Part shown: positions 1 through 64,000 of the stretch, piece by piece
Layout: the number at the start of each line of letters is the position of its first letter
Numbering within the stretch: the stretch's first letter is position 1
NCBI RefSeq assembly: GCF_002954765.1
Contig: NZ_MTPW01000001.1
Coordinates: forward strand, 2,059,501-2,123,500
Reading direction: 5' to 3'
Source of the DNA: Nonlabens arenilitoris
Lineage (GTDB): Bacteria > Bacteroidota > Bacteroidia > Flavobacteriales > Flavobacteriaceae
DNA length: 64,000 nucleotides
Notes under the pieces: generated by a model
Database searches by the model: none
Seen by the model: the letters and a program-made list of their open reading frames with translations, nothing else
What the model was told of the DNA's origin: nothing
Translations under genes and position numbers: made by a program

Positions 1-413
1 TTCTCTTCTTTGGGAGATAGGTGTAGCGATTCATTAACTGAGTAGGAGAAGAAGTTATATTTTTTTATTTGGGTAGCTAATTCTGTACCTTTTAAAAAAT
101 CTTCATGAAAATTGATAGAAAATCCTTTCTGTTCAAAAATGACACTACTATCCCATTGTAACACTTGTCTAGGAGCTATAAAAATTAATGCACCATTTGT
201 AAAATCATAGGAGGTTCTTCCATAATTTAAATCACCCTTAACAATTTTCTTTAAGCTAATGGAGTAACAATCATTTGTTATAGGCGGCGAGCTTTCTCTA
301 GGACATGGAAGAAAGGATTCTTCTTGAGCTACGTATATACTAAACATAGGATGCTCTGGAAGTGGTAGTTCCATATATTGTAGAAATGACGAGAGTGTTT
401 TAAAATGTTTCAT
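1..413 (-). CDS. AraC-family transcriptional regulator, N-terminal part (truncated by window edge)
   Basis: The minus-strand frame opens with ATG at 413 and stays open for 137 codons to the window edge, so the C-terminal half lies outside. The visible part reads MKHFKTLSSFLQYMELPLPEHP, then a segment SLKKIVKGDLNYGRTSYDF and APRQVLQW. This layout is typical of the N-terminal sensing half of flavobacterial AraC/XylS regulators. The expected C-terminal double helix-turn-helix is not in the window, so DNA binding is inferred. It starts 10 bases after the stop of the short-chain dehydrogenase gene and is probably cotranscribed with it, so it may control that enzyme. Confidence 0.75.
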   Translation of the reverse strand, partial: MKHFKTLSSFLQYMELPLPEHPMFSIYVAQEESFLPCPRESSPPITNDCYSISLKKIVKGDLNYGRTSYDFTNGALIFIAPRQVLQWDSSVIFEQKGFSINFHEDFLKGTELATQIKKYNFFSYSVNESLHLSPKEE

Positions 414-422
414 AATACTAAG

Positions 423-1373
423 TTATAGATTCCATTGAAAATCTGTTGCTTTCTCAGAAATGATCCAAAGTTTTTGCATCACGGCTTTATCTTTTGCATG
501 TGATTCTAAGTCACACTCACCTACAGGTCCGGTCCAGTAGTTGCGACCAGTAGGGCCATAAAAACCGTTTTGATCTAAATTAGGCTCTGTAGCACACATT
601 AGTTCTGGATAAGAACCTTTTTCTGCAGATTGTACAAATGGAGATAATTTCATCATTTGCCAAATGAATCGGGTCATTAAACTTCCGCTGGTTTTAATTA
701 ATGAAGTTCTCGACGCACCTGGATGACATGCATAAACCTTAACATTTGATTTTCCGGCATTCTTAAGTCGATCTTGCAACTCATAAACAGACATAATCTG
801 TGCTAGTTTACTTTGACTATAAACAGTATTGGGTTCATAGTTATCGTCCCAATTCATGTCATCAAACTTTATGGTTTTTATTCCCATTTTATATCCTTCA
901 CTACCTACAGTCACGATACGTCCGTTAGATTTATCGATTAAAGGAAAAAGCAATCCTTGTAATAAAAAGTTTCCGTAATGATTAACACCTAACTGACTTT
1001 CAAAACCGTCAACAGTAAGTACTTGTTTTGGGACTTGTGCAATAGCAGCATTACAAATCAATGCATCAATATGAGAAATTGTGGAGAGTACCTGTTCAGC
1101 AGTTTTTCTTACTGATGCTAATTGTGCTAAATCCATTTGAATATTAGATACTTCAATATGATTACCCAACTCATTTTTGAACTTAGCAATCGTGTCTTGA
1201 GCTTTAGTATTGTTACGATTTAGCATTACGACTTTAGCGTCTTTAGCAAGTAAAATCTTTGCGGCTTCAAAACCGGTACCGCTTGTAGTTCCTGTAATGA
1301 TATATGTTTTACCTTTAAGGGAACCTATAATGTCTGGTGTCCAACCATTTTTACCAAATTGATTCTTGCTCAT
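423..1373 (-). CDS. Short-chain dehydrogenase/reductase (protochlorophyllide reductase-like)
   Basis: A 316-residue classical-type SDR that should use NAD(P)H to reduce or oxidise a carbonyl/hydroxyl group in the cytoplasm. Seen motifs are the cofactor loop TGTTSGTG (27-34), CNAA (107-110), the active-site Asn in VNHYG (131), Ser158, and the catalytic pair in YSQSK (Tyr185, Lys189). The length and the extended C-terminus resemble the protochlorophyllide reductase-like/retinol dehydrogenase-like SDRs; the substrate cannot be inferred. It is followed 10 bases downstream by an AraC-type regulator on the same strand. A promoter-like TAATTTTG lies at 1408-1415. Confidence 0.88.
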   Translation of the reverse strand: MSKNQFGKNGWTPDIIGSLKGKTYIITGTTSGTGFEAAKILLAKDAKVVMLNRNNTKAQDTIAKFKNELGNHIEVSNIQMDLAQLASVRKTAEQVLSTISHIDALICNAAIAQVPKQVLTVDGFESQLGVNHYGNFLLQGLLFPLIDKSNGRIVTVGSEGYKMGIKTIKFDDMNWDDNYEPNTVYSQSKLAQIMSVYELQDRLKNAGKSNVKVYACHPGASRTSLIKTSGSLMTRFIWQMMKLSPFVQSAEKGSYPELMCATEPNLDQNGFYGPTGRNYWTGPVGECDLESHAKDKAVMQKLWIISEKATDFQWNL

Positions 1374-1407
1374 AATAATTTGTTATTATTCAATAAAATT
1401 TACAGTG

Positions 1408-1415
1408 CAAAATTA
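1408..1415 (-). promoter_or_regulatory. Putative -7 box for the SDR gene
   Basis: On the minus strand this reads TAATTTTG, matching the Bacteroidota -7 consensus TAnnTTTG, 35 bases upstream of the ATG at 1373. No TTG is seen at the usual upstream spacing, so support is partial. Confidence 0.4.
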
Positions 1416-1542
1416 GCTTGACAATCATCTTTGTGACTTACACACATTTTCGAAATTGATATACTTTTTGGAGCATGATGAGATTGCAATAGGTGACACA
1501 GGTCATGTAAAAACATTTGCATTTGTTGATTAAAGCCTATAA

Positions 1543-1582
1543 AAAAGCTCTAAAATCCTGTGATAGAATTTTAGAGCTTTTT
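1543..1582 (-). terminator. Rho-independent terminator
   Basis: A 14-bp stem (AAAGCTCTAAAAT type) with A/T runs on both sides sits just after the SDR ending at 1615. On the minus strand it ends in a T-run. It could also act in the other direction. Confidence 0.8.
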
Positions 1583-1614
1583 ATGCTAAACGAAGTGTAA
1601 ATAATTAATGATGA

Positions 1615-2223
1615 TTAATCATAAATTCTGATAATTTCTCCATTACCTTTTCCATTAACACTTCTCACGTAACCATTAATTACCTTAGTCATAGGGATCG
1701 GATTGTGGCCTGGGAAATAGTCTTTATATTTATCATAAGCATCTTCCACCACTCCAGAGGAAACCACATTTACTCTGATTCCATTTTCTATTTCTAGAGC
1801 TACTGCTTTTACGAAGCTATGTATACCGCCATTTACCATCGCTGCACTGGTCGTTTTCACTACAGGATCATCTGCTAGAATTCCTGTAGATAAAGTGATA
1901 GAGCCATTGCTATTTAAGTAATCTTGACCTATACGGACCAGATTAACCTGCCCCATGAGTTTGCTTTTAAGACCTATGTAATAATCATCTTCTGTTAGGT
2001 CGTTGAATGGCGCCCATTTTGCTTCTCCTGCAATACAAATGATGGCATCTAATTTACCCAACTGATGAAACATGGTTTTAATTGATTTTGCATCAGCAAT
2101 ATCGACTGTTATATCACCATTAGAACGACCAGCGATAATGATTTCATTTTCATTTTGAAAGTGTGAAACTACTTTTTTTCCTATGGTACCATGACCACCT
2201 ATAATCAATATTTTCATTTTCAT
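1615..2223 (-). CDS. Atypical short-chain dehydrogenase lacking the catalytic tyrosine motif
   Basis: A 202-residue Rossmann-fold protein. The nucleotide-binding loop GGHGTIG is at 9-15, followed by the adenine-ribose region AGRSNGDITVDI. Where classical SDRs carry Y-x-x-x-K, this protein reads AAMVNGGIHSFVKA, so the catalytic Tyr is missing. The same replacement is found in a known group of short SDRs annotated only as short chain dehydrogenase, so this is probably a family trait and not damage. Activity and substrate are unknown. It is the last gene of a possible arsR / small membrane protein / SDR transcription unit and ends before a strong terminator. Confidence 0.8.
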   Translation of the reverse strand: MKMKILIIGGHGTIGKKVVSHFQNENEIIIAGRSNGDITVDIADAKSIKTMFHQLGKLDAIICIAGEAKWAPFNDLTEDDYYIGLKSKLMGQVNLVRIGQDYLNSNGSITLSTGILADDPVVKTTSAAMVNGGIHSFVKAVALEIENGIRVNVVSSGVVEDAYDKYKDYFPGHNPIPMTKVINGYVRSVNGKGNGEIIRIYD

Positions 2224-2298
2224 TTTTTTAAGTGAGACAATTATTTTTATTGCATTTCTTTTTATTCTTCTTTTTTCTATTACCGGACCTATATATAG

Positions 2299-2508
2299 TT
2301 ACTGTAGCATGATACTCCATATTAAATTAGTGGTAAATGGTGGTATTGCACTATAGTAATAGCAATTAGTTGCTATAAAAAGTCCACCTACTAAATTTAA
2401 ATATTTTCCATAATCTAAAAACTTCTTATCCTCAATTAAAGTAAGGGCATAGGCTAGGATAATCAATCCAGATCCTGACCAGCCGATGATGTCAATTAAA
2501 ATTTCCAT
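2299..2508 (-). CDS. Small membrane protein, CBU_0592-like
   Basis: A 69-residue protein with two or three hydrophobic helices (about 5-25, 37-50 and 55-69). The pattern IDIIGWSGSGLIILAYALT followed by NLVGGLFIATNCYYYSAIPP matches the CBU_0592-like family of small integral membrane proteins of unknown function. It lies between an ArsR regulator gene (43 bases upstream) and an SDR gene (75 bases downstream) on the same strand. Directly upstream, at 2517-2536, is an inverted repeat matching the one in front of the arsR gene, which suggests control by that regulator. Confidence 0.7.
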   Translation of the reverse strand: MEILIDIIGWSGSGLIILAYALTLIEDKKFLDYGKYLNLVGGLFIATNCYYYSAIPPFTTNLIWSIMLQ

Positions 2509-2516
2509 GATTCGTT

Positions 2517-2536
2517 ATATCTATATATGTCGATAT
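2517..2536 (-). promoter_or_regulatory. Operator-like inverted repeat upstream of the small membrane protein gene
   Basis: ATATC, ten bases, GATAT, ending 9 bases before the start codon at 2508. The same half-sites and spacing occur at 2863-2884 in front of the neighbouring arsR gene, so this is a likely binding site for that ArsR protein. Confidence 0.55.
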
Positions 2537-2551
2537 GTCTTGTTAATTTTT

Positions 2552-2854
2552 TTATTTCAGAAATTTGATAAATTGTCCGATGGTGTTTTCATTTCGTTTG
2601 AGATACGACCACTTGCCGTGTCTTGTCGATATAAGTAATCCGCATTTTTCCATATTAGTTAAATACGTAGAAATGGTGGATTGCGATAGTCCTGCTTTTT
2701 CTTGAATATACGTAACGCAAACACCATCATTAAAATGTTTGAGTGTCTCATGTGGTGGAAAATTCTTTTCTGGTTCTTTCAACCATTCCATGATCTGAAA
2801 TCGAGTCTCATTTGATAAACATTTTCCTATTTCAGTAGCTGTCTTAATATTCAT
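2552..2854 (-). CDS. ArsR-family winged-helix transcriptional regulator
   Basis: A 100-residue single-domain regulator. It begins with the ArsR-type segment LSNETRFQIMEWLKEPE (about 13-29). The recognition region is VTYIQEKAGLSQSTISTYLTNMEKCGLL (about 47-74), and the wing is STRHGKWSYLKRN. No CxC-type metal-binding motif is visible in the DNA-binding helix, so a metal ligand is not indicated. An inverted repeat lies 9 bases upstream of its ATG and another precedes the next gene. This pattern suggests autoregulation together with control of the small membrane protein. Confidence 0.85.
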   Translation of the reverse strand: MNIKTATEIGKCLSNETRFQIMEWLKEPEKNFPPHETLKHFNDGVCVTYIQEKAGLSQSTISTYLTNMEKCGLLISTRHGKWSYLKRNENTIGQFIKFLK

Positions 2855-2862
2855 GATGCAAA

Positions 2863-2884
2863 CATATCTATAAATAGCGATATG
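2863..2884 (-). promoter_or_regulatory. Operator-like inverted repeat upstream of arsR gene
   Basis: Perfect inverted repeat CATATC, ten-base spacer, GATATG, 9 bases upstream of the regulator start. It matches the site at 2517-2536 in half-site sequence and spacer length. Confidence 0.55.
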
Positions 2885-2994
2885 TGAAAATGTTTTATAC
2901 TTTATATAACATTTAATGGCTTTAAGTTTTGATCTTTATTCCTAGTTTTTCAATTCCAGATTTAGATTTTTTTGAAAAGAATATTTCTGTAGAA

Positions 2995-3692
2995 TCATGA
3001 TGTTGACCTGTACTTTTTGCTTTGATATTGATATGATGAGTTTTTAAAAACCTGTTCTAAACTGTCCGGATTATTGGTGAGTATTGAAAAGTCTCTTGTA
3101 GCATGAAATTCTACAACTCCTGTGCCTTGATAATATTCAAATTCATTTCTGAAATTTTCTAATAATGCTTTGTCACTTTCTGTCAGCCATGAAAAAGAGA
3201 GTGTATTATTTAATCTTTCGACTCCTTTTTCCTTCTTGCCGGCTAAAGTTTCTAACATTGCATAATTGATCAATAAATTCAAATCCTGCTGATTAACAAC
3301 TACTGGAATTTGGGTCAGGTTCAAGGCTTTTTGATAACTTTCTATTGCTTTTTGACTTTGACCATTGTAGTCATAAAGTCCACCTTCTATATGATAGTAA
3401 TCTGTTGATTCTCGTTCTTCTTCTGGGATTTGTTTTAAAACTTGAAAAGCTAGGTCTAAAGTATCTTTCTCAATATAAACACCTATTAATACATATCGTA
3501 TAGCAGTATTGTTTTATCAATTTCTAACGCCTTTAGGTAGTTAACTTGTGTTTGATTTAAATGACCATTCATTCTATGGACTTGTGCTTTACGGATCAAT
3601 TCAGAAACTTGTTTTTCTGCTGTGTCAGATAAGTTTCTCTTACAGCCAATAACTATTATAAATAAGAGTAATAGGTAAGTAATGTTTTTCAT
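2995..3692 (-). pseudogene. TPR-type lipoprotein, split by a one-base frameshift
   Basis: Two minus-strand frames together make one protein of about 232 residues. The first (3692 to 3486) encodes a lipoprotein signal LLLLFIIVIGCKR with lipobox Cys17 and a TPR-like segment NYLKALEID, then stops early. The second frame is open from just inside the first one down to 2995 and continues with RYVLIGVYIEKDTLDLAF and SQKAIESYQKALNL, another TPR-like helix pair. The shift lies near 3511-3516 in GATAAAACAATACTG; one added A would read through as DKNNTAIRYVL. So this is either a real pseudogene or a sequencing error. The apparent start at 3324 is a TTG inside the coding region and is not a start. A PqiA-like gene precedes it on the same strand. 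Confidence 0.75.
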
Positions 3693-3761
3693 TTCTATAG
3701 AAGATCAATGTTTCTGTTAATTCAATTAAATATTGCTTTATATACTTAGTAATCAGATATT

Positions 3762-5039
3762 TTAATCTGACTTAGTGTTTTTCAATTCTAGTTGTTTGGA
3801 TATCATTTGTGAGATAAAGATCCCTAATATTACAAATCCAGTAAAAAAGAAAAAGCCACTTTGAATATCAGAATCGTTAGTTGTTAGTATGCTCACTTTG
3901 GTTGATATCTTTTCTAGTTGGGATAATTGACTAGATATTATTCCTGTAAAACCTATATATGACATGAAAATAGCTACAACCATCACATCAGCCATAGACC
4001 ATTTTCCGCTTTTAAAAACTAAGAAATTAATGATTAAGTTGTTTTTAAGTTTTTTGTAAAATAATACGAGTATAGTAGAAATGATTTTACATAAAGGAAA
4101 TAAAACACTAAAGCTTAATACTAATAAACCGACAAAAAATATTTTCAAGTCACTATGAAATAACATCAAATTTGCCATTTCTAGAATGCTTTTACTTTTA
4201 AAGTATAAGACTTGATTTTTAAAAGATAAACTTTCACCTAATAAATCAAATTCCATTAATTCAATTCTCGCATCTATATCAATCATAGGTAGGGTAATAC
4301 CTAGTGATAATAGAACTATAGCAATTGTAGAATAAGATATAATTTCAAATTTAGATGTATTCTTAAATTTTATAATCATAACTAATAAAATAACAAATAG
4401 AAATAAAATTAAATAATTGTTATGGTCTATTCGAGCTTCCATAGCTTCTCTCTTGCTATTAATAATAATAATGCAATCAGAAATATTCTTAGCATTATAT
4501 TTAATATGAATACTATCATAAACGGAATAGTCCACTTTTTGAAAAGTTTTATCTGTATATTCATCTAGTTTTGAGATGATATATGCCTTTATCTTATCCT
4601 TATTTTCTTTCTCTTCTAAAAAATTTAAGACTTTGTCTGCGATACTTGGAATTTCTTCGTTGAGACGGGAGAAAACTGAAAATGTATCAGCACCAATGTT
4701 TTTATAAGAAATGCCAAATAAAGATTCTTTTCTGTTTTTCTCTTTAAAATTCTGTTCAAAATCTTTTATAACTATCTCTAAAAATTTAATAATTTTTTGC
4801 TTATTCTTTTCTCGATTTTTATCTGTTATTTCAAGTTCATCTATTTTTTTAGTAATTATGGTGGCGATTTTTTCCTTCCACACATCTACATTAAAAAGGC
4901 CATATTTTATATCTGATAACTCTGTAAGGTCAGCTTTTAAAATACGATTAGATTTTTCTAATTGATATATATTTAGGGAGGTTAAACTGATAACAATAAA
5001 AAGAATTATTACTGATATAGTTCTAAAGTAAGTTTTCAT
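3762..5039 (-). CDS. PqiA-like integral membrane protein with long N-terminal domain
   Basis: A 425-residue inner-membrane protein. A first hydrophobic segment (about 7-26) anchors a charged, Lys/Glu-rich, probably extracytoplasmic domain (about 27-205). Further membrane segments follow near 208-225, 233-255, 298-328, 349-370 and 394-415. The motif GKWSMADVMVVAIFMSYIGF is the hallmark of the paraquat-inducible protein A family, whose members work with MCE-type lipid carriers in envelope lipid transport. No MCE partner (PqiB) lies beside it here, so the role is uncertain. The lipoprotein gene downstream starts 69 bases after its stop. Confidence 0.7.
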   Translation of the reverse strand: MKTYFRTISVIILFIVISLTSLNIYQLEKSNRILKADLTELSDIKYGLFNVDVWKEKIATIITKKIDELEITDKNREKNKQKIIKFLEIVIKDFEQNFKEKNRKESLFGISYKNIGADTFSVFSRLNEEIPSIADKVLNFLEEKENKDKIKAYIISKLDEYTDKTFQKVDYSVYDSIHIKYNAKNISDCIIIINSKREAMEARIDHNNYLILFLFVILLVMIIKFKNTSKFEIISYSTIAIVLLSLGITLPMIDIDARIELMEFDLLGESLSFKNQVLYFKSKSILEMANLMLFHSDLKIFFVGLLVLSFSVLFPLCKIISTILVLFYKKLKNNLIINFLVFKSGKWSMADVMVVAIFMSYIGFTGIISSQLSQLEKISTKVSILTTNDSDIQSGFFFFTGFVILGIFISQMISKQLELKNTKSD

Positions 5040-5183
5040 TTTATATGTTATTTGTGGATAGAGGTTTTAGAAGAATAAGCCTGAACTTTTACAAGTAATG
5101 TCTATTTAATCAATTTCAATTATTGATAAGTAAAATTACAGAAAATTCCTCTATTGATTAAAACAAAGCTCTTTACCACAGAT

Positions 5184-5217
5184 GAAAAAAAAGACCCATA
5201 CACAGGTATGAGTCCTT
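5184..5217 (-). terminator. Rho-independent terminator of the DUF5686 gene
   Basis: Stem GACCCATAC / GTATGAGTC with a four-base loop and, on the minus strand, a run of eight T. It follows the gene ending at 5291. Confidence 0.85.
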
Positions 5218-5257
5218 TACATAGAAGTTAATTATTACCACAAGGTGTTAGCGTCTA

Positions 5258-5273
5258 ACTTTTCGCGCAAGCG
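5258..5273. repeat. Decayed copy of the 16-bp palindrome
   Basis: Reads ACTTTTCGCGCAAGCG, which matches 12 of 16 bases of CGCTTTCGCGAAAGCG. It lies between the terminator and the stop of the DUF5686 gene. Weak on its own, but consistent with the family. Confidence 0.4.
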
Positions 5274-5290
5274 GTATGTGTATTTTTGTA

Positions 5291-7762
5291 TTATAGGCCA
5301 AAGTTAATACCTACCACAAAGGCCCCATAACTGCGACCGCTGGTGATGCTGTGTACATAGTCCACACGGAAAGGTCTGAACTTACCAAATCCTATATTAT
5401 CGATTCCGGCACTGGCCTCAAAATAGGGTTTGCGGTCTGTAAACAGCGCTTTACCACTTAAGATGAGGTCATAGTTAAGCTTATTTAATCCTGGGATTTT
5501 ACCTAGTATAAAGCCTTTAAAATCGTGTTGTAAGTGTACCTGTGCATAATCGCTGTTTGTACTGTAGTCATAGTAGTTCAATAGACCAAAACCATAAGGA
5601 TTTAAGGCTTGTAACTTATAACGCAACCTGTTCCCATTAAAGTGCTGGTAGTCTATAAATGAGATACCATCACCATTAATAAAAGTACCACCGTTTACCC
5701 AGTAACTACTGCGTCCTACATTACCCATGTCAAAGGATTGATAAAGGCTTGCTCTAAACTGGTGATAGTCATAGTTGCTGTTGTCTGACGCGAGTGCACC
5801 TTCATAGTTAAGAGTAATGGTTGGGTATTTTTCGTTATTGATGTTATACTTCTGATCTGGATAGCTCTGGAATTTCTGTCCTGGACGTATGGTCAGTCCT
5901 AGACCTACTTTTACCATCTCGTGCTCATCTATTAAGGCGAGTCTACTGTTGTCCAGCTGTAATGGATTATTGCGTGTATAGTCTACGTCTGACTGTGAGA
6001 AGAAAACCTGGTCTGTTGTGTTGGTTAACGGCTGGCGTCTTTCATAACCTACATAAGCGTTTGCAAATAGTCCATTGATGAGTTCTTCACTATAGCTAGC
6101 TCGGGCATAATCGACTTCATAGAATTTGGCAAAATTGCGTTCAAACAGTAAGCTGGACAACGTGTTTTCCATCGTCGATATAGGATTGCTGTTATTGATT
6201 TGCTGTACAGCGGTACCACCAGAAAGTCGCAGGCTACGCCTGTTTGTTCTATTAAATCGATAATAGATGGATGCGTTGTAACGCACGCGATCATCAGAGA
6301 ATCCGTAGTCTGCATCTACACTGGCATATAGGTATTTGTTATAATCCTCATCATATCCTTTTGAATAAAATAGTCCGGTACCTAGTACATAACCTTGTAC
6401 CGTATTAAAACCTTTAAAGTCTGTGACACCTTTATAACCTATCGAACTGCGGTTATTTGAATTGCGATAAGTGTAACCGGTCAGTATATCTAGCAGGTCT
6501 AGTTTATTATTTACGGCATCAACACTATCTTTATATTTTGGGTCGTTGCGCACGGCAGATATGCTATCTTTCTTAACGTATTCATCAGTTTCGGCAACGG
6601 TAAGTGGTGTAGGACGTTTTGCATTCCAGTAGGTACTGTCCTTTTTGTTGGCACCATCTGCAAAGCTCAACACTTCTGGGCCAAAATATTTTTTATCAAA
6701 TTGAGGCTTAAAGTCATAGTTAGTATAATTAGCTATAAAGCGACCATAACCTTTAAAGCCTAAAAAGGCAAATTGAAAATCGATAGACTGCGATCTTTTA
6801 ATCCAGTCACCACTTGCTTCTTCATAGGTAAATGATTGATTAAAGACCAATTCTTCAATGATAGGCACATTGATATTCTCGCCACGAGTGGTTAGCTCTA
6901 CACCGTAAATGGTCCAATCATCTTCTACAATATAAATCGTACCGTTAAAGGTATTGTCCTTAGGTCTGCGAGAGCTCACCTGTATTTTATTGATTAAAAA
7001 ATTATTATCGTCATAAAAGGTACCTAGCAATTTATACTCATAGTATCCTAGTGCATAGTCTGCGATAGGCGATACGATACGATTATTTAAATCTATATTA
7101 TTGTTATAGAAGTCAAAGTTGGCACTCTCGGCACTGTTAACAGAAAAACCATTATCATCGCCACTGACTTTACTGGCCACGATGCGTTCTTTAAAATTGT
7201 CTGGTGCGTCATAAGCTATTTCGCTCACGGTTTCAGATAGGTAAACGATACCGCTACGCGTTAAAGAATCTAGCGATCCATCTAGATCACCTATCTCCTC
7301 ACCTAGGAATTTCTCTGGCACGTCATCCATGTACCAGAAACCACGCGAGTAAAAATCTGCCGTATAGCTCGAGAATTTTTTACGGTTAGCCTCTCTATTT
7401 TTGATCGCCTCTCGTATGATGCGGTAAGCAGGATCCTCGCCATTTGTGATTACCACAGCATCTAGCGTGGTGAGCTCTTCGGTAAGCGTTACATCTTTGG
7501 TAACAGCAGTACCATTAAAGACTATCTCAACTATTTGGGTTTTATAACCCAGCGACTTAAAAACCACGTTATAGGTTCCGTTTTCTGGAAACATAAGCGT
7601 GTATTGCCCACTATTGTTTGTCGTTGTACCTATGTAAGTGCCCTCAACATAAATAGAGGCAAAGGCGATAGGTTCTTTTTGATTATCATATAAAGTACCT
7701 GATAATTGCGCTTGCGCGAAAGCGAAACATAATAGCATTATCGCAAACAGAATATTTTTCAT
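5291..7762 (-). CDS. DUF5686 outer-membrane protein with carboxypeptidase-like regulatory domain
   Basis: An 823-residue secreted protein. A signal peptide (about 1-18, ending FAFAQA) is followed by a carboxypeptidase-regulatory-like beta-sandwich (about 19-100, LSGTLYDNQKEPIAFASIYV). The DUF5686 region starts at NGEDPAYRIIREAIKNRE (about 108-125) and runs to the end. The C-terminal part has alternating aromatic/polar strands and ends in GINFGL, as in outer-membrane beta-barrels. DUF5686 proteins are widespread in Bacteroidota and probably sit in the outer membrane; their function is not established. The signal-peptide codons contain a near-perfect copy of the 16-bp palindrome (7709-7724). 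It appears to be a single-gene unit. Confidence 0.88.
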   Translation of the reverse strand: MKNILFAIMLLCFAFAQAQLSGTLYDNQKEPIAFASIYVEGTYIGTTTNNSGQYTLMFPENGTYNVVFKSLGYKTQIVEIVFNGTAVTKDVTLTEELTTLDAVVITNGEDPAYRIIREAIKNREANRKKFSSYTADFYSRGFWYMDDVPEKFLGEEIGDLDGSLDSLTRSGIVYLSETVSEIAYDAPDNFKERIVASKVSGDDNGFSVNSAESANFDFYNNNIDLNNRIVSPIADYALGYYEYKLLGTFYDDNNFLINKIQVSSRRPKDNTFNGTIYIVEDDWTIYGVELTTRGENINVPIIEELVFNQSFTYEEASGDWIKRSQSIDFQFAFLGFKGYGRFIANYTNYDFKPQFDKKYFGPEVLSFADGANKKDSTYWNAKRPTPLTVAETDEYVKKDSISAVRNDPKYKDSVDAVNNKLDLLDILTGYTYRNSNNRSSIGYKGVTDFKGFNTVQGYVLGTGLFYSKGYDEDYNKYLYASVDADYGFSDDRVRYNASIYYRFNRTNRRSLRLSGGTAVQQINNSNPISTMENTLSSLLFERNFAKFYEVDYARASYSEELINGLFANAYVGYERRQPLTNTTDQVFFSQSDVDYTRNNPLQLDNSRLALIDEHEMVKVGLGLTIRPGQKFQSYPDQKYNINNEKYPTITLNYEGALASDNSNYDYHQFRASLYQSFDMGNVGRSSYWVNGGTFINGDGISFIDYQHFNGNRLRYKLQALNPYGFGLLNYYDYSTNSDYAQVHLQHDFKGFILGKIPGLNKLNYDLILSGKALFTDRKPYFEASAGIDNIGFGKFRPFRVDYVHSITSGRSYGAFVVGINFGL
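7709..7724. repeat. 16-bp palindrome, one mismatch, inside a signal-peptide coding region
   Basis: CGCTTGCGCGAAAGCG. On the minus strand it encodes AFAQA at the end of the DUF5686 protein signal peptide. The mismatch is at position 6 of the palindrome. Confidence 0.8.
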
Positions 7763-7929
7763 AGAAGAGTTATTTGGTGGTTGACCTACAAACGAATTTA
7801 CAGCTCGTTTTGTATATAGACGAGACTTTTTTAAAATGGTTGTCTGAGATTTTATAAAAAAGAATGTTCATCTAAGCCTTTCATGGATAGTTTGAATCAG
7901 CATTACTTTAAAAAAGGCTTTAAACTTTT

Positions 7930-7954
7930 ATGGCACTCTTATCTTGAGTGCCAT
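7930..7954. terminator. Hairpin downstream of M14 peptidase gene (possible terminator)
   Basis: Stem ATGGCACTC / GAGTGCCAT with loop TTATCTT, 43 bases past the gene ending at 7997. It has no good T-run on either side, so termination is only possible. Confidence 0.4.
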
Positions 7955-7996
7955 AATATATGTATAGGTATTTTTTTAAATATAATTTTAATTCCC

Positions 7997-10507
7997 TTAC
8001 ATCTCCTCAGCAAAAAAAATAGCATTCATCAATAGCTTATTTGTTCCATACCAAAATGCTCTAAACTGTGTGTTGTCAGTAAAGCCTATGACATCACCAC
8101 GCCCATAATTATTATGCTGAAAAGGAACCGTGTTTTTTAACGCTTCTAAATTCAGATCTGAGATATAACCACTCATTAAAGGGTTATCTGTATAACGAAT
8201 CGGGTTTCTAAAAGAGTCTGAATGAGGTTCAATAAATAGTCGTGTGTTTCTAAACATAGGTAATTGATCATCTTTAAATCCAAATGCGATAGGATGTGAA
8301 CGATCTAGTTGAGTTTCAAATATGGCGCCACCTATATTTTGTGCTCCATAAAAATCAGAACGTTGTTCAAAGGTGATGTCGTTTGCTGGATTATCGATAC
8401 TTTTAAAAGTAAGCGGTAACAATTTAGAACTGCTCATCCATCTTAACGCACTGCGATAACCTATTAAAGTTCCACCAGCACGCGTCCATTCTTTAAGTTG
8501 ATCCACGACTTCATTTTCTGGGCTACCATAGGTTGCCGAGACGATAATGGTGTTGTAACGCGATAAATCTTTACGATTAATGTCGTTGATGTCAATTTTA
8601 GTCACCATCATATTATAACGCTGGTCTAGTAAATGCCAGATCTCACCAGCATCATAAGGATTGATTCCGTCACCTATAAGTAAAGCAATTTTAGGGTGCG
8701 TTAAAGCTCTAAATTGACGTGATCCTAAATCGATACCTGTGGTGAGTCCAGATTGAACTCCATGAAATTCAACTCCATGATGTAAATATATATCGCCTAA
8801 ATAGTCTGCAAATTCCCCAGAATCCCATTTTTGATTCTGAACTGGGATAAGAATAGTACCATAATCATAATCTTTGCCTTCAATAGAGAAATTTTCCATT
8901 GCGACTTTGGCTCTGATACCTTCTTCTAAAAGAATGTTTAAAATCATGGGTGTTTTATACTCGTTCCATGGCATTAAATACGCATAGTCAGAAACCGTGA
9001 TCTTGCCAATTCCAGTTCTGACAGAAATTTTATCAGTGGCATCAGCCAAACTTGCATTTTCATCATAATCCATGTCAAAAGCTAGTGGGAAAGTCCAGGC
9101 ACTTATATCATAAAACAAACTGTCTTGAAATGTGGTGCGCTTTTCAAACATAGCGTTGATTAATCGCGAGTTCTTTTGATTTTTAGGAACGATGTAGGCA
9201 TAGTCCTTTTTGTAGGTTTTGCCATTTTTAGTGACATCGTTTTTCAGGGAACGCACTTCTATTTTATGCCTTAAGAGAATATCAGCTAGTGCATCTGTTC
9301 TACCAGCATCTGTATGATCACCGAAGATTATAGCGCCACTTGCAGCTTCCTTTTTTGAGTCTTTGTAAAACTGTCTTTGGTAATCAAGGATCTTTTGACG
9401 CATTCCTGCGGCTGCTTTGAGCGTGCTAATTCCTGCGGTAAATTGATTGCGTATGGTAAATGGAAAAGTCAAAACACCATTTTCTGAATTTTGTGCATGA
9501 CCACGAGAGCTGGCTTGTTCAAATAGGATTCCTATAGAACCGTTGATATCTGGAAAAGTAGATCCTTTCCCGTAATAGAAGTCGTCATAGCTTTCTTCAG
9601 TATAGTATAGTGATCCTATTTTATCTAATTCGGCTGCATGAAAATCTCCTATTTTACGGGTTAGCTGTTGATTCATTGCAGGTGTTAAAGGATGCGTGCG
9701 TGACGGAATTCCTGGCTGGAAAAAGAAAGTCGCATTAGTGCCCATCTCATGATGATCAGTTAAGATATTAGGCATCCAATTATGAAAGGTCTCAATTCTC
9801 GCTTGAGATTCTGGTAATTGAACAGGTAGCCAGTCGCGATTCATGTCAAACCAGTAGTGGTTAGTTCTTCCACCAGGCCATGCTTCACTATACTCACGGT
9901 CATAAGAATCTGGATTTACATTTATACTTTTATGTTGGTTCACCCAGCCGGCAAATCGCTGCAATCCATCGGGATTAAAACTAGGGTCAAAAAGTATAAC
10001 GGTATTATCCAGTAATTCATCCATCTCAGCTCCTTGTCCGGCAGCAAGATGATAGGCCAGAAGTAGTGCCGCATTAGAACCACTAGGTTCGTTACCATGT
10101 ATAGAAAAACCTTGATAAACTACGATAGGCATATTTGCGGTAGAAGCGGTACTGCCTTCAGTTAGCGCAACATGATCTGCTTGAATCTGATCTAGATTCT
10201 CATGGTTTTTAGCCGATGTTATGGTAAGCAGAACGATAGGCCTGCCTTCATAAGTAGTCCCTCGATTTTCAATACTTATTCTATCAGATTCTCTCGCCAG
10301 CGTGCGCATATATTCGATAAGCTTGTCATGTGTTACATGCCATTCTCCTGGAACGTATCCTAAAACTTCTTCAGGTGTAGAAATCTCAGGATTGTAAGTT
10401 GTAAGGTGGTCTGGTAAATAGTAACCTAAAGTAGGTGTTGTGATAGTTTGTGCGGTTACCGCTTTCGCGAAAGCGAGACAAGCCACCATTAGAATTGCTT
10501 TATACAT
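7997..10507 (-). CDS. Secreted M14-family zinc carboxypeptidase
   Basis: An 836-residue exported peptidase. The signal peptide (about 1-19) contains AFAKAVTAQ. The M14 catalytic domain follows: the zinc-binding pair is in SIHGNEPSG (His and Glu, about residues 137-140), DPSFNPDG is nearby, and the third zinc ligand is probably in ILTDHHEMG (about 250). The C-terminal part (about 610-760, IALLIGDGINPYDAGEIWHLL and IIVSATYGSPENE) resembles a class-I glutamine-amidotransferase-like fold, as seen in the large Bacteroidota M14 proteins. It should trim peptides in the periplasm or at the surface. An exact copy of the palindrome lies in the signal-peptide codons (10460-10475). It is monocistronic, with a terminator upstream at 10535. 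Confidence 0.9.
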   Translation of the reverse strand: MYKAILMVACLAFAKAVTAQTITTPTLGYYLPDHLTTYNPEISTPEEVLGYVPGEWHVTHDKLIEYMRTLARESDRISIENRGTTYEGRPIVLLTITSAKNHENLDQIQADHVALTEGSTASTANMPIVVYQGFSIHGNEPSGSNAALLLAYHLAAGQGAEMDELLDNTVILFDPSFNPDGLQRFAGWVNQHKSINVNPDSYDREYSEAWPGGRTNHYWFDMNRDWLPVQLPESQARIETFHNWMPNILTDHHEMGTNATFFFQPGIPSRTHPLTPAMNQQLTRKIGDFHAAELDKIGSLYYTEESYDDFYYGKGSTFPDINGSIGILFEQASSRGHAQNSENGVLTFPFTIRNQFTAGISTLKAAAGMRQKILDYQRQFYKDSKKEAASGAIIFGDHTDAGRTDALADILLRHKIEVRSLKNDVTKNGKTYKKDYAYIVPKNQKNSRLINAMFEKRTTFQDSLFYDISAWTFPLAFDMDYDENASLADATDKISVRTGIGKITVSDYAYLMPWNEYKTPMILNILLEEGIRAKVAMENFSIEGKDYDYGTILIPVQNQKWDSGEFADYLGDIYLHHGVEFHGVQSGLTTGIDLGSRQFRALTHPKIALLIGDGINPYDAGEIWHLLDQRYNMMVTKIDINDINRKDLSRYNTIIVSATYGSPENEVVDQLKEWTRAGGTLIGYRSALRWMSSSKLLPLTFKSIDNPANDITFEQRSDFYGAQNIGGAIFETQLDRSHPIAFGFKDDQLPMFRNTRLFIEPHSDSFRNPIRYTDNPLMSGYISDLNLEALKNTVPFQHNNYGRGDVIGFTDNTQFRAFWYGTNKLLMNAIFFAEEM
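10460..10475. repeat. 16-bp palindrome, exact, inside a signal-peptide coding region
   Basis: CGCTTTCGCGAAAGCG. On the minus strand it encodes AFAKA in the M14 peptidase signal peptide. Confidence 0.9.
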
Positions 10508-10534
10508 AGTAGGTTGTTAAAATCTAAAAATAAA

Positions 10535-10561
10535 AAAGCCTTTCATTTAGAAAGGCTTTAA
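10535..10561 (-). terminator. Rho-independent terminator of the PUR-family gene
   Basis: Stem AAAGCCTTTC / GAAAGGCTTT with a five-base loop and flanking A/T runs, between the PUR-family gene (ends 10581) and the M14 gene start. Confidence 0.85.
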
Positions 10562-10580
10562 GAAATCTTTGTGATGTTAC

Positions 10581-10964
10581 TTATATGTCATCAAAGCTAA
10601 CGTCTGTGAAGCTTTGTGCTGTCTCAGTAGTTTCTGTTTCTACACTGTCTGTTGTGTGTACAGCAGGATTATAATCTGCTTGATGTCTTTCTGAAATAAC
10701 AGTGTCACCTTTTTCTTTAATGATGAATTGTGTCATTTCTGCTAGAGTACTTTCAAACTCTGCAAAATCTTCTTTATAAAGATATATTTTATGCTTTTTA
10801 AAGTGAAAACTTCCGTCGTCGTTAGTAAACTTTTTACTTTCAGTGATGGTTAGGTAATAATCATCTGCCTTAGTTGACCTCACGTCAAAGAAATAGGTGC
10901 GTCGTCCTGCACGTACTACTTTTGAAAAAATATCTTCTTGATCTTTGTAATCTCTATCGCTCAT
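10581..10964 (-). CDS. PUR-family (DUF3276) DNA/RNA-binding protein
   Basis: A 127-residue acidic protein. The core (about 9-88) contains IFSKVVRAGRRTYFFDVRS, DYYLTITESKKF and FHFKKHKIYLYKEDFAEF. This is the PUR-alpha-like single repeat called DUF3276 in Bacteroidota, which binds single-stranded nucleic acid in characterised PUR proteins. The C-terminal 35 residues are acidic and Thr-rich and probably disordered. It is cytoplasmic; the physiological role is not established. A TATTTTTG box lies 29 bases upstream and a terminator downstream, so it is likely a single-gene unit. Confidence 0.88.
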   Translation of the reverse strand: MSDRDYKDQEDIFSKVVRAGRRTYFFDVRSTKADDYYLTITESKKFTNDDGSFHFKKHKIYLYKEDFAEFESTLAEMTQFIIKEKGDTVISERHQADYNPAVHTTDSVETETTETAQSFTDVSFDDI

Positions 10965-10992
10965 TATGCTATTTCAAGGTTGTCAATAAGCC

Positions 10993-11000
10993 CAAAAATA
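10993..11000 (-). promoter_or_regulatory. Putative -7 box for the PUR-family gene
   Basis: The minus strand reads TATTTTTG (TAnnTTTG consensus) 29 bases upstream of the ATG at 10964. Confidence 0.5.
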
Positions 11001-11131
11001 TAAAAAAATGTTAAATGGAAAAGCTATTATTGAGTTATTGTGCTAAATTGTTGATAGTCTATGACTTAAAATCGATGATAATAGTAGTAGAATTATAAAG
11101 ATGTGAAATTATTGATTAGCACATTAATAAT

Positions 11132-12886
11132 TTATCTATCGTCTTCCATCATTTGATTCGTATACAATTCTGCATAGTAGCCATTGTTTTTAATTAGAGA
11201 TTCGTGGTTACCGTTTTCAACCACGCGTCCTTCATCTAATACGATAATTTGATCAGCATTTTTTGCACTACTTACTCGGTGACTAACGATGATGGTAGTT
11301 GTGTTTTTAGTCACTTTCTTAAGATTGTTAAGAATCTTCTCTTCAGTTTCAGTATCTACTGCGCTTAAACAGTCGTCAAATAATAAAATTTGAGGTTTTT
11401 TGATAATGGCACGAGCGATAGAAACGCGTTGTTTTTGTCCACCACTTAAGGTAATTCCACGTTCTCCTAATACGGTATCATAGTCATTTGTAAAATCAAT
11501 GATGTTTTTATGTACGACAGCATTTTTTGCGGCTTCAATAATTTCTTCTTCACTAGCATCTTTTTTTCCAAAGGCTATATTATTACCTATTGTATCAGAA
11601 AATAAGAAAGCATCTTGTGGTACATAACCTATTGCCTGTCGCAAAATATCTAGATTAAGCTCTTTAATAGGATGATTATCTATAACGATTGTGCCATCCG
11701 TTACATCATATAATCTGCCTATTAATTCTAGTATAGTAGATTTACCACTACCGGTTTTACCTAAAATGGCTAGTGTTTTACCAGCCTCAACACTGAAGCT
11801 TACATCTTTAAGCGCTTGTATGTTAGTGTCTTCATATACAAAGTTAACGTTATTGAAAGTGATGTTTCCAGTGACAGGTGTATCTGTTTCTACTAAATTT
11901 TGTATCGCTGGATTGATATCTAGAAACTCGTTTATACGTTTCTGCGATGCGGCTGCTTGTTGTACCATATTAGTTACCCATCCTACAACGGCTACAGGCC
12001 AGGTTAACATATTGACATAAATTAAAAATTCAGGAATGACACCTACTTCTATGATACCTTCTGCAGCTTGTTTTCCTCCTATATATAAAACTAGTATGTT
12101 ACTGAGTCCTATTAATAAAACCATCAGCGGAAAAAATAAGGCTTGTATACGGGCAAGGTCTATGTTCTTTTCTTTACTATCATTTGCAACGACGGTAAAT
12201 TGCTCATTCATTTGCTGGGATAAATTGTATGCCTTTATTACAGATATACCGCTAAATGACTCTTGTGCAATCGTATTTAAACTAGAAAGTTGCTCCTGTA
12301 CTAACTTTGATCTTTTTTGTATCTCGCGGCTTACTAAATATATGGCAACAGATAAAAAGGGAAGTGGTATAATGGTGTAAATCGCTAGGGTAGGAGCAGT
12401 ATAAATCATGGCAGGTATTACTACCGCAAATAGTGTGATCATATTTACACTATACATTAATGCTGGCCCCATGTACATACGTACTTTAGATACATCTTCA
12501 CTAATGCGATTCATTAAATCACCTGTACGATTTTGTTTGTAAAAACCTAATGATAATCTTTGATATTGATTATAAATAATGTTTTTAAGATCATATTCAA
12601 GATGTCTTGATACCACAATTATTAACTGTCGCATAACAAAAGTAAGTCCAGCAGACAGTAAGGTGGTTCCTAAAATAATACCTATGTAAAGTAATAACTG
12701 GTCATTGAGAAATGATTCATCTGTAATCTTACCATTACCCCAATCGTTAAGCAGGTTAATGATCTTACCTATATACTTAGGTAAGAAAATGGAAAGTACT
12801 CGTGCAATTATGGTAACCAGAAAACCACCTAGTAATTGCCACTTGTACTTTACAAAGAGTTTATTGAGCTTTTTAAGTTCCTTCAT
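11132..12886 (-). CDS. ABC transporter, fused permease and ATPase (MsbA/LmrA type)
   Basis: A 584-residue half-transporter that should act as a homo- or heterodimer in the inner membrane. Six hydrophobic segments occupy about 15-310 (for example LLGGFLVTIIARVLSIFL and LALYTIIPLP-like segments). The nucleotide-binding domain follows, with Walker A GKTGSGKST at 376-384, Q-loop in GYVPQDAF (about 420), signature LSGGQ at 480-484, Walker B ILLFDD at 500-505 and the switch His in VSHR (about 537). Walker B ends in DD where the catalytic Glu is usual (ILLFDDCLSA), which may lower ATPase activity and suggests heterodimer-type behaviour. The substrate is unknown: lipid or multidrug export is typical. 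Confidence 0.9.
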   Translation of the reverse strand: MKELKKLNKLFVKYKWQLLGGFLVTIIARVLSIFLPKYIGKIINLLNDWGNGKITDESFLNDQLLLYIGIILGTTLLSAGLTFVMRQLIIVVSRHLEYDLKNIIYNQYQRLSLGFYKQNRTGDLMNRISEDVSKVRMYMGPALMYSVNMITLFAVVIPAMIYTAPTLAIYTIIPLPFLSVAIYLVSREIQKRSKLVQEQLSSLNTIAQESFSGISVIKAYNLSQQMNEQFTVVANDSKEKNIDLARIQALFFPLMVLLIGLSNILVLYIGGKQAAEGIIEVGVIPEFLIYVNMLTWPVAVVGWVTNMVQQAAASQKRINEFLDINPAIQNLVETDTPVTGNITFNNVNFVYEDTNIQALKDVSFSVEAGKTLAILGKTGSGKSTILELIGRLYDVTDGTIVIDNHPIKELNLDILRQAIGYVPQDAFLFSDTIGNNIAFGKKDASEEEIIEAAKNAVVHKNIIDFTNDYDTVLGERGITLSGGQKQRVSIARAIIKKPQILLFDDCLSAVDTETEEKILNNLKKVTKNTTTIIVSHRVSSAKNADQIIVLDEGRVVENGNHESLIKNNGYYAELYTNQMMEDDR

Positions 12887-12951
12887 AATAGGTAAAAATC
12901 CTTCAAAGAATTTACTTTCTACATTCTAAATGCGAATTTAGGTCAGTGTTA

Positions 12952-12982
12952 TTGTTAAGTTGCTAAAATGAAGTTATTTTTG
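12952..12982 (+). promoter_or_regulatory. Promoter of leucine dehydrogenase gene
   Basis: TTG at 12952-12954, a 20-base spacer and TATTTTTG at 12975-12982 match the flavobacterial -33/-7 consensus. Transcription would start near 12988. A small inverted repeat ACGCTT-ttt-AAGCGT follows at 12984-12998. Confidence 0.7.
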
Positions 12983-13026
12983 CACGCTTTTTAAGCGTAT
13001 ATAAAATAGCCATTAAAAAAACACTC

Positions 13027-14127
13027 ATGTCTCAACATACTACATTGGAAAAGATTATTAACCAAGATCCTGTTTTCGGACAGCTGTCTTTTGACGATCA
13101 CGAACAAGTCGTTTTCTGTAATGACAAAGATACAGGTTTAAAAGCCATCATAGGGATTCATAATACCGTTCTCGGTCCAGCACTAGGTGGTACACGTATG
13201 TGGCAATATGATAATGAATGGGCTGCATTAAATGATGCTCTACGTCTTTCTCGTGGAATGACCTTTAAAAGCGCCATTACCGGATTGAACCTAGGTGGAG
13301 GAAAAGCTGTGATTATAGGCGATGCCAAGACACAAAAAACTCCAGAAATGATGCGTCGTTTTGGAGAATTTGTTCACTCTTTAAGTGGTAAATATATCAC
13401 TGCAGAAGATGTAGGAATGACCACAGGTGATATGGATACAGTACGTGAGGTAACACCTTATGTAACTGGTATATCTCAAGAAAAAGGTGGGGCAGGTAAC
13501 CCATCACCTATAACTGCATATGGTGTGTTTATGGGAATGAAAGCAGCCGCAAAATATAAATACGGAAGCGATGTTCTAGAAGATAAAGTGGTTTATGTAG
13601 AAGGAATAGGGAATGTAGGAGAAACACTAGTAGAGTACTTAACACAAGAAGGTGCACAAGTTCATATCGCAGACATTAATCAAGATCGATTAGAAGAAGT
13701 AAGTGCAAAATATGGTGCCAAAATCTATACAGGTGCTGATCTACATGCCGAAAAAATGGATATCTATGCGCCATGTGCATTAGGTGCAACAGTGAATGAT
13801 AATACCATACAAAAACTTCAGGCAGACATTGTTGCTGGAGCAGCAAATAATCAATTAGCTGATGAAGGTAAGCATGGTATGTTACTGCAACAACGCGGCA
13901 TCGTTTATGCACCAGATTTCTTAATTAACGCAGGTGGGATTATTAATGTTTATGCAGAGTTAGAAGGGTATGACCGTTCTGAAATCATGCGTAAAACAGA
14001 AAACATTTACACAACAACCATTGAGATTTTGAACAAAGCGCAAGAAAATGGTGTGACAACTCACACGGCAGCATTGCAAATTGCTCAAGCTCGCATTGAT
14101 GCACGTCGTCAGGAAAATCGTGGATAA
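13027..14127 (+). CDS. ldh: Leucine (Glu/Leu/Phe/Val-type) dehydrogenase
   Basis: A 366-residue NAD-dependent amino-acid dehydrogenase that would oxidatively deaminate branched-chain amino acids to 2-oxo acids in the cytoplasm. Visible are the substrate-site segment LGGTRMW, Lys81 in GMTFKSAITGLNLGGGKA with the catalytic Lys93, the catalytic Asp region EDVGMTT, and the Rossmann fingerprint VEGIGNVGETL (about 190-200). The length matches leucine dehydrogenases and is shorter than glutamate dehydrogenases. Phenylalanine or valine specificity cannot be excluded. It has its own promoter (12952-12982) and is followed by nusB after 105 bases holding a palindrome copy. Confidence 0.9.
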   Translation: MSQHTTLEKIINQDPVFGQLSFDDHEQVVFCNDKDTGLKAIIGIHNTVLGPALGGTRMWQYDNEWAALNDALRLSRGMTFKSAITGLNLGGGKAVIIGDAKTQKTPEMMRRFGEFVHSLSGKYITAEDVGMTTGDMDTVREVTPYVTGISQEKGGAGNPSPITAYGVFMGMKAAAKYKYGSDVLEDKVVYVEGIGNVGETLVEYLTQEGAQVHIADINQDRLEEVSAKYGAKIYTGADLHAEKMDIYAPCALGATVNDNTIQKLQADIVAGAANNQLADEGKHGMLLQQRGIVYAPDFLINAGGIINVYAELEGYDRSEIMRKTENIYTTTIEILNKAQENGVTTHTAALQIAQARIDARRQENRG

Positions 14128-14196
14128 GTTGCACTTAAAGTAGTAACTTTGTCCTTTCATTATATGGTCTTATAGACCTCTATTAATATTTAATAA

Positions 14197-14212
14197 CGCT
14201 TTCGCGAAAGCG
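14197..14212. repeat. 16-bp palindrome, exact, intergenic
   Basis: CGCTTTCGCGAAAGCG within the 18-bp form flanked by A and T, 20 bases upstream of nusB. Confidence 0.95.
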
Positions 14213-14232
14213 TATACTTAAAAAACGTTCTT

Positions 14233-15171
14233 ATGCTTACCCGTCGACAACTACGTATCAAAGTGATGCAAGCTATTTTTGCTTTTCAAAAGCAAGAAAA
14301 TGCCGAGATTAAAGAATTTGAAACATTCTTAAATCAAAGCATGTCAAAAACCTATTCCTTGTTTTTGTACATGACTCAATTACTTGTAGAAATTCACAAA
14401 CTAGCAGAAGATAAAGTTATAAAAGGGCAGCAACGTCATCTAGCGACAGACTCAGATCTTAATCCTGCACGTAATTTTATAGATAATAAAATACTTATAA
14501 AACTGAGAGAAAGTCAGGTGCTTGTTGACGCTCTTAAACAGCGTGATCTTAAACCATGGCATCTCAATGTTAAGTATGTAGAAAATTTATATAACCAGAT
14601 AACTACTAGTAAAACTTATGTCATCTATATGAGTGAACCAGATCAATCTTTAAAGGCAGATCTTAAGTTTCTTACTCAAATATACACTGATATCATTGCG
14701 CCTAATGATGAGATTCTAGATTTTCTAGAAGATGAAAATATCACATGGACAGATGATTATCCTTTAGTCAACTCTGCGATGATTATGTTTTTGCGCAAGA
14801 TAAAGCCTGGTAAAGAAATTAAATTACCAGAGCTTATTAAAGATGAGGATGACGTAAAGTTCACAATGGATCTTTTTAGAAAGACACTATTTAATAGAGA
14901 AGAATTTCTAGAACGTATTGAAGGGAAAACACCTAACTGGGAACAGGATCGTATTGCACAAATAGATCTCGTTTTAATCATGATGGCACAATGTGAATTT
15001 CTTAAATTTAATAGTATACCGGTTAAAGTGAGTTTAAATGAGTATCTAGAAATTTCTAAGGATTACTCTACTCCTAAAAGTAGCTTCTTTATCAATGGTA
15101 TCCTTGATAATTTATCTAAGGAATATGAATCTGAAGGTATCCTTAATAAATCAGGTCGCGGCTTGATGTAA
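14233..15171 (+). CDS. nusB: Transcription antitermination factor NusB (long Bacteroidota form)
   Basis: A 312-residue protein. The start MLTRRQLRIKVMQAIFAF is the NusB signature (RR..R...QA.F). The C-terminal domain has the NusB core near WEQDRIAQIDLVLIMMAQCEFL and KVSLNEYLEISKDYSTPKSS-like segments (about 235-285). NusB binds boxA RNA with NusE (S10) during rRNA transcription. Bacteroidota NusB is about twice the length of the E. coli protein because of an inserted middle region, and this length fits. It is followed by DUF1573 and yajC genes, a common order in flavobacteria. Confidence 0.9.
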   Translation: MLTRRQLRIKVMQAIFAFQKQENAEIKEFETFLNQSMSKTYSLFLYMTQLLVEIHKLAEDKVIKGQQRHLATDSDLNPARNFIDNKILIKLRESQVLVDALKQRDLKPWHLNVKYVENLYNQITTSKTYVIYMSEPDQSLKADLKFLTQIYTDIIAPNDEILDFLEDENITWTDDYPLVNSAMIMFLRKIKPGKEIKLPELIKDEDDVKFTMDLFRKTLFNREEFLERIEGKTPNWEQDRIAQIDLVLIMMAQCEFLKFNSIPVKVSLNEYLEISKDYSTPKSSFFINGILDNLSKEYESEGILNKSGRGLM

Positions 15172-15193
15172 ATCGTTCTTTTAGTTACATTTG
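15163..15193 (+). promoter_or_regulatory. Promoter of DUF1573-yajC unit
   Basis: TTG at 15163-15165, a 20-base spacer and TACATTTG at 15186-15193, ahead of the ATG at 15226. The -33 element overlaps the end of nusB. Confidence 0.7.
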
Positions 15194-15225
15194 CAATACT
15201 CTAAAAAAAATTTAAAAATTATATT

Positions 15226-15696
15226 ATGAAAAAATTGGTTTTAATGGTAGCTGCTATAGCTACAATGGCAATTACAGGTTGTAATGAGAAAGCTGCTGCA
15301 ACGATTGATGAAGCAAACTTAACTGCCGCTGCAGAACGTGAGTCAGTTGCTGGTGATTTTCCTGTAATGACTTTTGAGCAGGTAGAATACGATTTTGGTA
15401 CTGTAGATGAAGGTACTGTTGTAGAGCATGAATATAAATTTAAGAATACAGGTAGTGCACCACTTATCGTTGTTAATGCAAAAGGTAGCTGTGGATGTAC
15501 AGTTCCTACATGGTCTAAAGAGCCTATCGCGCCAGGTGAAGAAGGATCTATGTTAGTTAAATTTAATACTAACGGAAAGCCTAACAACCAAACTAAAACG
15601 GTAACTATTAAGGCAAACACTGAATCTGGTACTGAATCTATTCGTATCAAAGGATTTGTAACACCTAAGGCTAAGGCCGCTGCTCCTAACGCATAA
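15226..15696 (+). CDS. DUF1573 lipoprotein
   Basis: A 156-residue lipoprotein. The signal MKKLVLMVAAIATMAITGC has its lipobox Cys at 19. The single DUF1573 domain (about 45-150) contains VEYDFGTVDEGTVVEHEYKF, the Cys pair in GSCGCTVP and APGEEGSMLVKFNT. This is an immunoglobulin-like fold found in exported Bacteroidota proteins; its function is unknown. It has a clear promoter and is separated from yajC by only 3 bases, so the two are cotranscribed. Confidence 0.88.
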   Translation: MKKLVLMVAAIATMAITGCNEKAAATIDEANLTAAAERESVAGDFPVMTFEQVEYDFGTVDEGTVVEHEYKFKNTGSAPLIVVNAKGSCGCTVPTWSKEPIAPGEEGSMLVKFNTNGKPNNQTKTVTIKANTESGTESIRIKGFVTPKAKAAAPNA

Positions 15697-15699
15697 TTA

Positions 15700-15996
15700 A
15701 TGAATCAAGAATTGATCATGCAATGGGGTCCTATTGTACTTATGATAGGGATATTTTATTTCCTAATATTAAGACCTCAGGCCCGACGTAGAAAAGAAGA
15801 AAAAGAGTTTGCAGAAACTTTAAAAATAGGTGATAAGGTAATTATGTCTAGTGGAATCCACGGAAAAATAAGCCAAATCAATGCCGAAAAAGGTACTGTT
15901 CAAGTGGAAACTGGGGCAGGGAAAATAACCTTTGAGAAATCAGCGATTTCTACTGAGCTGTCTAAAAAGCTTATTGCACCGCTGAAAGAAAAGTAA
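15700..15996 (+). CDS. yajC: Preprotein translocase subunit YajC
   Basis: A 98-residue protein with one membrane helix (about 9-25, IVLMIGIFYFLILRPQ) followed by the family motif RPQARRRKEEKEF and a small cytoplasmic domain (LKIGDKVIMSSGIHGKI). YajC joins SecD and SecF at the SecYEG translocon. It lies 3 bases after the DUF1573 gene and is closed by a strong terminator. Confidence 0.93.
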   Translation: MNQELIMQWGPIVLMIGIFYFLILRPQARRRKEEKEFAETLKIGDKVIMSSGIHGKISQINAEKGTVQVETGAGKITFEKSAISTELSKKLIAPLKEK

Positions 15997-16017
15997 GAAG
16001 TATAACTTCTAAATTGA

Positions 16018-16047
16018 AAAGCCCTTGAGTAATCAAGGGCTTTTTTT
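16018..16047 (+). terminator. Rho-independent terminator after yajC
   Basis: Stem AAGCCCTTGA / TCAAGGGCTT with a short loop and a run of seven T. Confidence 0.9.
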
Positions 16048-16095
16048 ATACTTGAAACTTTTGGAATAATTATATTAGTGAATCGATGTAAGTAG

Positions 16096-16587
16096 TTATA
16101 GGTGTGACTCCATACCAGGTAACTCTTTCCATTGGCCATTCTCGGCAACTTGTTTAAGTGTTAGGTTGCGTTGCTCTAATAATTTAGTCATGTAGTTTTC
16201 TAAGAAAAGCTTATCTGCGATAATGCCTAAAAACCCTAGTGGTGATGTATAAGAAAATAGATCTTTCATAAAGGTGTCGCCATTTTCTAACTTCTCAAAA
16301 TGATGCTCGTGTCTAAATTCTTTAAAGGCTCCACTTACCATTTCGTCTGCAAAAAAGTGATAAGGTTCTACATCTGTAATCAAGCTAGTAAGTTTTTGAG
16401 TTACTCCTAAGTGTTTTGCGCTCCAGGTGACGGTTTCACCTTTTTCTACTAGGCCAGTTAGCCTGCCAGCAACTGCTCGTTCTCGAGTATGTTCTAGAGA
16501 AAGGATATGTAAATCAATGCTTCTTGATAGGTCAAAAACTATTTCAAGAGGAGCTTTAATAATGGTTTCTAGATGTAAATCAGGCAT
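16096..16587 (-). CDS. SRPBCC-family (START-like) protein
   Basis: A 163-residue cytoplasmic protein. The N-terminus LHLETIIKAPLEIVFDLSRSIDLH is the usual opening strand and helix of SRPBCC ligand-binding proteins. Later segments KGETVTWSAKHLGVTQKLTSLI, FRHEHHFEKLENGDTFMKDLF and GIIADKLFLENYMTKLL complete the helix-grip fold. Similar stand-alone proteins are annotated as cell division inhibitor or polyketide cyclase-like without experimental support. Ligand unknown. It is convergent with yajC and shares the intervening terminator. Confidence 0.75.
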   Translation of the reverse strand: MPDLHLETIIKAPLEIVFDLSRSIDLHILSLEHTRERAVAGRLTGLVEKGETVTWSAKHLGVTQKLTSLITDVEPYHFFADEMVSGAFKEFRHEHHFEKLENGDTFMKDLFSYTSPLGFLGIIADKLFLENYMTKLLEQRNLTLKQVAENGQWKELPGMESHL

Positions 16588-16675
16588 GTCATCAATTTAC
16601 ACAAAGATAACTTTCAATTATTTAAAAATGACTTGACCTTAATAGTCTATAAATTTAACTCATAAGTACATGTGT

Positions 16676-16683
16676 TATATTTG
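16676..16683 (+). promoter_or_regulatory. Putative -7 box of the glycogen operon
   Basis: TATATTTG matches TAnnTTTG, 90 bases upstream of glgA. No TTG is seen at standard spacing. An alternative TAAATTTG at 16761-16768 would give a nearly leaderless glgA transcript. Confidence 0.4.
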
Positions 16684-16729
16684 ATAAGAGCGAGCAGATT
16701 TTTTAAATAGAACTGTAGATAGGTAATTA

Positions 16730-16745
16730 CGCTTTCGCGAAAGCG
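16730..16745. repeat. 16-bp palindrome, exact, intergenic
   Basis: CGCTTTCGCGAAAGCG in its 18-bp form (A and T flanks), 28 bases upstream of glgA. Confidence 0.95.
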
Positions 16746-16773
16746 TACTACCTACAATTATAAATTTGAATAC

Positions 16774-18180
16774 ATGAGAATCTTACATATAAGTGCAGAG
16801 TGTTATCCAGTCGCTAAAGTAGGCGGACTAGCTGATGTAGTCGGTGCATTACCTAAATATTTAAATAATTCGGGACAACAGTGTAGTGTCATTATGCCAT
16901 TTTACGATGTACGCTTTACACAAAACCATCAGTTTGAAACCATATATGAAGATACTGTTTTTGTAGCAGCAGATAATTTTCATTTTAAAATCTTGAAGTT
17001 AGCTGATCTATCAAAAGATTTTGAGTTGTTTCTGGTTGATATTCCACAATTACTGTATAAAGATTACGTGTATTCTCATGACGATGCTCAACGTTTTACA
17101 GCTTTTCAAATTGCAGTATTGCAATGGATACAGACTCATCAACATAAACCAGATGTTATACATTGTCATGATCATCATACTGGTTTAGTGCCTTTTATGA
17201 TGCAATATTGCTATAGATTTGAAAATTTAAAAAATATACCTAGTGTGTTAACCATTCATAATGCGCAATATCAAGGATGGTTTTCACATGATCGCATAGC
17301 GATGATTCCTGATTTTGATAAACAACATGTAGGGTTGTTAGATTGGGATGGTTCAATAAATCCTCTCGCAACAGCTATTAAGTGCGCGTGGAAAGTTAAT
17401 ACAGTATCACCTAGTTATATGGTGGAATTACAGCAAAAAGCTAATGGTCTAGAAGCTTTATTGAGTCACGAGAGTGCAAAATGTTTAGGGATACTTAATG
17501 GAATTGATACTACAGTTTGGAACCCTACAACCGATGCTTTTATAAAAAAACAGTACTCTAGTAGCTCACACATTAGTGGTAAAAAAGTAAATAAAAAATG
17601 GTTGTGTGATACTTACGGATTAGATTTCAATAAACCATTATTTGTTTTTATCGGTAGACTGGTTTATGAAAAAGGATCTGATTTATTTCCTCAGGTATTT
17701 AAAGAGATTCTTCAGGAAAATGATGTGTCTATTTTGTTATTGGGATCTGGAGACTCAGATACTGAAAACAAACTTATTGCACTAAGAGAGAAGTTTAAGG
17801 GACATTTCAATGCCTACATAGGTTACGATGAAGAACTGTCACACTTAATATATGCTGGTGCAGATTTTCTTTTAATGCCATCGCGAGTAGAACCTTGTGG
17901 TTTAAATCAAATGTATTCCTTAACTTACGGTACTATTCCTATAGTGCGCAGTATAGGTGGTTTAAAGGATACAATCGTTGATGTCGATAATGATGGTTAT
18001 GGATTTGTACATGAGGATACTAGTGTAGGCCAGATTAAAAATGCGATGCAGCGAGCAGCCGCTTTTTATGACAACACGCTAAAGTTTAAAAAAATAAGAA
18101 CACGTATTATGAAAATCGATCACTCTTGGGATAACTCGGCACAACAATACATTAGTTTATATAATACTCTTAAAAACTGA
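16774..18180 (+). CDS. glgA: Glycogen synthase (ADP-glucose dependent, GT5)
   Basis: A 468-residue cytoplasmic enzyme that transfers glucose from ADP-glucose to the end of an alpha-1,4-glucan. The ADP-glucose-binding motif KVGGL is at 15-19 near the N-terminus. HCHDHHTGLVP is the conserved N-domain motif. The GT-B C-domain carries IGRLVYEKGSDL and the catalytic segment SRVEPCGLNQMYSLTYGT. The length fits GT5 enzymes. It is the first gene of the glgA-glgC-glgB cluster, with 5 bases to glgC. Confidence 0.95.
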   Translation: MRILHISAECYPVAKVGGLADVVGALPKYLNNSGQQCSVIMPFYDVRFTQNHQFETIYEDTVFVAADNFHFKILKLADLSKDFELFLVDIPQLLYKDYVYSHDDAQRFTAFQIAVLQWIQTHQHKPDVIHCHDHHTGLVPFMMQYCYRFENLKNIPSVLTIHNAQYQGWFSHDRIAMIPDFDKQHVGLLDWDGSINPLATAIKCAWKVNTVSPSYMVELQQKANGLEALLSHESAKCLGILNGIDTTVWNPTTDAFIKKQYSSSSHISGKKVNKKWLCDTYGLDFNKPLFVFIGRLVYEKGSDLFPQVFKEILQENDVSILLLGSGDSDTENKLIALREKFKGHFNAYIGYDEELSHLIYAGADFLLMPSRVEPCGLNQMYSLTYGTIPIVRSIGGLKDTIVDVDNDGYGFVHEDTSVGQIKNAMQRAAAFYDNTLKFKKIRTRIMKIDHSWDNSAQQYISLYNTLKN

Positions 18181-18185
18181 AAAGA

Positions 18186-19448
18186 ATGAATGATAAAGTT
18201 TTAAGTATAATTCTAGGTGGTGGACAAGGATCTCGATTATATCCATTAACAGAAAGTCGTTCAAAACCTGCGGTACCTATTGCAGGTAAATATCGTCTTG
18301 TAGATATTCCTATCTCTAACTGTATTAATTCTGGTTTAAAGAGGATGTTTGTACTGACGCAATTTAATAGTGCATCTCTTAACAGGCATATAAAAAATAC
18401 GTATCACTTTAGTTTTTTTAGTTCTGCATTTGTTGATGTCCTTGCTGCAGAGCAAACTCCAGATAATAAGGGCTGGTTTCAAGGTACCGCAGACGCAGTA
18501 AGACAAAGTATGCATCATGCACTCAGGCATGATTTTGAATATGTTTTAATCCTGTCGGGTGATCAATTGTATCAAATAGATTTTAATGAAATGCTTCAGG
18601 CACATATAGATACCAATGCAAAAATCTCCATAGCGACTATACCCGTTACAGAAAAGGACGCAACGTCATTTGGTATTTTAAAGACTGATGATAAAAATAT
18701 CATTACTTCATTTATAGAAAAACCAGATGCTAGTCTTCTTCCAGATTGGACAAGTCCTGTAAGCGAAGAGATGAAAAACCAAAACAAGAATCATCTAGCC
18801 AGTATGGGAATCTATATTTTTAATAGAGACTTATTGGTTGAATTAATGGGAGATGAGAGTACTATAGATTTTGGTAAAGAAATTATACCACAATCTATAG
18901 ATAAGTATAAAACTTTGAGTTATCAGTTTGAAGGCTATTGGACAGATATAGGTAACATAGACTCCTTCTTTGAGGCTAATTTAGGACTTACAGATGATAT
19001 ACCAGAATTTAATTTATATGATTACAAACAGCGTGTATATACTAACGCACGTCTATTACCTACGTCTAAAATCTCTGGAACGCATTTAGATAAAGCGGTT
19101 ATTGCAGAAGGTTGTATCATCCATGCTGCAAAAATCCAACGATCAGTAATAGGAATAAGATCAAGAATAGGTAAAGAAACAACAGTTATCAATACTTATA
19201 TGATGGGTAATGATGACTATGAATCTTTGAATCAGATAGCTAATTCTAAAATAGAAATTCTAGCCGGTATAGGTGATCGTTGTTTTATAAAAAACACCAT
19301 TTTAGATAAAAATGTACGCATCGGAGATGATGTAAGAATCAATGGTGGACCACATTTAGAAAATCAAGAAACGGATCAATATGTCGTTAAAGATGGTATC
19401 GTTGTTATTAAAAAACACGCAGTAATTCCTAAAGGATTCTCACTTTAA
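18186..19448 (+). CDS. glgC: Glucose-1-phosphate adenylyltransferase
   Basis: A 420-residue enzyme making ADP-glucose from ATP and glucose-1-phosphate, the committed step of glycogen synthesis. The nucleotidyltransferase motif GGGQGSRLYPLT is at 11-22, followed by SKPAVPIAGKYRLVDIPISNC. The substrate segment FIEKPDAS and FEGYWTDIGNIDSFFEANL are present, and the C-terminal part is a left-handed beta-helix with hexapeptide repeats. It lies between glgA and glgB with gaps of 5 and 3 bases, so the three are one operon. Confidence 0.96.
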   Translation: MNDKVLSIILGGGQGSRLYPLTESRSKPAVPIAGKYRLVDIPISNCINSGLKRMFVLTQFNSASLNRHIKNTYHFSFFSSAFVDVLAAEQTPDNKGWFQGTADAVRQSMHHALRHDFEYVLILSGDQLYQIDFNEMLQAHIDTNAKISIATIPVTEKDATSFGILKTDDKNIITSFIEKPDASLLPDWTSPVSEEMKNQNKNHLASMGIYIFNRDLLVELMGDESTIDFGKEIIPQSIDKYKTLSYQFEGYWTDIGNIDSFFEANLGLTDDIPEFNLYDYKQRVYTNARLLPTSKISGTHLDKAVIAEGCIIHAAKIQRSVIGIRSRIGKETTVINTYMMGNDDYESLNQIANSKIEILAGIGDRCFIKNTILDKNVRIGDDVRINGGPHLENQETDQYVVKDGIVVIKKHAVIPKGFSL

Positions 19449-19451
19449 CTG

Positions 19452-21353
19452 ATGAGTAAGGTTCAGATACATAGCTTATTTACAGATTTTGATATCAACC
19501 TTTTTAAGAGTGGAAAGCATTATCGTTTGTATGAAAAAATGGGTTCGCATGTTATAGAGGTAAATGGAGTTCGTGGAACTTATTTTGCTGTATGGGCGCC
19601 TAGTGCACAATCTGTTGCGGTGATCGGCGAATTTAATTTCTGGGATGGAGAACAACATCAGCTCAATGTGCGCTGGGATAGCAGCGGTATCTGGGAAGGA
19701 TTTATTCCTGGCGTTTTACATGGCATGACCTATAAATATAAAATCCATTCCACTAATCGTGGAATAGTCACAGAAAAAGCTGATCCATATGCGAGACGTT
19801 GTGAGCATCCACCTAAAACTGCAAGTATTGTTTATGAATACAAGCCTACATGGAACGATAACGACTGGATGCAAAACCGAGAAAAAAATAATGCACTTGA
19901 TGCTCCATACTCTGTGTATGAAGTTCATTTGGGTAGTTGGAAACGGAAGATAGAAGAAAACCGAAGTTTAAGTTATCACGAACTTTCTTTAGAGTTAGTT
20001 GCTTACGCGAAAAAGATGCAATTTACTCACATTGAGTTCATGCCCATTATGGAGTATCCATATGATCCTTCATGGGGTTATCAAATCACAGGTTACTTTG
20101 CACCTACATCTAGATTTGGTTATCCAGAAGAATTTCAAGAACTCGTTAATGCTTGTCATAATGCAGGAATTGGAGTCATACTTGATTGGGTACCATCCCA
20201 TTTTCCTGAAGATGCGCATGGTTTAGGAAATTTTGACGGGACGCATTTATATGAACATCCTGATAGAAAACGTGGTTATCATCCAGACTGGAAATCACTT
20301 ATTTTCAATTATGGACGTAATGAGGTCAAGAGTTTTTTGATTTCTAATGCGCTGTTTTGGCTCGATCAGTATCATATTGATGGTTTAAGAGTAGATGCGG
20401 TAGCGAGTATGTTGTTTTTAGATTACTCTCGTGAAGAAGGCGAGTGGGAACCTAATATAAACGGTGGTAGGGAAAATCTAGAAGCCATAACATTCTTGAA
20501 AGAAATGAACGAAGCGGTATATCTCAACTATCCCGATACACAAACTATTGCCGAAGAAAGCACTAGTTTCCCTATGGTGAGTAAGCCAACTTCTATAGGT
20601 GGACTAGGATTCGGTATGAAATGGATGATGGGTTGGATGCATGATACATTAGAATACTTTAAAAAAGACCCCATTCACAGACGTCATCATCAAAATGATT
20701 TAACTTTTTCCATGACTTATGCTTTTACTGAGAATTTTATGCTACCATTATCGCACGATGAGGTTGTATACGGTAAAAGCTCTATTCTTGGGAGAATGCC
20801 TGGAGATCAATGGCAAAAATTTGCTAATTTAAGATTGCTCTATAGTTATATGTTTACACATTCAGGTGGAAAACTATTGATGATGGGATCAGAGTTTGGA
20901 CAACATGAAGAGTGGAATTTTGAAAGTAGTCTTGATTGGCATCTTACAGAATTCGCTCCTCATCAAGGTATTCAAAACTTAATAAAAGATCTCAATCAAA
21001 TATATAGATCACAAAAAGCATTACATGAAAAACAATTTGATGATGACGGTTTTGCATGGATCTCTCATGAGGATGCTGAGAATACTGTAATCAGTTATGT
21101 TCGTAGTAGCGATAACTCGCAAGTTGTCATAATTTGTAATTTAACACCAGAACCACGAGTAAACTATCTAATAGGTTTACCCACAAAGGGAATTTATAAG
21201 TTGCTTTTCAATAGTGATGAAATTGATTATGGTGGCTCTGGCTTTGAAGTGAATGAAAGTTTTAATTCACAAAATAAACAGTGGCAACAGCGATTACAAA
21301 GTGCAGCCTTAAATTTGCCACCTTTAGCAGTTGTAATTTATAAAGCCGAGTAA
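19452..21353 (+). CDS. glgB: 1,4-alpha-glucan branching enzyme (GH13)
   Basis: A 633-residue branching enzyme that forms alpha-1,6 branches in glycogen. An N-terminal CBM48 domain (about 25-120, TYFAVWAPSAQSVAVIGEFNFWDG) is followed by the GH13 barrel. DGLRVDAVASM contains the catalytic Asp, TIAEEST contains the acid/base Glu, and LPLSHDEVV contains the third catalytic Asp. It uses the shorter bacterial N-terminus. It lies 3 bases after glgC. Confidence 0.95.
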   Translation: MSKVQIHSLFTDFDINLFKSGKHYRLYEKMGSHVIEVNGVRGTYFAVWAPSAQSVAVIGEFNFWDGEQHQLNVRWDSSGIWEGFIPGVLHGMTYKYKIHSTNRGIVTEKADPYARRCEHPPKTASIVYEYKPTWNDNDWMQNREKNNALDAPYSVYEVHLGSWKRKIEENRSLSYHELSLELVAYAKKMQFTHIEFMPIMEYPYDPSWGYQITGYFAPTSRFGYPEEFQELVNACHNAGIGVILDWVPSHFPEDAHGLGNFDGTHLYEHPDRKRGYHPDWKSLIFNYGRNEVKSFLISNALFWLDQYHIDGLRVDAVASMLFLDYSREEGEWEPNINGGRENLEAITFLKEMNEAVYLNYPDTQTIAEESTSFPMVSKPTSIGGLGFGMKWMMGWMHDTLEYFKKDPIHRRHHQNDLTFSMTYAFTENFMLPLSHDEVVYGKSSILGRMPGDQWQKFANLRLLYSYMFTHSGGKLLMMGSEFGQHEEWNFESSLDWHLTEFAPHQGIQNLIKDLNQIYRSQKALHEKQFDDDGFAWISHEDAENTVISYVRSSDNSQVVIICNLTPEPRVNYLIGLPTKGIYKLLFNSDEIDYGGSGFEVNESFNSQNKQWQQRLQSAALNLPPLAVVIYKAE

Positions 21354-21479
21354 GGTTTATCGACAACGTTCTCGTAACAAATATTGTTTTTAGGTTCCCT
21401 TTTCAACCTTTTTTTATACCTTCAACGGTATGGCCTTATAAAAATGGCATAACATTAAAATATTGAATATCATCATTTT

Positions 21480-23882
21480 ATGATTACAAATACTGAGTTA
21501 CATAGTCAAGGGAATGTCTTTCCTGGTAAATTAAACCAGTTTGACCAAGTAGTCGACACTTTAACCTTTAACACTGATAACGGTGTGATATTGCGCTTGC
21601 AAGTTTTTCGCGACAGCGTTATCAGATTCAAATATGGTACTGGAGGAAAACTGGAGGAAGATTTTTCTTATGCAATTGATGAAGATGGAAATCGCGGTTA
21701 TAATAAATTAGAGGTTATTGAAAAGGAAAACCATTATGAAATAACAACTTCTAAAATTATATGTAAGATATCAAAGGCTGATTTACGATCACGTATTTTT
21801 GATTTAGAAGGTAAAATAGTATGTGAAGATGAACTAGGTTTTCATTATGAAGAAAGTTATCAATACGGTGGTGAGATAGTAAAAATGTCTAAAAAAGCGC
21901 AACCTGGTGAGAGCTATTATGGGCTAGGTGATAAACCAGCAGATAATAATATGCGTGCTAAACGATTTGAATTATGGGGAACCGATCAGTACGCTTTTGG
22001 AAAACAAACAGATCCACTTTATAAGAACGTACCTTTTTACATAGGGCTACAAAATAAAATTTCTTACGGTATTTTCTTTGACAACACCTTTAGGTCATTT
22101 TTTGATTTTGCTCAAGAACGCCATCATGTTACAAGTTTCTGGGCCCAAGGTGGAGTGATGGATTATTATTTTATTTATGGACCAGATGTTAATAGTGTGG
22201 TAAGTGGTTATACAGAATTAACTGGTAAACCAGAGTTGCCTCCTTTATGGGCTCTAGGTTATCATCAATGTAAATGGAGTTATTATCCAGAGAGCAATGT
22301 AAGAGAAGTGGCTGCAAAATTTCGTGAATTACAAATTCCGTGTGACGCGATTTACTTAGATATTGATTATATGGATGGTTTCCGTTGCTTTACATGGGAT
22401 GAGGAAAAATTCCCTAATCCTACTCAAATGATAAGTGATTTGCGAGAAGATGGCTTTAAAACGATTGCAATTATAGATCCTGGTATTAAAGTAGATCCTG
22501 AATATAGTGTGTATCAAGAAGCGATGGAAAAAGATTATTTTTGTAAACGTGCAGATGGTCCATATATGAAGGGAAAAGTATGGCCAGGGCAATGTTATTT
22601 TCCAGATTATACTAATCCAAAAGTACGAACTTGGTGGGCAGATTTATTTAAAGGTTTAATTGCAGATAATGGGCTTGCTGGTGTCTGGAATGATATGAAT
22701 GAACCAGCAGTTATGGAAGTTCCTAATAAGACGTTCCCTGATGATGTGCGACACGATTTTGATGGCCACCCATGTTCTCATAGAAAAGCGCATAATATTT
22801 ATGGAATGCAAATGGCACGTGCCACTTATGAAGGTGTGAAGAAATTTATTTACCCTAAGAGACCATTTGTAATTACTAGGTCTGCATATTCAGGTACGCA
22901 ACGTTATACTAGTAGCTGGTTTGGAGATAATGTGGCTACTTGGGAACATCTAAGTATTGCAAATATTCAAGCACAACGTATGTCACTTTCAGGAATGTCA
23001 TTTGCCGGATCAGATATTGGTGGCTTTGCTGAGCAGCCTACGGGCGAGCTATTTGCCAGATGGATAGCCTTAGGTGTTTTTCATCCTTTTTGTCGAGTGC
23101 ATTCTAGCGGTGATCATGGTGATCAAGAGCCGTGGACATTTGATGAAAATGTTACAAACATCACACGTAAGTTTGTTGAGTTACGTTATAAGTTATTGCC
23201 ATATCTATACACTACTTTCTGGCAGTATGTTGAGGAAGGAACACCTATGTTAAAGTCTCTAGTTGTATATGATCAAGAAGACGCGCAAACACATTATCGT
23301 AATGATGAGTTTATGTATGGTGATAAATTCTTAGTTTGTCCAGTCCTTGAACCTAATGCTAAAGGTCGTCGAATGTACATTCCACGTGGAGAATGGTATA
23401 ACTTCTGGACTAGAGAAACGATAATAGGTGGAAAGGAAGCATGGGTAGATGCAGATATTGATGAAATCCCATTGTTTGTTAAAGCTGGTTCGATTATTCC
23501 TAGGTATCCAGTGATGCAATATGTAGGTGAAAAAGTAATAGAATTTCTTACACTAGATGTTTATTGTGCGATAGGGAAAGATAAATCTGTTGTTTATGAG
23601 GACGCTAGTGATGGTTATGACTATAAAAAAGGACGTTTTAGTCTACGCAACTTATCATTTAATGGTACAGAAAATGAAATAATTATATCTCAATACAAGG
23701 ATGGTAAATACACTACAGAATATGAGACGTTACGTCTCAACTTTATAGGTCTTCCATTTGAAATTGATTATGTAGAAGTTGATAATTTAAAAATAAGTAT
23801 GGAAGATCTTAACTACGACCTTAATACACAAACGATGTATGTAAATAAAAACTTTGTTGAATTACATATTGTAGGGAAGTAG
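21480..23882 (+). CDS. Glycoside hydrolase family 31 (alpha-glucosidase)
   Basis: An 800-residue GH31 enzyme. The signature GVWNDMNEPAVM (about 400-412) holds the nucleophile Asp. IDYMDGFRCFTWDEEKFPNP and FAGSDIGGF are further conserved barrel segments. The N-terminal beta-sandwich (about 30-240) and C-terminal beta domains match the family. No signal peptide is visible, so it is probably cytoplasmic and releases glucose from maltose or alpha-glucan ends. It starts 126 bases after glgB on the same strand, which suggests a role in glycogen or maltodextrin turnover; that role is inferred. Confidence 0.92.
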   Translation: MITNTELHSQGNVFPGKLNQFDQVVDTLTFNTDNGVILRLQVFRDSVIRFKYGTGGKLEEDFSYAIDEDGNRGYNKLEVIEKENHYEITTSKIICKISKADLRSRIFDLEGKIVCEDELGFHYEESYQYGGEIVKMSKKAQPGESYYGLGDKPADNNMRAKRFELWGTDQYAFGKQTDPLYKNVPFYIGLQNKISYGIFFDNTFRSFFDFAQERHHVTSFWAQGGVMDYYFIYGPDVNSVVSGYTELTGKPELPPLWALGYHQCKWSYYPESNVREVAAKFRELQIPCDAIYLDIDYMDGFRCFTWDEEKFPNPTQMISDLREDGFKTIAIIDPGIKVDPEYSVYQEAMEKDYFCKRADGPYMKGKVWPGQCYFPDYTNPKVRTWWADLFKGLIADNGLAGVWNDMNEPAVMEVPNKTFPDDVRHDFDGHPCSHRKAHNIYGMQMARATYEGVKKFIYPKRPFVITRSAYSGTQRYTSSWFGDNVATWEHLSIANIQAQRMSLSGMSFAGSDIGGFAEQPTGELFARWIALGVFHPFCRVHSSGDHGDQEPWTFDENVTNITRKFVELRYKLLPYLYTTFWQYVEEGTPMLKSLVVYDQEDAQTHYRNDEFMYGDKFLVCPVLEPNAKGRRMYIPRGEWYNFWTRETIIGGKEAWVDADIDEIPLFVKAGSIIPRYPVMQYVGEKVIEFLTLDVYCAIGKDKSVVYEDASDGYDYKKGRFSLRNLSFNGTENEIIISQYKDGKYTTEYETLRLNFIGLPFEIDYVEVDNLKISMEDLNYDLNTQTMYVNKNFVELHIVGK

Positions 23883-23904
23883 GTAGACTACTTGATAAAA
23901 AGTG

Positions 23905-23935
23905 AAAGGTTAAGCATTTATATGCTTAACCTTTT
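23905..23935. terminator. Bidirectional terminator between GH31 and DUF1801 genes
   Basis: Stem AAAGGTTAAGCA / TGCTTAACCTTT with A and T runs outside. It overlaps the final codons and stop of the convergent DUF1801 gene. Confidence 0.85.
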
Positions 23936-24288
23936 TCATTTTCTATAGTTTCAGAAATATAATTCTCAAGTAATTGTGTGTCAACTGCCTCGTTCTCTTT
24001 ATAACGTATTTGTCTTAACATTTGCGTTTTGCCAGGTTGTGCATTTATAAGTACGTTTTTATCGTCTTTTAAAAGAGCTCCTTTATGAAACCACACAGCA
24101 CAATGATTCTTAAAGCCTACCATACCTATTAAGTTTTTGCCTTTTAAGGTATAGCATGGTGCGCCCCATTTTATAGATTCTTCGAGTTCTGTTGTTTGTA
24201 GAATTTTGTGAATAGCTTCAAAATGATTTTTCCATTTAGGAAAAAAGGAGATATACTCTTGTGTATTTCCAGCCTTTGGATTTGCCAT
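23926..24288 (-). CDS. DUF1801 (YdhG/YjbR-like) protein
   Basis: A 120-residue cytoplasmic protein. The DUF1801 pattern is seen in SIKWGAPCYTLKGKNLIGMVGFKNHCAVWFHKG (about 39-71, quoted here in part as WGAPCYTL and GMVGFKNHCAVWF). This is a frataxin/CyaY-like fold of unknown function. Its stop codon is inside the bidirectional terminator shared with the GH31 gene. Confidence 0.82.
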   Translation of the reverse strand: MANPKAGNTQEYISFFPKWKNHFEAIHKILQTTELEESIKWGAPCYTLKGKNLIGMVGFKNHCAVWFHKGALLKDDKNVLINAQPGKTQMLRQIRYKENEAVDTQLLENYISETIENEKG

Positions 24289-24315
24289 ATAAAATGAAAT
24301 TATAATGATAATATA

Positions 24316-24343
24316 AAAAAAAGAGCCGTTAAGCTCCTTTTTT
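24316..24343 (-). terminator. Rho-independent terminator of the beta-barrel gene
   Basis: Short GAGC/GCTC stem extended by A-T pairs, with long A and T runs. It lies just downstream of the gene ending at 24362. Confidence 0.7.
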
Positions 24344-24361
24344 AAATTTAATACTATTCAT

Positions 24362-24961
24362 TTAGAATCTCCATCCAAAATTGACTCCACCACGACCAGT
24401 GACAGAAGGTAATTCATAATCTTGTGGATCACTAGCAATGCCTAAATTACGACCAACTCCAAAACCTATGTCAATTAAAAAGCCACTGTCGCTCACCCAT
24501 TTCCATCCTATACCAACACCAATAGCAGCCTCTGTATAAGACTCAGTCCTATAGCTTCCAGAGCCAAAAAAATCATTTTCATAGTACCCATCGTCAAAAG
24601 TGAAAACTTTTACAAATCCTTCGCCATAGAAGCCTTTAGCACCATAATCTTCTTTTGAAAAGAAGTATTGCCTGTAATATGGCGATAAACTAAATGTTTC
24701 TATGTATTCAAAATTATCATCGTTATCAAAAATCCCGATATTAAGATCGACACCTACACCAGAATATCGTCCTAATACGTATTCATATCTAGGATTAATA
24801 CCTAGTCCACCTATGGCTGCGACGACATCTAGACTGACTTCATGTTTTTTAACAGAATTGAAATTTTCCATTCGTTCTTGTGAATCTGTCAGCTCTTCTT
24901 GTTGCCCCATAGCAATGCTCAATGTACAAAGTGCAATCGCTGTTAAAATTATTATTTTCAT
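24362..24961 (-). CDS. Outer membrane beta-barrel-like protein
   Basis: A 199-residue exported protein with a signal peptide (about 1-19, AIALCTLSIAMGQ). The mature part alternates hydrophobic and polar residues and has repeated aromatic/glycine strands: EVSLDVVAAIGGLGINPRYEY, IDIGFGVGRNLG and a terminal GVNFGWRF. The final Phe fits an outer-membrane barrel. No specific family is certain and no function is assigned. It is a single gene with its own terminator. Confidence 0.7.
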   Translation of the reverse strand: MKIIILTAIALCTLSIAMGQQEELTDSQERMENFNSVKKHEVSLDVVAAIGGLGINPRYEYVLGRYSGVGVDLNIGIFDNDDNFEYIETFSLSPYYRQYFFSKEDYGAKGFYGEGFVKVFTFDDGYYENDFFGSGSYRTESYTEAAIGVGIGWKWVSDSGFLIDIGFGVGRNLGIASDPQDYELPSVTGRGGVNFGWRF

Positions 24962-25033
24962 AGTTTAGTTTGTAGTCACTAGATGTAATTATTGAGATAA
25001 CGTTGCGTCGATATCTAATTTAAAGTTAATCGT

Positions 25034-26275
25034 TTAACCGTTAGCGTCCATAGCGACTAACTCTGCTATTTTTACTATAACTTCTGTAGCCTTCATCATA
25101 CTTTCAACAGGCACATACTCATAAGGGCCATGAAAATTATGACCACCTGCAAATATGTTAGGACATGGTAAACCCATATAACTCAATTGAGAGCCGTCTG
25201 TTCCACCACGTATAGGTTTTATTAAAGGTTCTATGCCTAATTCGCGCATAGCTTGTTCGGCTAGATCCACAATATGCATTACTGGCTCAACTTTCTCACG
25301 CATATTGAAATACTGATCTTTAATTTCAATGGTTACGGCCTCACGATCGTATTGGGCATTTAAATCTGCAACTAATTTATTCATCACCTCTTTACGAGCT
25401 TCAAAATGGCCGCGATCATGATCTCTGATAATATATTGTAGTTCTGTTTTTTCAACCGCACCTTTCATATTGTGCAAATGGAAAAACCCTTGGTAATCTT
25501 CAGTATGTTCTGGTGTTTCCATTCTAGGAAGAGATTCTATAAACTCTTGCGCGATATACATAGAGTTAATCATCTTTCCTTTAGCATATCCTGGATGTAC
25601 AATCTTACCATGAAATGTGACTACAGCACCAGCAGCATTAAAGTTCTCATACTCTAATTCACCTATCTGACTTCCATCCATTGTATAAGCCCAATCTGCT
25701 CCAAATTTTTTTACATCAAATTTATGTGCGCCACGACCTATTTCTTCATCAGGTGTAAAACCTATTTTAATAGTACCATGTTTTATAGATGGGTTATCTA
25801 TCATGACCTTCATGGCAGTCATTATTTCTGTAATACCGGCCTTATCATCTGCAGCGAGTAGGGTTGTACCGTCTGTGGTAATGATTGTTTGTCCCTTATA
25901 TTGATTTAAAGATTCAAAATAGTCTGGTGTTAAAACTAGGTCGCTGCCTTTAAGTGGTATATCACCACCATCATAATCGTGTATGATTTGAGGTTTGATA
26001 TCTTTTCCTGTAAAATCTGGTGTGCTATCAAAATGTGAAATAAAACCTATAACCGGAACATCATGGTCAACATTAGATGGAAGTGTGGCCATAACATAAG
26101 CATTTTCATCAATAGTTACATCACTCATTCCCATGTCAATTAATTCTTGATGAAGCTTACGTGCTAGATCCCATTGCTTTTCAGTACTAGGTGTTGTCTC
26201 GCTATTAGGGTCAGATTCTGTATCGATAGTGATGTAGCTGATAAATCTGTCTGTAATTTCTTGTTTATTGATCAT
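25034..26275 (-). CDS. pepT: Peptidase T (tripeptide aminopeptidase)
   Basis: A 413-residue M20B metallopeptidase releasing N-terminal residues from tripeptides in the cytoplasm. Zinc ligands are visible in GFISHFDSTPDF (His, then Asp), LLAADDKAGI (bridging Asp), FTPDEEIGRGA (catalytic and ligand Glu) and the C-terminal FAGGHNFHGPYE (His). The length is standard. Its ATG directly abuts the stop codon of the preceding 147-residue gene, so the two are cotranscribed. Confidence 0.94.
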   Translation of the reverse strand: MINKQEITDRFISYITIDTESDPNSETTPSTEKQWDLARKLHQELIDMGMSDVTIDENAYVMATLPSNVDHDVPVIGFISHFDSTPDFTGKDIKPQIIHDYDGGDIPLKGSDLVLTPDYFESLNQYKGQTIITTDGTTLLAADDKAGITEIMTAMKVMIDNPSIKHGTIKIGFTPDEEIGRGAHKFDVKKFGADWAYTMDGSQIGELEYENFNAAGAVVTFHGKIVHPGYAKGKMINSMYIAQEFIESLPRMETPEHTEDYQGFFHLHNMKGAVEKTELQYIIRDHDRGHFEARKEVMNKLVADLNAQYDREAVTIEIKDQYFNMREKVEPVMHIVDLAEQAMRELGIEPLIKPIRGGTDGSQLSYMGLPCPNIFAGGHNFHGPYEYVPVESMMKATEVIVKIAELVAMDANG

Positions 26276-26719
26276 TTAATATCTGTAAATAGGTCTGTAT
26301 AATTGATTAAAGTAACTCTGTCGTCGCAGTTGTTGAAGCGTGTAGTTTGAATTACTGTAGTACGGATTTTGAATGGTAAGACTCGATGGTCTAGATAAAG
26401 TACTTTGTTGTTGTTCCTGTTGTTGCTGTCTTTTACGTTCAAAATGAGCAACTACATAGGGTGTGTATTCTTTCTCTTCTAGATCTTGTTTTTCTCTATA
26501 AATAGCCATCATGTCTATTCCTTCACGTCCTGGTGTTACAGAGAAAGCTCTAGGATCGTTGCGCAATATTCTACTGTCAAAACTTAGTTTTACCTCAATT
26601 TGTGCTTGTGGCAATACATATAAATTGAATTGTTCTAGGTTGCTGTCGTTGTCTATTTGTGAGTTAGCGTTCCAACTTATCAAATACAATATACTGATAT
26701 ATAAAACATTCCTTTTCAT
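26276..26719 (-). CDS. Secreted hypothetical protein with Gln-rich segment
   Basis: A 147-residue protein with a signal peptide (about 1-20, LYISILYLISWNANSQ). The middle is rich in Gln (ERKRQQQQEQQQSTLSRP, about 94-111). The tail is rich in Tyr, Asn and Arg and ends in YNRPIYRY-like LYRPIYRY. No family is recognised. It probably resides in the periplasm or at the surface. It directly precedes pepT without a gap. A palindrome copy lies 25 bases upstream of its start. Confidence 0.6.
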   Translation of the reverse strand: MKRNVLYISILYLISWNANSQIDNDSNLEQFNLYVLPQAQIEVKLSFDSRILRNDPRAFSVTPGREGIDMMAIYREKQDLEEKEYTPYVVAHFERKRQQQQEQQQSTLSRPSSLTIQNPYYSNSNYTLQQLRRQSYFNQLYRPIYRY

Positions 26720-26743
26720 AGGTTAAAGATAGCAATTGTGTTC

Positions 26744-26759
26744 CGCTTTCGCGAAAGCG
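26744..26759. repeat. 16-bp palindrome, exact, intergenic
   Basis: CGCTTTCGCGAAAGCG in the 46-base gap between the Gln-rich protein gene and the CCA-adding-type gene. Confidence 0.95.
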
Positions 26760-26765
26760 ATACTC

Positions 26766-28199
26766 TTAAAGTTCTTCTACTTGTTTAAGGCCTAGTTTTA
26801 TACCTTTTTCAATCATAAAAGCATAGGCTGCATCATGTTCATTAGGAATATCGCCATCGAGGATGGAGTTTTTAATCGCGCTTTTAATCATACCTATCTC
26901 TCGACATGGTTGTAAATTAAACGCTTTCATAATTTCTTCTCCACTAACTGGCGGCTGAAAGTTGCGCACATGATCACGTTCTTCAACTTCTATAATTTTA
27001 TCTCTTACTTTTTGGAAGTTGTTATGGTACTTCTTAAAGCGATATGGATTTTTTGTAGTGATGTCTGCTTCGCATAAAGTCATTAAATCTTCTATGTGAT
27101 CACCGGCGTCATGCACCAATCTACGTACGGCGCTATCTGTTGCACTTTCATCAATAACGGCTATAGGCCTAGAGGACATGCGCACCATTAACTGAACAAA
27201 CTTCATTTTATCGTTAAGTGGCATTTTTAAACGTTTGAAAAGATGATATACCATCTTTGCACCTTTAAACTCGTGTCCGTGGAAAGTCCACCCTACTTTT
27301 TTACTAAATCTTTTAGTCGGCGCCTTACCTATATCATGTAATAAAGCAGCCCATCGCAACCATAAATTGTCTGTATTGCGAGAGATGTTATCGACTACTT
27401 CTAGTGTGTGGTAAAAGTTATCTTTATGCTTTTGACCTTCTACCTCTTCAATACCTTTAAGGGCTGTAAGTTCTGGTAAAAAGTAGGGCAAGAGGCCTGT
27501 CTTTTCTAATAAAATAAAGCCATGTGATGGTTCATCACACATCATAATTTTATTTAATTCTGTGATGATGCGTTCATTAGTGATAATTTTAATGCGGCTT
27601 GCATTATTCTTTATACTATGAAATGAATCATCGTTAATCCTAAAGTTTAATTGAGCAGCAAATCTAATGGCTCGCATCATGCGCAATGGGTCATCACTAT
27701 AGGTGACGTCTGGTTCTAATGGAGTTTTAATAATCTTTTTTTCAAGATCTACCATACCGTTAAAAGGGTCTATTAATTCCCCATAGTTATCTGGGTTTAA
27801 TGAGAACGCCATAGCGTTAATGGTAAAGTCTCTACGGTTTTGATCATCTTCTAGAGTGCCATCTTCTACAATCGGATTGCGACTATCTCTAGTGTAGCTT
27901 TCTTTGCGAGCACCTACAAATTCAAGTTCAAAATCATCGGTCTTTACCATGGCGGTACCGTAGGTTTTAAAAACAGATACCTTAGTGCTTTGCGGTAACA
28001 ATTCTGCTACTTTTTGAGCTAGTTCAATACCGCTGCCTACTGCGACGATGTCTATATCTTGTTTTGCACCACGTTTGAGAAAATAGTCTCTTACAAATCC
28101 ACCTATTACATATGCGTCAACTTCTATTGCTGCTGCAGCTTCACTTATGGTTTTAAATACTGGATGTGAGATTGCATCTTTAAATTGCAGTTGCTCCAT
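26766..28199 (-). CDS. cca: tRNA nucleotidyltransferase (CCA-adding type) with HD domain
   Basis: A 477-residue enzyme of the class II polymerase-beta-like nucleotidyltransferase superfamily, expected to add or repair the 3' CCA of tRNA. The head domain has YVIGGFVRDYFL (about 30-41) and the metal-binding QDIDIVAV. RRDFTINAMAFSL and DPLRMMRAIRFAAQL (about 165-180) are the further conserved motifs. A C-terminal HD domain, LRWAALLHDIGKAPT with FHGHEFKGA, is typical of the Bacteroidota form. It lies 4 bases downstream of the threonylcarbamoyl-AMP synthase gene. A-adding-only or poly(A) activity cannot be excluded from sequence. Confidence 0.88.
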   Translation of the reverse strand: MEQLQFKDAISHPVFKTISEAAAAIEVDAYVIGGFVRDYFLKRGAKQDIDIVAVGSGIELAQKVAELLPQSTKVSVFKTYGTAMVKTDDFELEFVGARKESYTRDSRNPIVEDGTLEDDQNRRDFTINAMAFSLNPDNYGELIDPFNGMVDLEKKIIKTPLEPDVTYSDDPLRMMRAIRFAAQLNFRINDDSFHSIKNNASRIKIITNERIITELNKIMMCDEPSHGFILLEKTGLLPYFLPELTALKGIEEVEGQKHKDNFYHTLEVVDNISRNTDNLWLRWAALLHDIGKAPTKRFSKKVGWTFHGHEFKGAKMVYHLFKRLKMPLNDKMKFVQLMVRMSSRPIAVIDESATDSAVRRLVHDAGDHIEDLMTLCEADITTKNPYRFKKYHNNFQKVRDKIIEVEERDHVRNFQPPVSGEEIMKAFNLQPCREIGMIKSAIKNSILDGDIPNEHDAAYAFMIEKGIKLGLKQVEEL

Positions 28200-28203
28200 G
28201 ATA

Positions 28204-28854
28204 TTACTTTCTCAATATTTTCATTGTTCCATCATTAGAGATTTTAATGATGGATGATGGTGGGACATTAGTTTTGGCAAGTGGTAAATCTAAGATGTGA
28301 TCTATTCTACTTTTTAATTCTTCACTAATGTCTATAAATCCTACTGGAGTTTTTTCACCACTTAAGTTTGCGCTAGTTGAAACTATAGGTTTTCTTAAAC
28401 CTCTTATAAGTGCACGACATACTGGATCGTTAGTCACTCTAATGGCAAGTGTATTGTCTGTCGCAATTAGATTCTCTGCAACAGCTTTAGGTCTGTCATA
28501 GATTATAGTAAGTGGCTTTTTGTTCAATTTTAAAACTTGCCATGCCATCTCTGGCACTTCTTCAATGTAGCGATCTAGCATGTCAAAACTATCTACTAAG
28601 ATAATTAGTGATTTTGCAGGATCTCTTTCTTTAATTTTATAAAGTTCTTCTACAGCATCATAGTTAGTGGCATCACAGCCTATACCATAAATAGTGTCTG
28701 TAGGATAAAGAATGATTTTTCCTTTCTTTAAAGCAGTAACTGCTTCTCTTACATCTTCCATAGGTAAGTCAACTACTTCTTGCTTTTTCTTGCTAGGAGT
28801 GCGTCCTCTTACTTGATCTCTTCTATTTTTATCGCGTTCACTGCGTCGTGGCAT
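28204..28854 (-). CDS. tsaC: L-threonylcarbamoyladenylate synthase (Sua5/YciO/YrdC)
   Basis: A 216-residue enzyme that makes threonylcarbamoyl-AMP, the donor for t6A37 modification of ANN-decoding tRNAs. The YrdC core (about 32-213) has ILYPTDTIYGIGCDA, KERDPAKSLIILV and IVSTSANLSGEKTP. The first 30 residues are strongly basic (RRSERDKNRRDQ), probably an RNA-binding or disordered tail. It pairs with a tRNA nucleotidyltransferase gene 4 bases downstream. Confidence 0.9.
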   Translation of the reverse strand: MPRRSERDKNRRDQVRGRTPSKKKQEVVDLPMEDVREAVTALKKGKIILYPTDTIYGIGCDATNYDAVEELYKIKERDPAKSLIILVDSFDMLDRYIEEVPEMAWQVLKLNKKPLTIIYDRPKAVAENLIATDNTLAIRVTNDPVCRALIRGLRKPIVSTSANLSGEKTPVGFIDISEELKSRIDHILDLPLAKTNVPPSSIIKISNDGTMKILRK

Positions 28855-28865
28855 AATCTACTGTA

Positions 28866-29755
28866 TTATGAGACTTCTAGGTATTCAAAAGCTCTTTTTG
28901 CAAAATTACGATTAAGCTCACGACATTCCTCTAACAATCCGTCCTTTATCGTGGCATTCTTTACTTGATCTATCGCGTTATCAAAATCTGTGAATAGAGG
29001 ATTATATTTAAAATCGTAAAATTTAGAAGAATTAGGAATGACCGCTACTTTTTTTCCTAATAGCATTGACCAGTACATCGCATGGTAACTATCTGTTATA
29101 ATGTGCTCACTAGAACCTATAAAATTTATAAGTGCATCAAGGTCAACGGTATTGGAGGTGCTAGGGTATTCTTTAAATTTTGATGTTATACTAGGTTGCT
29201 GAATTGTCTTCTTATGAAAAATTACACCTATTTCTTGCGTTGTTTCATAAGAATTATCAAATAGTTGGTGTAAGCAACTCACACATGGTAGCCATTCACC
29301 AGGCATATTGTAGTCTCTGGTTCCTGCCATGCCAAATTTAGTTACATCAACGTCATAAGATTTTATTTTACCATAGAGACTAGACTTTTTTTCATTATGA
29401 CCTACACCCCATAAAACTGTTTTTTTCCATGTAGAGCTAGTTCCTGATAAAATTTCATTTGATTAGTAAAGCTTCCTCTATTTAATAGACCACCACCGCC
29501 TATAATCAAAGAGTTATTGACCATGTCGTTTATTAACTTAGTTCTGTCTTTTTTATCTGTACGTTTGTACAAGAAAATATCAGAATATTTGTTTTCTAGC
29601 TCTTTAAAATATTGATGTGGAGCACAATATAGGTCGCCTACATTAGATGCGTCATAGCGATGTATATTGATGATACCATCGTTTTTCTGATCCATACCTA
29701 GAATCTTTTTAAACGTGGCCTTCTTATAATAACTAGATTTTAATTTTTCTATCAT
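28866..29755 (-). pseudogene. Polysaccharide pyruvyl transferase-family protein, split by a one-base frameshift
   Basis: Two minus-strand frames form one protein of about 295 residues. The first (29755 to 29402) has NIHRYDASNVGDLYCAP and SLIIGGGGLLNRG, the nucleotide-binding part of the pyruvyl transferase family. It stops at LHGKKQFYGV. The second frame is open without a start through KKTVLWGVGHNEKKSS and on to 28866, with IGVIFHKK and ITDSYHAMYWSMLLGKKVAVIP, the conserved C-terminal motif. The frames meet in a run of seven A (minus strand) at 29420-29426; eight A would join them. It is either a genuine frameshift or a homopolymer error. The family acts on extracellular glycans, and glycosyltransferase genes lie next door. 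Confidence 0.78.
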
Positions 29756-29854
29756 TGACGTTTATTGATGTACAAAAATCGGGATTTACTATTTTATGTA
29801 GGTCTAGATGTAAAGATAAATGAAAACAAAGGATGTGTATTTATTAACTTCTCG

Positions 29855-29862
29855 TAGTTTTG
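29855..29862 (+). promoter_or_regulatory. Putative -7 box of the Kdo-kinase-like gene
   Basis: TAGTTTTG (TAnnTTTG) ends 5 bases before the ATG at 29867, so the transcript would be nearly leaderless if the box is used. Confidence 0.4.
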
Positions 29863-29866
29863 GCAC

Positions 29867-30631
29867 ATGAAAAGTGTATATCGAGATTCATATCAATATT
29901 TAAGACCTTCTATAGAGGACGCAATAACTCGTTTTAACCAGATAGGAAAATCATTACACGATGGGCGTAACGTGGTTAAAGTGATAGATGTAGAAGGTGA
30001 ATCTCTTAATTTTAAGAGATTTAAAAAGCCTAATACAATCAATAAAATAGTCTATAAATTTTTCAGAAAATCTAAAGCACAACGCTCCTTTGAGTATGCA
30101 ACTGTTCTTAAAGAAAAGGGCATAGGCACACCAGATCCTGTCGCTTATCTGGAAGAAGAGTCTTTGTTTAACTTTGGTACTAGTTTTTACATTTCAAAAC
30201 AATTAAATTGTGATTTTACCTATCGCGAGCTTATCAATGATGACTCGATAGAAGATAAAGAACAGATTTTAAAAGAGTTTACTAGGTTTATCTATCATAT
30301 GCACGAGGCAGGTGTTTACTTCCTAGATAATTCACCAGGAAACACATTAATCACTAAGGTAGATGATCATTATGAATTTGCTTTGGTCGATTTGAACCGC
30401 ATGAAGTTTTATAACATTCCATGGGATGATCGTCTCAAAAATTTTGAAAGACTGTCGCCACATAAATGGATGTATGAAGTAATGGGGCTAGAGTATGCTA
30501 CGCTTTCGCGAAAGCGTCCTGAGGACACCATCTCACAAATGTGGAACTACACACAGAATTTTCAAGACGCCTTTCATCGTAAGAAACGATTGAAAAAAAA
30601 GTTGAAATCTTTAATTAACGGAAAGAATTAA
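29867..30631 (+). CDS. Kdo/WaaP-type lipopolysaccharide kinase-like protein
   Basis: A 254-residue protein-kinase-fold enzyme, probably phosphorylating Kdo or heptose of the LPS inner core on the cytoplasmic side. The ATP-lysine candidate is in SLNFKRFKKP (about 45-54). The catalytic loop is HEAGVYFLDNSPGNTLI (about 147-163, with Asp and Asn in place), and the metal-binding Asp is in FALVDLNRMKF. It starts a plus-strand pair with a glycosyltransferase 2 bases downstream. An exact palindrome copy is in its C-terminal codons, encoding LSRKR (30501-30516). Confidence 0.82.
   Translation: MKSVYRDSYQYLRPSIEDAITRFNQIGKSLHDGRNVVKVIDVEGESLNFKRFKKPNTINKIVYKFFRKSKAQRSFEYATVLKEKGIGTPDPVAYLEEESLFNFGTSFYISKQLNCDFTYRELINDDSIEDKEQILKEFTRFIYHMHEAGVYFLDNSPGNTLITKVDDHYEFALVDLNRMKFYNIPWDDRLKNFERLSPHKWMYEVMGLEYATLSRKRPEDTISQMWNYTQNFQDAFHRKKRLKKKLKSLINGKN
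30501..30516. repeat. 16-bp palindrome, exact, inside the Kdo-kinase-like gene
   Basis: CGCTTTCGCGAAAGCG in the 18-bp form. It is read in the LSRKR frame and not the AFAKA frame. Confidence 0.95.
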
Positions 30632-30633
30632 TT

Positions 30634-31503
30634 ATGAAGTTAAACGAAATACCTAAGTCTTTAATATCGTCATTAAAAATGAGGTTTAAAAGTCTTGAAG
30701 ATTTAAGGAAAAGAGAAGCTGACCAAATACCCGTAATTATAACTCTAACCACTATACCTAGTAGAATAGGTACCTTACACTTAACCATACGTAGTTTATT
30801 ACTGCAAGATGCGCAACCTGAGAAAATTGTGTTGTGGCTTAATGACGACTTTAAAAATCGGGTGCCTAAAAATTTAAGTAAACTGGTAGGTGATGTATTT
30901 GAAATTAGATTCTCTCCTTATCTATTTTCACATCGCAAATTAATCCATAGTCTAGATGCTTTTCCAGATAAAATACTTGTAACTTCTGACGATGATTTAA
31001 TCTATCCTAGTGAGACATTAGGTAACTTATATCAATCACATTTAAAGCAACAAGGTCAGGTTGTAGCTCACAATTGCCGTGAAATTACTTATGAGAATGG
31101 TGTTGCACTACCATATTTAAAATGGCCTTTTACAAGAAAGCCATTAAGAAATGAGCTGTTGTTAATGCCAGTAGGTGCATTTCTAGTATTATATCCACCA
31201 GGTATTTTAAGTAAGGATGCGACAAATATTGAATTATTCACAAAAATATCGCCGCGCAGTGATGATTTATGGTTTAAAACGATGACCATTCTTAATCACA
31301 AGAAATCTGTAGCATCAATTATTCCTGCACCAGAGCCTATACCTATTTGGGGAACGCAAAAAGTCGCTTTAAAAAAGACTAATAATAATTTAGATCAAAA
31401 ACGTGTTCAATGGGAACAGATTGAAGCGTATTATGGCAATGAGTTATTAGATATTATTAATCCAGACCGCGACGATAAAGCCATAACTTTACATAACGCA
31501 TAA
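30634..31503 (+). CDS. Glycosyltransferase-like protein (GT-A fold, DDD motif)
   Basis: A 289-residue protein. The N-terminal part IPVIITLTTIPSRIGTLHLTIRSLLLQ and EKIVLWLNDDF resemble the nucleotide-sugar-binding fold of GT-A enzymes. ILVTSDDDLIYP (about 111-122) is a candidate DxD metal site. No membrane segment is seen. The sugar and acceptor are unknown; LPS or capsule assembly is inferred from the Kdo-kinase-like gene 2 bases upstream. Its last 47 bases overlap the end of a convergent glycosyltransferase gene. Confidence 0.75.
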   Translation: MKLNEIPKSLISSLKMRFKSLEDLRKREADQIPVIITLTTIPSRIGTLHLTIRSLLLQDAQPEKIVLWLNDDFKNRVPKNLSKLVGDVFEIRFSPYLFSHRKLIHSLDAFPDKILVTSDDDLIYPSETLGNLYQSHLKQQGQVVAHNCREITYENGVALPYLKWPFTRKPLRNELLLMPVGAFLVLYPPGILSKDATNIELFTKISPRSDDLWFKTMTILNHKKSVASIIPAPEPIPIWGTQKVALKKTNNNLDQKRVQWEQIEAYYGNELLDIINPDRDDKAITLHNA

Positions 31504-32221
31504 AAATACCATAGCTTCTTAAGTAGGCGATAGAGAACCCTACAAAGCCATCTAAAAACCCTAGTTGTACAAAATAATGTTTTGTAAAACCCCACATGGG
31601 CTTAATAACCATATGAAAAGCGGTAATCTTACCTACCTTTTTGTCAAAATCACGGGCTTGTAAACCAGCATATCGCTGCAGCTTATCCACGTGATGATCG
31701 ATACTGATGTATTTGTAGTGTAATAGTTTATTTTCTAGCCAGCCTACTTTACCATCAGCTTCAATTTCTGAATGTACGTGCTTGTCTACATATTTACATT
31801 TAGATTTTTTGAAAAGACGTATAACACGATCATTTTTCCATCCACTATGGCGTATCTGTTTACCCATAAAGAAGTTGCGACGCTTCATCCAGTAGCCTAC
31901 TTCTTCACGATCATCTATAGTTTCTAGTAGCGTCAGTATTTCTTCTCTTAATGCAGGTGTTACTCGCTCATCTGCATCTACTAATAGAATCCACTCATGC
32001 TTTGCCTGTGGTATAGCCCAGTTTTTTTGAGAAGCACTATGCACATACTCTCTAGTCAATAACTTTGTAATATAGGGTTGTGCTAGTTCTATAGTGTTAT
32101 CAGTGCTATTACTGTCCACTAGAATGACTTCATCACAAAAGTCAACGCTTTTTAAAACTTCAACAATATTATGTGCCTCATTGTATGCAGGTACTATAGC
32201 AGATAATGAAACTTTAGACAT
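31457..32221 (-). CDS. Glycosyltransferase family 2 (WaaE/KdtX-like)
   Basis: A 254-residue GT2 enzyme. The N-terminus has SAIVPAYNEAHNIVEVLKSV and VILVDSNSTDNT. The metal-binding DxD is in ILLVDADERVTP (about 83-94), followed by HSGWKNDRVIRLFKKSK, the segment typical of LPS-core beta-1,4-glucosyltransferases of the WaaE group. The C-terminus has a hydrophobic stretch (LGFLDGFVGFSIAYLRSYG). It should add a sugar to the LPS core. Its 3' end overlaps the convergent upstream glycosyltransferase by 47 bases. Confidence 0.88.
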   Translation of the reverse strand: MSKVSLSAIVPAYNEAHNIVEVLKSVDFCDEVILVDSNSTDNTIELAQPYITKLLTREYVHSASQKNWAIPQAKHEWILLVDADERVTPALREEILTLLETIDDREEVGYWMKRRNFFMGKQIRHSGWKNDRVIRLFKKSKCKYVDKHVHSEIEADGKVGWLENKLLHYKYISIDHHVDKLQRYAGLQARDFDKKVGKITAFHMVIKPMWGFTKHYFVQLGFLDGFVGFSIAYLRSYGIFMRYVKLWLYRRGLD

Positions 32222-32252
32222 ATGGCAAGTAGATTCTGGGGTTTAATCTGAG

Positions 32253-32260
32253 CAAAAATA
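32253..32260 (-). promoter_or_regulatory. Putative -7 box of the minus-strand GT2 gene
   Basis: Minus strand TATTTTTG, 32 bases upstream of the ATG at 32221. It forms a divergent pair with 32294-32301. Confidence 0.45.
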
Positions 32261-32293
32261 AACTTGTAATTCATATAACCGCTTATGAATCAC

Positions 32294-32301
32294 TAAATTT
32301 G
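32294..32301 (+). promoter_or_regulatory. Putative -7 box of the plus-strand GT2 gene
   Basis: TAAATTTG, 28 bases upstream of the ATG at 32329. The TTG that could be read as a start at 32299 lies inside this box, which argues for the downstream ATG. Confidence 0.5.
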
Positions 32302-32328
32302 TCGAAATTTACAGTATTATTCTTTTTT

Positions 32329-33156
32329 ATGATAGAAAATCCGTCTATATCTGTTGTCATTAGTACATATAACTCAGTAGAATGGTTAGAGAAGACCTTG
32401 TGGAGTTATGAGCATCAAATTTTTAGAGAATTTGAAATTGTAATTGCAGATGATGGAAGTGGTCAAGAGACAAAAGACTTTATTGATAATTATAGAACCA
32501 TTTCTTCAAAACCTATTATACACGTCTGGCACGAGGATAATGGTTTTCAAAAAAGTGAGATTCTTAATAAGGCATTGATGGCCTGTACTTCTTCATATGT
32601 AGTTATGACTGATGGCGATTGTATTGCAAGAGAAGATTTTTTACAGATCCATTATGAGCGCCGTTCGCCAGGATATTTTTTATCGGGTGGATATTATAAA
32701 TTACCATTAGACTTATCGCAATCCATTACTAAAGAAGATATTGCAACACAAAAATGTTTTGATTTGAAATGGTTGAAGAAGCACGGATTACCTTCTTCTT
32801 ATAAAAATCAAAAGCTCACTTCTGGGTTTGTACAGGCAGGTGTTATGGAACGATTAACGCCTACTAATGCTAGCTGGAATGGTCATAACTCTAGCGGCTG
32901 GTTAAAGGATTTAAAAGCTGTTAATGGTTTTGATGAGCGTATGCAATATGGAGGACAAGATCGCGAGCTGGGAGAACGATTATTTAATCATGGTATTAAA
33001 TCTAAACAGATTAGATATAGTGCTATATGTCTTCATTTAGATCATGCACGTGGTTATAAAAACCAAGAATCAATTGACAAAAATCTAGCAATAAGAAAAG
33101 CAACACGTAATGAAAAGAAAGACTTTACACCTTATGGAATTGTAAAAGATTCTTAA
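32329..33156 (+). CDS. Glycosyltransferase family 2 with galactosyltransferase-like C-terminus
   Basis: A 275-residue enzyme from the ATG at 32329 (an upstream TTG at 32299 lies in a promoter box and is rejected). SVVISTYNSVEWLEKTLWSY and FEIVIADDGSGQETKDF open the GT2 fold. VVMTDGDCIAREDF carries the DxD. The C-terminal part LKAVNGFDERMQYGGQDRELGERL matches the C-terminal domain of the GT7/GT27-like group. The target is probably a cell-surface glycan. It is divergent from the WaaE-like gene and convergent with a GT9 gene. Confidence 0.88.
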   Translation: MIENPSISVVISTYNSVEWLEKTLWSYEHQIFREFEIVIADDGSGQETKDFIDNYRTISSKPIIHVWHEDNGFQKSEILNKALMACTSSYVVMTDGDCIAREDFLQIHYERRSPGYFLSGGYYKLPLDLSQSITKEDIATQKCFDLKWLKKHGLPSSYKNQKLTSGFVQAGVMERLTPTNASWNGHNSSGWLKDLKAVNGFDERMQYGGQDRELGERLFNHGIKSKQIRYSAICLHLDHARGYKNQESIDKNLAIRKATRNEKKDFTPYGIVKDS

Positions 33157-33170
33157 ATGCTGTAGCTCTT

Positions 33171-34235
33171 TTAATAATTTTCTTCTACAAACGTTTTTAG
33201 TTGATCAGTCATTAATTCTGGTTGAAACTTTTGATATAGCTCTTGCGCGTGTTTTTTAAAAGCGCTCGCTTTTTTTGTACCATAAAGTTCTGGCTTTACT
33301 TCTTTAAGATGAACAGTGATATGTTTTTTCCCGTCTTCGCCAGCGTTCCATGAACGTTTGTTGATCCAAGGACTAAATATTGAAAAACTAGATATGTCCA
33401 GTGCTTTTCCCATATTGATAGCACCACCTTCATTACCTATAACAGTAGTACAATGGTAAAGAACTTTTATATAATCGCGTAAACTAGGAGTAATAGCCTT
33501 TATAAAAATGTGTTTTTGCGTTTCAGGTAGACAGGCATCATATATTTTATACGCTTCATCTTTTTGTGATGGTAGGTAGTTGAAAAGCATTTGACTACTC
33601 GTCATTTGTACTAAATGGTCTACTATCTGTGCCATATACGATAATGGTAAAGTCTTATCCTTACTAGAACCTAATGCACTCACCATAGTGATAGGTAAGT
33701 TCAAATCAAGTCCGTTTTCTGACAACCATTTTTTGCCATCCAGCTTTTCAGTATCGGTAAGATAGATTTTAGGTAGTAAATTCCATTTTACTTCATTTGT
33801 CAATGGTGTTGTAAGTAGCATACGACTACCTAGGGATAATCCTGTTTTATAAATTGCAGGATCAGGACTATTTTTGATAGCAGTTGTATAAGTCCATGGT
33901 GCAAACCACTTTTTATATCCTATTCTTTGAACAGCGCCTACTAGTCTAGATAGTAATGCACTGTTATTTTTTCCATAGGCATCAATGGAAATAGAATAGT
34001 TGTTTTTTTTGAGCTTCCGCGCAAGCGTGATAATACCTCTCCAGCTATCAAACTCATTGTTATCTACACAGATAAATTTATCAATAGCTGTGTTACCTTC
34101 TACAACAGCAAGAGCTGTTTTAGAAATAAGATAATGAATTTGAGCGTCTGGATAAATGATTTTTAACTGCTCTGCGATGATGGTACTGGTCAGTACATCA
34201 CCTATCATTTTATATTGAATGAGCAGTATATTCAC
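33171..34235 (-). CDS. Glycosyltransferase family 9 (heptosyltransferase-like)
   Basis: A 354-residue GT-B enzyme starting with GTG at 34235. NILLIQYKMIGDVLTSTIIAEQL is the GT9 opening motif, YPDAQIHYLISK follows, and TVIGNEGGAINMGKALDI (about 285-302) is the conserved nucleotide-sugar site. It should transfer heptose or another sugar to the LPS core. The start overlaps the dapD stop by one base (TAGTG), so translation is probably coupled. A decayed palindrome copy lies at 34012-34027 within the codons for LARKL. Confidence 0.88.
   Translation of the reverse strand: MNILLIQYKMIGDVLTSTIIAEQLKIIYPDAQIHYLISKTALAVVEGNTAIDKFICVDNNEFDSWRGIITLARKLKKNNYSISIDAYGKNNSALLSRLVGAVQRIGYKKWFAPWTYTTAIKNSPDPAIYKTGLSLGSRMLLTTPLTNEVKWNLLPKIYLTDTEKLDGKKWLSENGLDLNLPITMVSALGSSKDKTLPLSYMAQIVDHLVQMTSSQMLFNYLPSQKDEAYKIYDACLPETQKHIFIKAITPSLRDYIKVLYHCTTVIGNEGGAINMGKALDISSFSIFSPWINKRSWNAGEDGKKHITVHLKEVKPELYGTKKASAFKKHAQELYQKFQPELMTDQLKTFVEENY
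34012..34027. repeat. Decayed palindrome copy inside GT9 gene
   Basis: AGCTTCCGCGCAAGCG: three differences from the consensus, two of them at positions 6 and 11. Confidence 0.55.
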
Positions 34236-35050
34236 TATACTGCAACATTATACTCACGCAATGCGTCGTTCAAGGAAGTCTTTTTATTAGTACTTTCTTT
34301 GCGTTTACCTATGATTAAAGCACATGGTACATTATAAGTTCCAGAAGGAAACTCTTTTGCATAACTACCAGGAATCACTACAGATCTTTCAGGGACACGA
34401 CCTTTCATTTCGACAGGCTCATCTCCGGTAACATCGATAATCTTTGTACTCATTGTAAGTACAACGTTTGCACCTAGTACGGCTTCTTTTTCTACATGCA
34501 CTCCTTCTACAACGATGCATCTAGATCCTATAAACGCGCCATCTTCTATAATTACTGGTGCGGCTTGTAAAGGCTCTAAAACACCACCGATACCTACGCC
34601 ACCACTTAAGTGCACGTTTTTACCTATTTGTGCACAGCTACCTACTGTTGCCCAAGTATCAACCATAGTGCCTTCATCAACATATGCACCTATATTGATA
34701 TAACTAGGCATCATTATCACACCTTTTGAAATATAAGCACCATGTCTAGCAACGGCATGTGGTACAACACGTATTCCTTTATCTGCATATCCAGTTTTAA
34801 GCGGAATTTTATCGTGAAATTCTAATGGGCCACATTCAATAGTCTCCATTTTCTGTATAGGGAAATAAAGGACTACTGCTTTTTTAATCCATTCGTTTAC
34901 GACCCATCCATCGTCAGTAGGTTCTGCTACTCGCAAGGTACCGCGATCTAGCATTTCTACTACTTCTCTAATAGCAGATTGTGTCACTGCATTTTCTAGC
35001 TGGGAACGATCATCCCATGCTGCTTCTATAACGTTTTGTAATTGATCCAA
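34235..35050 (-). CDS. dapD: 2,3,4,5-tetrahydropyridine-2,6-dicarboxylate N-succinyltransferase
   Basis: A 271-residue enzyme of the succinylase route to meso-diaminopimelate and lysine. RVVPHAVARHGAYISKGVIMMPSYINIGAYVDEGT begins the hexapeptide-repeat left-handed beta-helix (about 96-230; key pieces quoted separately: GAYISKGV, SYINIGAYVDEGTMVDTWATVG). GGVGIGGVLEPLQAAPVIIED is the conserved active-site region. The length is standard. It is followed by a GT9 gene that overlaps its stop codon by one base. A TATATTTG box lies 17 bases upstream. Confidence 0.96.
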   Translation of the reverse strand: MDQLQNVIEAAWDDRSQLENAVTQSAIREVVEMLDRGTLRVAEPTDDGWVVNEWIKKAVVLYFPIQKMETIECGPLEFHDKIPLKTGYADKGIRVVPHAVARHGAYISKGVIMMPSYINIGAYVDEGTMVDTWATVGSCAQIGKNVHLSGGVGIGGVLEPLQAAPVIIEDGAFIGSRCIVVEGVHVEKEAVLGANVVLTMSTKIIDVTGDEPVEMKGRVPERSVVIPGSYAKEFPSGTYNVPCALIIGKRKESTNKKTSLNDALREYNVAV

Positions 35051-35066
35051 AGCTTATGATTTTTTA

Positions 35067-35074
35067 CAAATATA
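35067..35074 (-). promoter_or_regulatory. Putative -7 box of dapD
   Basis: Minus strand TATATTTG, 17 bases upstream of the ATG at 35050. Confidence 0.5.
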
Positions 35075-35138
35075 AATGGAAACATTTATAGGTTTTCATG
35101 CCTTGGCTCGATTTTAGTAACTAGTTCACAAATAACCT

Positions 35139-35146
35139 TATTTTTG
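35139..35146 (+). promoter_or_regulatory. Putative -7 box of ruvX
   Basis: TATTTTTG ends 8 bases before the ATG at 35155, so the leader would be very short. Confidence 0.45.
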
Positions 35147-35154
35147 CAGTCCTT

Positions 35155-35577
35155 ATGAGTAGAATACTGGCTATAGATTATGGTAAAAAACGAACTGGCA
35201 TCGCGGTAACAGATCCTATGCAAATTATTGCCTCTGGTCTGACTACTGTTGCCACGCACGAGTTGTTTGCTTTTCTAGAAAGGTATTTAAAATCAGAGGA
35301 TGTAGAGACCATCGTTATAGGTGAACCTAAACAGATGGATTATACAGATAGTGAGCTGGGCAGTGTTATTCACGCTTTCGCGAAAGCGTTACAAGAAAAA
35401 TATCCTCATATAATTATTGAAAGAGTGGATGAACGGTTTACTTCAAAAATGGCATTTCAAACCATGATAGATAGTGGATTAAGTAAGTCTAAACGTAGAA
35501 ATAAGGCGCTAGTAGATGAAATAGCAGCTACTATCATATTGCAAACATTTATGGACAAGAAAAGTCCTTTTAATTAA
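35155..35577 (+). CDS. ruvX: Holliday junction resolvase-like protein RuvX/YqgF
   Basis: A 140-residue RNase H-fold nuclease linked to 16S rRNA 5'-end maturation in E. coli. The motif ILAIDYGKKRTGIAVTD (4-20) holds the first catalytic Asp. IVIGEPK holds the catalytic Glu, and ERVDERFTSKMA with VDEIAATIILQ completes the active site. An exact palindrome copy encodes AFAKA in the helix VIHAFAKALQEK (35373-35388). The peptide deformylase gene follows after 26 bases on the same strand. Confidence 0.92.
   Translation: MSRILAIDYGKKRTGIAVTDPMQIIASGLTTVATHELFAFLERYLKSEDVETIVIGEPKQMDYTDSELGSVIHAFAKALQEKYPHIIIERVDERFTSKMAFQTMIDSGLSKSKRRNKALVDEIAATIILQTFMDKKSPFN
35373..35388. repeat. 16-bp palindrome, exact, inside ruvX
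   Basis: CGCTTTCGCGAAAGCG in the 18-bp form, read as AFAKA. Confidence 0.95.
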
Positions 35578-35603
35578 GAATAAAAATTAATCATTCAGAA
35601 CAC

Positions 35604-36194
35604 ATGATTTATCCTATAGTCGCTTATGGCGATCCAGTATTAAGAAAAGTAGCAAAGGATATCACACCTGACTATCCTAATCTAGATAAGGTTCTAGAAA
35701 ATATGTGGGAAACCATGTATGGTGCAAGTGGAGTAGGGCTAGCGGCGCCACAGGTAGGGATGCCTATTCGTATTTTTTTAGTAGATACATCACCTTTTGG
35801 CGATGATCCAGATCTTACTCCAGAAGAACAAAAGCAGTTAGGTTCTTTTAAAAAGGCTTTTATCAACGCACATATTGTCGAAGAAAATGGCGAAGAATGG
35901 GCTTTTAATGAAGGTTGTCTAAGTATTCCTAACGTTAGGGAAGATGTTTTTAGACCAGAAGAGGTGACCATTAGATATTGTGATGAGAATTTTAGGGAAG
36001 TGACAGAAACTTATACTGGATTAATGGCTAGAGTGATACAACATGAATATGATCATATTGAAGGGATTTTATTCACGGATAAAATATCTTCTCTAAAAAA
36101 GCGATTAATAAAAGGGAAACTTGCTAATATTTCTAAAGGAAAAGTGAGTATCGATTACCGCATGCGATTTCCAGAAGTGAAAGGAAGAAAATAA
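35604..36194 (+). CDS. def: Peptide deformylase
   Basis: A 196-residue metalloenzyme that removes the formyl group from nascent proteins. All three motifs are present: GVGLAAPQVG (43-52), EGCLS (about 111-115) with the metal-binding Cys, and QHEYDHIEG (about 152-160) with two His ligands and the catalytic Glu. It lies 26 bases after ruvX and ahead of a DUF5606 gene, the usual flavobacterial order. Confidence 0.96.
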   Translation: MIYPIVAYGDPVLRKVAKDITPDYPNLDKVLENMWETMYGASGVGLAAPQVGMPIRIFLVDTSPFGDDPDLTPEEQKQLGSFKKAFINAHIVEENGEEWAFNEGCLSIPNVREDVFRPEEVTIRYCDENFREVTETYTGLMARVIQHEYDHIEGILFTDKISSLKKRLIKGKLANISKGKVSIDYRMRFPEVKGRK

Positions 36195-36219
36195 TCACCA
36201 TTTTAAAGTTGAGGTTTAA

Positions 36220-36227
36220 TATATTTG
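36220..36227 (+). promoter_or_regulatory. Putative -7 box of the DUF5606 gene
   Basis: TATATTTG, 22 bases upstream of the ATG at 36250; no clear TTG at the usual spacing. Confidence 0.4.
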
Positions 36228-36249
36228 CCGTCCTCAGAAAAAGAAGAAT

Positions 36250-36651
36250 ATGAGTTTAGAAAACATTTTATCAGTTACGGGTAAGCCAGGTTTATATCAA
36301 TTAAAGACTAAGACACGTAATGGTTTTGTAGTCGAATCATTAATCGATAAAAAAACAGCTATTATAGGAATCAATCATAACGTGAGTGTTCTTAAAGATA
36401 TCTCTATTTACACTTATGAGACTGAAGTGCCTCTTAAGGAAGTGTTTCAAAAGATTGCCGAAAAAGAAAATCAAGGTCCTTCTATTAACCATAAGGTAAG
36501 TAAGAATGAGCTGCAATCATATTTTAGTGAAGTATTACCAAATTATGATGAAGACCGTGTCTATGCTAGTGATATTAAAAAGGTAGTACAGTGGTATAAC
36601 CTGCTTCAGTCTAATGATCTATTGTCTTCTTTAAGTCAGGAAGAAGAGTAG
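36250..36651 (+). CDS. DUF5606 family protein
   Basis: A 133-residue cytoplasmic protein. LENILSVTGKPGLYQL (3-18) and SLIDKKTAIIGINHNVSVL are the start of the DUF5606 domain. The C-terminal half DEDRVYASDIKKVVQWYNLL is helical. The family is found in Bacteroidota next to def and ruvX; its function is unknown. It ends before a strong terminator. Confidence 0.88.
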   Translation: MSLENILSVTGKPGLYQLKTKTRNGFVVESLIDKKTAIIGINHNVSVLKDISIYTYETEVPLKEVFQKIAEKENQGPSINHKVSKNELQSYFSEVLPNYDEDRVYASDIKKVVQWYNLLQSNDLLSSLSQEEE

Positions 36652-36675
36652 ATTAGTAAAACTACAATAAAACTT

Positions 36676-36705
36676 AAAAAGCCTTTCTGGAAAGAAAGGC
36701 TTTTA
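36676..36705. terminator. Bidirectional terminator after the DUF5606 gene
   Basis: Stem AAAAGCCTTTCT / AGAAAGGCTTTT with a four-base loop, between convergent genes. Confidence 0.88.
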
Positions 36706-36725
36706 TATTTGTGATGGATTAAGTA

Positions 36726-37430
36726 TCACTTCTTAAAAAACGGGATGCGATACATAATTCCATAGGTATAACCGACACCTATTTCACCAGTATCATAAGT
36801 TTTTCCAAATCCAGGAACGTATAAATTGTCAAAATTTTCAGGCGTTTTTTCTGTGATCATTCTCTTTAATTGCATATTTGCAACCATGTACAGATTAGGT
36901 AATACTTCAACTTTAATACCTAATTGAATTTCTAACCAAAGAGCTGTTAACCCTTTAAACTCTCTATTCACAGCATTAGTAAATACAGGGAAATAGCTAT
37001 TATCTTGAGCATAATCATACCTTAACAAGTTCTGTGAGAAATTTGCCGCGCCCAGTCGCGCACCAAAGTAAATCATGTTATCCATATCTAACCAGTTTTG
37101 GTAAAGGTTATAATCGATACCAGCTTTAAAATAAGAACCACTAGTTTTAAAATCTATTCTATCAGAATTGCGATCTAGGTTTTCATTACCTATTTCGCCA
37201 GCGATATATAATCTGTCCTTAATTCTATAGTCTCCTAAGATTTGAAATCCATTATATTCTGGATCAATTCCAGTACGTATTAAACTGGCCGCATCTATTC
37301 CTACTCGCAATCCATAAGTGCGTTTATATTGTACACTATCAATGGCAGTTGATTCTTGCGTTTGCGATAACGCTATAAAACCTATGAGTAGAAATAATAT
37401 ATTAGTGACGTATCTCAATGTGTATATCAT
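36726..37430 (-). CDS. DUF6048 family outer-membrane-type protein
   Basis: A 234-residue exported protein with a signal peptide (about 1-23, LFLLIGFIALSQ). The mature part has beta-barrel-like strands such as YGLRVGIDAASLIRTG, YFKAGIDYNLYQN and IYFGARLGAANFSQN. It matches DUF6048, which in flavobacteria is encoded directly after a DUF6452 gene. Its start lies 29 bases inside the DUF6452 gene, so translation is probably coupled. It is the last gene of the rlmD operon. Function unknown. Confidence 0.78.
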   Translation of the reverse strand: MIYTLRYVTNILFLLIGFIALSQTQESTAIDSVQYKRTYGLRVGIDAASLIRTGIDPEYNGFQILGDYRIKDRLYIAGEIGNENLDRNSDRIDFKTSGSYFKAGIDYNLYQNWLDMDNMIYFGARLGAANFSQNLLRYDYAQDNSYFPVFTNAVNREFKGLTALWLEIQLGIKVEVLPNLYMVANMQLKRMITEKTPENFDNLYVPGFGKTYDTGEIGVGYTYGIMYRIPFFKK

Positions 37431-37920
37431 TATTTGATGTTACTTCTGGTGTAACTACTTGTATATTAATAATCCATTCCTCGCCTGCAGGCTCTGGTAG
37501 TTTAATAGCGCTTAATTCATTATAAACTACTTTAAAGCCGCATGCTCGATTGATATAAATTTCATCTAGGTTATAATTAAAATCTATGCTGTCTATATTA
37601 GTACCGTCATCATCGTCTAAGAAAAATTCATAGCTAGTATTATTACTATCAGTTCTTAAAGGTATGGCTATAGAGTCAACAGCGGTAAGTAATGTTGAGC
37701 CTTCACTATTTAAAGGGGCAAACCCTGTAAAACCTATCTCTCGTATTTGTAATTGCTCTACTGTCTTAGATTCGTCTGGATTACCTATGTCTGTAAATTT
37801 TATAATCAAACGTGGTGTCACGCTTAAAGAAGGATCACATAAATCATCTTTTTCACAGCTGGATGTACCAGCTATTAAAAGGATAATACTTAGTATAAAA
37901 GGATATTTATATTTCTTCAT
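37402..37920 (-). CDS. DUF6452 family lipoprotein
   Basis: A 172-residue lipoprotein with signal YPFILSIILLIAGTSSCEKDD and lipobox Cys22. The DUF6452-type beta-sandwich follows, with LCDPSLSVTPRLIIKFTDIG and GFTGFAPLNSEGSTLLT. It overlaps the TlpA-type gene before it by 14 bases and the DUF6048 gene after it by 29 bases. Function unknown; the tight overlap with DUF6048 suggests that the two proteins work together at the outer membrane. Confidence 0.8.
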   Translation of the reverse strand: MKKYKYPFILSIILLIAGTSSCEKDDLCDPSLSVTPRLIIKFTDIGNPDESKTVEQLQIREIGFTGFAPLNSEGSTLLTAVDSIAIPLRTDSNNTSYEFFLDDDDGTNIDSIDFNYNLDEIYINRACGFKVVYNELSAIKLPEPAGEEWIINIQVVTPEVTSNNDIHIEIRH

Positions 37921-39340
37921 TAATTAGTCCTGTAAGAATCTCTGACGTTTTGGCATAACTAGGTCTGTGGATATAGTCTGATAAAACAATTTCTCCGTTT
38001 TTATTTATAATCGTGTAAGTAGGAAAACCTTCTAGATTTATTTGTTTAAAAATAGGTCTAGATTGATCTTCAGTTAAAAAGTAATGTTTACCAGCAATTT
38101 TAAATTTAGCTATGGATGGCACATATCCAGCCTCTTTACTTTGATGGCATAAATACACAAATTCAACGTCATCCTTAAATTTTTCATGTAGTTTTGGAGA
38201 GGCATTTTTAAACTCACTCTTACATGGTCCACACCATGTTGCCCAATTATCGATATAGATCACTTTACCATTAGCGTTTTCTATAATTTCATCTATGAAT
38301 TGAGTAGCATCTTCAGATTTAAAAGTTAAAAGCTCTGCATCTGCAGGTATTTCTGGGTTATTAAGTAGTTTTTTTACGTCGTCATATTTCTTTGATACAG
38401 TGGTGTAAATAGGAGTGCCATTGAATACCTGATCAATTTTATTTCTATAGTTTTCATAAAAAGTGATTTTGTTATCTTCTAACATATTCATCACTTTACT
38501 TTGTAAAATTTTCTTTTTAAGATAATCATTGTTTTCTAGTAATAACAAGTGATTCATAAAAGCTTCTTCTCTTGACTCGGTTGTGTTTTCTAAGGCATCT
38601 ACTTCCCATACATAACCTAGGTAATTAGCAACCATCGCTGGGTTATTGGTATTAAGGTCATATTCTTTCTTGTACTTAGGTAAGTTGTTAAAGGTAATTG
38701 TAAATGTACTATCCTTTAATGCAACAGCTCCTTGCGGACTGTAAAGAGCATAAGCGAGTTTTTTTGCGGGTACTAAAAATGCCTCTTCAGACTTTACATA
38801 ATCTTGTAAAACTTGCTGATCATGGTTAGCTAGAAAATTCTTATTATAAGATTGTACCTCGGTAAATATACTGTCTAGTAATAAAGCATAATCTTGTGGA
38901 GATAAGATTTCTTCTGATTCTAGTAATTTCTCTGTCGGATTGTTGTCTTTATAAGCAGTAAGTGCTGTGTTAACATCGCCACCTTTTCCATTGTAAGTTA
39001 CATTTTCAAACCTAGCATCTGTTGTAATGAATATAGAATCACCAGGACTAGTCAACAATTGCACTCCATAATCTCCATATATAGATATGCTCATTGTTCT
39101 ATCCACTGGTAGTGTAGATGTAAAGCTACCATCTGGTGCTACCTCAATATCAATTTTATCATAGTCTGCTTTGGATTCATTATATAAATAAGCAATAAGT
39201 TTTTCTGGCACAGCTATAGATTCTACAGCAGTTATCCTACCAGATACTTGAGCTTCCTTAGTAGTAGAATCGTTTATCTGGTTGTCATTACAAGCCATTA
39301 AACCCACCATGATAAAAGCGATAAAGAGAATTTTATTCAT
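37907..39340 (-). CDS. TlpA-type thiol:disulfide protein with long N-terminal domain (lipoprotein)
   Basis: A 477-residue lipoprotein (signal LFIAFIMVGLMACND, Cys17). The N-terminal 330 residues are a beta-domain followed by a helical region, as in Bacteroidota TlpA-like/AhpC-TSA proteins. The C-terminal thioredoxin fold has the redox motif WATWCGPCKSEF (about 369-380). It should act in the periplasm in disulfide reduction, possibly for cytochrome maturation; the partner is not known. It lies 7 bases downstream of rlmD and overlaps the DUF6452 gene. Confidence 0.88.
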   Translation of the reverse strand: MNKILFIAFIMVGLMACNDNQINDSTTKEAQVSGRITAVESIAVPEKLIAYLYNESKADYDKIDIEVAPDGSFTSTLPVDRTMSISIYGDYGVQLLTSPGDSIFITTDARFENVTYNGKGGDVNTALTAYKDNNPTEKLLESEEILSPQDYALLLDSIFTEVQSYNKNFLANHDQQVLQDYVKSEEAFLVPAKKLAYALYSPQGAVALKDSTFTITFNNLPKYKKEYDLNTNNPAMVANYLGYVWEVDALENTTESREEAFMNHLLLLENNDYLKKKILQSKVMNMLEDNKITFYENYRNKIDQVFNGTPIYTTVSKKYDDVKKLLNNPEIPADAELLTFKSEDATQFIDEIIENANGKVIYIDNWATWCGPCKSEFKNASPKLHEKFKDDVEFVYLCHQSKEAGYVPSIAKFKIAGKHYFLTEDQSRPIFKQINLEGFPTYTIINKNGEIVLSDYIHRPSYAKTSEILTGLINEEI

Positions 39341-39347
39341 GTGACTA

Positions 39348-40766
39348 TTATTTGATTTTTTCTAAAAGTACAACACTTTCTACGTGATGCGTTTGTGGGA
39401 ACATGTCTACTGGCTGATATTTTACAACCTTATACTGTTCTTTTAATAACGCTAGATCTCTAGCTTGTGTTGCGCTATTACAACTTACATAAACAATACG
39501 TGGTGCTGCAAGTGCTAGTAATTGTGCTACGACATCTTTATGCATTCCATCGCGTGGTGGATCTGTGATTACTACATCTGGTGAGCCATGTTCTGTAATG
39601 AAATCAGCGGTAAAAACATCTCTCATATCACCAGCAAAGAAGGTGGTATTATCAATATTATTATGTGCTGCATTTGCCTTTGCGTCTTCAATTGCGACAG
39701 GCACAGACTCAATTCCTACTACATGTTTGGCTTCTTTTGCCACAAACTGTGCAATAGTACCAGTACCGGTATATAAATCATACACTAATTCATCACCAGA
39801 TAATCCTGCAAAATCGCGAGTGATTTTATACAGCTCATATGCCTGTTGTGAGTTAGTCTGGTAGAAAGATTTTGCATTAATCTTAAACTGTAATCCTTCC
39901 ATCTCTTCAAATATATGATCACGTCCGTGATAGCATATCACATCTTGATCATAAATGGTATCGTTTGCCTTTTCGTTAATTATATATTGTAACGATTTGA
40001 TCTGTGGGAAAGTAGTTTTCAAGTGTTCTAACAGACCGATTCTAGCTTTTTCATCTTCTTTAAAGAACTGTATGACAACCATGATTTCTCCTGTCGATGA
40101 CATACGCAGCATTAAGGTTCTTAAAACTCCAGTTTTCTCTCTAGGGTTAAAGTATTCTATATGTTCCGCTTCCGCGAAAGCGTGAACACTCAATCTAATT
40201 TGCTCTCCTATGGCAGGATGTAAATGACATTCATCTAGGTGCAATATTTTATCCCACATTCCAGGTATATGAAAGCCAAGAGCTTTTTTATCCTCTATTT
40301 GAATATCACTCTGGATTTCTTCTAAGGTCAACCACCTGCTGGCTGAAAAGCTGAATTCCATTTTATTGCGATAGTAATACTGATTTACAGATCCTGCAAT
40401 AGGAGTGACCTCGGGCAGGTCTAGATGGCCTATTCTCGTAAGGTTTTCAACAACTTCTTTTTGTTTAAAAAATAGCTGGCTATCATAACTCATGTGTTGC
40501 CACTTACAACCACCACAAGTTCCAAAATGTTTGCAAACTGGATTTGTACGTCGATCTGATAAGGTATGAAAAGCAGTGGCTTCTCCTTCATAAAAAGTTT
40601 TTCTCTTTTTAAAAGTTTTGATGTCTACAACATCTCCAGGTACTGCGTTTTTTAAAAATATAACGGCGCCATCCTCAGTTTTGGCTACGCTTTTACCTTT
40701 TGCTCCAGCGTCTACGACAGGAACATTTTCAAAGGTTTTATTGGCTCGATTTCTTCTTTTTGACAT
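39348..40766 (-). CDS. rlmD: 23S rRNA (uracil-C5)-methyltransferase RlmD/RumA type
   Basis: A class-I methyltransferase of 472 residues from the ATG at 40766 (MSKRRNRANK); an upstream in-frame ATG at 40805 would add 13 residues and fits less well. It has an N-terminal TRAM domain, an iron-sulfur motif CKHFGTCGGCKW, an SAM site in LVYDLYTGTGTIAQF, DPPRDGM and the catalytic Cys in VYVSCNSATQARD. RlmD methylates U1939 of 23S rRNA; RlmCD-type dual specificity is possible. A one-mismatch palindrome copy encodes AFAEA (40167-40182). It leads a four-gene operon. Confidence 0.92.
   Translation of the reverse strand: MSKRRNRANKTFENVPVVDAGAKGKSVAKTEDGAVIFLKNAVPGDVVDIKTFKKRKTFYEGEATAFHTLSDRRTNPVCKHFGTCGGCKWQHMSYDSQLFFKQKEVVENLTRIGHLDLPEVTPIAGSVNQYYYRNKMEFSFSASRWLTLEEIQSDIQIEDKKALGFHIPGMWDKILHLDECHLHPAIGEQIRLSVHAFAEAEHIEYFNPREKTGVLRTLMLRMSSTGEIMVVIQFFKEDEKARIGLLEHLKTTFPQIKSLQYIINEKANDTIYDQDVICYHGRDHIFEEMEGLQFKINAKSFYQTNSQQAYELYKITRDFAGLSGDELVYDLYTGTGTIAQFVAKEAKHVVGIESVPVAIEDAKANAAHNNIDNTTFFAGDMRDVFTADFITEHGSPDVVITDPPRDGMHKDVVAQLLALAAPRIVYVSCNSATQARDLALLKEQYKVVKYQPVDMFPQTHHVESVVLLEKIK
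40167..40182. repeat. 16-bp palindrome, one mismatch, inside rlmD
   Basis: CGCTTCCGCGAAAGCG; mismatch at position 6; encodes AFAEA on the minus strand. Confidence 0.8.
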
Positions 40767-40885
40767 GTGTCCAAATTTAAGAGAATAGACTGAGGTGGAA
40801 CTCATAATTTCTATAAAATTTAAGCATTAGCCTCATGTCTTGGACAGCTGTTTTTGTAAATTGCGACCTAGATAAAAAATACATT

Positions 40886-42163
40886 ATGAGTACAGCGACT
40901 AAAAAAGGAAGTCAACATTATATAGATCTTGAAGATGCGCATGGAGCACACAACTATCATCCACTACCAGTAGTGCTTGAAAGAGGTGATGGTGTATATG
41001 TATGGGATGTAGAAGGTAAACGTTATTATGACTTTCTAAGTGCTTACTCTGCAGTAAATCAAGGACATTGTCATCCTTCTATTGTGAATGCTATGAGCCA
41101 GCAAGCACAAACACTAACCCTAACATCTCGTGCTTTTCATAACGATAAGCTAGGTGTTTATGAAAAATACATGACTGAGTATTTTGGCTTTGATAAAGTC
41201 CTGCCAATGAATACTGGAGCTGAAGCGGTTGAGACTGCTATTAAAATTGCTCGTAAATGGGCTTATGAGAAAAAAGGTGTTGCAGAGCATGAGGCTAAAA
41301 TTATCGTTGCTGAGAATAATTTCCACGGTCGCACCACTACTATTATATCTTTTTCTAATGATGAAGTAGCTCGCAAAAACTTTGGTCCTTATACACCAGG
41401 TTTTATTAAGATTCCTTATGATGATACGGCTGCATTAGAAAAAGCGTTACAAGAAGATAATGTAGCAGGTTTTCTAGTAGAACCTATACAAGGTGAAGCT
41501 GGTGTTTACACTCCAGATGATGATTACATGAGAGCATCACAAGAGCTTTGTGAAAAGTATAATGCACTTTTTATTGCAGATGAGATCCAAACGGGTATAG
41601 CAAGAACTGGTGCTTTACTAGCTGTGTGTGGTAAATGTGATTGTGCTGGTCATTGTGAAAAGCAACAAGCTACTTATGCTCAACCTGATGTTTTAATTTT
41701 GGGTAAAGCGTTGTCTGGTGGAGCTTATCCAGTAAGTGCTGTATTAGCAAATAATGAAATAATGAACGTTATTAAACCTGGACAGCATGGAAGTACTTTT
41801 GGTGGTAATCCAGTTGCAGCGGTTGTTGGTATGGCTGCACTTGATGTAGTAAAGGATGAAAAGCTAGCTCAAAATGCTAGAGAACTAGGAAATTATTTTA
41901 GAGCTCGTATAAATGAGTATATAGAAACTACTGATACTGTGACATTAGTGAGAGGTCGTGGTTTGCTTAATGCAATTGTAATTAATGATACTGAAGAAGG
42001 TGATACGGCATGGAATATCTGTCTAAAATTGCGTGATAATGGTTTGCTGGCAAAACCTACACATGGTAACATTATTAGATTTGCACCACCACTAGTAATG
42101 ACAAAAGAACAACTTGATGCATGTATTGATATCATCATCAAAACACTGAAGAGTTTTGAATAA
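40886..42163 (+). CDS. rocD: Ornithine--oxo-acid aminotransferase
   Basis: A class-III PLP aminotransferase of 425 residues from the ATG at 40886 ([17 protein letters not shown]). The 17 extra residues from 40835 do not match the family and cover the likely promoter region. It converts ornithine to glutamate semialdehyde. [38 protein letters not shown] and the PLP Lys in [16 protein letters not shown] are visible. The insertion [12 protein letters not shown] (Cys-rich, near 250) is unusual among rocD proteins in general but resembles versions seen in other Bacteroidota. A terminator follows. Confidence 0.93.
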
Positions 42164-42180
42164 AATATATTAGTTAAATA

Positions 42181-42209
42181 AAAAAGGCTCACAATTGCGA
42201 GCCTTTTTT
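42181..42209. terminator. Bidirectional terminator after rocD
   Basis: Stem AAAAAGGCTC / GAGCCTTTTT around CAATTG, with A and T runs; it separates convergent rocD and CCC-motif genes. Confidence 0.9.
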
Positions 42210-42234
42210 ATTTAAAAAGAAATTGGCCATAGTA

Positions 42235-42597
42235 TTATCTACATCCTGCTTCTTCCATAGCATCATATAATGGAGCTAGTTGCTCTTCAGTCACGCCTGG
42301 ATTATTTAAAGCAAATTCTAGATACCACTCATAAAATTCACACTGGTTGAAATAAAACCAAATGATAAATGCGAGTCCGATAAGTGAAATCACTAGTGAT
42401 ACTATCGCTAATGTTTTTGCTGTTTTCATAGCCTTTCCGTTACTATAAAGTTCAGGATCTGCGTTGTACTTAGCAAGTTCTTTATTTGCTAGAACTAGTG
42501 CTATGATAGCTGCAATGGTTCCTATTCCATAGAAACAACAACATAAGAAACCAACAACCGAAAGGATGTAAATGGCAGTGGTGTTTAATTTTTGCAT
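42235..42597 (-). CDS. CCC-motif membrane protein (copy 2)
   Basis: A 120-residue membrane protein from the ATG at 42597; the longer reading from 42645 is rejected because homology with its neighbour begins at MQKLNTT. It has VVGFLCCCFYGIGTIAAIIALVLANKEL (about 13-40) with the CCC motif and a second helix LAIVSLVISLIGLAFIIWFYF. The tail is acidic. It is a tandem paralogue of the gene at 42680. Function unknown; the layout resembles DUF4190/dispanin-like two-helix proteins. Confidence 0.85.
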   Translation of the reverse strand: MQKLNTTAIYILSVVGFLCCCFYGIGTIAAIIALVLANKELAKYNADPELYSNGKAMKTAKTLAIVSLVISLIGLAFIIWFYFNQCEFYEWYLEFALNNPGVTEEQLAPLYDAMEEAGCR

Positions 42598-42629
42598 GAT
42601 TTGAATTTTGGTTAAAGCGTAAAAATAAT

Positions 42630-42660
42630 AAAAAAGGGAACGCATTGCGTTCCCTTATAA
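42630..42660 (-). terminator. Terminator between the two CCC-motif genes
   Basis: Perfect inverted repeat GGGAACGCA-T-TGCGTTCCC followed by a T-run on the minus strand. Confidence 0.85.
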
Positions 42661-42679
42661 TATTTATAGAAAGATTGGA

Positions 42680-43021
42680 TTAATATCCTGCATCTTCCAT
42701 CATTTCTGGGTCCATACCAAATTGCTCTAGCATTTCACGTTGTTGTTGAGCTCTTTCTTCTGGAGTAGTAGAAACATAATTGTAGATACTGTATAGCGCC
42801 ATAAGTCCAGCGATTACTGTTACTACTAGAGAAACAGTTTTAGCTGTTTTCATAGCTGGCCCATTAGAATATGCTTCTGGATTTGCTTCATATTCTTTAA
42901 CACCTTTGTTTGCAAGGTAGAATGCTATTCCTGCTGGTATCACTCCGACACCACTGAAGCAACAGCATATAAAACCTACTACAGATAGTATGTAAACTAG
43001 GGTTGTGTTTAATTTTTGCAT
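42680..43021 (-). CDS. CCC-motif membrane protein (copy 1)
   Basis: A 113-residue membrane protein. VVGFICCCFSGVGVIPAGIAFYLANKG (about 14-40) contains the CCC motif, followed by PEAYSNGPAMKTAKTV and a second helix VSLVVTVIAGLMALYSIY. It shares the first 60 residues closely with the next gene, so the pair is a tandem duplication. It lies 13 bases after a DUF2752 gene, an association seen in other Bacteroidota. A terminator separates it from copy 2. Confidence 0.87.
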   Translation of the reverse strand: MQKLNTTLVYILSVVGFICCCFSGVGVIPAGIAFYLANKGVKEYEANPEAYSNGPAMKTAKTVSLVVTVIAGLMALYSIYNYVSTTPEERAQQQREMLEQFGMDPEMMEDAGY

Positions 43022-43034
43022 AATGATTGATTGG

Positions 43035-43328
43035 TTAAAAGATTAATTTAATGATATAGTTAATTAAAATAGTTCCTATGGTAAGTATGGCAAGCGTTAG
43101 CTTGATTTTCTCTCCATATTTTATTTTAAAGAACCAGTCAAATGTAAGAAAAACAAAAAGAAAAAACATCGGGTAAATTCCTGGATACATAAAGAATGCA
43201 TCAACAACTTCGCCTTTCATTAAAAGAGAAATGGACCGCTGGATACCACATCCAGGACAGTCCATTCCAGTCATTTTTTTACTCATGCATGGTAGCATCC
43301 AGCTATCATCGGCATTTAGTATATTCAT
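43035..43328 (-). CDS. DUF2752 membrane protein
   Basis: A 97-residue membrane protein. The DUF2752 signature CPGCGIQRSISLLMKGE is at about 23-39, with two hydrophobic helices after it (about 46-66 and 76-96). Function unknown. Its start lies one base past the stop codon of the T9SS-cargo gene, and CCC-motif genes follow, so it sits in the middle of an envelope cluster. Confidence 0.87.
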   Translation of the reverse strand: MNILNADDSWMLPCMSKKMTGMDCPGCGIQRSISLLMKGEVVDAFFMYPGIYPMFFLFVFLTFDWFFKIKYGEKIKLTLAILTIGTILINYIIKLIF

Positions 43329-43329
43329 A

Positions 43330-45351
43330 TTAGTTACTGATACTCACTTTTACAGCAGCTTCTCTTTGGTCAGCAGTAATTACTCTTACGATGTAGATTC
43401 CAGTGCTAAAGTTACTTGTTTCAAAAGAGTATGCGCTATTAGAAGTGCCTTCTTTACTAGAGATTAACTCTTTTCCAGAAAGGTCAAATAACGAGATGTT
43501 GCTTACCTCGATACCATTAGGATTGAAAATTGTTAATTCTTGACGACTATTGTTTTGAACGATATCAAATTCTTTTTCAGCGTTAACAATTTCGTCATTA
43601 GAAAGTGTTGTCGGGTCTTGGAAAATAATTTCAAAACGATCATCGATAGTTCCTGCGTTTAAAGATATAGTAGATGTACCATTCTTTAAGTCATATGTTG
43701 TGTTGGTATATTTATCATGTAAGATAATATATGGCGTGTCAAAGTTTTGTAACGCTTTGATATTGAATTCAAAAATGCTATTGTTAGCTAAATCAAAACT
43801 AAGAGGTACTTTTTTATCTGTTGAAAAAGGTATTGAGTTAATCACAAGGCCTTGATCCTCAACTTCCATATATACATCGTTGACTTGCTTATTATTAGCT
43901 ATTGGGCCTTCCCATCCATAGTCTAAGTCCATAGTTGTACTTGGTTCAAATTGCAGTACTAGTTCTCTTACATACAGATCGTTAATAGCAACATTGAATC
44001 TGATTGCTGGTAGTACGTTTGCAGGCGTTCCATTAATAGGATTGTTATTATTGCTACCTGGTGCCGATGCAAAGAATGATAAATCGCCGTCACTCTCTTT
44101 ATAAAAAGTACGTTGACTATTATTAAAAGTTATAGTTCCATCACCATCTCCTGCAGAGAAAGTTCCACCAGTTCCAGCAACAGGATTACCTGCGCTATTG
44201 TTAGCTAGTGTTGGGTCAGTTGATCTTGTAACCACAAAACCTTGACCTATCGCAGCATATCTTCTTCCACCAGAAGCTCCTGCTGGTGATACAAATCCGC
44301 CTGCTCCTCCTGAGATATTACCATTAGAAGGTGTTCCATCAGAATTGTAGCGACTGTATGCTGCAGATGCATAAATACCATCATCAAGATACTCACCATT
44401 ACCGTCTACAGCAAAACCATTAGGTACATATGTTCCGTATCCACCTATATAGTCAGTAAGCTGATGGCTTGTACTTTTTGATTCCCAAAAGTAAATTACT
44501 GGATCAATTTGTGATAAAGAAGATGAAGGATTGGTATTGTCCTCTAAAAACTTTTTCATATCCAATGCGCTAGGATAAGGATTACCTATAATGGCTACAT
44601 CATCTAATGCGATAGTCATTGAAATGTCACCGTTAAGAGGTCTTCCTCTAAAATCTATTCTCTGACCTAAAAAGCCAGTAACAGCATTTGAAACTAAGTT
44701 AGGTCCACCACCGACTTGTTCTACACCTTTCATAGTAAAAGCTATTCCAGGTTCTACATCTGCTGTAATTACTCTAGTCCAGTTACCGTAACTTCCGTTT
44801 CCACTTCCTGCTAGATCATATTTGTACAACCATCGACCTGAAATTTCTAAAGGTCTAGTCACCGTTAGTGTAGATAAATCTTGGACATCAGATCTTCCAG
44901 TAGGGTTGCCTATCCCAGTTAACGTCGCTTTTTGTGCATCGATAACCAAATTAGTTCTCAAGTCGGTATTCGGAGCAGCAGCGTCAAAACCGGTTTCAGT
45001 AAATCCAGCTTGTAATACCGGAAAGTAAATTTGTTCACTTAAGTCAAAATCTTGATTTCCTATACCTGTTGGGTTTCCTACCGGAGAAGACCAATAATTA
45101 TAGGTATATTCATTTGATGTTCCTTCTTGAAATACAGATAAAATACCAGCTCCTTCATTGTCCACATTATCACTTTGAATTAATTGAGCTTCGTTTCTTA
45201 AATATAACTTTCCGTTGGTAGAAAGATTTATTTTCCCTTTTGCATACAGGTTAGTTCCTTTGGAATAAATAAAACCATCACCTACATAAACCTGAGCAGC
45301 TCCAACGCTTAAGGTAAGAATTGTAATTAAACTTAAAATAAAATTTTTCAT
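43330..45351 (-). CDS. Secreted protein with T9SS type A sorting domain
   Basis: A 673-residue exported protein. The signal peptide (about 1-19, LITILTLSVGAAQ) is followed by a beta-rich region (GKINLSTNGKLYLRNEAQ) and a long Gly/Asn/Ser-rich central part. The C-terminal 75 residues are a type A sorting domain: NGIEVSNISLFDLSGKELIS, then FSTGIYIVRVITADQREAAVKV. Such proteins cross the outer membrane by the type IX system and lose the domain on the surface. The ligand or activity is unknown; the N-terminal repeats are as in adhesin-like surface proteins. It overlaps or abuts DUF2752. Confidence 0.85.
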   Translation of the reverse strand: MKNFILSLITILTLSVGAAQVYVGDGFIYSKGTNLYAKGKINLSTNGKLYLRNEAQLIQSDNVDNEGAGILSVFQEGTSNEYTYNYWSSPVGNPTGIGNQDFDLSEQIYFPVLQAGFTETGFDAAAPNTDLRTNLVIDAQKATLTGIGNPTGRSDVQDLSTLTVTRPLEISGRWLYKYDLAGSGNGSYGNWTRVITADVEPGIAFTMKGVEQVGGGPNLVSNAVTGFLGQRIDFRGRPLNGDISMTIALDDVAIIGNPYPSALDMKKFLEDNTNPSSSLSQIDPVIYFWESKSTSHQLTDYIGGYGTYVPNGFAVDGNGEYLDDGIYASAAYSRYNSDGTPSNGNISGGAGGFVSPAGASGGRRYAAIGQGFVVTRSTDPTLANNSAGNPVAGTGGTFSAGDGDGTITFNNSQRTFYKESDGDLSFFASAPGSNNNNPINGTPANVLPAIRFNVAINDLYVRELVLQFEPSTTMDLDYGWEGPIANNKQVNDVYMEVEDQGLVINSIPFSTDKKVPLSFDLANNSIFEFNIKALQNFDTPYIILHDKYTNTTYDLKNGTSTISLNAGTIDDRFEIIFQDPTTLSNDEIVNAEKEFDIVQNNSRQELTIFNPNGIEVSNISLFDLSGKELISSKEGTSNSAYSFETSNFSTGIYIVRVITADQREAAVKVSISN

Positions 45352-45457
45352 ATTAAATACTATTAACTAGCGATTACAAAATAAAAGCTTTTCAGACCTA
45401 CACAGGAAAAGTTTTACGTAAATATTGATTCCTTACACTTAAATTAGATGTATGGTG

Positions 45458-45465
45458 TAAATTTG
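45458..45465 (+). promoter_or_regulatory. Putative -7 box of the small membrane protein / Smr gene pair
   Basis: TAAATTTG just upstream of ATG codons at 45469 and 45475. It overlaps the ATG-proximal codons of the longer reading from 45448, which argues against that start. Confidence 0.45.
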
Positions 45466-45468
45466 ACG

Positions 45469-45663
45469 ATGAATATGATAAATATAAAACAATTTAACGG
45501 AATTCTGCTTATCGCAGGTATTCTATTTTTACTGTGTTCTATGTATTTTGAGAATGGTGTTTTGTTCTTTCAAATTGCTGGAATCGTTTTGCTTATGATT
45601 GCTGCTTATCAATATAGTCGTGATAAGCAAGAAGATAATATTGATGAAAATGAGGAAATTTAA
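45469..45663 (+). CDS. Small two-helix membrane protein
   Basis: A 64-residue protein from the ATG at 45469 (an ATG at 45448 is upstream of a promoter-like box). Two hydrophobic helices, FNGILLIAGILFLLCSMYF and VLFFQIAGIVLLMIAAYQY, are followed by an acidic tail. No family is recognised. Its stop codon lies inside the next gene: ATG codons at 45644 and 45650 of the Smr gene overlap its last codons, so translation may be coupled. Confidence 0.55.
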   Translation: MNMINIKQFNGILLIAGILFLLCSMYFENGVLFFQIAGIVLLMIAAYQYSRDKQEDNIDENEEI

Positions 45664-46183
45664 GGTAGGTGATCGGGTATTGGTATTAGACGATGAGTTT
45701 GGTGGTGTAGTCGCTTCCGCGAAAGCGAAATTAATTACCATCATTACAGATGATGATATTGAAATCGATTACCATGAATCAGAGCTTATTTTAGATCAAA
45801 GATTTAAAGTTGATCGTGTTGTTGTAAAGCAAGAGGTTGCTATTCAAAAAGGAAAAAAGCGTCAGGTTTCTCGTAAAAAAGCTAAGGAAATTCCAGCTGT
45901 AGAAATAGATCTGCACATCCATCAATTAGTAAAAAGTGAACGTGGTATGGATGCTTTTGATAAACTTAATACACAAATGGATACAGCACGATATAAGTTA
46001 GAATGGGCTCGTAAGGAACGTATTCCTAAACTTGTTTTTATACATGGTGTAGGTGAAGGTGTCCTTAAAAAAGAGCTAGAATTTCTGTTTGATCGCTATA
46101 ATGATATTACTTATTATGATGCTGATTTTCAGAAATATGGTAGAGGTGCCACTGAGGTTTATATATATCAGAATCCTAAATAA
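45644..46183 (+). CDS. Smr-domain protein with N-terminal DUF2027-type domain
   Basis: About 179 residues from the ATG at 45644 (MKMRKFKVGDRV; the next ATG at 45650 is also possible). The earlier reading from 45599 is an out-of-frame extension through the upstream gene. An N-terminal SH3-like part (about 1-60) precedes a basic linker and an Smr domain: EIDLHIHQLV, KLVFIHGVGEGVLKKELEFL and the terminal GATEVYIY. Smr domains nick or bind nucleic acid. A one-mismatch palindrome encodes ASAKA in the first domain (45712-45727). Confidence 0.85.
   Translation: MKMRKFKVGDRVLVLDDEFGGVVASAKAKLITIITDDDIEIDYHESELILDQRFKVDRVVVKQEVAIQKGKKRQVSRKKAKEIPAVEIDLHIHQLVKSERGMDAFDKLNTQMDTARYKLEWARKERIPKLVFIHGVGEGVLKKELEFLFDRYNDITYYDADFQKYGRGATEVYIYQNPK
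45712..45727. repeat. 16-bp palindrome, one mismatch, inside the Smr gene
   Basis: CGCTTCCGCGAAAGCG; mismatch at position 6; encodes ASAKA. Confidence 0.8.
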
Positions 46184-46188
46184 AAGCT

Positions 46189-47079
46189 CTAAGGGACAAA
46201 ATTAGGTGTGATCGTCTTTGTCACTGTTCTTACAAATGTTCCAAACTCGTAAAAAGCGATAATGATTTCTCTACTGTCGCTAGTTGCTGTTAAATTTTCT
46301 ATACTAATATCTAAACTTGCCGTACTTGAGTACTCATGTGGTCTAAATGTGTCGATGGCTGGACTAGCCATTTCTGTAGAATTGATAAGATAGTAAGGTT
46401 GTAAATCTGTTCCTACTAATAGGCGGTCATTTGCAGGGCTTAAATCACGATTAAGGTCTTCTTGTATGGTAGGGATGCCATCACCATCGTCATCATTATC
46501 TAGATAATCTGGTATTCCATCACCATCTGTATCCTGACTCAAGGAAAGATCGGTAAGGTTAATCCCTTCATTAATAGTTAATACATTATCACCATCGTCA
46601 TCTTCATCAATGTAATCTGGTAGACCATCCATATCTGTATCTTGCAAGGTCGCAATTCCTTCGTCAACAGCACTGATTCCGTCATTGTCTTCTTCTTCAA
46701 TACTGGTTACAATATAGACGTCGCCATCTTCACCTATGAAGGTTTGTAAAGTTGTTGGGCTAGACGGAGGAATATCATTACAATAATAATCACTACCTGC
46801 TGCGTCACTAAGTTTACGGTATTCTAAATCATTAGTAGTTAAAGAATATGGACCATGTGTTGCCTCAGAACTCAAAATATCGTCTGTTGTAGACAATTGT
46901 AATGATATCGTTTCAGTATCATTAATCATATAGAAAAGATAATCTGACGTGTCCTCATCTTCTAGAATTTCACATGCTTGAACGGTGGCGCCTTCAAAGT
47001 CTAAATCATCTAGAATTAGGTCTCCATCATCACAGCCTATTAAAGCTATAGGAATTATTAGGTAAAGCAGTTTTTTCAT
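46189..47079 (-). CDS. Lipoprotein with thrombospondin type 3-like Asp-rich repeats
   Basis: About 296 residues from the ATG at 47079 (MKKLLYLIIPIALIGC), a clean lipoprotein signal; the longer reading from 47187 would cross the divergent cysteine desulfurase start and is rejected. The middle has repeated DTDMDGLPDYIDEDDDGDNV and DTDGDGIPDYLDNDDDGDGI blocks, the calcium-binding type of thrombospondin type 3 repeats. The C-terminal part is a beta domain. It is probably exposed on the cell surface; function unknown. Confidence 0.82.
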   Translation of the reverse strand: MKKLLYLIIPIALIGCDDGDLILDDLDFEGATVQACEILEDEDTSDYLFYMINDTETISLQLSTTDDILSSEATHGPYSLTTNDLEYRKLSDAAGSDYYCNDIPPSSPTTLQTFIGEDGDVYIVTSIEEEDNDGISAVDEGIATLQDTDMDGLPDYIDEDDDGDNVLTINEGINLTDLSLSQDTDGDGIPDYLDNDDDGDGIPTIQEDLNRDLSPANDRLLVGTDLQPYYLINSTEMASPAIDTFRPHEYSSTASLDISIENLTATSDSREIIIAFYEFGTFVRTVTKTITPNFVP

Positions 47080-47139
47080 ATCTTCAAAAATAAGGATTAC
47101 TATTCGAGCTTTAAAGTTAATTTTTAAGGTCATTTCTTT

Positions 47140-47147
47140 TACTTTTG
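47140..47147 (+). promoter_or_regulatory. Putative -7 box of the cysteine desulfurase gene
   Basis: TACTTTTG ends 5 bases before the ATG at 47153, leaving almost no leader. Confidence 0.4.
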
Positions 47148-47152
47148 CCGGC

Positions 47153-48304
47153 ATGAGACAAGTATATTTAGATAGTGCCGCTACCACACAAATGAGAACT
47201 GAGGTTATTGATGAGATGACTCGAGTAATGCAAGACGTTTATGGTAATCCTAGCAGCACACATAGTTATGGCCGCAGTGCAAAATCATTAATAGAAAATG
47301 CTCGTAAAAACATCGCATCTCAACTAGGTGTCACCGCAGCAGAAATCATTTTCACATCTGGTGGTACTGAAGCAGATAATCTAGCTATTCACAGTTGTGT
47401 TCGTGATCTAGGAGTACAACGCATAATTACCACAAAAATTGAGCACCATGCTGTTCTTTATATTGTAGACTACTGTAAAGAGAAATATGGAACTCATGTT
47501 GAATATCTAGATTTACAAGATTGTGGAACGCCTAGTTATGATCACCTACAAGAGTTACTTAAAGATGAGTCTCAAAAAACTCTTGTGAGCTTGATGCATA
47601 TTAATAATGAGATAGGTAACAAATTAGATATCGATCGAGTAGGGAATATGTGTAAAAAATACAATTCACTATTTCATAGTGATTGTGTGCAATCCATAGG
47701 TCATTATGAAATGGATTTCTCCACACTACCTGTTGATTTTACCGCGGTAAGCGCGCATAAATTCCATGGTCCTAAAGGTGTTGGGTTTGCTTTTATAAGA
47801 AAAGGTACTGGTTTAAAACCATTAATTTTAGGTGGTGCACAAGAACGTGGTTACCGTGCTGGTACAGAAAGTGTGCATAATATTGTAGGTATGGATAAGT
47901 CTTTATCTATGGCTTATGAAAACCTAGAAAAAGAACGCGAGTATGTTAAAGGTCTAAAAGATTATTTTAAAGCTCAGCTGTTAGAAAAAATTCCTGGAGT
48001 AAAATTTAATGGTAATTGTGGAGATCATAAAAATAGTACGTTTACTTTATTGAATGTCTGTCTTCCTTGTCCTGCAGATAAGGCAGCGATGTTACTTTTT
48101 ACAATGGATTTAAAAGGTATTGCTTGTTCTAAAGGTAGTGCCTGCCAGAGTGGTTCTCAAAAAGGATCTCACGTATTAACTAATGTGCTAGCAGATGAAG
48201 ACTTAAATAAACCTAGTCTGCGATTTAGTTTCTCTATCTTTAATACTAAAGAAGAGTTGGATTACGTGGTGGATGTTTTAGTAGAGTATCTAAAGTCTAT
48301 TTAA
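47153..48304 (+). CDS. Cysteine desulfurase (IscS/NifS-type)
   Basis: A 383-residue PLP enzyme that moves sulfur from cysteine to acceptor proteins. VYLDSAATTQMRTEV is the N-terminal motif, TSGGTEADNLAI binds PLP phosphate, the catalytic Lys is in VSAHKFHGPKGVGF, and the persulfide-forming Cys is in GSACQSGS near the C-terminus. It stands alone with no Fe-S scaffold gene nearby, which fits the group I enzymes used as stand-alone desulfurases in Bacteroidota. A palindrome copy follows its stop after 2 bases. Confidence 0.92.
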   Translation: MRQVYLDSAATTQMRTEVIDEMTRVMQDVYGNPSSTHSYGRSAKSLIENARKNIASQLGVTAAEIIFTSGGTEADNLAIHSCVRDLGVQRIITTKIEHHAVLYIVDYCKEKYGTHVEYLDLQDCGTPSYDHLQELLKDESQKTLVSLMHINNEIGNKLDIDRVGNMCKKYNSLFHSDCVQSIGHYEMDFSTLPVDFTAVSAHKFHGPKGVGFAFIRKGTGLKPLILGGAQERGYRAGTESVHNIVGMDKSLSMAYENLEKEREYVKGLKDYFKAQLLEKIPGVKFNGNCGDHKNSTFTLLNVCLPCPADKAAMLLFTMDLKGIACSKGSACQSGSQKGSHVLTNVLADEDLNKPSLRFSFSIFNTKEELDYVVDVLVEYLKSI

Positions 48305-48306
48305 AA

Positions 48307-48322
48307 CGCTTTCGCGAAAGCG
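48307..48322. repeat. 16-bp palindrome, exact, intergenic
   Basis: CGCTTTCGCGAAAGCG in the 18-bp form, directly after the cysteine desulfurase stop in the convergent gap before the TonB-receptor stop. Confidence 0.95.
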
Positions 48323-48341
48323 TCATTTCAAAGCTGAACTT

Positions 48342-50828
48342 TTATAGTCTAGCTACTAATCTTACATTAAATACTCGTGGCGTTAACTCATTAGGTATAG
48401 CAAATTGCTGCTGACTAGAAACATCACGTACCCAAATGTTAGTAATTGAGTTGCTTTCATCAAAGATGTTGTAGATCTCTGCACCTATGGTTACTTCAGT
48501 AAAATTGCTGAATAATTTACTAGACTTTTTATCGTCTTTCAATACTAAATTGATACCTATATCTGCTCTACGATAATCTTGTAAACGGAACTGAAAATCA
48601 TATGGGTCTGCATAATTAGGTGATCCGCCAGGTAGGCCTGTATTATATACTAAGTTTAAATACATTTTTAAATGTGGCATGTTAGGAACATAGTCTTGAA
48701 ATAAGGCCGCAAATTTTAATCGTTGATCTGTTGGTCTTGCGATATAGCCTCTGCCATTTAAATTCTCTTCAGTCTTTAAATATCCAGCACTGAACCAGCT
48801 CTCAGTACCTGGTACAAATTCACCATTAATACGCAAGTCTACACCATAAGCATAAGCAACGGCATCATTATTTGCTCTGTACCTGATGCGTACGTTTTCT
48901 AGTGTATAGGTATTTACATCTGTCAAATCTTTGTAATAAACTTCAGTTGTTAATTTAAATGGTCGTTTTTTACCATCGCTAGATATCCAGTTAAAACTCC
49001 AGTCGTTTCCTATTACAGCATGAATGGATTTTTGTGCTTTTACAGCAGGATTTACCACACCTTGCTGGTCACGTAACTCTCTATAAAATGGTGGTTGGTA
49101 ATATAGTCCACCAGAAATGCGGAAGAGCATATCAGTATTATTCCAGGCTGGTTTTATAGCGAGTTGACCACGTGGCGAGACTACAGTTTGCGTTGTGCTT
49201 TCAATGCCGTCACCACTTACATTCCAGGTATGGGAACGTATCCCAGCGTTCCAAAAAACCTCTGTGTCTTTGATATAACCACGACTGCTATATTGACCAA
49301 ATAATTGATAACGTGTCACTTGTACATCATTATCTGCACTAGTAGATTCAAAAGGAACGAGTGGTCCAGTAAAAGGTTCATAAGGTTGATCGTTTGCTAG
49401 GTCAGCAAATGGTGGTCTTATATTAAAACCTGCACTGTCGATCACGTTATATTCTCGTACACGATCTCTTATATCTTCTTTAGAGAATTTAATTCCCCAA
49501 TCGAGGCGATCGTTTTCCTTTTTCTCACTTGGTATTTCCAGAGTTCCACGATGCTCTGCGGTCATAATAAGAGCATCTAGGTCATTACGACCATGTTCTA
49601 GCTCAGAACCTACAGATGTAACAAAATCTATTTGCCCTAAATCACTACTTCCTATATCCGTGTTTGGTCTTCCAAGACCATAGTTAGCTAAAATATCATA
49701 ATGCTCTTGTTCTTGAGTATGATAAACACTAGTAATAAACCTTAGGCTTAAATTTTCGGTAGCATCATAACTAGCTTTAAGGGCTCCAAAATAGGTTTCA
49801 TACTGGTCATCTTCACGACCTTCATAATTGATTATAATTCCTTGGACATCTTGTAATGTCCCAAAATTGGCTTCTCTAAGTTTCGGTTCAAATTCATAAC
49901 TGTTAATCGCAATGTTACCTAGAAAGCCCAGTTCTAACTTTGAATTGATTTTATATGTCAAGTAGGTCTGTGCGTCAAAGAATCTTGGTATAGCATTAGC
50001 TTCGGTTTCTCTAGAGTTTACTAATAAGCTATTGTCTCTGTAACGCACACCTAGTATTCCTGTAAACGCTTTCGCAAAAGCGTCTCCTTCAACAAACGCG
50101 TTAACACCTAGTAAACTAGCGTCTATTCCTGCACCAAAGGCTGTAGGACGACGGTAATCAATGTCCAATACAGAACTCAGTTTATCACCATATTTAGATT
50201 GAAAACCACCAGCACTAAAATCTACACTACGCACCATGTCAGAATTTACAAAACTCAATCCTTCTTGCTGACCACTACGTATTAAGAATGGTCTATATAC
50301 TTCAATCTCATTTATGTAAACCAGGTTTTCATCAAAGTTTCCACCACGAGCACGATATTGTGTGCTTAATTCATTGCTGCCGCTTACACCAGGTAATGAT
50401 TTTAATATGTTCTCTACACCAGGTTGTGCTCCAGGGATTTTACGTATCACCGTTGCGCTTATAGTTGTAATTCCTTCTAAATCCTCGCGTGTAGTAGTGT
50501 TTAAAACTACTGTGTCTATGATCTCTACACTAGAAACCATCACAGGATTTAATTCATAAACCTGACGATTTTTAAGGGTTAATTCCTTTTGTCCACCTTT
50601 ATAACTTATTGCAGTAAATGTGATGATTACTTTTTGATTTGCAGGCACTTTTAATTGATAGAATCCATTTTCATTAGATGCTGTACCAATTGTAGTACCT
50701 TGAATAGATACATTTACATCTTTTACAGGTTCATTAAATTCATCTAAAATTACACCTTGTATAGTGGCTTGTTGAGCCATTGTAATAAGGCTTAAAAGAA
50801 ATGCAGTGAGGAAAAGATAGGTCTTCAA
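48342..50828 (-). CDS. TonB-dependent receptor with carboxypeptidase-like regulatory domain
   Basis: An 828-residue outer-membrane receptor. The signal peptide (about 1-18) is followed by a carboxypeptidase-regulatory-like domain (about 20-95, IQGVILDEFNEPVKDVNVSI). A plug domain follows with VENILKSLPGVSGSNELSTQY and YRARGGNFDENLVYINEIEV. The rest is a 22-strand barrel ending in a C-terminal VRLVARL. It imports an unknown substrate. It lies 9 bases after an M23 peptidase gene on the same strand. A one-mismatch palindrome encodes AFAKA (50067-50082). Confidence 0.9.
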   Translation of the reverse strand: MKTYLFLTAFLLSLITMAQQATIQGVILDEFNEPVKDVNVSIQGTTIGTASNENGFYQLKVPANQKVIITFTAISYKGGQKELTLKNRQVYELNPVMVSSVEIIDTVVLNTTTREDLEGITTISATVIRKIPGAQPGVENILKSLPGVSGSNELSTQYRARGGNFDENLVYINEIEVYRPFLIRSGQQEGLSFVNSDMVRSVDFSAGGFQSKYGDKLSSVLDIDYRRPTAFGAGIDASLLGVNAFVEGDAFAKAFTGILGVRYRDNSLLVNSRETEANAIPRFFDAQTYLTYKINSKLELGFLGNIAINSYEFEPKLREANFGTLQDVQGIIINYEGREDDQYETYFGALKASYDATENLSLRFITSVYHTQEQEHYDILANYGLGRPNTDIGSSDLGQIDFVTSVGSELEHGRNDLDALIMTAEHRGTLEIPSEKKENDRLDWGIKFSKEDIRDRVREYNVIDSAGFNIRPPFADLANDQPYEPFTGPLVPFESTSADNDVQVTRYQLFGQYSSRGYIKDTEVFWNAGIRSHTWNVSGDGIESTTQTVVSPRGQLAIKPAWNNTDMLFRISGGLYYQPPFYRELRDQQGVVNPAVKAQKSIHAVIGNDWSFNWISSDGKKRPFKLTTEVYYKDLTDVNTYTLENVRIRYRANNDAVAYAYGVDLRINGEFVPGTESWFSAGYLKTEENLNGRGYIARPTDQRLKFAALFQDYVPNMPHLKMYLNLVYNTGLPGGSPNYADPYDFQFRLQDYRRADIGINLVLKDDKKSSKLFSNFTEVTIGAEIYNIFDESNSITNIWVRDVSSQQQFAIPNELTPRVFNVRLVARL
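50067..50082. repeat. 16-bp palindrome, one mismatch, inside the TonB-receptor gene
   Basis: CGCTTTCGCAAAAGCG; mismatch at position 10; encodes AFAKA on the minus strand. Confidence 0.8.
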
Positions 50829-50837
50829 ATGTCTTTT

Positions 50838-52547
50838 TTAAATCTTGCGGAAAAACGTAGCTTCAAATGTAGTGCTATTTCCTGCATTGTCAGTTACGAT
50901 TACTTTAAGGTGGTTTTCACTATCAGTAACGACATTATCTGAAAAATCGTGTTTGATGATGCCGGTTTTATAGTCATACTCCATGAGGATGAATTTGCCA
51001 TTGACTGTGGCGCGATATCCGTCTATGCCACTTTCTTTATCTGCAATAGATAATCTTAATTCTTTATTCTTACTAATCCATTGTTTATTTTTGAAATTAA
51101 TAGGTTTAATGCTAGGTTTTTTATCATCCTTAGTAATAGCATAAGTACCCATTATTTTACTGTAAGCAATCAGTTTGTTGCCATTGCGTTTTGTGTTAAC
51201 GTGATATGCTGCGCCCCATGAGGTGATACGAGCAATATAGTACTGGTCTAGATTATCTCCAACTTTTGAGCTTATGTCGTATTCTAAGATAAAGTTTTTA
51301 TGTAGAGGCACCACATCTCTATGTACAGTGATGGTGTCTAAGTTTTCTTTAATTTCTAGTAGTTGATCCTCATATAAAGCTCCTTTAGGAATTGTGAGGT
51401 TAAAGTTTCCCATTTTGCGATTAAAACTTGCAGAATGACTCACGTATTCAAGACCATCATTGTCAGGTGCAAGTAAGTCGGTAGGTGGTTCATCGTTGAA
51501 AATGTCTACAACTATTCTACTAGTGTTGCCTTGATAGTCCTTGATTTCAATTTGATAATTACTGTTTGATCCAGGATCATAAAGCGATAGTTTTCCATCG
51601 TTAATAGAGTTGCCATAAAGACTTAATGGACTGCCAGATGGTATGAATAACTTTGAGATACGGCTTTTGTTTTCTTTAAAGAATCCATAATCAATCATTT
51701 GGTTCAAGTATCTAGTCTCGCTAAAAGCGTATGTGTCAAAACATATTTCAAAATTAGGAGTGCCGTTGAAACTAGTATTGATTTGATATACTCCGTTTTG
51801 ATTATTTCCGCCATTTTGACGATCGCTGGTATTTACACCTATGCCTATAGTACCATAAGCGTTTAGTTTTTCAGTTTTAAAACCTCCGTTTTTTAAAGGA
51901 ATAAGTCTTAAAAGGGCAGGCTCATTTTTTCCGTTAATAGTAGCATTTTCATCTAGTGGATAAGCCATAACCTGTTTAACTAGAGGTTTTTTTGTGTCTG
52001 GAACTTGAATTCCCATCATCATAGGGTTAATGGGTCTAGCGGCACTATCTCTAATTTCAAAATGTAAGTGTGGTCCACCGCTACCACCACTATTACCGCT
52101 ATATGCGATGACCTCGCCTTGATCGACTCTTAATTCTAGATCACTAGGGAAAAGTTGGATTTCATAAGTTTCATTTTCATATTGTCTTTTTTTAAGATAC
52201 TCTTCAATACGAGGTGATAACCTGTCTAAGTGTGCATAAACACTAGTGTATCCATTGGGATGTGTAATGTAGATCGCCTTACCGTATCCATAGCGTTCAA
52301 TTTTGATACGACTTACATAACCAGATGCGGTAGCATAAACTTTTAAACCAGTGCGCTGGTTAGTTTTAATATCTAAACCACTATGAAAGTGGTTAGAACG
52401 CAGTTCTCCAAAAGTTCCAGACAATTTTAATTCAATATCCAATGGATTTTTAAAATAACCTTCGGGAATGTTTTTTTGGATTTGGCTTGCGCCAAAATGA
52501 GATGCGACAAGCAAAGAGAAGAAGAAAAATATTTTTTTATGTAACAT
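50838..52547 (-). CDS. M23-family (LytM-type) metallopeptidase
   Basis: A 569-residue exported protein with a signal peptide (about 1-20, FFFSLLVASHFGAS). The LytM domain carries zinc ligands in HFHSGLDI (His53 or His55, Asp59) and in GPHLHFEIRD (about 162-171, two His). The remaining 390 residues are beta-rich and of unknown fold. It is a likely peptidoglycan endopeptidase or an inactive adaptor; the HxxxD and HxH motifs are present, so it should be active. It lies 9 bases ahead of the TonB receptor gene. Confidence 0.87.
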   Translation of the reverse strand: MLHKKIFFFFSLLVASHFGASQIQKNIPEGYFKNPLDIELKLSGTFGELRSNHFHSGLDIKTNQRTGLKVYATASGYVSRIKIERYGYGKAIYITHPNGYTSVYAHLDRLSPRIEEYLKKRQYENETYEIQLFPSDLELRVDQGEVIAYSGNSGGSGGPHLHFEIRDSAARPINPMMMGIQVPDTKKPLVKQVMAYPLDENATINGKNEPALLRLIPLKNGGFKTEKLNAYGTIGIGVNTSDRQNGGNNQNGVYQINTSFNGTPNFEICFDTYAFSETRYLNQMIDYGFFKENKSRISKLFIPSGSPLSLYGNSINDGKLSLYDPGSNSNYQIEIKDYQGNTSRIVVDIFNDEPPTDLLAPDNDGLEYVSHSASFNRKMGNFNLTIPKGALYEDQLLEIKENLDTITVHRDVVPLHKNFILEYDISSKVGDNLDQYYIARITSWGAAYHVNTKRNGNKLIAYSKIMGTYAITKDDKKPSIKPINFKNKQWISKNKELRLSIADKESGIDGYRATVNGKFILMEYDYKTGIIKHDFSDNVVTDSENHLKVIVTDNAGNSTTFEATFFRKI

Positions 52548-52678
52548 AGGCTAAATATAATAGGCTTACGCCAACTTGCAAAGAGATTTCTTACTGGTCT
52601 TTCAAACTTTGTTCCAATAATGTTTGATAAGTCTCGCGGTAATCCTAATTTTGTAAGAACAGTATAAAATTTGCTCAA

Positions 52679-52969
52679 GTGCCTACACTTTCTTCCCAAA
52701 TAGCAACCATAGAGCTTAAAATCAAGGCTTTAATTGAAGAAAATGCGCGATTGAAGACGCAAAATGAACAGCAAATGACAGCGATGTCGTTGCTAGAAAA
52801 CGATAATAAAGAGCTCGTTGAGGCGTTAAAAGTAAGTGAAGAGAGAATTGTGGCCCTAAAAACCGCAAATGCTATGCTGGGTAGTGACGATTATAAAACA
52901 AAAACCAAGCTCAAAATAAACGCACTGATTCGTGAACTCGATCAGTGTATAGATCAAATAGCTTCATAG
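52679..52969 (+). CDS. Coiled-coil protein preceding zapA (ZapB-like)
   Basis: A 96-residue protein starting with GTG at 52679. Heptads run from IATIELKIKALIEENARLKTQNEQ through LLENDNKELVEALKVSEER, so the protein is mostly one coiled coil. Its last base is shared with the GTG start of zapA (TAGTG), so translation is coupled. In Bacteroidota a coiled-coil gene is often found directly before zapA; a division-linked role like that of ZapB is inferred, not shown by sequence identity. Confidence 0.7.
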   Translation: MPTLSSQIATIELKIKALIEENARLKTQNEQQMTAMSLLENDNKELVEALKVSEERIVALKTANAMLGSDDYKTKTKLKINALIRELDQCIDQIAS

Positions 52970-53259
52970 TGGCAGATAAACTAAAAATAAAGATTTCAAT
53001 TGCAGATCGTGTTTATCCACTGACCATAGATCCTTCTCGTGAAGAAGGTTTGCGTAAAGCAGCAAAAAATATTGAGGCGATGATTAAACAGCTTGAAAGC
53101 AGTTATGCAGTAAGGGATAAGCAAGACGTTCTAGCAATGTGTGCTCTTCAATTTGCTGCAAAAGCTGAACAAATAAATATAGATAGTAGTGAAGATGTAG
53201 CCCAGGCACAAGAACAGTTAGAAGTCTTGAACCAGCTATTATCACAACAATTATCTTAG
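52969..53259 (+). CDS. zapA: Cell division protein ZapA
   Basis: A 96-residue protein starting at GTG 52969 (VADKLKIKISIADRVYPLTID); the reading from 52945 adds residues from another frame context and is rejected. The ZapA beta-strand start is followed by EEGLRKAAKNIEAMIKQLESSY and a C-terminal helix. ZapA binds and bundles FtsZ at midcell. It is translationally coupled to the coiled-coil gene before it. A 6S-like RNA follows, as in E. coli, where ssrS is downstream of zapA. Confidence 0.9.
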   Translation: MADKLKIKISIADRVYPLTIDPSREEGLRKAAKNIEAMIKQLESSYAVRDKQDVLAMCALQFAAKAEQINIDSSEDVAQAQEQLEVLNQLLSQQLS

Positions 53260-53285
53260 TCGTTCTTTAAACATAAACAGTTACT

Positions 53286-53453
53286 ACCTGCACTTGTTAC
53301 ATTTTTTGGTGAACTCAACACATAATTCTTTAAAAAAGGTGAGTCGTGGTTGTAAAAGCAAGCCGGACATATGGGCCGGATCCTTGATCAACCAGTTAAC
53401 CTTAAACTTTATTTAAGGAGTTCATTCAAAACACAACTTGTGCAGGTTTTTTT
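53286..53453 (+). ncRNA. ssrS: 6S RNA (flavobacterial type)
   Basis: The zapA-rny gap folds into one long interrupted hairpin. ACCTGCAC (53286-53293) pairs with GTGCAGGT (53440-53447), which is followed by seven T. GTGAACTC pairs with GAGTTCAT further in, then an A/T-rich unpaired region, then GTGGTTG with CAACCAG, and an apical stem CAAGCCGG / CCGGATCCTTG. This terminal stem, central bubble and apical stem are the layout of 6S RNA, which binds RNA polymerase. The position after zapA supports it. The exact 5' end is not certain. Confidence 0.8.
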
Positions 53454-53467
53454 ATATATAATAACCA

Positions 53468-55051
53468 ATGGAAACATCAGTAATGACACCAATCATATAT
53501 GCTATCGTAGCATTAATAGTAGGTCTAGCAATAGGCTACTTCATAGCAAAATCTATCGTTGAAAAAGGCAAAGCCTCTCAACTTATAGCCGATGCACAAA
53601 AGGAGGCAAAGTCTTTAATTAAAGAAGCCCAAGTAGAAGGCGAAAAAATTAAAAACGAAAAAACCTTCAAAGCAAAAGAAAAGTTTATTGAACTTAAATC
53701 GCAACATGAAAAAGAAATCATGAACCGCGAAAAAAAGATGAGTGATGCTGAAAAGCGTACTAGAGATAAAGAATCTAAAGTGTCTAGTGAACTTGCTAAA
53801 ACTAAGCAATTAGAACAAAAATTGTCTAGTAAGATTGAAGAGCTAGACTCAAAAAGAGATTCCATATTAAAAAAGCAAGCCGAAGTTGAAAAGATGCACG
53901 AGTCACAAGTGAAACAGCTTGAAGTGATCAGTGGGATGTCTGGAGAAGATGCTAAAAAACAATTAGTTGAATCTTTAAAAGATAAGGCAAAGACAGAAGC
54001 GATGAGTATTGTACAAAGTACTATCGAAGAAGCAAAACTAACGGCAACGCAAGAGGCTCGCAAAGTAATTATCAATACTATTCAACGTATTGGGACTGAA
54101 GAAGCTGTAGAAAATTGTGTGTCTGTTTTTAATCTTGAATCAGATGATGTCAAAGGGCGTATCATAGGACGTGAAGGTCGTAATATTAGAGCCATTGAAG
54201 CAGCCACCGGTGTTGAGATTATAGTGGATGACACTCCAGACGCAATTATTCTTTCTTGTTTTGATTCTGTACGTAGAGAGGTGGCGCGTTTATCACTACA
54301 TAAGTTAGTGACTGATGGACGTATTCACCCAGCAAGAATTGAAGAAGTAGTTGCAAAGACTAGAAAACAAATTGACCAAGAAATTGCTGAGGTTGGAAAG
54401 CGCACAGTAATCGATCTAGGGATACATGGTCTGCATCCAGAATTAATTAAGATGGTAGGTAGAATGAAGTATCGTTCTTCTTATGGTCAGAATTTATTAC
54501 AGCACAGTAGAGAAGTAGCAAAACTATGTGGTACCATGGCAGCAGAATTAGGACTGAATCCTAAACTTGCAAAACGTGCCGGACTGTTGCATGATATAGG
54601 TAAGGTGCCAGAAACTGAAGATGAAACTCCTCACGCAATCTTAGGTATGAACCTAGCTGAAAAGCATGGTGAAAAGCCTGAAGTTTGTAATGCAATAGGT
54701 GCTCACCATGATGAAATTGAGATGACATCATTACTTTCTCCTATCGTACAGGTATGTGATGCTATAAGCGGTGCGCGTCCAGGAGCTAGACGCCAGGTGC
54801 TAGATTCATATATACAACGACTAAAAGATCTTGAAGAAATTGCATTTGGATTTAATGGAGTAGAAAAAGCATATGCTATACAAGCAGGTCGTGAATTACG
54901 TGTCATTGTAGAAAGTGAAAAAGTAAGCGATGATAAAGCGGCGCAATTATCTTTTGAAATCTCACAAAAAATACAGACGGATATGACCTATCCTGGTCAG
55001 GTTAAAGTTACTGTGATAAGGGAAACTAGAGCTGTTAATATAGCTAAGTAG
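53468..55051 (+). CDS. rny: Ribonuclease Y
   Basis: A 527-residue membrane-anchored endoribonuclease that starts mRNA decay. An N-terminal helix (about 9-28, [19 protein letters not shown]) is followed by a long coiled coil (about 35-190), a KH domain ([20 protein letters not shown]) and an HD domain with [13 protein letters not shown] and AHHDEIEM. The length and order of domains are standard. It lies directly after the 6S-like RNA and may start at the terminator-proximal end of that unit. Confidence 0.95.
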
Positions 55052-55073
55052 ACTGGTTATGTTTTCTTAAACT

Positions 55074-55106
55074 AAAAAGAGCGCTGCATCATGCAGCGCT
55101 CTTTTA
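55074..55106 (+). terminator. Rho-independent terminator of rny
   Basis: Near-perfect stem AAAGAGCGCTGCAT / ATGCAGCGCTCTTT with a one-base center and a T-run. Confidence 0.92.
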
Positions 55107-55116
55107 TTATAAAGTA

Positions 55117-55150
55117 AAACTCTAGTCGCCCCTACACGTCTAGAGTTTTC
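55117..55150 (+). terminator. Second hairpin with T-run after rny
   Basis: Stem AAAACTCTAG / CTAGAGTTTT around a 14-base loop TCGCCCCTACACGT, followed by TTTTCTTATT. A terminator, or the 3' end of a small RNA. Confidence 0.6.
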
Positions 55151-55291
55151 TTATTGATCACCTTTTTACAGGTGCTCATTTGCATAATAATTAGTGATTT
55201 GATTTAAAATAAATCTCTCACAGCTTTTTAATTAATGCGTACTTAAAAAGTTTTGCTTAATTACTACGGTATAAAGTTAAGAAAAACTAGC

Positions 55292-55324
55292 TCAAAAAAA
55301 TACCCTTTATAGGGTATTTTTTTT
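55292..55324 (-). terminator. Rho-independent terminator of the aldo/keto reductase gene
   Basis: Stem AATACCCT / AGGGTATT with A and T runs; on the minus strand it ends in a T-run just after the gene ending at 55360. Confidence 0.88.
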
Positions 55325-55359
55325 GTAACAAGTTTATTTACATTAGTTTAAACATTTGT

Positions 55360-56307
55360 TTATTCGTCATATATGTTTTTGTAACCTTTCTCTTCAACTT
55401 CAAAAAACTTACCGGTTACATACCTATAATGTTCGTCCAGTTGTGCTAGGTCTTTTAAATCGTCCTTATCTAATTGAAGTCTTGCAGCCTCTAGGTTCTC
55501 TTTAATTCTACCTGGATTAGTTGATTTAGGTATTACTGCAGTTCCACGTTGTGCAGACCAGTTAATTAGCACTTGCGCTGGCGATACGTTATGTTTACTT
55601 GCAATCTTTTGAACGGCTGTTTTTTCAAACATATTAGGTTCATTTTCTTGCTTCATACCATCAGATCTATCTCCACTACCTAATGGTGAATAGCCCGTTA
55701 AGTGAATACCTTGTTTGCTACAGTATTCAAATAGATCGTTTTGTTGTAGTAATGGATGCAGTTCCACTTGATTCATTTCTGGTATTTCACCAGTATTTGC
55801 AATCAGTTCTTCTAATTTTTGCTTACTAAAGTTAGAAACTCCTATATGTTTTGCTAGACCTTTTTCTTTAAGTTGACTCATCGCTTTCCATGTCTCAGAA
55901 ATAGGTGCTTCTTGTGGTGTTAAATAATCTTCAGGACCTTCTGGTGATTGTACGTCTGGTTTAAATGCAACTGGCCAGTGTATTAAATATAAATCTAGAT
56001 AGTCTAGTTGTAGGTCATTAAGGGTTTGTTTCATTGCTGGCTCTACATCTTGTGGTAGATGTGCATTGTTCCACAATTTTGATGTTATCCATACATCTTC
56101 TCTTTTAATCTCTCCTTTAGAGAATACTTCATTGAATGCTTCACCTATTTCTTTTTCGTTGCCATAAATAGCAGCGCAGTCTATGTGTTTATAACCAGAT
56201 TCTAAAGCGCTAATTACAGCATTTTTAACCTCGCCTGGTTTTGATTTCCATGTTCCTAAACCTATAGGGAATAGCTCATCGCCATTTTTAAATTTTAAAG
56301 ATTTCAT
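55360..56307 (-). CDS. Aldo/keto reductase
   Basis: A 315-residue NADPH-dependent reductase from the ATG at 56307 (MKSLKFKNGDELFPIGLGTW); 19 upstream codons to 56364 include a palindrome remnant and are rejected. The AKR signature GYKHIDCAAIYGNEKEIGEAF contains Asp and Tyr of the catalytic tetrad, SKLWNNAH the Lys and LDLYLIHWPVAF the His. The C-terminal VIPKSTNPGRIKENL binds NADPH. Broad aldehyde reduction is likely; the substrate is unknown. Terminator at 55292. Confidence 0.92.
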   Translation of the reverse strand: MKSLKFKNGDELFPIGLGTWKSKPGEVKNAVISALESGYKHIDCAAIYGNEKEIGEAFNEVFSKGEIKREDVWITSKLWNNAHLPQDVEPAMKQTLNDLQLDYLDLYLIHWPVAFKPDVQSPEGPEDYLTPQEAPISETWKAMSQLKEKGLAKHIGVSNFSKQKLEELIANTGEIPEMNQVELHPLLQQNDLFEYCSKQGIHLTGYSPLGSGDRSDGMKQENEPNMFEKTAVQKIASKHNVSPAQVLINWSAQRGTAVIPKSTNPGRIKENLEAARLQLDKDDLKDLAQLDEHYRYVTGKFFEVEEKGYKNIYDE

Positions 56308-56331
56308 AAGTCTTAGTTTTTTTATAAAGTT

Positions 56332-56347
56332 AGCTTTCGCGTAAGCG
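56332..56347. repeat. Palindrome copy with two mismatches
   Basis: AGCTTTCGCGTAAGCG; differences at positions 1 and 11. It lies in the gap between the aldo/keto reductase start and xerD stop. Confidence 0.6.
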
Positions 56348-56394
56348 AGATAAAAGTAATTCAACTACTTTGACATAACTTTAATAGAATATAA

Positions 56395-57291
56395 CTAAGC
56401 TCTAGGATGATGTTTTTCCATGATTTTAGTCAAGTGCGCGCGGTCGACATGCATATATATTTCTGTGGTGGTGATGCTTTCATGTCCTAGCATCATTTGA
56501 ATAGATCTGAGGTCAGCGCCGTTTTCTAAGAGGTGCGTGGCAAATGAGTGTCTGAAAGTGTGTGGACTAATTTTTTTTGTAATACCGGCCTTAATTTTAA
56601 GCTCTTTTATAATGTGAAAAATCATTGCTCTAGTCAGTCCTGCACCACGTCTATTAAGGAAAAGAGTGTCTGTATGTTGTGGTTTAATAGGTATGTGGCA
56701 ACGTATCTCATCTCTATAAAGATTGATAACGTTTATAGTAAATTCTCCTATAGGTATAAATCGTTGTTTATCTCCTTTACCAGTTACCTTTATAAAGCCT
56801 TCTTCAAAAAATAGGTCACTTATCTTCAGTGTAATGAGTTCACTCACGCGTAGTCCACAACCGTACAATGTTTCTAGTATAGCACGATTGCGCTCGCCTT
56901 GTGGTGTAGATCGATCTATGGAATTTATTAGTGAGTCGATCTCGCTGGTACTTAAAGTGTCAGGTAGTTTGCGACCTATTTTAGGCGATTCTATTAATTC
57001 TAGTGGGTTGTCTTTTCTATAATCTTCAAGAATTAGATAATTAAAAAAAGCTTTTAAACTGCTTAAAGCTCTCGCTTGTGATCGAGCAGATACATTTTTT
57101 GCGAGTTCATAAATATAATCTCTTATGGTATCTGTGGTAATGTGAATAGGTGATTGAGATATCTCATGTTCTGTCAACCATGTAATAAGTTTTTCTAGAT
57201 CGCGTCTATAAGCTTTTATGGTATTATCTGCTAGACTGCGTTCCAATCTAGAGTATGTCAAAAAGTCCTTAATGCTGTGTTCCCATTTCAT
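56395..57291 (-). CDS. xerD: Site-specific tyrosine recombinase XerD
   Basis: A 298-residue recombinase that resolves chromosome dimers at dif. An N-terminal SAM-like core-binding domain (about 5-85) is followed by the catalytic domain with GCGLRVSELITL (first Arg), HTFRHSFATHLLENG (His244, Arg247), LGHESITTTEIYMH (His270, nucleophile Tyr279). All catalytic residues are present and the length is standard. The neighbour aroQ and no element ends nearby argue for chromosomal XerD and against a mobile-element integrase. Confidence 0.9.
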   Translation of the reverse strand: MKWEHSIKDFLTYSRLERSLADNTIKAYRRDLEKLITWLTEHEISQSPIHITTDTIRDYIYELAKNVSARSQARALSSLKAFFNYLILEDYRKDNPLELIESPKIGRKLPDTLSTSEIDSLINSIDRSTPQGERNRAILETLYGCGLRVSELITLKISDLFFEEGFIKVTGKGDKQRFIPIGEFTINVINLYRDEIRCHIPIKPQHTDTLFLNRRGAGLTRAMIFHIIKELKIKAGITKKISPHTFRHSFATHLLENGADLRSIQMMLGHESITTTEIYMHVDRAHLTKIMEKHHPRA

Positions 57292-57461
57292 AATTGTAAA
57301 GGTAGAAGTATTACCATTTATAAATTAGGATAATGAGGTTGTGTTAATTAAAAATTAATACATCGGCTTAAAAGGTTGACAGTTAATAATTGGCATTTTT
57401 CAATTAACATCCTTTAAGACTCCTTATATTTTTTTTAATACATACCGGTTTAGGACGCAAT

Positions 57462-57469
57462 TATATTTG
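57462..57469 (+). promoter_or_regulatory. Putative -7 box of the beta-barrel gene
   Basis: TATATTTG, 28 bases upstream of the ATG at 57498. An alternative TTG start at 57467 lies inside this box and is therefore unlikely. Confidence 0.55.
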
Positions 57470-57497
57470 CATCAAACTAATAAAAAATCAAAATATT

Positions 57498-58105
57498 ATG
57501 AAAAAATTGCATTAAGTTTAATTTTAGGAGTATTTGCTTTTGGAGTATCATCAGCGCAAGAAATTGATTTTGGGGTTAAAGGTGGTGTTAACTTTGCAAA
57601 ACTAACAGGAGATGATGTTGAAGACGCAGATGGAAGAACAGGTTTTCATGTAGGTCTTACTGGAGAGTATATGTTCAATGACACCTTTGGATTACAAGGT
57701 GAGGTAGTATATTCTACTCAAGGATTACAGTCAGAAACTACAATAGCTGGTCAAAATTTTGAGCGTGTTATAAAATTAGATTACATCAACGTACCAGTAT
57801 TGGCTAAATTCTACATAGCTGATTCTGGATTTTCTATTGATGCAGGACCACAAATAGGTTTTTTAGTCAACGATAAAGATGAAATTAATGGAGAAATCGT
57901 CAATGAAGAACTTAATGCAGAAACTATCGATCTAAGTGTAGGTGGTGGATTAGCCTATAAATTTAAAGAAGGTACGTCTCTAGAAGGATTTAACGTCAGC
58001 GCACGTTATATGATTGGATTAAGTAATGTGTATAAGGATAATGATACCTTTGGTGATGATATTACTAATTCAAATTTACAGATATCATTAGGGTACAAAT
58101 TCTAA
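57498..58105 (+). CDS. Outer membrane beta-barrel protein (PorT-family type) with a broken start
   Basis: The reading frame from 57500 encodes an outer-membrane barrel of about 202 residues: IALSLILGVFAFGVSSAQ, then EIDFGVKGGVNFAKLTGDD, YINVPVLAKFYI and a C-terminal ISLGYKF. A matching ATG at 57498 is out of frame: it is followed by six A, giving MKKLH and a stop. With seven A it would read MKKIALSLILG, a normal signal peptide. So either one A is missing from the sequence or the gene is off. The in-frame TTG at 57467 is in a promoter box and gives a poor signal peptide. A terminator follows. Confidence 0.78.
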
Positions 58106-58126
58106 GGAGATTATAAACGACAATTT

Positions 58127-58154
58127 AAAAAGCAGCCTTATGGCTGCTTTTTTT
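58127..58154 (+). terminator. Rho-independent terminator after the beta-barrel gene
   Basis: Stem AAAGCAGCC / GGCTGCTTT with a four-base loop and T-run. Confidence 0.9.
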
Positions 58155-58160
58155 GTTTCA

Positions 58161-58176
58161 CGCTTTCGCGAAAGCG
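58161..58176. repeat. 16-bp palindrome, exact, intergenic
   Basis: CGCTTTCGCGAAAGCG in the 18-bp form, between a terminator and the aroQ start (22 bases). Confidence 0.95.
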
Positions 58177-58198
58177 TAATTACCAATATCTTTAAACC

Positions 58199-58618
58199 AT
58201 GAAAATACATATCATTAATGGACCTAATTTAAATCTATTAGGGAAGAGAGAACCAGAAACTTATGGTTCTAAAAGTTTTGAAGAATACTTTAGAGAGTTG
58301 CAATTTGCTTTTAAAGAAATTGAGCTTTCATATTACCAGTCAAATGTTGAAGGAGAACTAATTAATGAATTACATGCTGCTCAAGAAAATGGAGTAGATG
58401 GTGTGATTTTTAACGCTGGTGGTTACACGCATACATCAGTTGCAATAGGCGATGCTGTTGCTGGTATAAGTGTTCCTGTGATTGAGGTACATATCTCAAA
58501 TGTGATGGATCGAGAAGAGTTTAGACATGTTTCCTATATTTCAAAAAATGCCGCTGGGATCATTAGTGGTTTTGGACTCAAAGGCTATGAACTAGCCATT
58601 AAAAGTTTTAAGTTATAA
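58199..58618 (+). CDS. aroQ: 3-dehydroquinate dehydratase, type II
   Basis: A 139-residue enzyme of the shikimate pathway (3-dehydroquinate to 3-dehydroshikimate). IIINGPNLNLLGKREPETYG-type start is seen as INGPNLNLLGKREPETYG (with catalytic Tyr in the final YG), then SNVEGELINELHAA, FNAGGYTHTSVAI and VIEVHISNVMDREEFRH with the catalytic His. Length is standard. The xerD gene lies divergently upstream beyond the beta-barrel gene. A terminator follows. Confidence 0.95.
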   Translation: MKIHIINGPNLNLLGKREPETYGSKSFEEYFRELQFAFKEIELSYYQSNVEGELINELHAAQENGVDGVIFNAGGYTHTSVAIGDAVAGISVPVIEVHISNVMDREEFRHVSYISKNAAGIISGFGLKGYELAIKSFKL

Positions 58619-58650
58619 AAAAAGGCCACTAGTAATAGTGGCCTTTTTAA
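58619..58650. terminator. Bidirectional terminator after aroQ
   Basis: Stem AAAGGCCACTA / TAGTGGCCTTT with a four-base loop and flanking A and T runs. Confidence 0.92.
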
Positions 58651-58669
58651 TAATGTCTAGAACTGATCT

Positions 58670-59014
58670 CTACCAGTTGTCAGAAAGTATTTGAATACCA
58701 TCAACTAGCCACCATATACCTATACCACCTAAAGTGATAATGAAAAGTACATTCCAGTACCATGGGCTACCTAAGTACCATCTGTGAGCAGCAAATCCTC
58801 CTAAAAAGAACCATAAAGCAGCTGCAATCCACATCTCTTCATCTAGTGCCGCAGCAGCTGGAGAAGAAAGAGTAACAGTTGTAGTAGATTCCTCAACAGT
58901 TGTTGACGTGTTAACTGTAGTAACAACGTTGCGTTCTACTGGGAAAGAAGCAAAACTTAATGTGCTTACCAGCATGAAAATGCTCATAAGAGCAAGAGTC
59001 AGTTTAGTTTTCAT
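58670..59014 (-). CDS. TM2-domain membrane protein
   Basis: A 114-residue protein. A signal peptide (about 1-23) leads to a Thr/Ser/Val-rich linker and a TM2 domain with WFFLGGFAAHRWYLG (about 68-82) and a second helix WNVLFIITLGGIGIWWLVDGIQIL. The TM2 domain is a two-helix module of unknown function; the His/Arg/Tyr in AAHRWYLG is characteristic. It is divergent from the next secreted-protein gene. Confidence 0.85.
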   Translation of the reverse strand: MKTKLTLALMSIFMLVSTLSFASFPVERNVVTTVNTSTTVEESTTTVTLSSPAAAALDEEMWIAAALWFFLGGFAAHRWYLGSPWYWNVLFIITLGGIGIWWLVDGIQILSDNW

Positions 59015-59059
59015 ATTAGAAAATTTAGTTAGTTATATTTACCAAATATATAATTTATA

Positions 59060-59950
59060 ATGAATAAGAACCTTTTAATTATAGTAATCTTGTTTTCTGT
59101 CATATCAAACGCTCAAGAGCATGAGTATTTAGGTTTTTTAAAATTACCAGACAGTACCTTTATATCTTATAAAGTTAATTTTACTGAAAACAATGGGTTA
59201 ATTAAGGGATACTCTTATACAGATATGAATGGAGATCACGAGACTAAATCCTCTATTGTTGGTCGATTTAATGATCGCAAGAATACCTTAGAGTTCAGAG
59301 AAGTTTCTACTATTTATACCAAGTCTGATATTACTGAACTTGATTTTTGTTATGTATACTTTACTGGTAAAACCAGAAAACTTAACGGTAAGGCTGCTGT
59401 AGAAGGAACTTTTAAGAGTTATTATGACGATTTAACAAGTTGCATTGATGGTGAGTTAAGTCTTAACGCTGCTGATAAAATTGAAAAGCGAACAGAGCGA
59501 TTTGAAAGATTGGTTGCAAAGTCTAATAAAATTGCAGATAGTACCAAGCAAAAAATAGACATGAATCAATTCATGAGCCGTTTTGAAGATAACAGGTTGA
59601 AAGGTGGCGAAAAGGTAAATATTATATGGAATCAGGATTATTTAAAATTGATGATTTGGGATCCCGGAACTGTAGATGGTGATATTATAAAAGTGACTTT
59701 AAACGGGAAAGATGTTTTATCATCATATAGTACGGTAAAGAAGCAAAAGGAAATAGAACTGCAACTTACTAATGATGTTAATACAATCACGGTCACTGCG
59801 CTAAACGAAGGTAAAGAAGCTCCTAATACTGCAAAAATCAAATTATCTGATGGAAAAGGAGAGACCATCGATCTATTATCAAGTCTTATAGTAGGTGAAG
59901 AGGTTAAACTTGTCTTTTATAAAGAAAAGCCTGAAATCGATAAAAAATAA
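59060..59950 (+). CDS. Secreted protein of unknown family
   Basis: A 296-residue exported protein with a signal peptide (about 1-18, LIIVILFSVISNAQ). The mature part is beta-rich: EYLGFLKLPDSTFISYKVNF, EFREVSTIYTK, and later VKLVFYKEKPEIDKK at the C-terminus. No domain is recognised; the C-terminal half (WNQDYLKLMIWDPGTVDGDIIKVTLNG) resembles a beta-sandwich. It is a single gene closed by a terminator shared with lpdA. Confidence 0.6.
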   Translation: MNKNLLIIVILFSVISNAQEHEYLGFLKLPDSTFISYKVNFTENNGLIKGYSYTDMNGDHETKSSIVGRFNDRKNTLEFREVSTIYTKSDITELDFCYVYFTGKTRKLNGKAAVEGTFKSYYDDLTSCIDGELSLNAADKIEKRTERFERLVAKSNKIADSTKQKIDMNQFMSRFEDNRLKGGEKVNIIWNQDYLKLMIWDPGTVDGDIIKVTLNGKDVLSSYSTVKKQKEIELQLTNDVNTITVTALNEGKEAPNTAKIKLSDGKGETIDLLSSLIVGEEVKLVFYKEKPEIDKK

Positions 59951-59988
59951 AAAAAGCCTCAATTTCTTATTGAAATTGAGGCTTTTGA
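59951..59988. terminator. Bidirectional terminator between secreted protein and lpdA
   Basis: Long stem AAAGCCTCAATTT / AAATTGAGGCTTT with flanking A and T runs. Confidence 0.92.
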
Positions 59989-60006
59989 TTTATTATCAAT
60001 CTTACT

Positions 60007-61398
60007 TTATAAGTGAATCACTTCACCATATGCGTCTGCTACAGCTTCCATTACCGCTTCACTCATTGTCGGGTGTGGATGCACCGCTTTTAAAACTTCG
60101 TGACCAGTAGTTTCTAGTTTACGACCTAGAACTGCCTCGGCAATCATGTCAGTAACACCAGCACCTATCATGTGACATCCTAACCATTCACCATACTTAG
60201 CATCAAAAATCACTTTTACAAAACCATCTTTTGCTCCAGATGCGCTTGCTTTTCCAGATGCGCTGAATGGAAATTTACCAACCTTTAATTCATAACCAGC
60301 TTCTTTAGCTTGTGCTTCTGTCATACCTACACTCGCAATTTCTGGAGTAGAGTATGTGCAACCAGGTATGTTTCCATAATCCAGTGGTTCCACATGCATA
60401 TCTGCAATTTTCTCTACACATAAAATACCTTCGGCACTTGCCACGTGAGCTAGAGCTGGACCAGCTGTAATATCACCTATGGCATAATATCCAGGTATGT
60501 TAGTTTGGTACCAGTCGTTAACTAGTACCTTACCACGATCTGTAGAAATTCCTACTTCTTCTAGACCTATGTTAGATAAGTTAGTCTCAATTCCTACCGC
60601 ACTTAAAACGATATCAGCTTCAAGAACTTCTTCTCCTTTTTTAGTTTTAACAGTTGCTTTAACGCCATTACCAGATGTATCTACACCAGTAACTTCACTA
60701 GAGGTCATAATTTTAATACCTGCTTTTTTAAAGCTACGTTCCATTTGCTTTGAAACGTCAATATCTTCAACTGGTACAATACGATCAACATACTCTACAA
60801 TAGTAACTTCAGTTCCCATAGAGTTATAGAAATAAGCAAACTCAACACCTATTGCTCCAGATCCTACCACGATCATCTTCTTAGGCTGCTTTTCTAGTGT
60901 CATAGCTTCGCGATAACCTATTACTTTTTTACCATCCTGTGGTAAATTAGGAAGCACACGAGACTTTGCTCCAGTTGCAATAATGATATGATTTCCTTCA
61001 ACAGTCGATGTAGAACCATCTTCAGCTTTCACCTCAATTTTCTTTCCTTTTTTCACGGTACCATAACCCATGATCACGTCTATCTTATTCTTCTTTAATA
61101 AGAACTGTACACCTTTACTCATTCCGTCAGCGACATCACGAGAACGTTTTACAACCGCGTTAAAATCTTTATCTACACCAGTAACTTTAAGACCATAATC
61201 TTCGGCGTGGTTGAGGTAATTGAAAACATCAGCACTTTTAATTAATGCTTTTGTAGGAATACAACCCCAATTCAAACATACTCCACCTAGAGATTCCTTC
61301 TCTACAATAGCAGTTTTCAAACCTAATTGAGACGCGCGTATTGCAGTTACATATCCACCAGGTCCACTACCTAAAACGATTACATCATATTTACTCAT
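60007..61398 (-). CDS. lpdA: Dihydrolipoyl dehydrogenase (E3)
   Basis: A 463-residue flavoprotein from the ATG at 61398 (MSKYDVIVLGSGPGGY); a TTG at 61407 would add three residues. It reoxidises dihydrolipoamide in 2-oxoacid dehydrogenase and glycine-cleavage complexes. FAD binding GSGPGG (10-15), the redox Cys pair in GGVCLNWGCIPTK (Cys41, Cys46), the NAD-binding GSGAIGVEFA and the C-terminal HPHPTMSEA (catalytic His-Glu) are present. It is divergent from pyrD and monocistronic. Confidence 0.96.
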   Translation of the reverse strand: MSKYDVIVLGSGPGGYVTAIRASQLGLKTAIVEKESLGGVCLNWGCIPTKALIKSADVFNYLNHAEDYGLKVTGVDKDFNAVVKRSRDVADGMSKGVQFLLKKNKIDVIMGYGTVKKGKKIEVKAEDGSTSTVEGNHIIIATGAKSRVLPNLPQDGKKVIGYREAMTLEKQPKKMIVVGSGAIGVEFAYFYNSMGTEVTIVEYVDRIVPVEDIDVSKQMERSFKKAGIKIMTSSEVTGVDTSGNGVKATVKTKKGEEVLEADIVLSAVGIETNLSNIGLEEVGISTDRGKVLVNDWYQTNIPGYYAIGDITAGPALAHVASAEGILCVEKIADMHVEPLDYGNIPGCTYSTPEIASVGMTEAQAKEAGYELKVGKFPFSASGKASASGAKDGFVKVIFDAKYGEWLGCHMIGAGVTDMIAEAVLGRKLETTGHEVLKAVHPHPTMSEAVMEAVADAYGEVIHL

Positions 61399-61420
61399 AT
61401 CTGTCAATTTTTAAGAGTCA

Positions 61421-61428
61421 CAAAAATA
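61421..61428 (-). promoter_or_regulatory. Putative -7 box of lpdA
   Basis: Minus strand TATTTTTG, 23 bases upstream of the ATG at 61398. It is divergent from the pyrD box at 61451. Confidence 0.5.
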
Positions 61429-61450
61429 TGGAATAAAGTCTAATGGATTG

Positions 61451-61458
61451 TAAATTTG
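61451..61458 (+). promoter_or_regulatory. Putative -7 box of pyrD
   Basis: TAAATTTG, 15 bases upstream of the ATG at 61474. The TTG at 61456 is inside this box and is not the start. Confidence 0.5.
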
Positions 61459-61473
61459 CGCAACCTTATTCTT

Positions 61474-62520
61474 ATGTATAAATCTATAGTACGTCCGTTA
61501 CTTTTTTCCTTTGATCCAGAGGCGGTTCATCATTTTTCTTTTAAAAGTATCAAATTATTGAGCAAAGTACCTGGTTTTAGTGCGCTTTCGCGAAAGCGTT
61601 TCAAACCCAACCATCCAGCTCTTAAAAGAGAACTCTTCGGTTTACAATTTGAGAATCCAGTAGGAATGGCAGCAGGATTTGATAAAGATGCTAAAGCATT
61701 TAAAGAATTTTCTAATCTTGGTTTTGGATTTATAGAAATAGGAACGCTGACACCAAAGCCGCAAGATGGAAATCCCAGGCAACGATTGTTCAGATTAAAG
61801 AAAGACCAAGCGATTGTAAACAGAATGGGATTCAATAACGGTGGAGTAGATGCTGCTGTAGAACGATTGAAAAAAAATCCAAAGCTAGGTCAACCTAATC
61901 ACGTCTTAATAGGTGGAAATATTGGGAAGAACAAACTTACACCTAATGATGAAGCGGTGAATGATTACATCATTTGTTTTGAAAAATTATTTGATCACGT
62001 TGACTATTTTACTGTAAATGTTAGTTCTCCTAACACACCAGGATTGCGCGAACTACAAGATAGAAAGCCTTTAACGTACATACTTCAAACACTTCAAGAC
62101 TTAAATAATAAGAAGGCTAACAGAAAGCCTATACTTCTTAAAATTGCTCCAGATTTGACAGATGATCAATTAATGGACATCATAGGAATTGTGGCAGATA
62201 CAAAAATCGATGGTGTCATTGCTTCAAATACAACCATCTCTAGAGAAGGATTGCAGTCTGAAGAATCGTTAGTAAAACAAGCCGGCGGACTAAGCGGTGC
62301 ACCACTAACAAATCGCGCTACTGAAGTCATTTCTTTTTTACATGATAAAAGCAACGGTGCCTTTCCTATAATTGGAGTAGGCGGTATCATGACCGCACAA
62401 GATGCGATTGATAAACTGAATGCAGGAGCAAGTCTGGTACAGTTGTATACCGGTTTTGTTTATGAAGGACCTAAGTTGATAAGAGATATAAATAAAGCTA
62501 TTATCGCTCAAGGGTTATGA
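61474..62520 (+). CDS. pyrD: Dihydroorotate dehydrogenase (quinone), class 2
   Basis: A 348-residue FMN enzyme from the ATG at 61474 that oxidises dihydroorotate with quinone at the membrane. The N-terminal helical extension ([18 protein letters not shown]) marks class 2. [16 protein letters not shown] and the FMN motifs are present, [11 protein letters not shown] contains the catalytic Ser, and [28 protein letters not shown] forms the FMN-phosphate site. An exact palindrome in the N-terminal extension encodes LSRKR (61583-61598). It overlaps the LysE-type gene by 4 bases (ATGA). Confidence 0.94.
61583..61598. repeat. 16-bp palindrome, exact, inside pyrD
   Basis: CGCTTTCGCGAAAGCG read in the LSRKR frame. 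Confidence 0.95.
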
Positions 62521-63134
62521 TAGAATCACTGGTCTCCTTTGCATTTGCAACGCTGCTTCTTGCACTCAGTCCAGGACCAGATAATATTTTTGTACTCACA
62601 CAATCTGTAGCAAGAGGTTCTAAATATGGAATCGCAATTGCTAGCGGTTTAATCACAGGCTGCATCGTTCACACTTCCATTGTTGCTTTAGGTTTTGCAG
62701 TAATCATTAGAGACAATCAGTGGTTGCTCTATACCATTAAAATAGCTGGTTCCATTTACTTATTGTATCTCGCTTATAAAATCTTTAAGTCAGACGCGAG
62801 CATTGAATTTGGCGATTCAAAAGCTTCTTCTCAAAGTCTATGGAAACTATACAAAACAGGAATCACCATGAATTTGTTGAATCCTAAAGTGACATTGTTT
62901 TTTCTCGCTTTATTACCACAGTTTGTAATCGCAAACTCTTATCCCGATTGGATTCAAATCTATTTGCTAGGTGGCGTTTTTATGCTTGTTTCTTTACTGA
63001 CTTTTTACACGATTGCTTTGCTTGCCGGTAAAGCTGCCAGTTTTATCAAATCTTCAAAATGGTTCGCGCCAGTTATGAAATGGACGCAGATCGTTGTTTT
63101 TATAGGGATTGCGGTGGCGATACTGATTCCTTAA
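62517..63134 (+). CDS. LysE/RhtB-family amino acid exporter
   Basis: A 205-residue inner-membrane exporter with about six helices. The family motif [34 protein letters not shown] (in part [11 protein letters not shown] and [11 protein letters not shown]) is near the N-terminus, and [18 protein letters not shown] is the second family motif. It should export amino acids such as threonine or homoserine lactone; the substrate is not known. The ATG overlaps the pyrD stop, so the two are cotranscribed. Confidence 0.9.
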
Positions 63135-63270
63135 AAGGAACGCTTTTCTAGGGTTTCATAAGTTTGTGATATTTATGTGATTCTTATCATTCATATTTGA
63201 ACTCAGATTTGATAGAAAAGAAATTACAATTAAAAATTAAACTTCCCCTTAATTTTTGCTTGAACCTTAA

Positions 63271-63297
63271 GGTCTCTTAGTTTTTAAGAGGCTTTTT
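63271..63297 (+). terminator. Rho-independent terminator after the LysE-type gene
   Basis: Stem CTCTTA / TAAGAG with loop GTTTT followed by TTTTT, about 140 bases past the gene. Confidence 0.65.
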
Positions 63298-63362
63298 GCG
63301 TTAAAAATAAGAAGTTGAAATCGTTTTCGTAAACCTTAAATCCACATTATCTTTACACGCTG

Positions 63363-64000
63363 ATGGAAAAGGTGAAAATCATAGAATGTCCACGTGACGC
63401 GATGCAAGGAATAAAAGAATTTATCCCTACAGATTTGAAGGTGCAATATCTTCAGTCCTTATTGCGATGTGGTTTTGATACTATAGACTTTGGTAGTTTT
63501 GTTTCTCCCAAAGCTATACCACAACTGGTGGATACGGCTGAGGTTCTTTCAAAACTTGATCTTTCAAAAACTGAATCTAAACTACTTGCTATTATTGCAA
63601 ACCTACGAGGTGCGCAAGCTGCATGTGAGCATCCAGAGATTCAATATTTGGGTTATCCATTCTCGATTTCAGAGAACTTTCAAATGCGTAATACCCATAA
63701 AACGATAGCTCAAAGTGTAGATTTACTGCAAGAGGTTATAGATCTGGCACAAAAGCATGATAAAGAATTAGTAGTTTATATCTCGATGGGCTTTGGTAAT
63801 CCTTATGGAGATCCTTGGAATGTAGAAATCGTAGGAGAATGGACAGAGAAGTTATATAATATGGGCGTTAAGATTTTATCACTTTCAGATACCATAGGTA
63901 GCTCAGATCCTGAAACAATTACCTATTTGTTTTCTAACTTGATTCCTAAATATCCTGAGATCGAATTTGGTGCACATTTGCATACCACACCTACTACATG
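63363..64000 (+). CDS. Hydroxymethylglutaryl-CoA lyase, N-terminal part (truncated by window edge)
   Basis: An open frame from ATG 63363 runs past the window end. MEKVKIIECPRDAMQGIKEF, then TIDFGSFVSPKAIPQLVDT and LAIIANLRGAQAA, is the start of the HMG-CoA lyase barrel, and YISMGFGNPYGDPW and SLSDTIGSSDPE follow. GAHLHTTP near the end carries metal-binding His residues. It should cleave HMG-CoA to acetoacetate and acetyl-CoA in leucine breakdown, in line with a leucine dehydrogenase elsewhere in the window. A shadow frame at 63490-63708 is not a gene. Confidence 0.9.
   Translation, partial: MEKVKIIECPRDAMQGIKEFIPTDLKVQYLQSLLRCGFDTIDFGSFVSPKAIPQLVDTAEVLSKLDLSKTESKLLAIIANLRGAQAACEHPEIQYLGYPFSISENFQMRNTHKTIAQSVDLLQEVIDLAQKHDKELVVYISMGFGNPYGDPWNVEIVGEWTEKLYNMGVKILSLSDTIGSSDPETITYLFSNLIPKYPEIEFGAHLHTTPTT

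Follow-up and report, generated by a model that had tools for sequence, protein, structure and literature searches.

Known Chi sites are short and asymmetric, Noc-binding sites are palindromes with TTTC...GAAA halves, and methyltransferases usually read fewer than 12–16 bases. In the cyanobacterial palindrome HIP1, deviations concentrate at the end positions, according to the available part of PMC4390886. A strong preference for a short motif in DNA uptake is described for two proteobacterial families in the accessible part of PMC7811141, and work cited in an excerpt of PMC7371117 gauged coevolution by the uptake sequences that Pasteurellaceae prophages carry. Within the Flavobacteria, pilus homologues went undetected in transformable Riemerella, the genes used are said to be widespread in Flavobacteriaceae and the mechanism of pilus-free uptake is called open (available sections of PMC8459023); R. 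columbina prefers its own DNA, as stated in an excerpt of PMC7965970.

Here, we show that the 16-base palindrome CGCTTTCGCGAAAGCG is a dispersed site kept about once per 4.5–5 kb by selection or drive on DNA in the sampled Nonlabens loci. The motif is kept in place even inside genes and behaves like the self-DNA recognition tags of some bacteria, and its 12-base core CTTTCGCGAAAG received no mention in the open-access literature searched.

Definition and copy number of the motif

The window—the whole 64-kb stretch of DNA analysed—holds nine exact and four one-mismatch copies, each at the position given by an earlier sequence-only reading. Allowing up to three mismatches gives 15 matches, whereas 100 shuffles averaged 0.04 and never exceeded 1, which bears out the expectation that chance would supply far fewer than one exact copy; the 18-bp form with A...T flanks was likewise recovered, on six of the nine exact copies. 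Two of the three decayed copies proposed in that reading stand (34012 and 56332), whereas the one at 5258 is doubtful and may be a chance match, since about four four-mismatch matches arise per 464 kb in a third-order Markov control (10 observed). The copies are as follows, with the strand in brackets (a dot throughout).

5258..5273 (.): doubtful decayed copy, four mismatches; intergenic
7709..7724 (.): one-mismatch copy near the 5' end of a DUF5686/CarbopepD_reg gene, 5291-7762 (-)
10460..10475 (.): exact copy close to the 5' end of an M14 peptidase gene, 7997-10507 (-)
14197..14212 (.): exact copy; intergenic, precedes a NusB-family gene
16730..16745 (.): exact copy; intergenic between divergent reading frames, precedes a Glyco_transf_5 (starch synthase type) gene
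26744..26759 (.): exact copy; intergenic
30501..30516 (.): exact copy in a Kdo-kinase-like gene, 29867-30631, LSRKR frame; 2 of 12 aligned Nonlabens records have the site
34012..34027 (.): decayed copy, three mismatches, in a glycosyltransferase-9 gene; 12 of 14 Nonlabens records have the site or an intact half of it
35373..35388 (.): exact copy within ruvX, AFAKA frame; 11 of 21 Nonlabens records have the site
40167..40182 (.): one-mismatch copy (tolerant position 6) in a RumA-type RNA methyltransferase gene, 39348-40805 (-)
45712..45727 (.): one-mismatch copy (position 6) in a Smr-domain gene, 45599-46183
48307..48322 (.): exact copy; intergenic between convergent genes
50067..50082 (.): one-mismatch copy in a CarbopepD_reg/Plug outer-membrane protein gene, 48342-50828 (-)
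56332..56347 (.): decayed copy, two mismatches, near the 5' end of an aldo/keto reductase reading frame, 55360-56364 (-)
58161..58176 (.): exact copy; intergenic, the sequence showing a separate terminator-like hairpin and T run directly before it
61583..61598 (.): exact copy in a dihydroorotate dehydrogenase gene, 61456-62520, LSRKR frame

The sequence-only reading named genome-wide counts no higher than predicted as one result that would refute it, and the observation survives this test: the 3.32-Mb genome contains 439 exact copies and 633 copies of the degenerate core GCTTNCGCGNAAGC, so the density of the window is ordinary for its source. In 464 kb, we counted 59 exact, 34 one-, eight two- and three three-mismatch copies—exact copies thus outnumbering single-mismatch ones—while the Markov control gave no match up to three mismatches. 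Most single mismatches (21/34) fall at the end positions; the nearly invariant core is GCTTnCGCGnAAGC, and in Nonlabens the left flank of the palindrome approximates TTTTTTTnATTA and the right flank TAATnAAAAAAA.

Sites are regularly spaced in genome G000 and likewise in 20 further loci from Nonlabens, the latter being mutually orthologous and not independent of each other. Only one of 83 gaps is shorter than 1 kb, against 18 expected, and site counts are under-dispersed in 20 stretches of 20 kb. For core sites, the preference for non-coding DNA amounts to 7.4-fold in a sample of G000, to 1.9-fold across the 20 Nonlabens loci and to only 1.1-fold in G234, a genome of a second genus; even so, coding sequence holds 53 of the 96 core sites of the G000 sample.

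Selection and origin of the copies

A lack of conserved positions among relatives was also named as refuting in the sequence-only reading, and the observation survives this test too: the RumA site is present in 23 of 24 Nonlabens records and in none of 76 outgroups. The Smr-domain site, or an intact half of it, occurs in 20/20 Nonlabens records and 0/37 outgroups, and site 50067 in 4/4 protein-aligned Nonlabens records and 0/21 outgroups; across Nonlabens, conservation varies by site from 2/12 up to 20/20. Four of the five RumA site codons are fixed in 22–23 of 23 Nonlabens genomes, which argues that the motif copies are under selection as DNA. Among sequences sharing the same residue, the top codon at the sites reaches 96–100%, with background means for Ala of 0.53 and 0.41.

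The 76 outgroup RumA genes align without gaps and lack the site, which indicates that coding copies originate in place, by substitution. More broadly, none of 229 protein alignments at six coding sites (95 Nonlabens and 134 outgroup, the outgroup alignments covering three of the six) shows a gap at the site; for coding copies, an inserted repeat is thereby rejected, and the mini-mobile repeat that the sequence-only reading had listed among possible roles is not supported. The intergenic copy 48307 is present in G001, G012 and G003 and absent, with alignment gaps, from six other aligned genomes.

Flanks and the nature of the reader

Base bias in the flanks is a mirror image extending to about 24 bases, with a footprint near 64 bp. 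Read 5' to 3' on either strand, the sequence preceding the site is rich in G+T and poor in C as far as about -24. The flanks are not complementary overall (0.336 versus 0.345 expected), and mismatches at the palindrome ends are almost never compensated. Flanks that mirror each other and are not complementary overall point to a protein reader over a hairpin, and the mirror-image halves of the motif suggest that a symmetric protein complex would read it as double-stranded DNA. A three-base period in T content was also seen, of a kind that coding copies can cause.

The flank and mismatch results disfavour a terminator or RNA element, including the small structural RNA proposed from sequence alone; a T run 5' and an A run 3' of the site is, moreover, the reverse of the terminator order. 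That the motif is a mobile mini-repeat or a transcription terminator is therefore scarcely credible, even though it is palindromic, enriched between genes in G000 and accompanied by gaps in relatives without copy 48307: the coding alignments are gapless, orthologous positions are conserved and more than half of the G000-sample core sites are coding. From the same list of roles, a protein-binding site of genome-wide function and an uptake-type site survive, the latter fitting best; counts of the inner palindromes give no positive indication of the methylation-related site also listed there.

Distribution across genomes and phages

All 22 other Nonlabens genomes examined contain between 180 and 737 copies, and 35 of 36 genomes of other genera contain none. 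The second genus (G234) has 455 core copies, mostly at positions other than in Nonlabens and lacking the T-rich flanks, although its dihydroorotate dehydrogenase gene carries a site at the same place as 61583 in a different frame. This genus is apparently not sister to Nonlabens and apparently gained the motif separately; its near relative G188 has only 15 core copies. When 453 G234 genes were sampled for identity to Nonlabens, 139 gave a match, and no high-identity gene common to both stood out clearly among the best 25 of these.

The motif also occurs on phage contigs, one of them with an integrase, whereas two Nonlabens phage isolates without an annotated integrase lack it. The 21 phage contigs with at least two core sites, themselves identified through the motif, carry 66 sites in 478 kb, or about one per 7 kb; this could reflect an advantage conferred on the phage directly, as opposed to drive. 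Sites are thin and inexact on one island that visual inspection assigned to carbohydrate utilisation. A screen for own motifs in other flavobacteria (76 non-Nonlabens loci of up to 21 kb each) picked out a few repeated words, and the two examined were local repeats. Contigs C2 and C3 of G000, considered as plasmids, resemble inverted-duplicate assembly artefacts.

Candidate functions

Our preferred reading, held at slightly under an even chance, is that the palindrome may be a self-DNA uptake signal, equivalent in function to USS and DUS. A pilus-free, Riemerella-like transformation system of Flavobacteria would then employ an outer-membrane or surface receptor that prefers motif-bearing DNA, and recombination of this DNA would spread the motif and maintain one copy per few-kb fragment. 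Additional copies nearby would add no gain, hence the even spacing, and a transferable receptor would permit the separate gain in the second genus. More tentatively still, the motif might represent an independently evolved, palindromic third class of such signals, in the Bacteroidota, with a pilus-free, horizontally transferable receptor, acquired at least twice (in Nonlabens and the G234 lineage) and present on some phages, presumably of these hosts.

Five of eight USS/DUS features tested were found: hundreds of copies far above chance with perfect copies commonest, substitution origin (for coding copies), regularity above random, non-coding preference with many coding copies, and clade-wide occurrence with conserved orthologous positions. 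Close inverted pairs are lacking (0/83 gaps below 500 bp); this is a secondary feature, and a palindrome holds both orientations. For acquired DNA, the island is thin in sites and the motif-found phage contigs are not. Type IV pilus machinery was the remaining feature: a PilB/GspE-type ATPase (PF00437) scored above the cut-off in one of nine Nonlabens genomes and not in G234, so that classical pilus uptake is unlikely for most genomes tested, PilB being absent from eight of the nine Nonlabens. ComEC was found in 20/20 genomes, including nine Nonlabens; the comEC neighbourhoods of G000, G234 and G188 (three of 19, inspected by eye) showed no obvious receptor-type cluster. Against the uptake reading stand the site density on the phage contigs, the lack of T-rich flanks and of non-coding preference in G234, and the gaps at 48307, which confine the demonstrated substitution origin to coding copies.

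An unlikely alternative is a genus-specific, horizontally transferable nucleoid protein that binds the palindrome every 4–5 kb and serves to organise, bridge or mark the resident DNA, including prophages. The regular spacing, whose minimum lies near 1 kb, the under-dispersed counts, the mirror-image footprint and the contrast between motif-bearing phage contigs and the two integrase-unannotated phages all agree with it; decayed copies and lineage-specific losses, however, are tolerated. ParB or Noc as the reader is disfavoured: a single canonical parS occurs in each of the 23 Nonlabens, the number of sites near parS is unremarkable (four in 20 kb), and G000, G234 and six of the seven further Nonlabens tested each gave one ParB_N match, the second match in G019 (616 residues) being of a type also present in motif-free genera. 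This ParB_N search (G000, G234 and the seven other Nonlabens) yielded no candidate nucleoid protein beyond chromosomal ParB.

Two further possibilities appear less probable still, to a similar degree. The motif could act as a bidirectional, palindromic Chi-like site, altering a resecting helicase-nuclease and loading RecA, as the few-kb spacing, the G+T-rich 5' context, the occurrence on some phages and a PF12705 protein of AddB size—presumably AddB—in 18/18 genomes (five Nonlabens among them) would allow. Yet the flank bias stops after about 24 bases, known Chi sites have a different form, and the AddB-like protein of G234 groups with that of G188 (100/97) and not with Nonlabens; because G188 has so few core sites, this protein appears not to have travelled with the motif, which disfavours AddAB/Chi. 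Alternatively, a methyltransferase acting within the motif, together with biased repair, could create and keep the palindrome, as proposed for HIP1; GC-rich, repeated across the genome and varying mostly at its ends, the motif has the expected look. The inner palindromes are nevertheless not iterated outside it (TCGCGA, 45 versus 44.4 expected; TTTCGCGAAA, 1/82), giving no sign of an embedded restriction or methylation sub-site; CGCG (337 versus 408 expected) is mildly depleted, like GATC and GGCC, and a specificity of 12–16 bases lies above the usual methyltransferase range.

With a genus-wide signal, an apparently separate second gain and G188 nearly motif-free beside G234, the reader should be findable by gene-content comparison. 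Should it prove a nucleoid protein, the Bacteroidota would have a type of chromosome-wide organiser that, to our knowledge, has not been described in this phylum. Under the uptake and nucleoid readings alike, the motif marks DNA of the Nonlabens type, among it some phages and moved islands.

Comparison with known systems

The motif shares 14–16 bp palindromic architecture and TTTC...GAAA halves with parS and Noc-binding sites, but its half-sites are two bases closer than those of parS, its copies number hundreds, and parS and ParB are present separately. It resembles Chi in spacing and 5' context and differs in being palindromic and longer. REP elements, in the accessible part of PMC3733652, are also palindromic and many-copy; here, coding copies are not insertions, and no fixed sequence extends beyond the biased flanks. 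Like HIP1 and the alternate HIPs (available part of PMC4390886), it is a GC-rich iterated palindrome deviating at its ends, but twice as long and with no iterated inner methylation site. USS and DUS, as far as the available parts of the sources describe them, have non-palindromic cores near one per kb and include close inverted pairs, whereas the Nonlabens sites are 16-bp palindromes with mirror-image flanks, about five-fold sparser (roughly one per 5 kb) and never within 500 bp of each other, in another phylum where most genomes tested lack the pilus ATPase. What they have in common, on the evidence of excerpts from PMC1626085, PMC2397512 and PMC7811141, is hundreds of copies, a strong consensus, substitution origin, regularity, coding and non-coding placement and clade specificity; USS/DUS are thin in acquired islands, where here the one island has thin, inexact sites and the motif-found phage contigs do not, and the T-rich Nonlabens flanks recall the AT-rich flanks of USS, as these are portrayed in the same partial sources.

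Copy number and anatomy of the palindrome

Our search reproduced the copy list of the sequence-only reading, i.e., nine exact and four one-mismatch copies of CGCTTTCGCGAAAGCG in 64 kb, together with the A...T flanks it had described on six of the nine exact copies. The 15 window matches with at most three mismatches lie far above chance (0.04 expected); the copy at 5258, listed there as decayed, carries four mismatches and may be a chance match. The suggested genome-wide count yielded 439 exact copies in the 3.32-Mb genome. In a 464-kb sample of this genome (the window plus 20 stretches), exact copies numbered 59, and those with one, two and three mismatches 34, 8 and 3, respectively; a Markov control for it gave no copies at up to three mismatches. 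Single mismatches fell mostly at positions 1/16 (21 of 34) and 6/11 (nine)—the other four lying at positions 3, 7, 8 or their mirror positions—and the recognised core is therefore GCTTnCGCGnAAGC. Sequence counts in the own-genome sample showed no iteration of sub-palindromes beyond the motif, where one of 82 occurrences of TTTCGCGAAA, 45 of TCGCGA (44.4 expected) and four of TTCGCGAA (1.3 expected) were located; CGCG was mildly depleted (337 vs. 408 expected). In Aquimarina intermedia (L134:12676-12971), AAGTGCGGC forms part of a 41-bp unit that is repeated in a local array.

Around 209 non-redundant Nonlabens sites, the flank bias is mirror-image—T-rich from -12 to -6 and at -3, with C depleted to about -24—and common to coding and intergenic copies. 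G234, a genome of a second, apparently non-sister genus, shows little or no T run (25 sites). At 178 sites, the two flanks showed no overall complementarity (0.336 vs. 0.345 expected), with single positions straying both ways (z from -4.4 to +2.8), and compensation of end mismatches was almost never seen. Together, these features suggest that a symmetric complex recognises the site in duplex form and that no hairpin is involved, and they speak against the small structural RNA proposed earlier.

Two small contigs of the genome, C2 and C3 (L210 and L211), resemble inverted-duplicate assembly artefacts, with L211 duplicating window genes around 45.6-48.3 kb. The window also carries a 6S-Flavo RNA (Rfam RF01685; 53313-53423) upstream of the RNase Y gene.

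Origin, conservation and spacing of the copies

Alignments of 95 Nonlabens and 134 outgroup proteins, the latter covering three of the six window coding sites, contained no gaps at these sites, so these coding copies arose in place through substitution; for coding copies, this contradicts the suggested mini-mobile repeat. The intergenic copy at 48307 was found in three relatives and six others aligning there show gaps, which confines the evidence for substitution to coding copies. Positional conservation among relatives, a check set by the sequence-only reading, is high at the RumA and Smr-domain sites and low at the Kdo-like gene.

Records with the site at six window genes (intact half-sites included)
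RumA: 23/24 Nonlabens, 0/76 outgroups
Smr-domain: 20/20 Nonlabens, 0/37 outgroups
CarbopepD_reg/Plug: 4/4 Nonlabens, 0/21 outgroups
Glycosyltransferase: 12/14 Nonlabens
ruvX: 11/21 Nonlabens
Kdo-like gene: 2/12 Nonlabens

Once duplicate records were dropped, 23 genomes remained (own included). Among them, GCT, TTC, GCG and the final GCG of the RumA site were each retained in 22 or 23 of 23, and the fourth codon, which falls on the tolerant position, was AAA in 19 and GAA in 4; the mean top-codon share of other conserved alanines was 0.53. One Nonlabens RumA (G009) lost the site and retained the amino acids, so selection does not act on the peptide alone.

Neighbouring sites are rarely close. 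The 83 gaps in the sample included none below 500 bp (9.5 expected) and one below 1 kb (18 expected), and none of 72 gaps at 20 further, mutually orthologous Nonlabens loci fell below 1 kb (16 expected). The genome's first 100 exact copies gave four gaps below 2 kb (23 expected), and G234 showed a similar trend (1/24 below 1 kb, 4.9 expected). Across 20 stretches, each 20 kb long, site number was under-dispersed, with a variance of 1.7 around a mean of 4.1. The 44-kb island at 374-418 kb, with carbohydrate-utilisation content as read by eye, holds three copies, none of them exact (1, 1 and 3 mismatches). Coding sites made up 53 of 96 core sites in the sample—a 7.4-fold non-coding preference per base—and 61 of 69 in G234 (non-coding/coding ratio, 1.1).

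Distribution among genomes and phages

The closest named neighbours found for the window's RumA-type protein belong to Nonlabens (four records, 79-91% identical), a marine Flavobacteriaceae genus, and these matches are the basis for assigning the window to it. Among 59 genomes surveyed, all 23 Nonlabens (own included) held 180-737 exact copies, and 35 of 36 from other genera had none, G033 having four. Across 199 family genomes, the core GCTTNCGCGNAAGC revealed one further rich genus, that of G234 (455 copies), followed by counts of 21, 18, 15, 14 and 13; none of 296 genomes phylum-wide exceeded 11 besides the window's own. The 13-21 core copies of G188, G086, G095, G097 and G120, well below Nonlabens, could reflect either moved DNA or an early accumulation stage. 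Passenger copies account for some small counts: in G204, G145, G131, G122 and G033, many sites belong to homologous stretches with as much as 97% identity across genera. Such inter-genus DNA with Nonlabens-type sites occurs at L051, L053, L055, L056, L058 and L060 (several Flavobacteriaceae genera); that of G122 (L056) carries metal-efflux and P-type ATPase genes, read by eye.

A RumA tree—a quick tree, with G234 among its long branches—grouped G234 with its near relative G188 (SH-aLRT 94), apart from Nonlabens, and an AddB-like protein tree agreed (100/97). G188 has 15 core copies vs. the 455 of G234. Thirteen coding sites of G234 could be compared with a Nonlabens homologue; three coincide in position, two of these three in another frame. 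Given this grouping and the few coinciding positions, the copies of G234 were most likely acquired independently, suggesting a putative reader able to move between genera or arise anew.

Exact copies also occurred in 41 stretches of 30 IMG/VR contigs, 21 of which held at least two core sites and nine one in whole-contig searches; these contigs were found through the motif, which biases site density, and some are near-copies of each other, judging from common site positions. Proteins checked in five contigs marked three as clear phage (integrase; tape measure and capsid; baseplate hub), the single integrase being the only direct sign of temperate life; one other gave a weak depolymerase-type match and one no match. 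Two isolated phages of Nonlabens, P12024S and P12024L, lack an annotated integrase and have zero sites in 35.7 kb each (chance about 0.001 for a single genome of this kind at a density of one site every 5.25 kb), their very similar gene maps making this about one observation.

Candidate functions and comparison with known systems

The palindrome would most likely act as an uptake signal, a reading we hold tentatively, with a receptor that would favour DNA bearing the motif. Ranked next, and rather doubtful, is a nucleoid protein reading the motif. A Noc-like paralogue in this role is disfavoured by the finding of one parS per genome in 23 Nonlabens and by the single ParB_N match in G000 (the window's own genome), G234 and 6/7 other Nonlabens; these counts do not speak against other nucleoid proteins. 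In G000, the only canonical parS (C1:1338579) and the only ParB_N gene (C1:2988967) are separated by roughly half the chromosome. A role of the palindrome as a Chi-like or methylation site is considered less probable. The 12-base core was absent from the open-access library searched, and further literature searches gave nothing on it, subscription journals and preprints being outside the scope.

For the uptake signal, the relevant comparison is with USS/DUS, as described in four papers (PMC1626085, PMC2397512, PMC7811141, PMC7371117). Unlike in those systems, close inverted pairs are absent here and the pilus feature is lacking, the pilus ATPase being missing in 8/9 Nonlabens tested and in G234. 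Results on thinning in acquired DNA, another trait of those systems, are mixed, the carbohydrate island being poor in sites and the phage contigs found through the motif not being so. As for the pilus, however, Riemerella, placed in Flavobacteriaceae in the literature, transforms although no pilus homologues have been detected in it, using ComEC, DprA, ComF, RecA and four new-type proteins that include a PF13620 outer-membrane protein and a DUF5689 protein (PMC8459023). R. columbina favours its own DNA, with no signal sequence established in that work (PMC7965970). ComEC was present in 20/20 genomes tested. An uptake signal is thus taken as most likely from this pilus-free precedent, ComEC and five features shared with USS/DUS: substitution origin, perfect copies commonest, spacing of greater than random regularity, presence in both coding and non-coding DNA with the latter preferred, and clade-wide occurrence at conserved positions.
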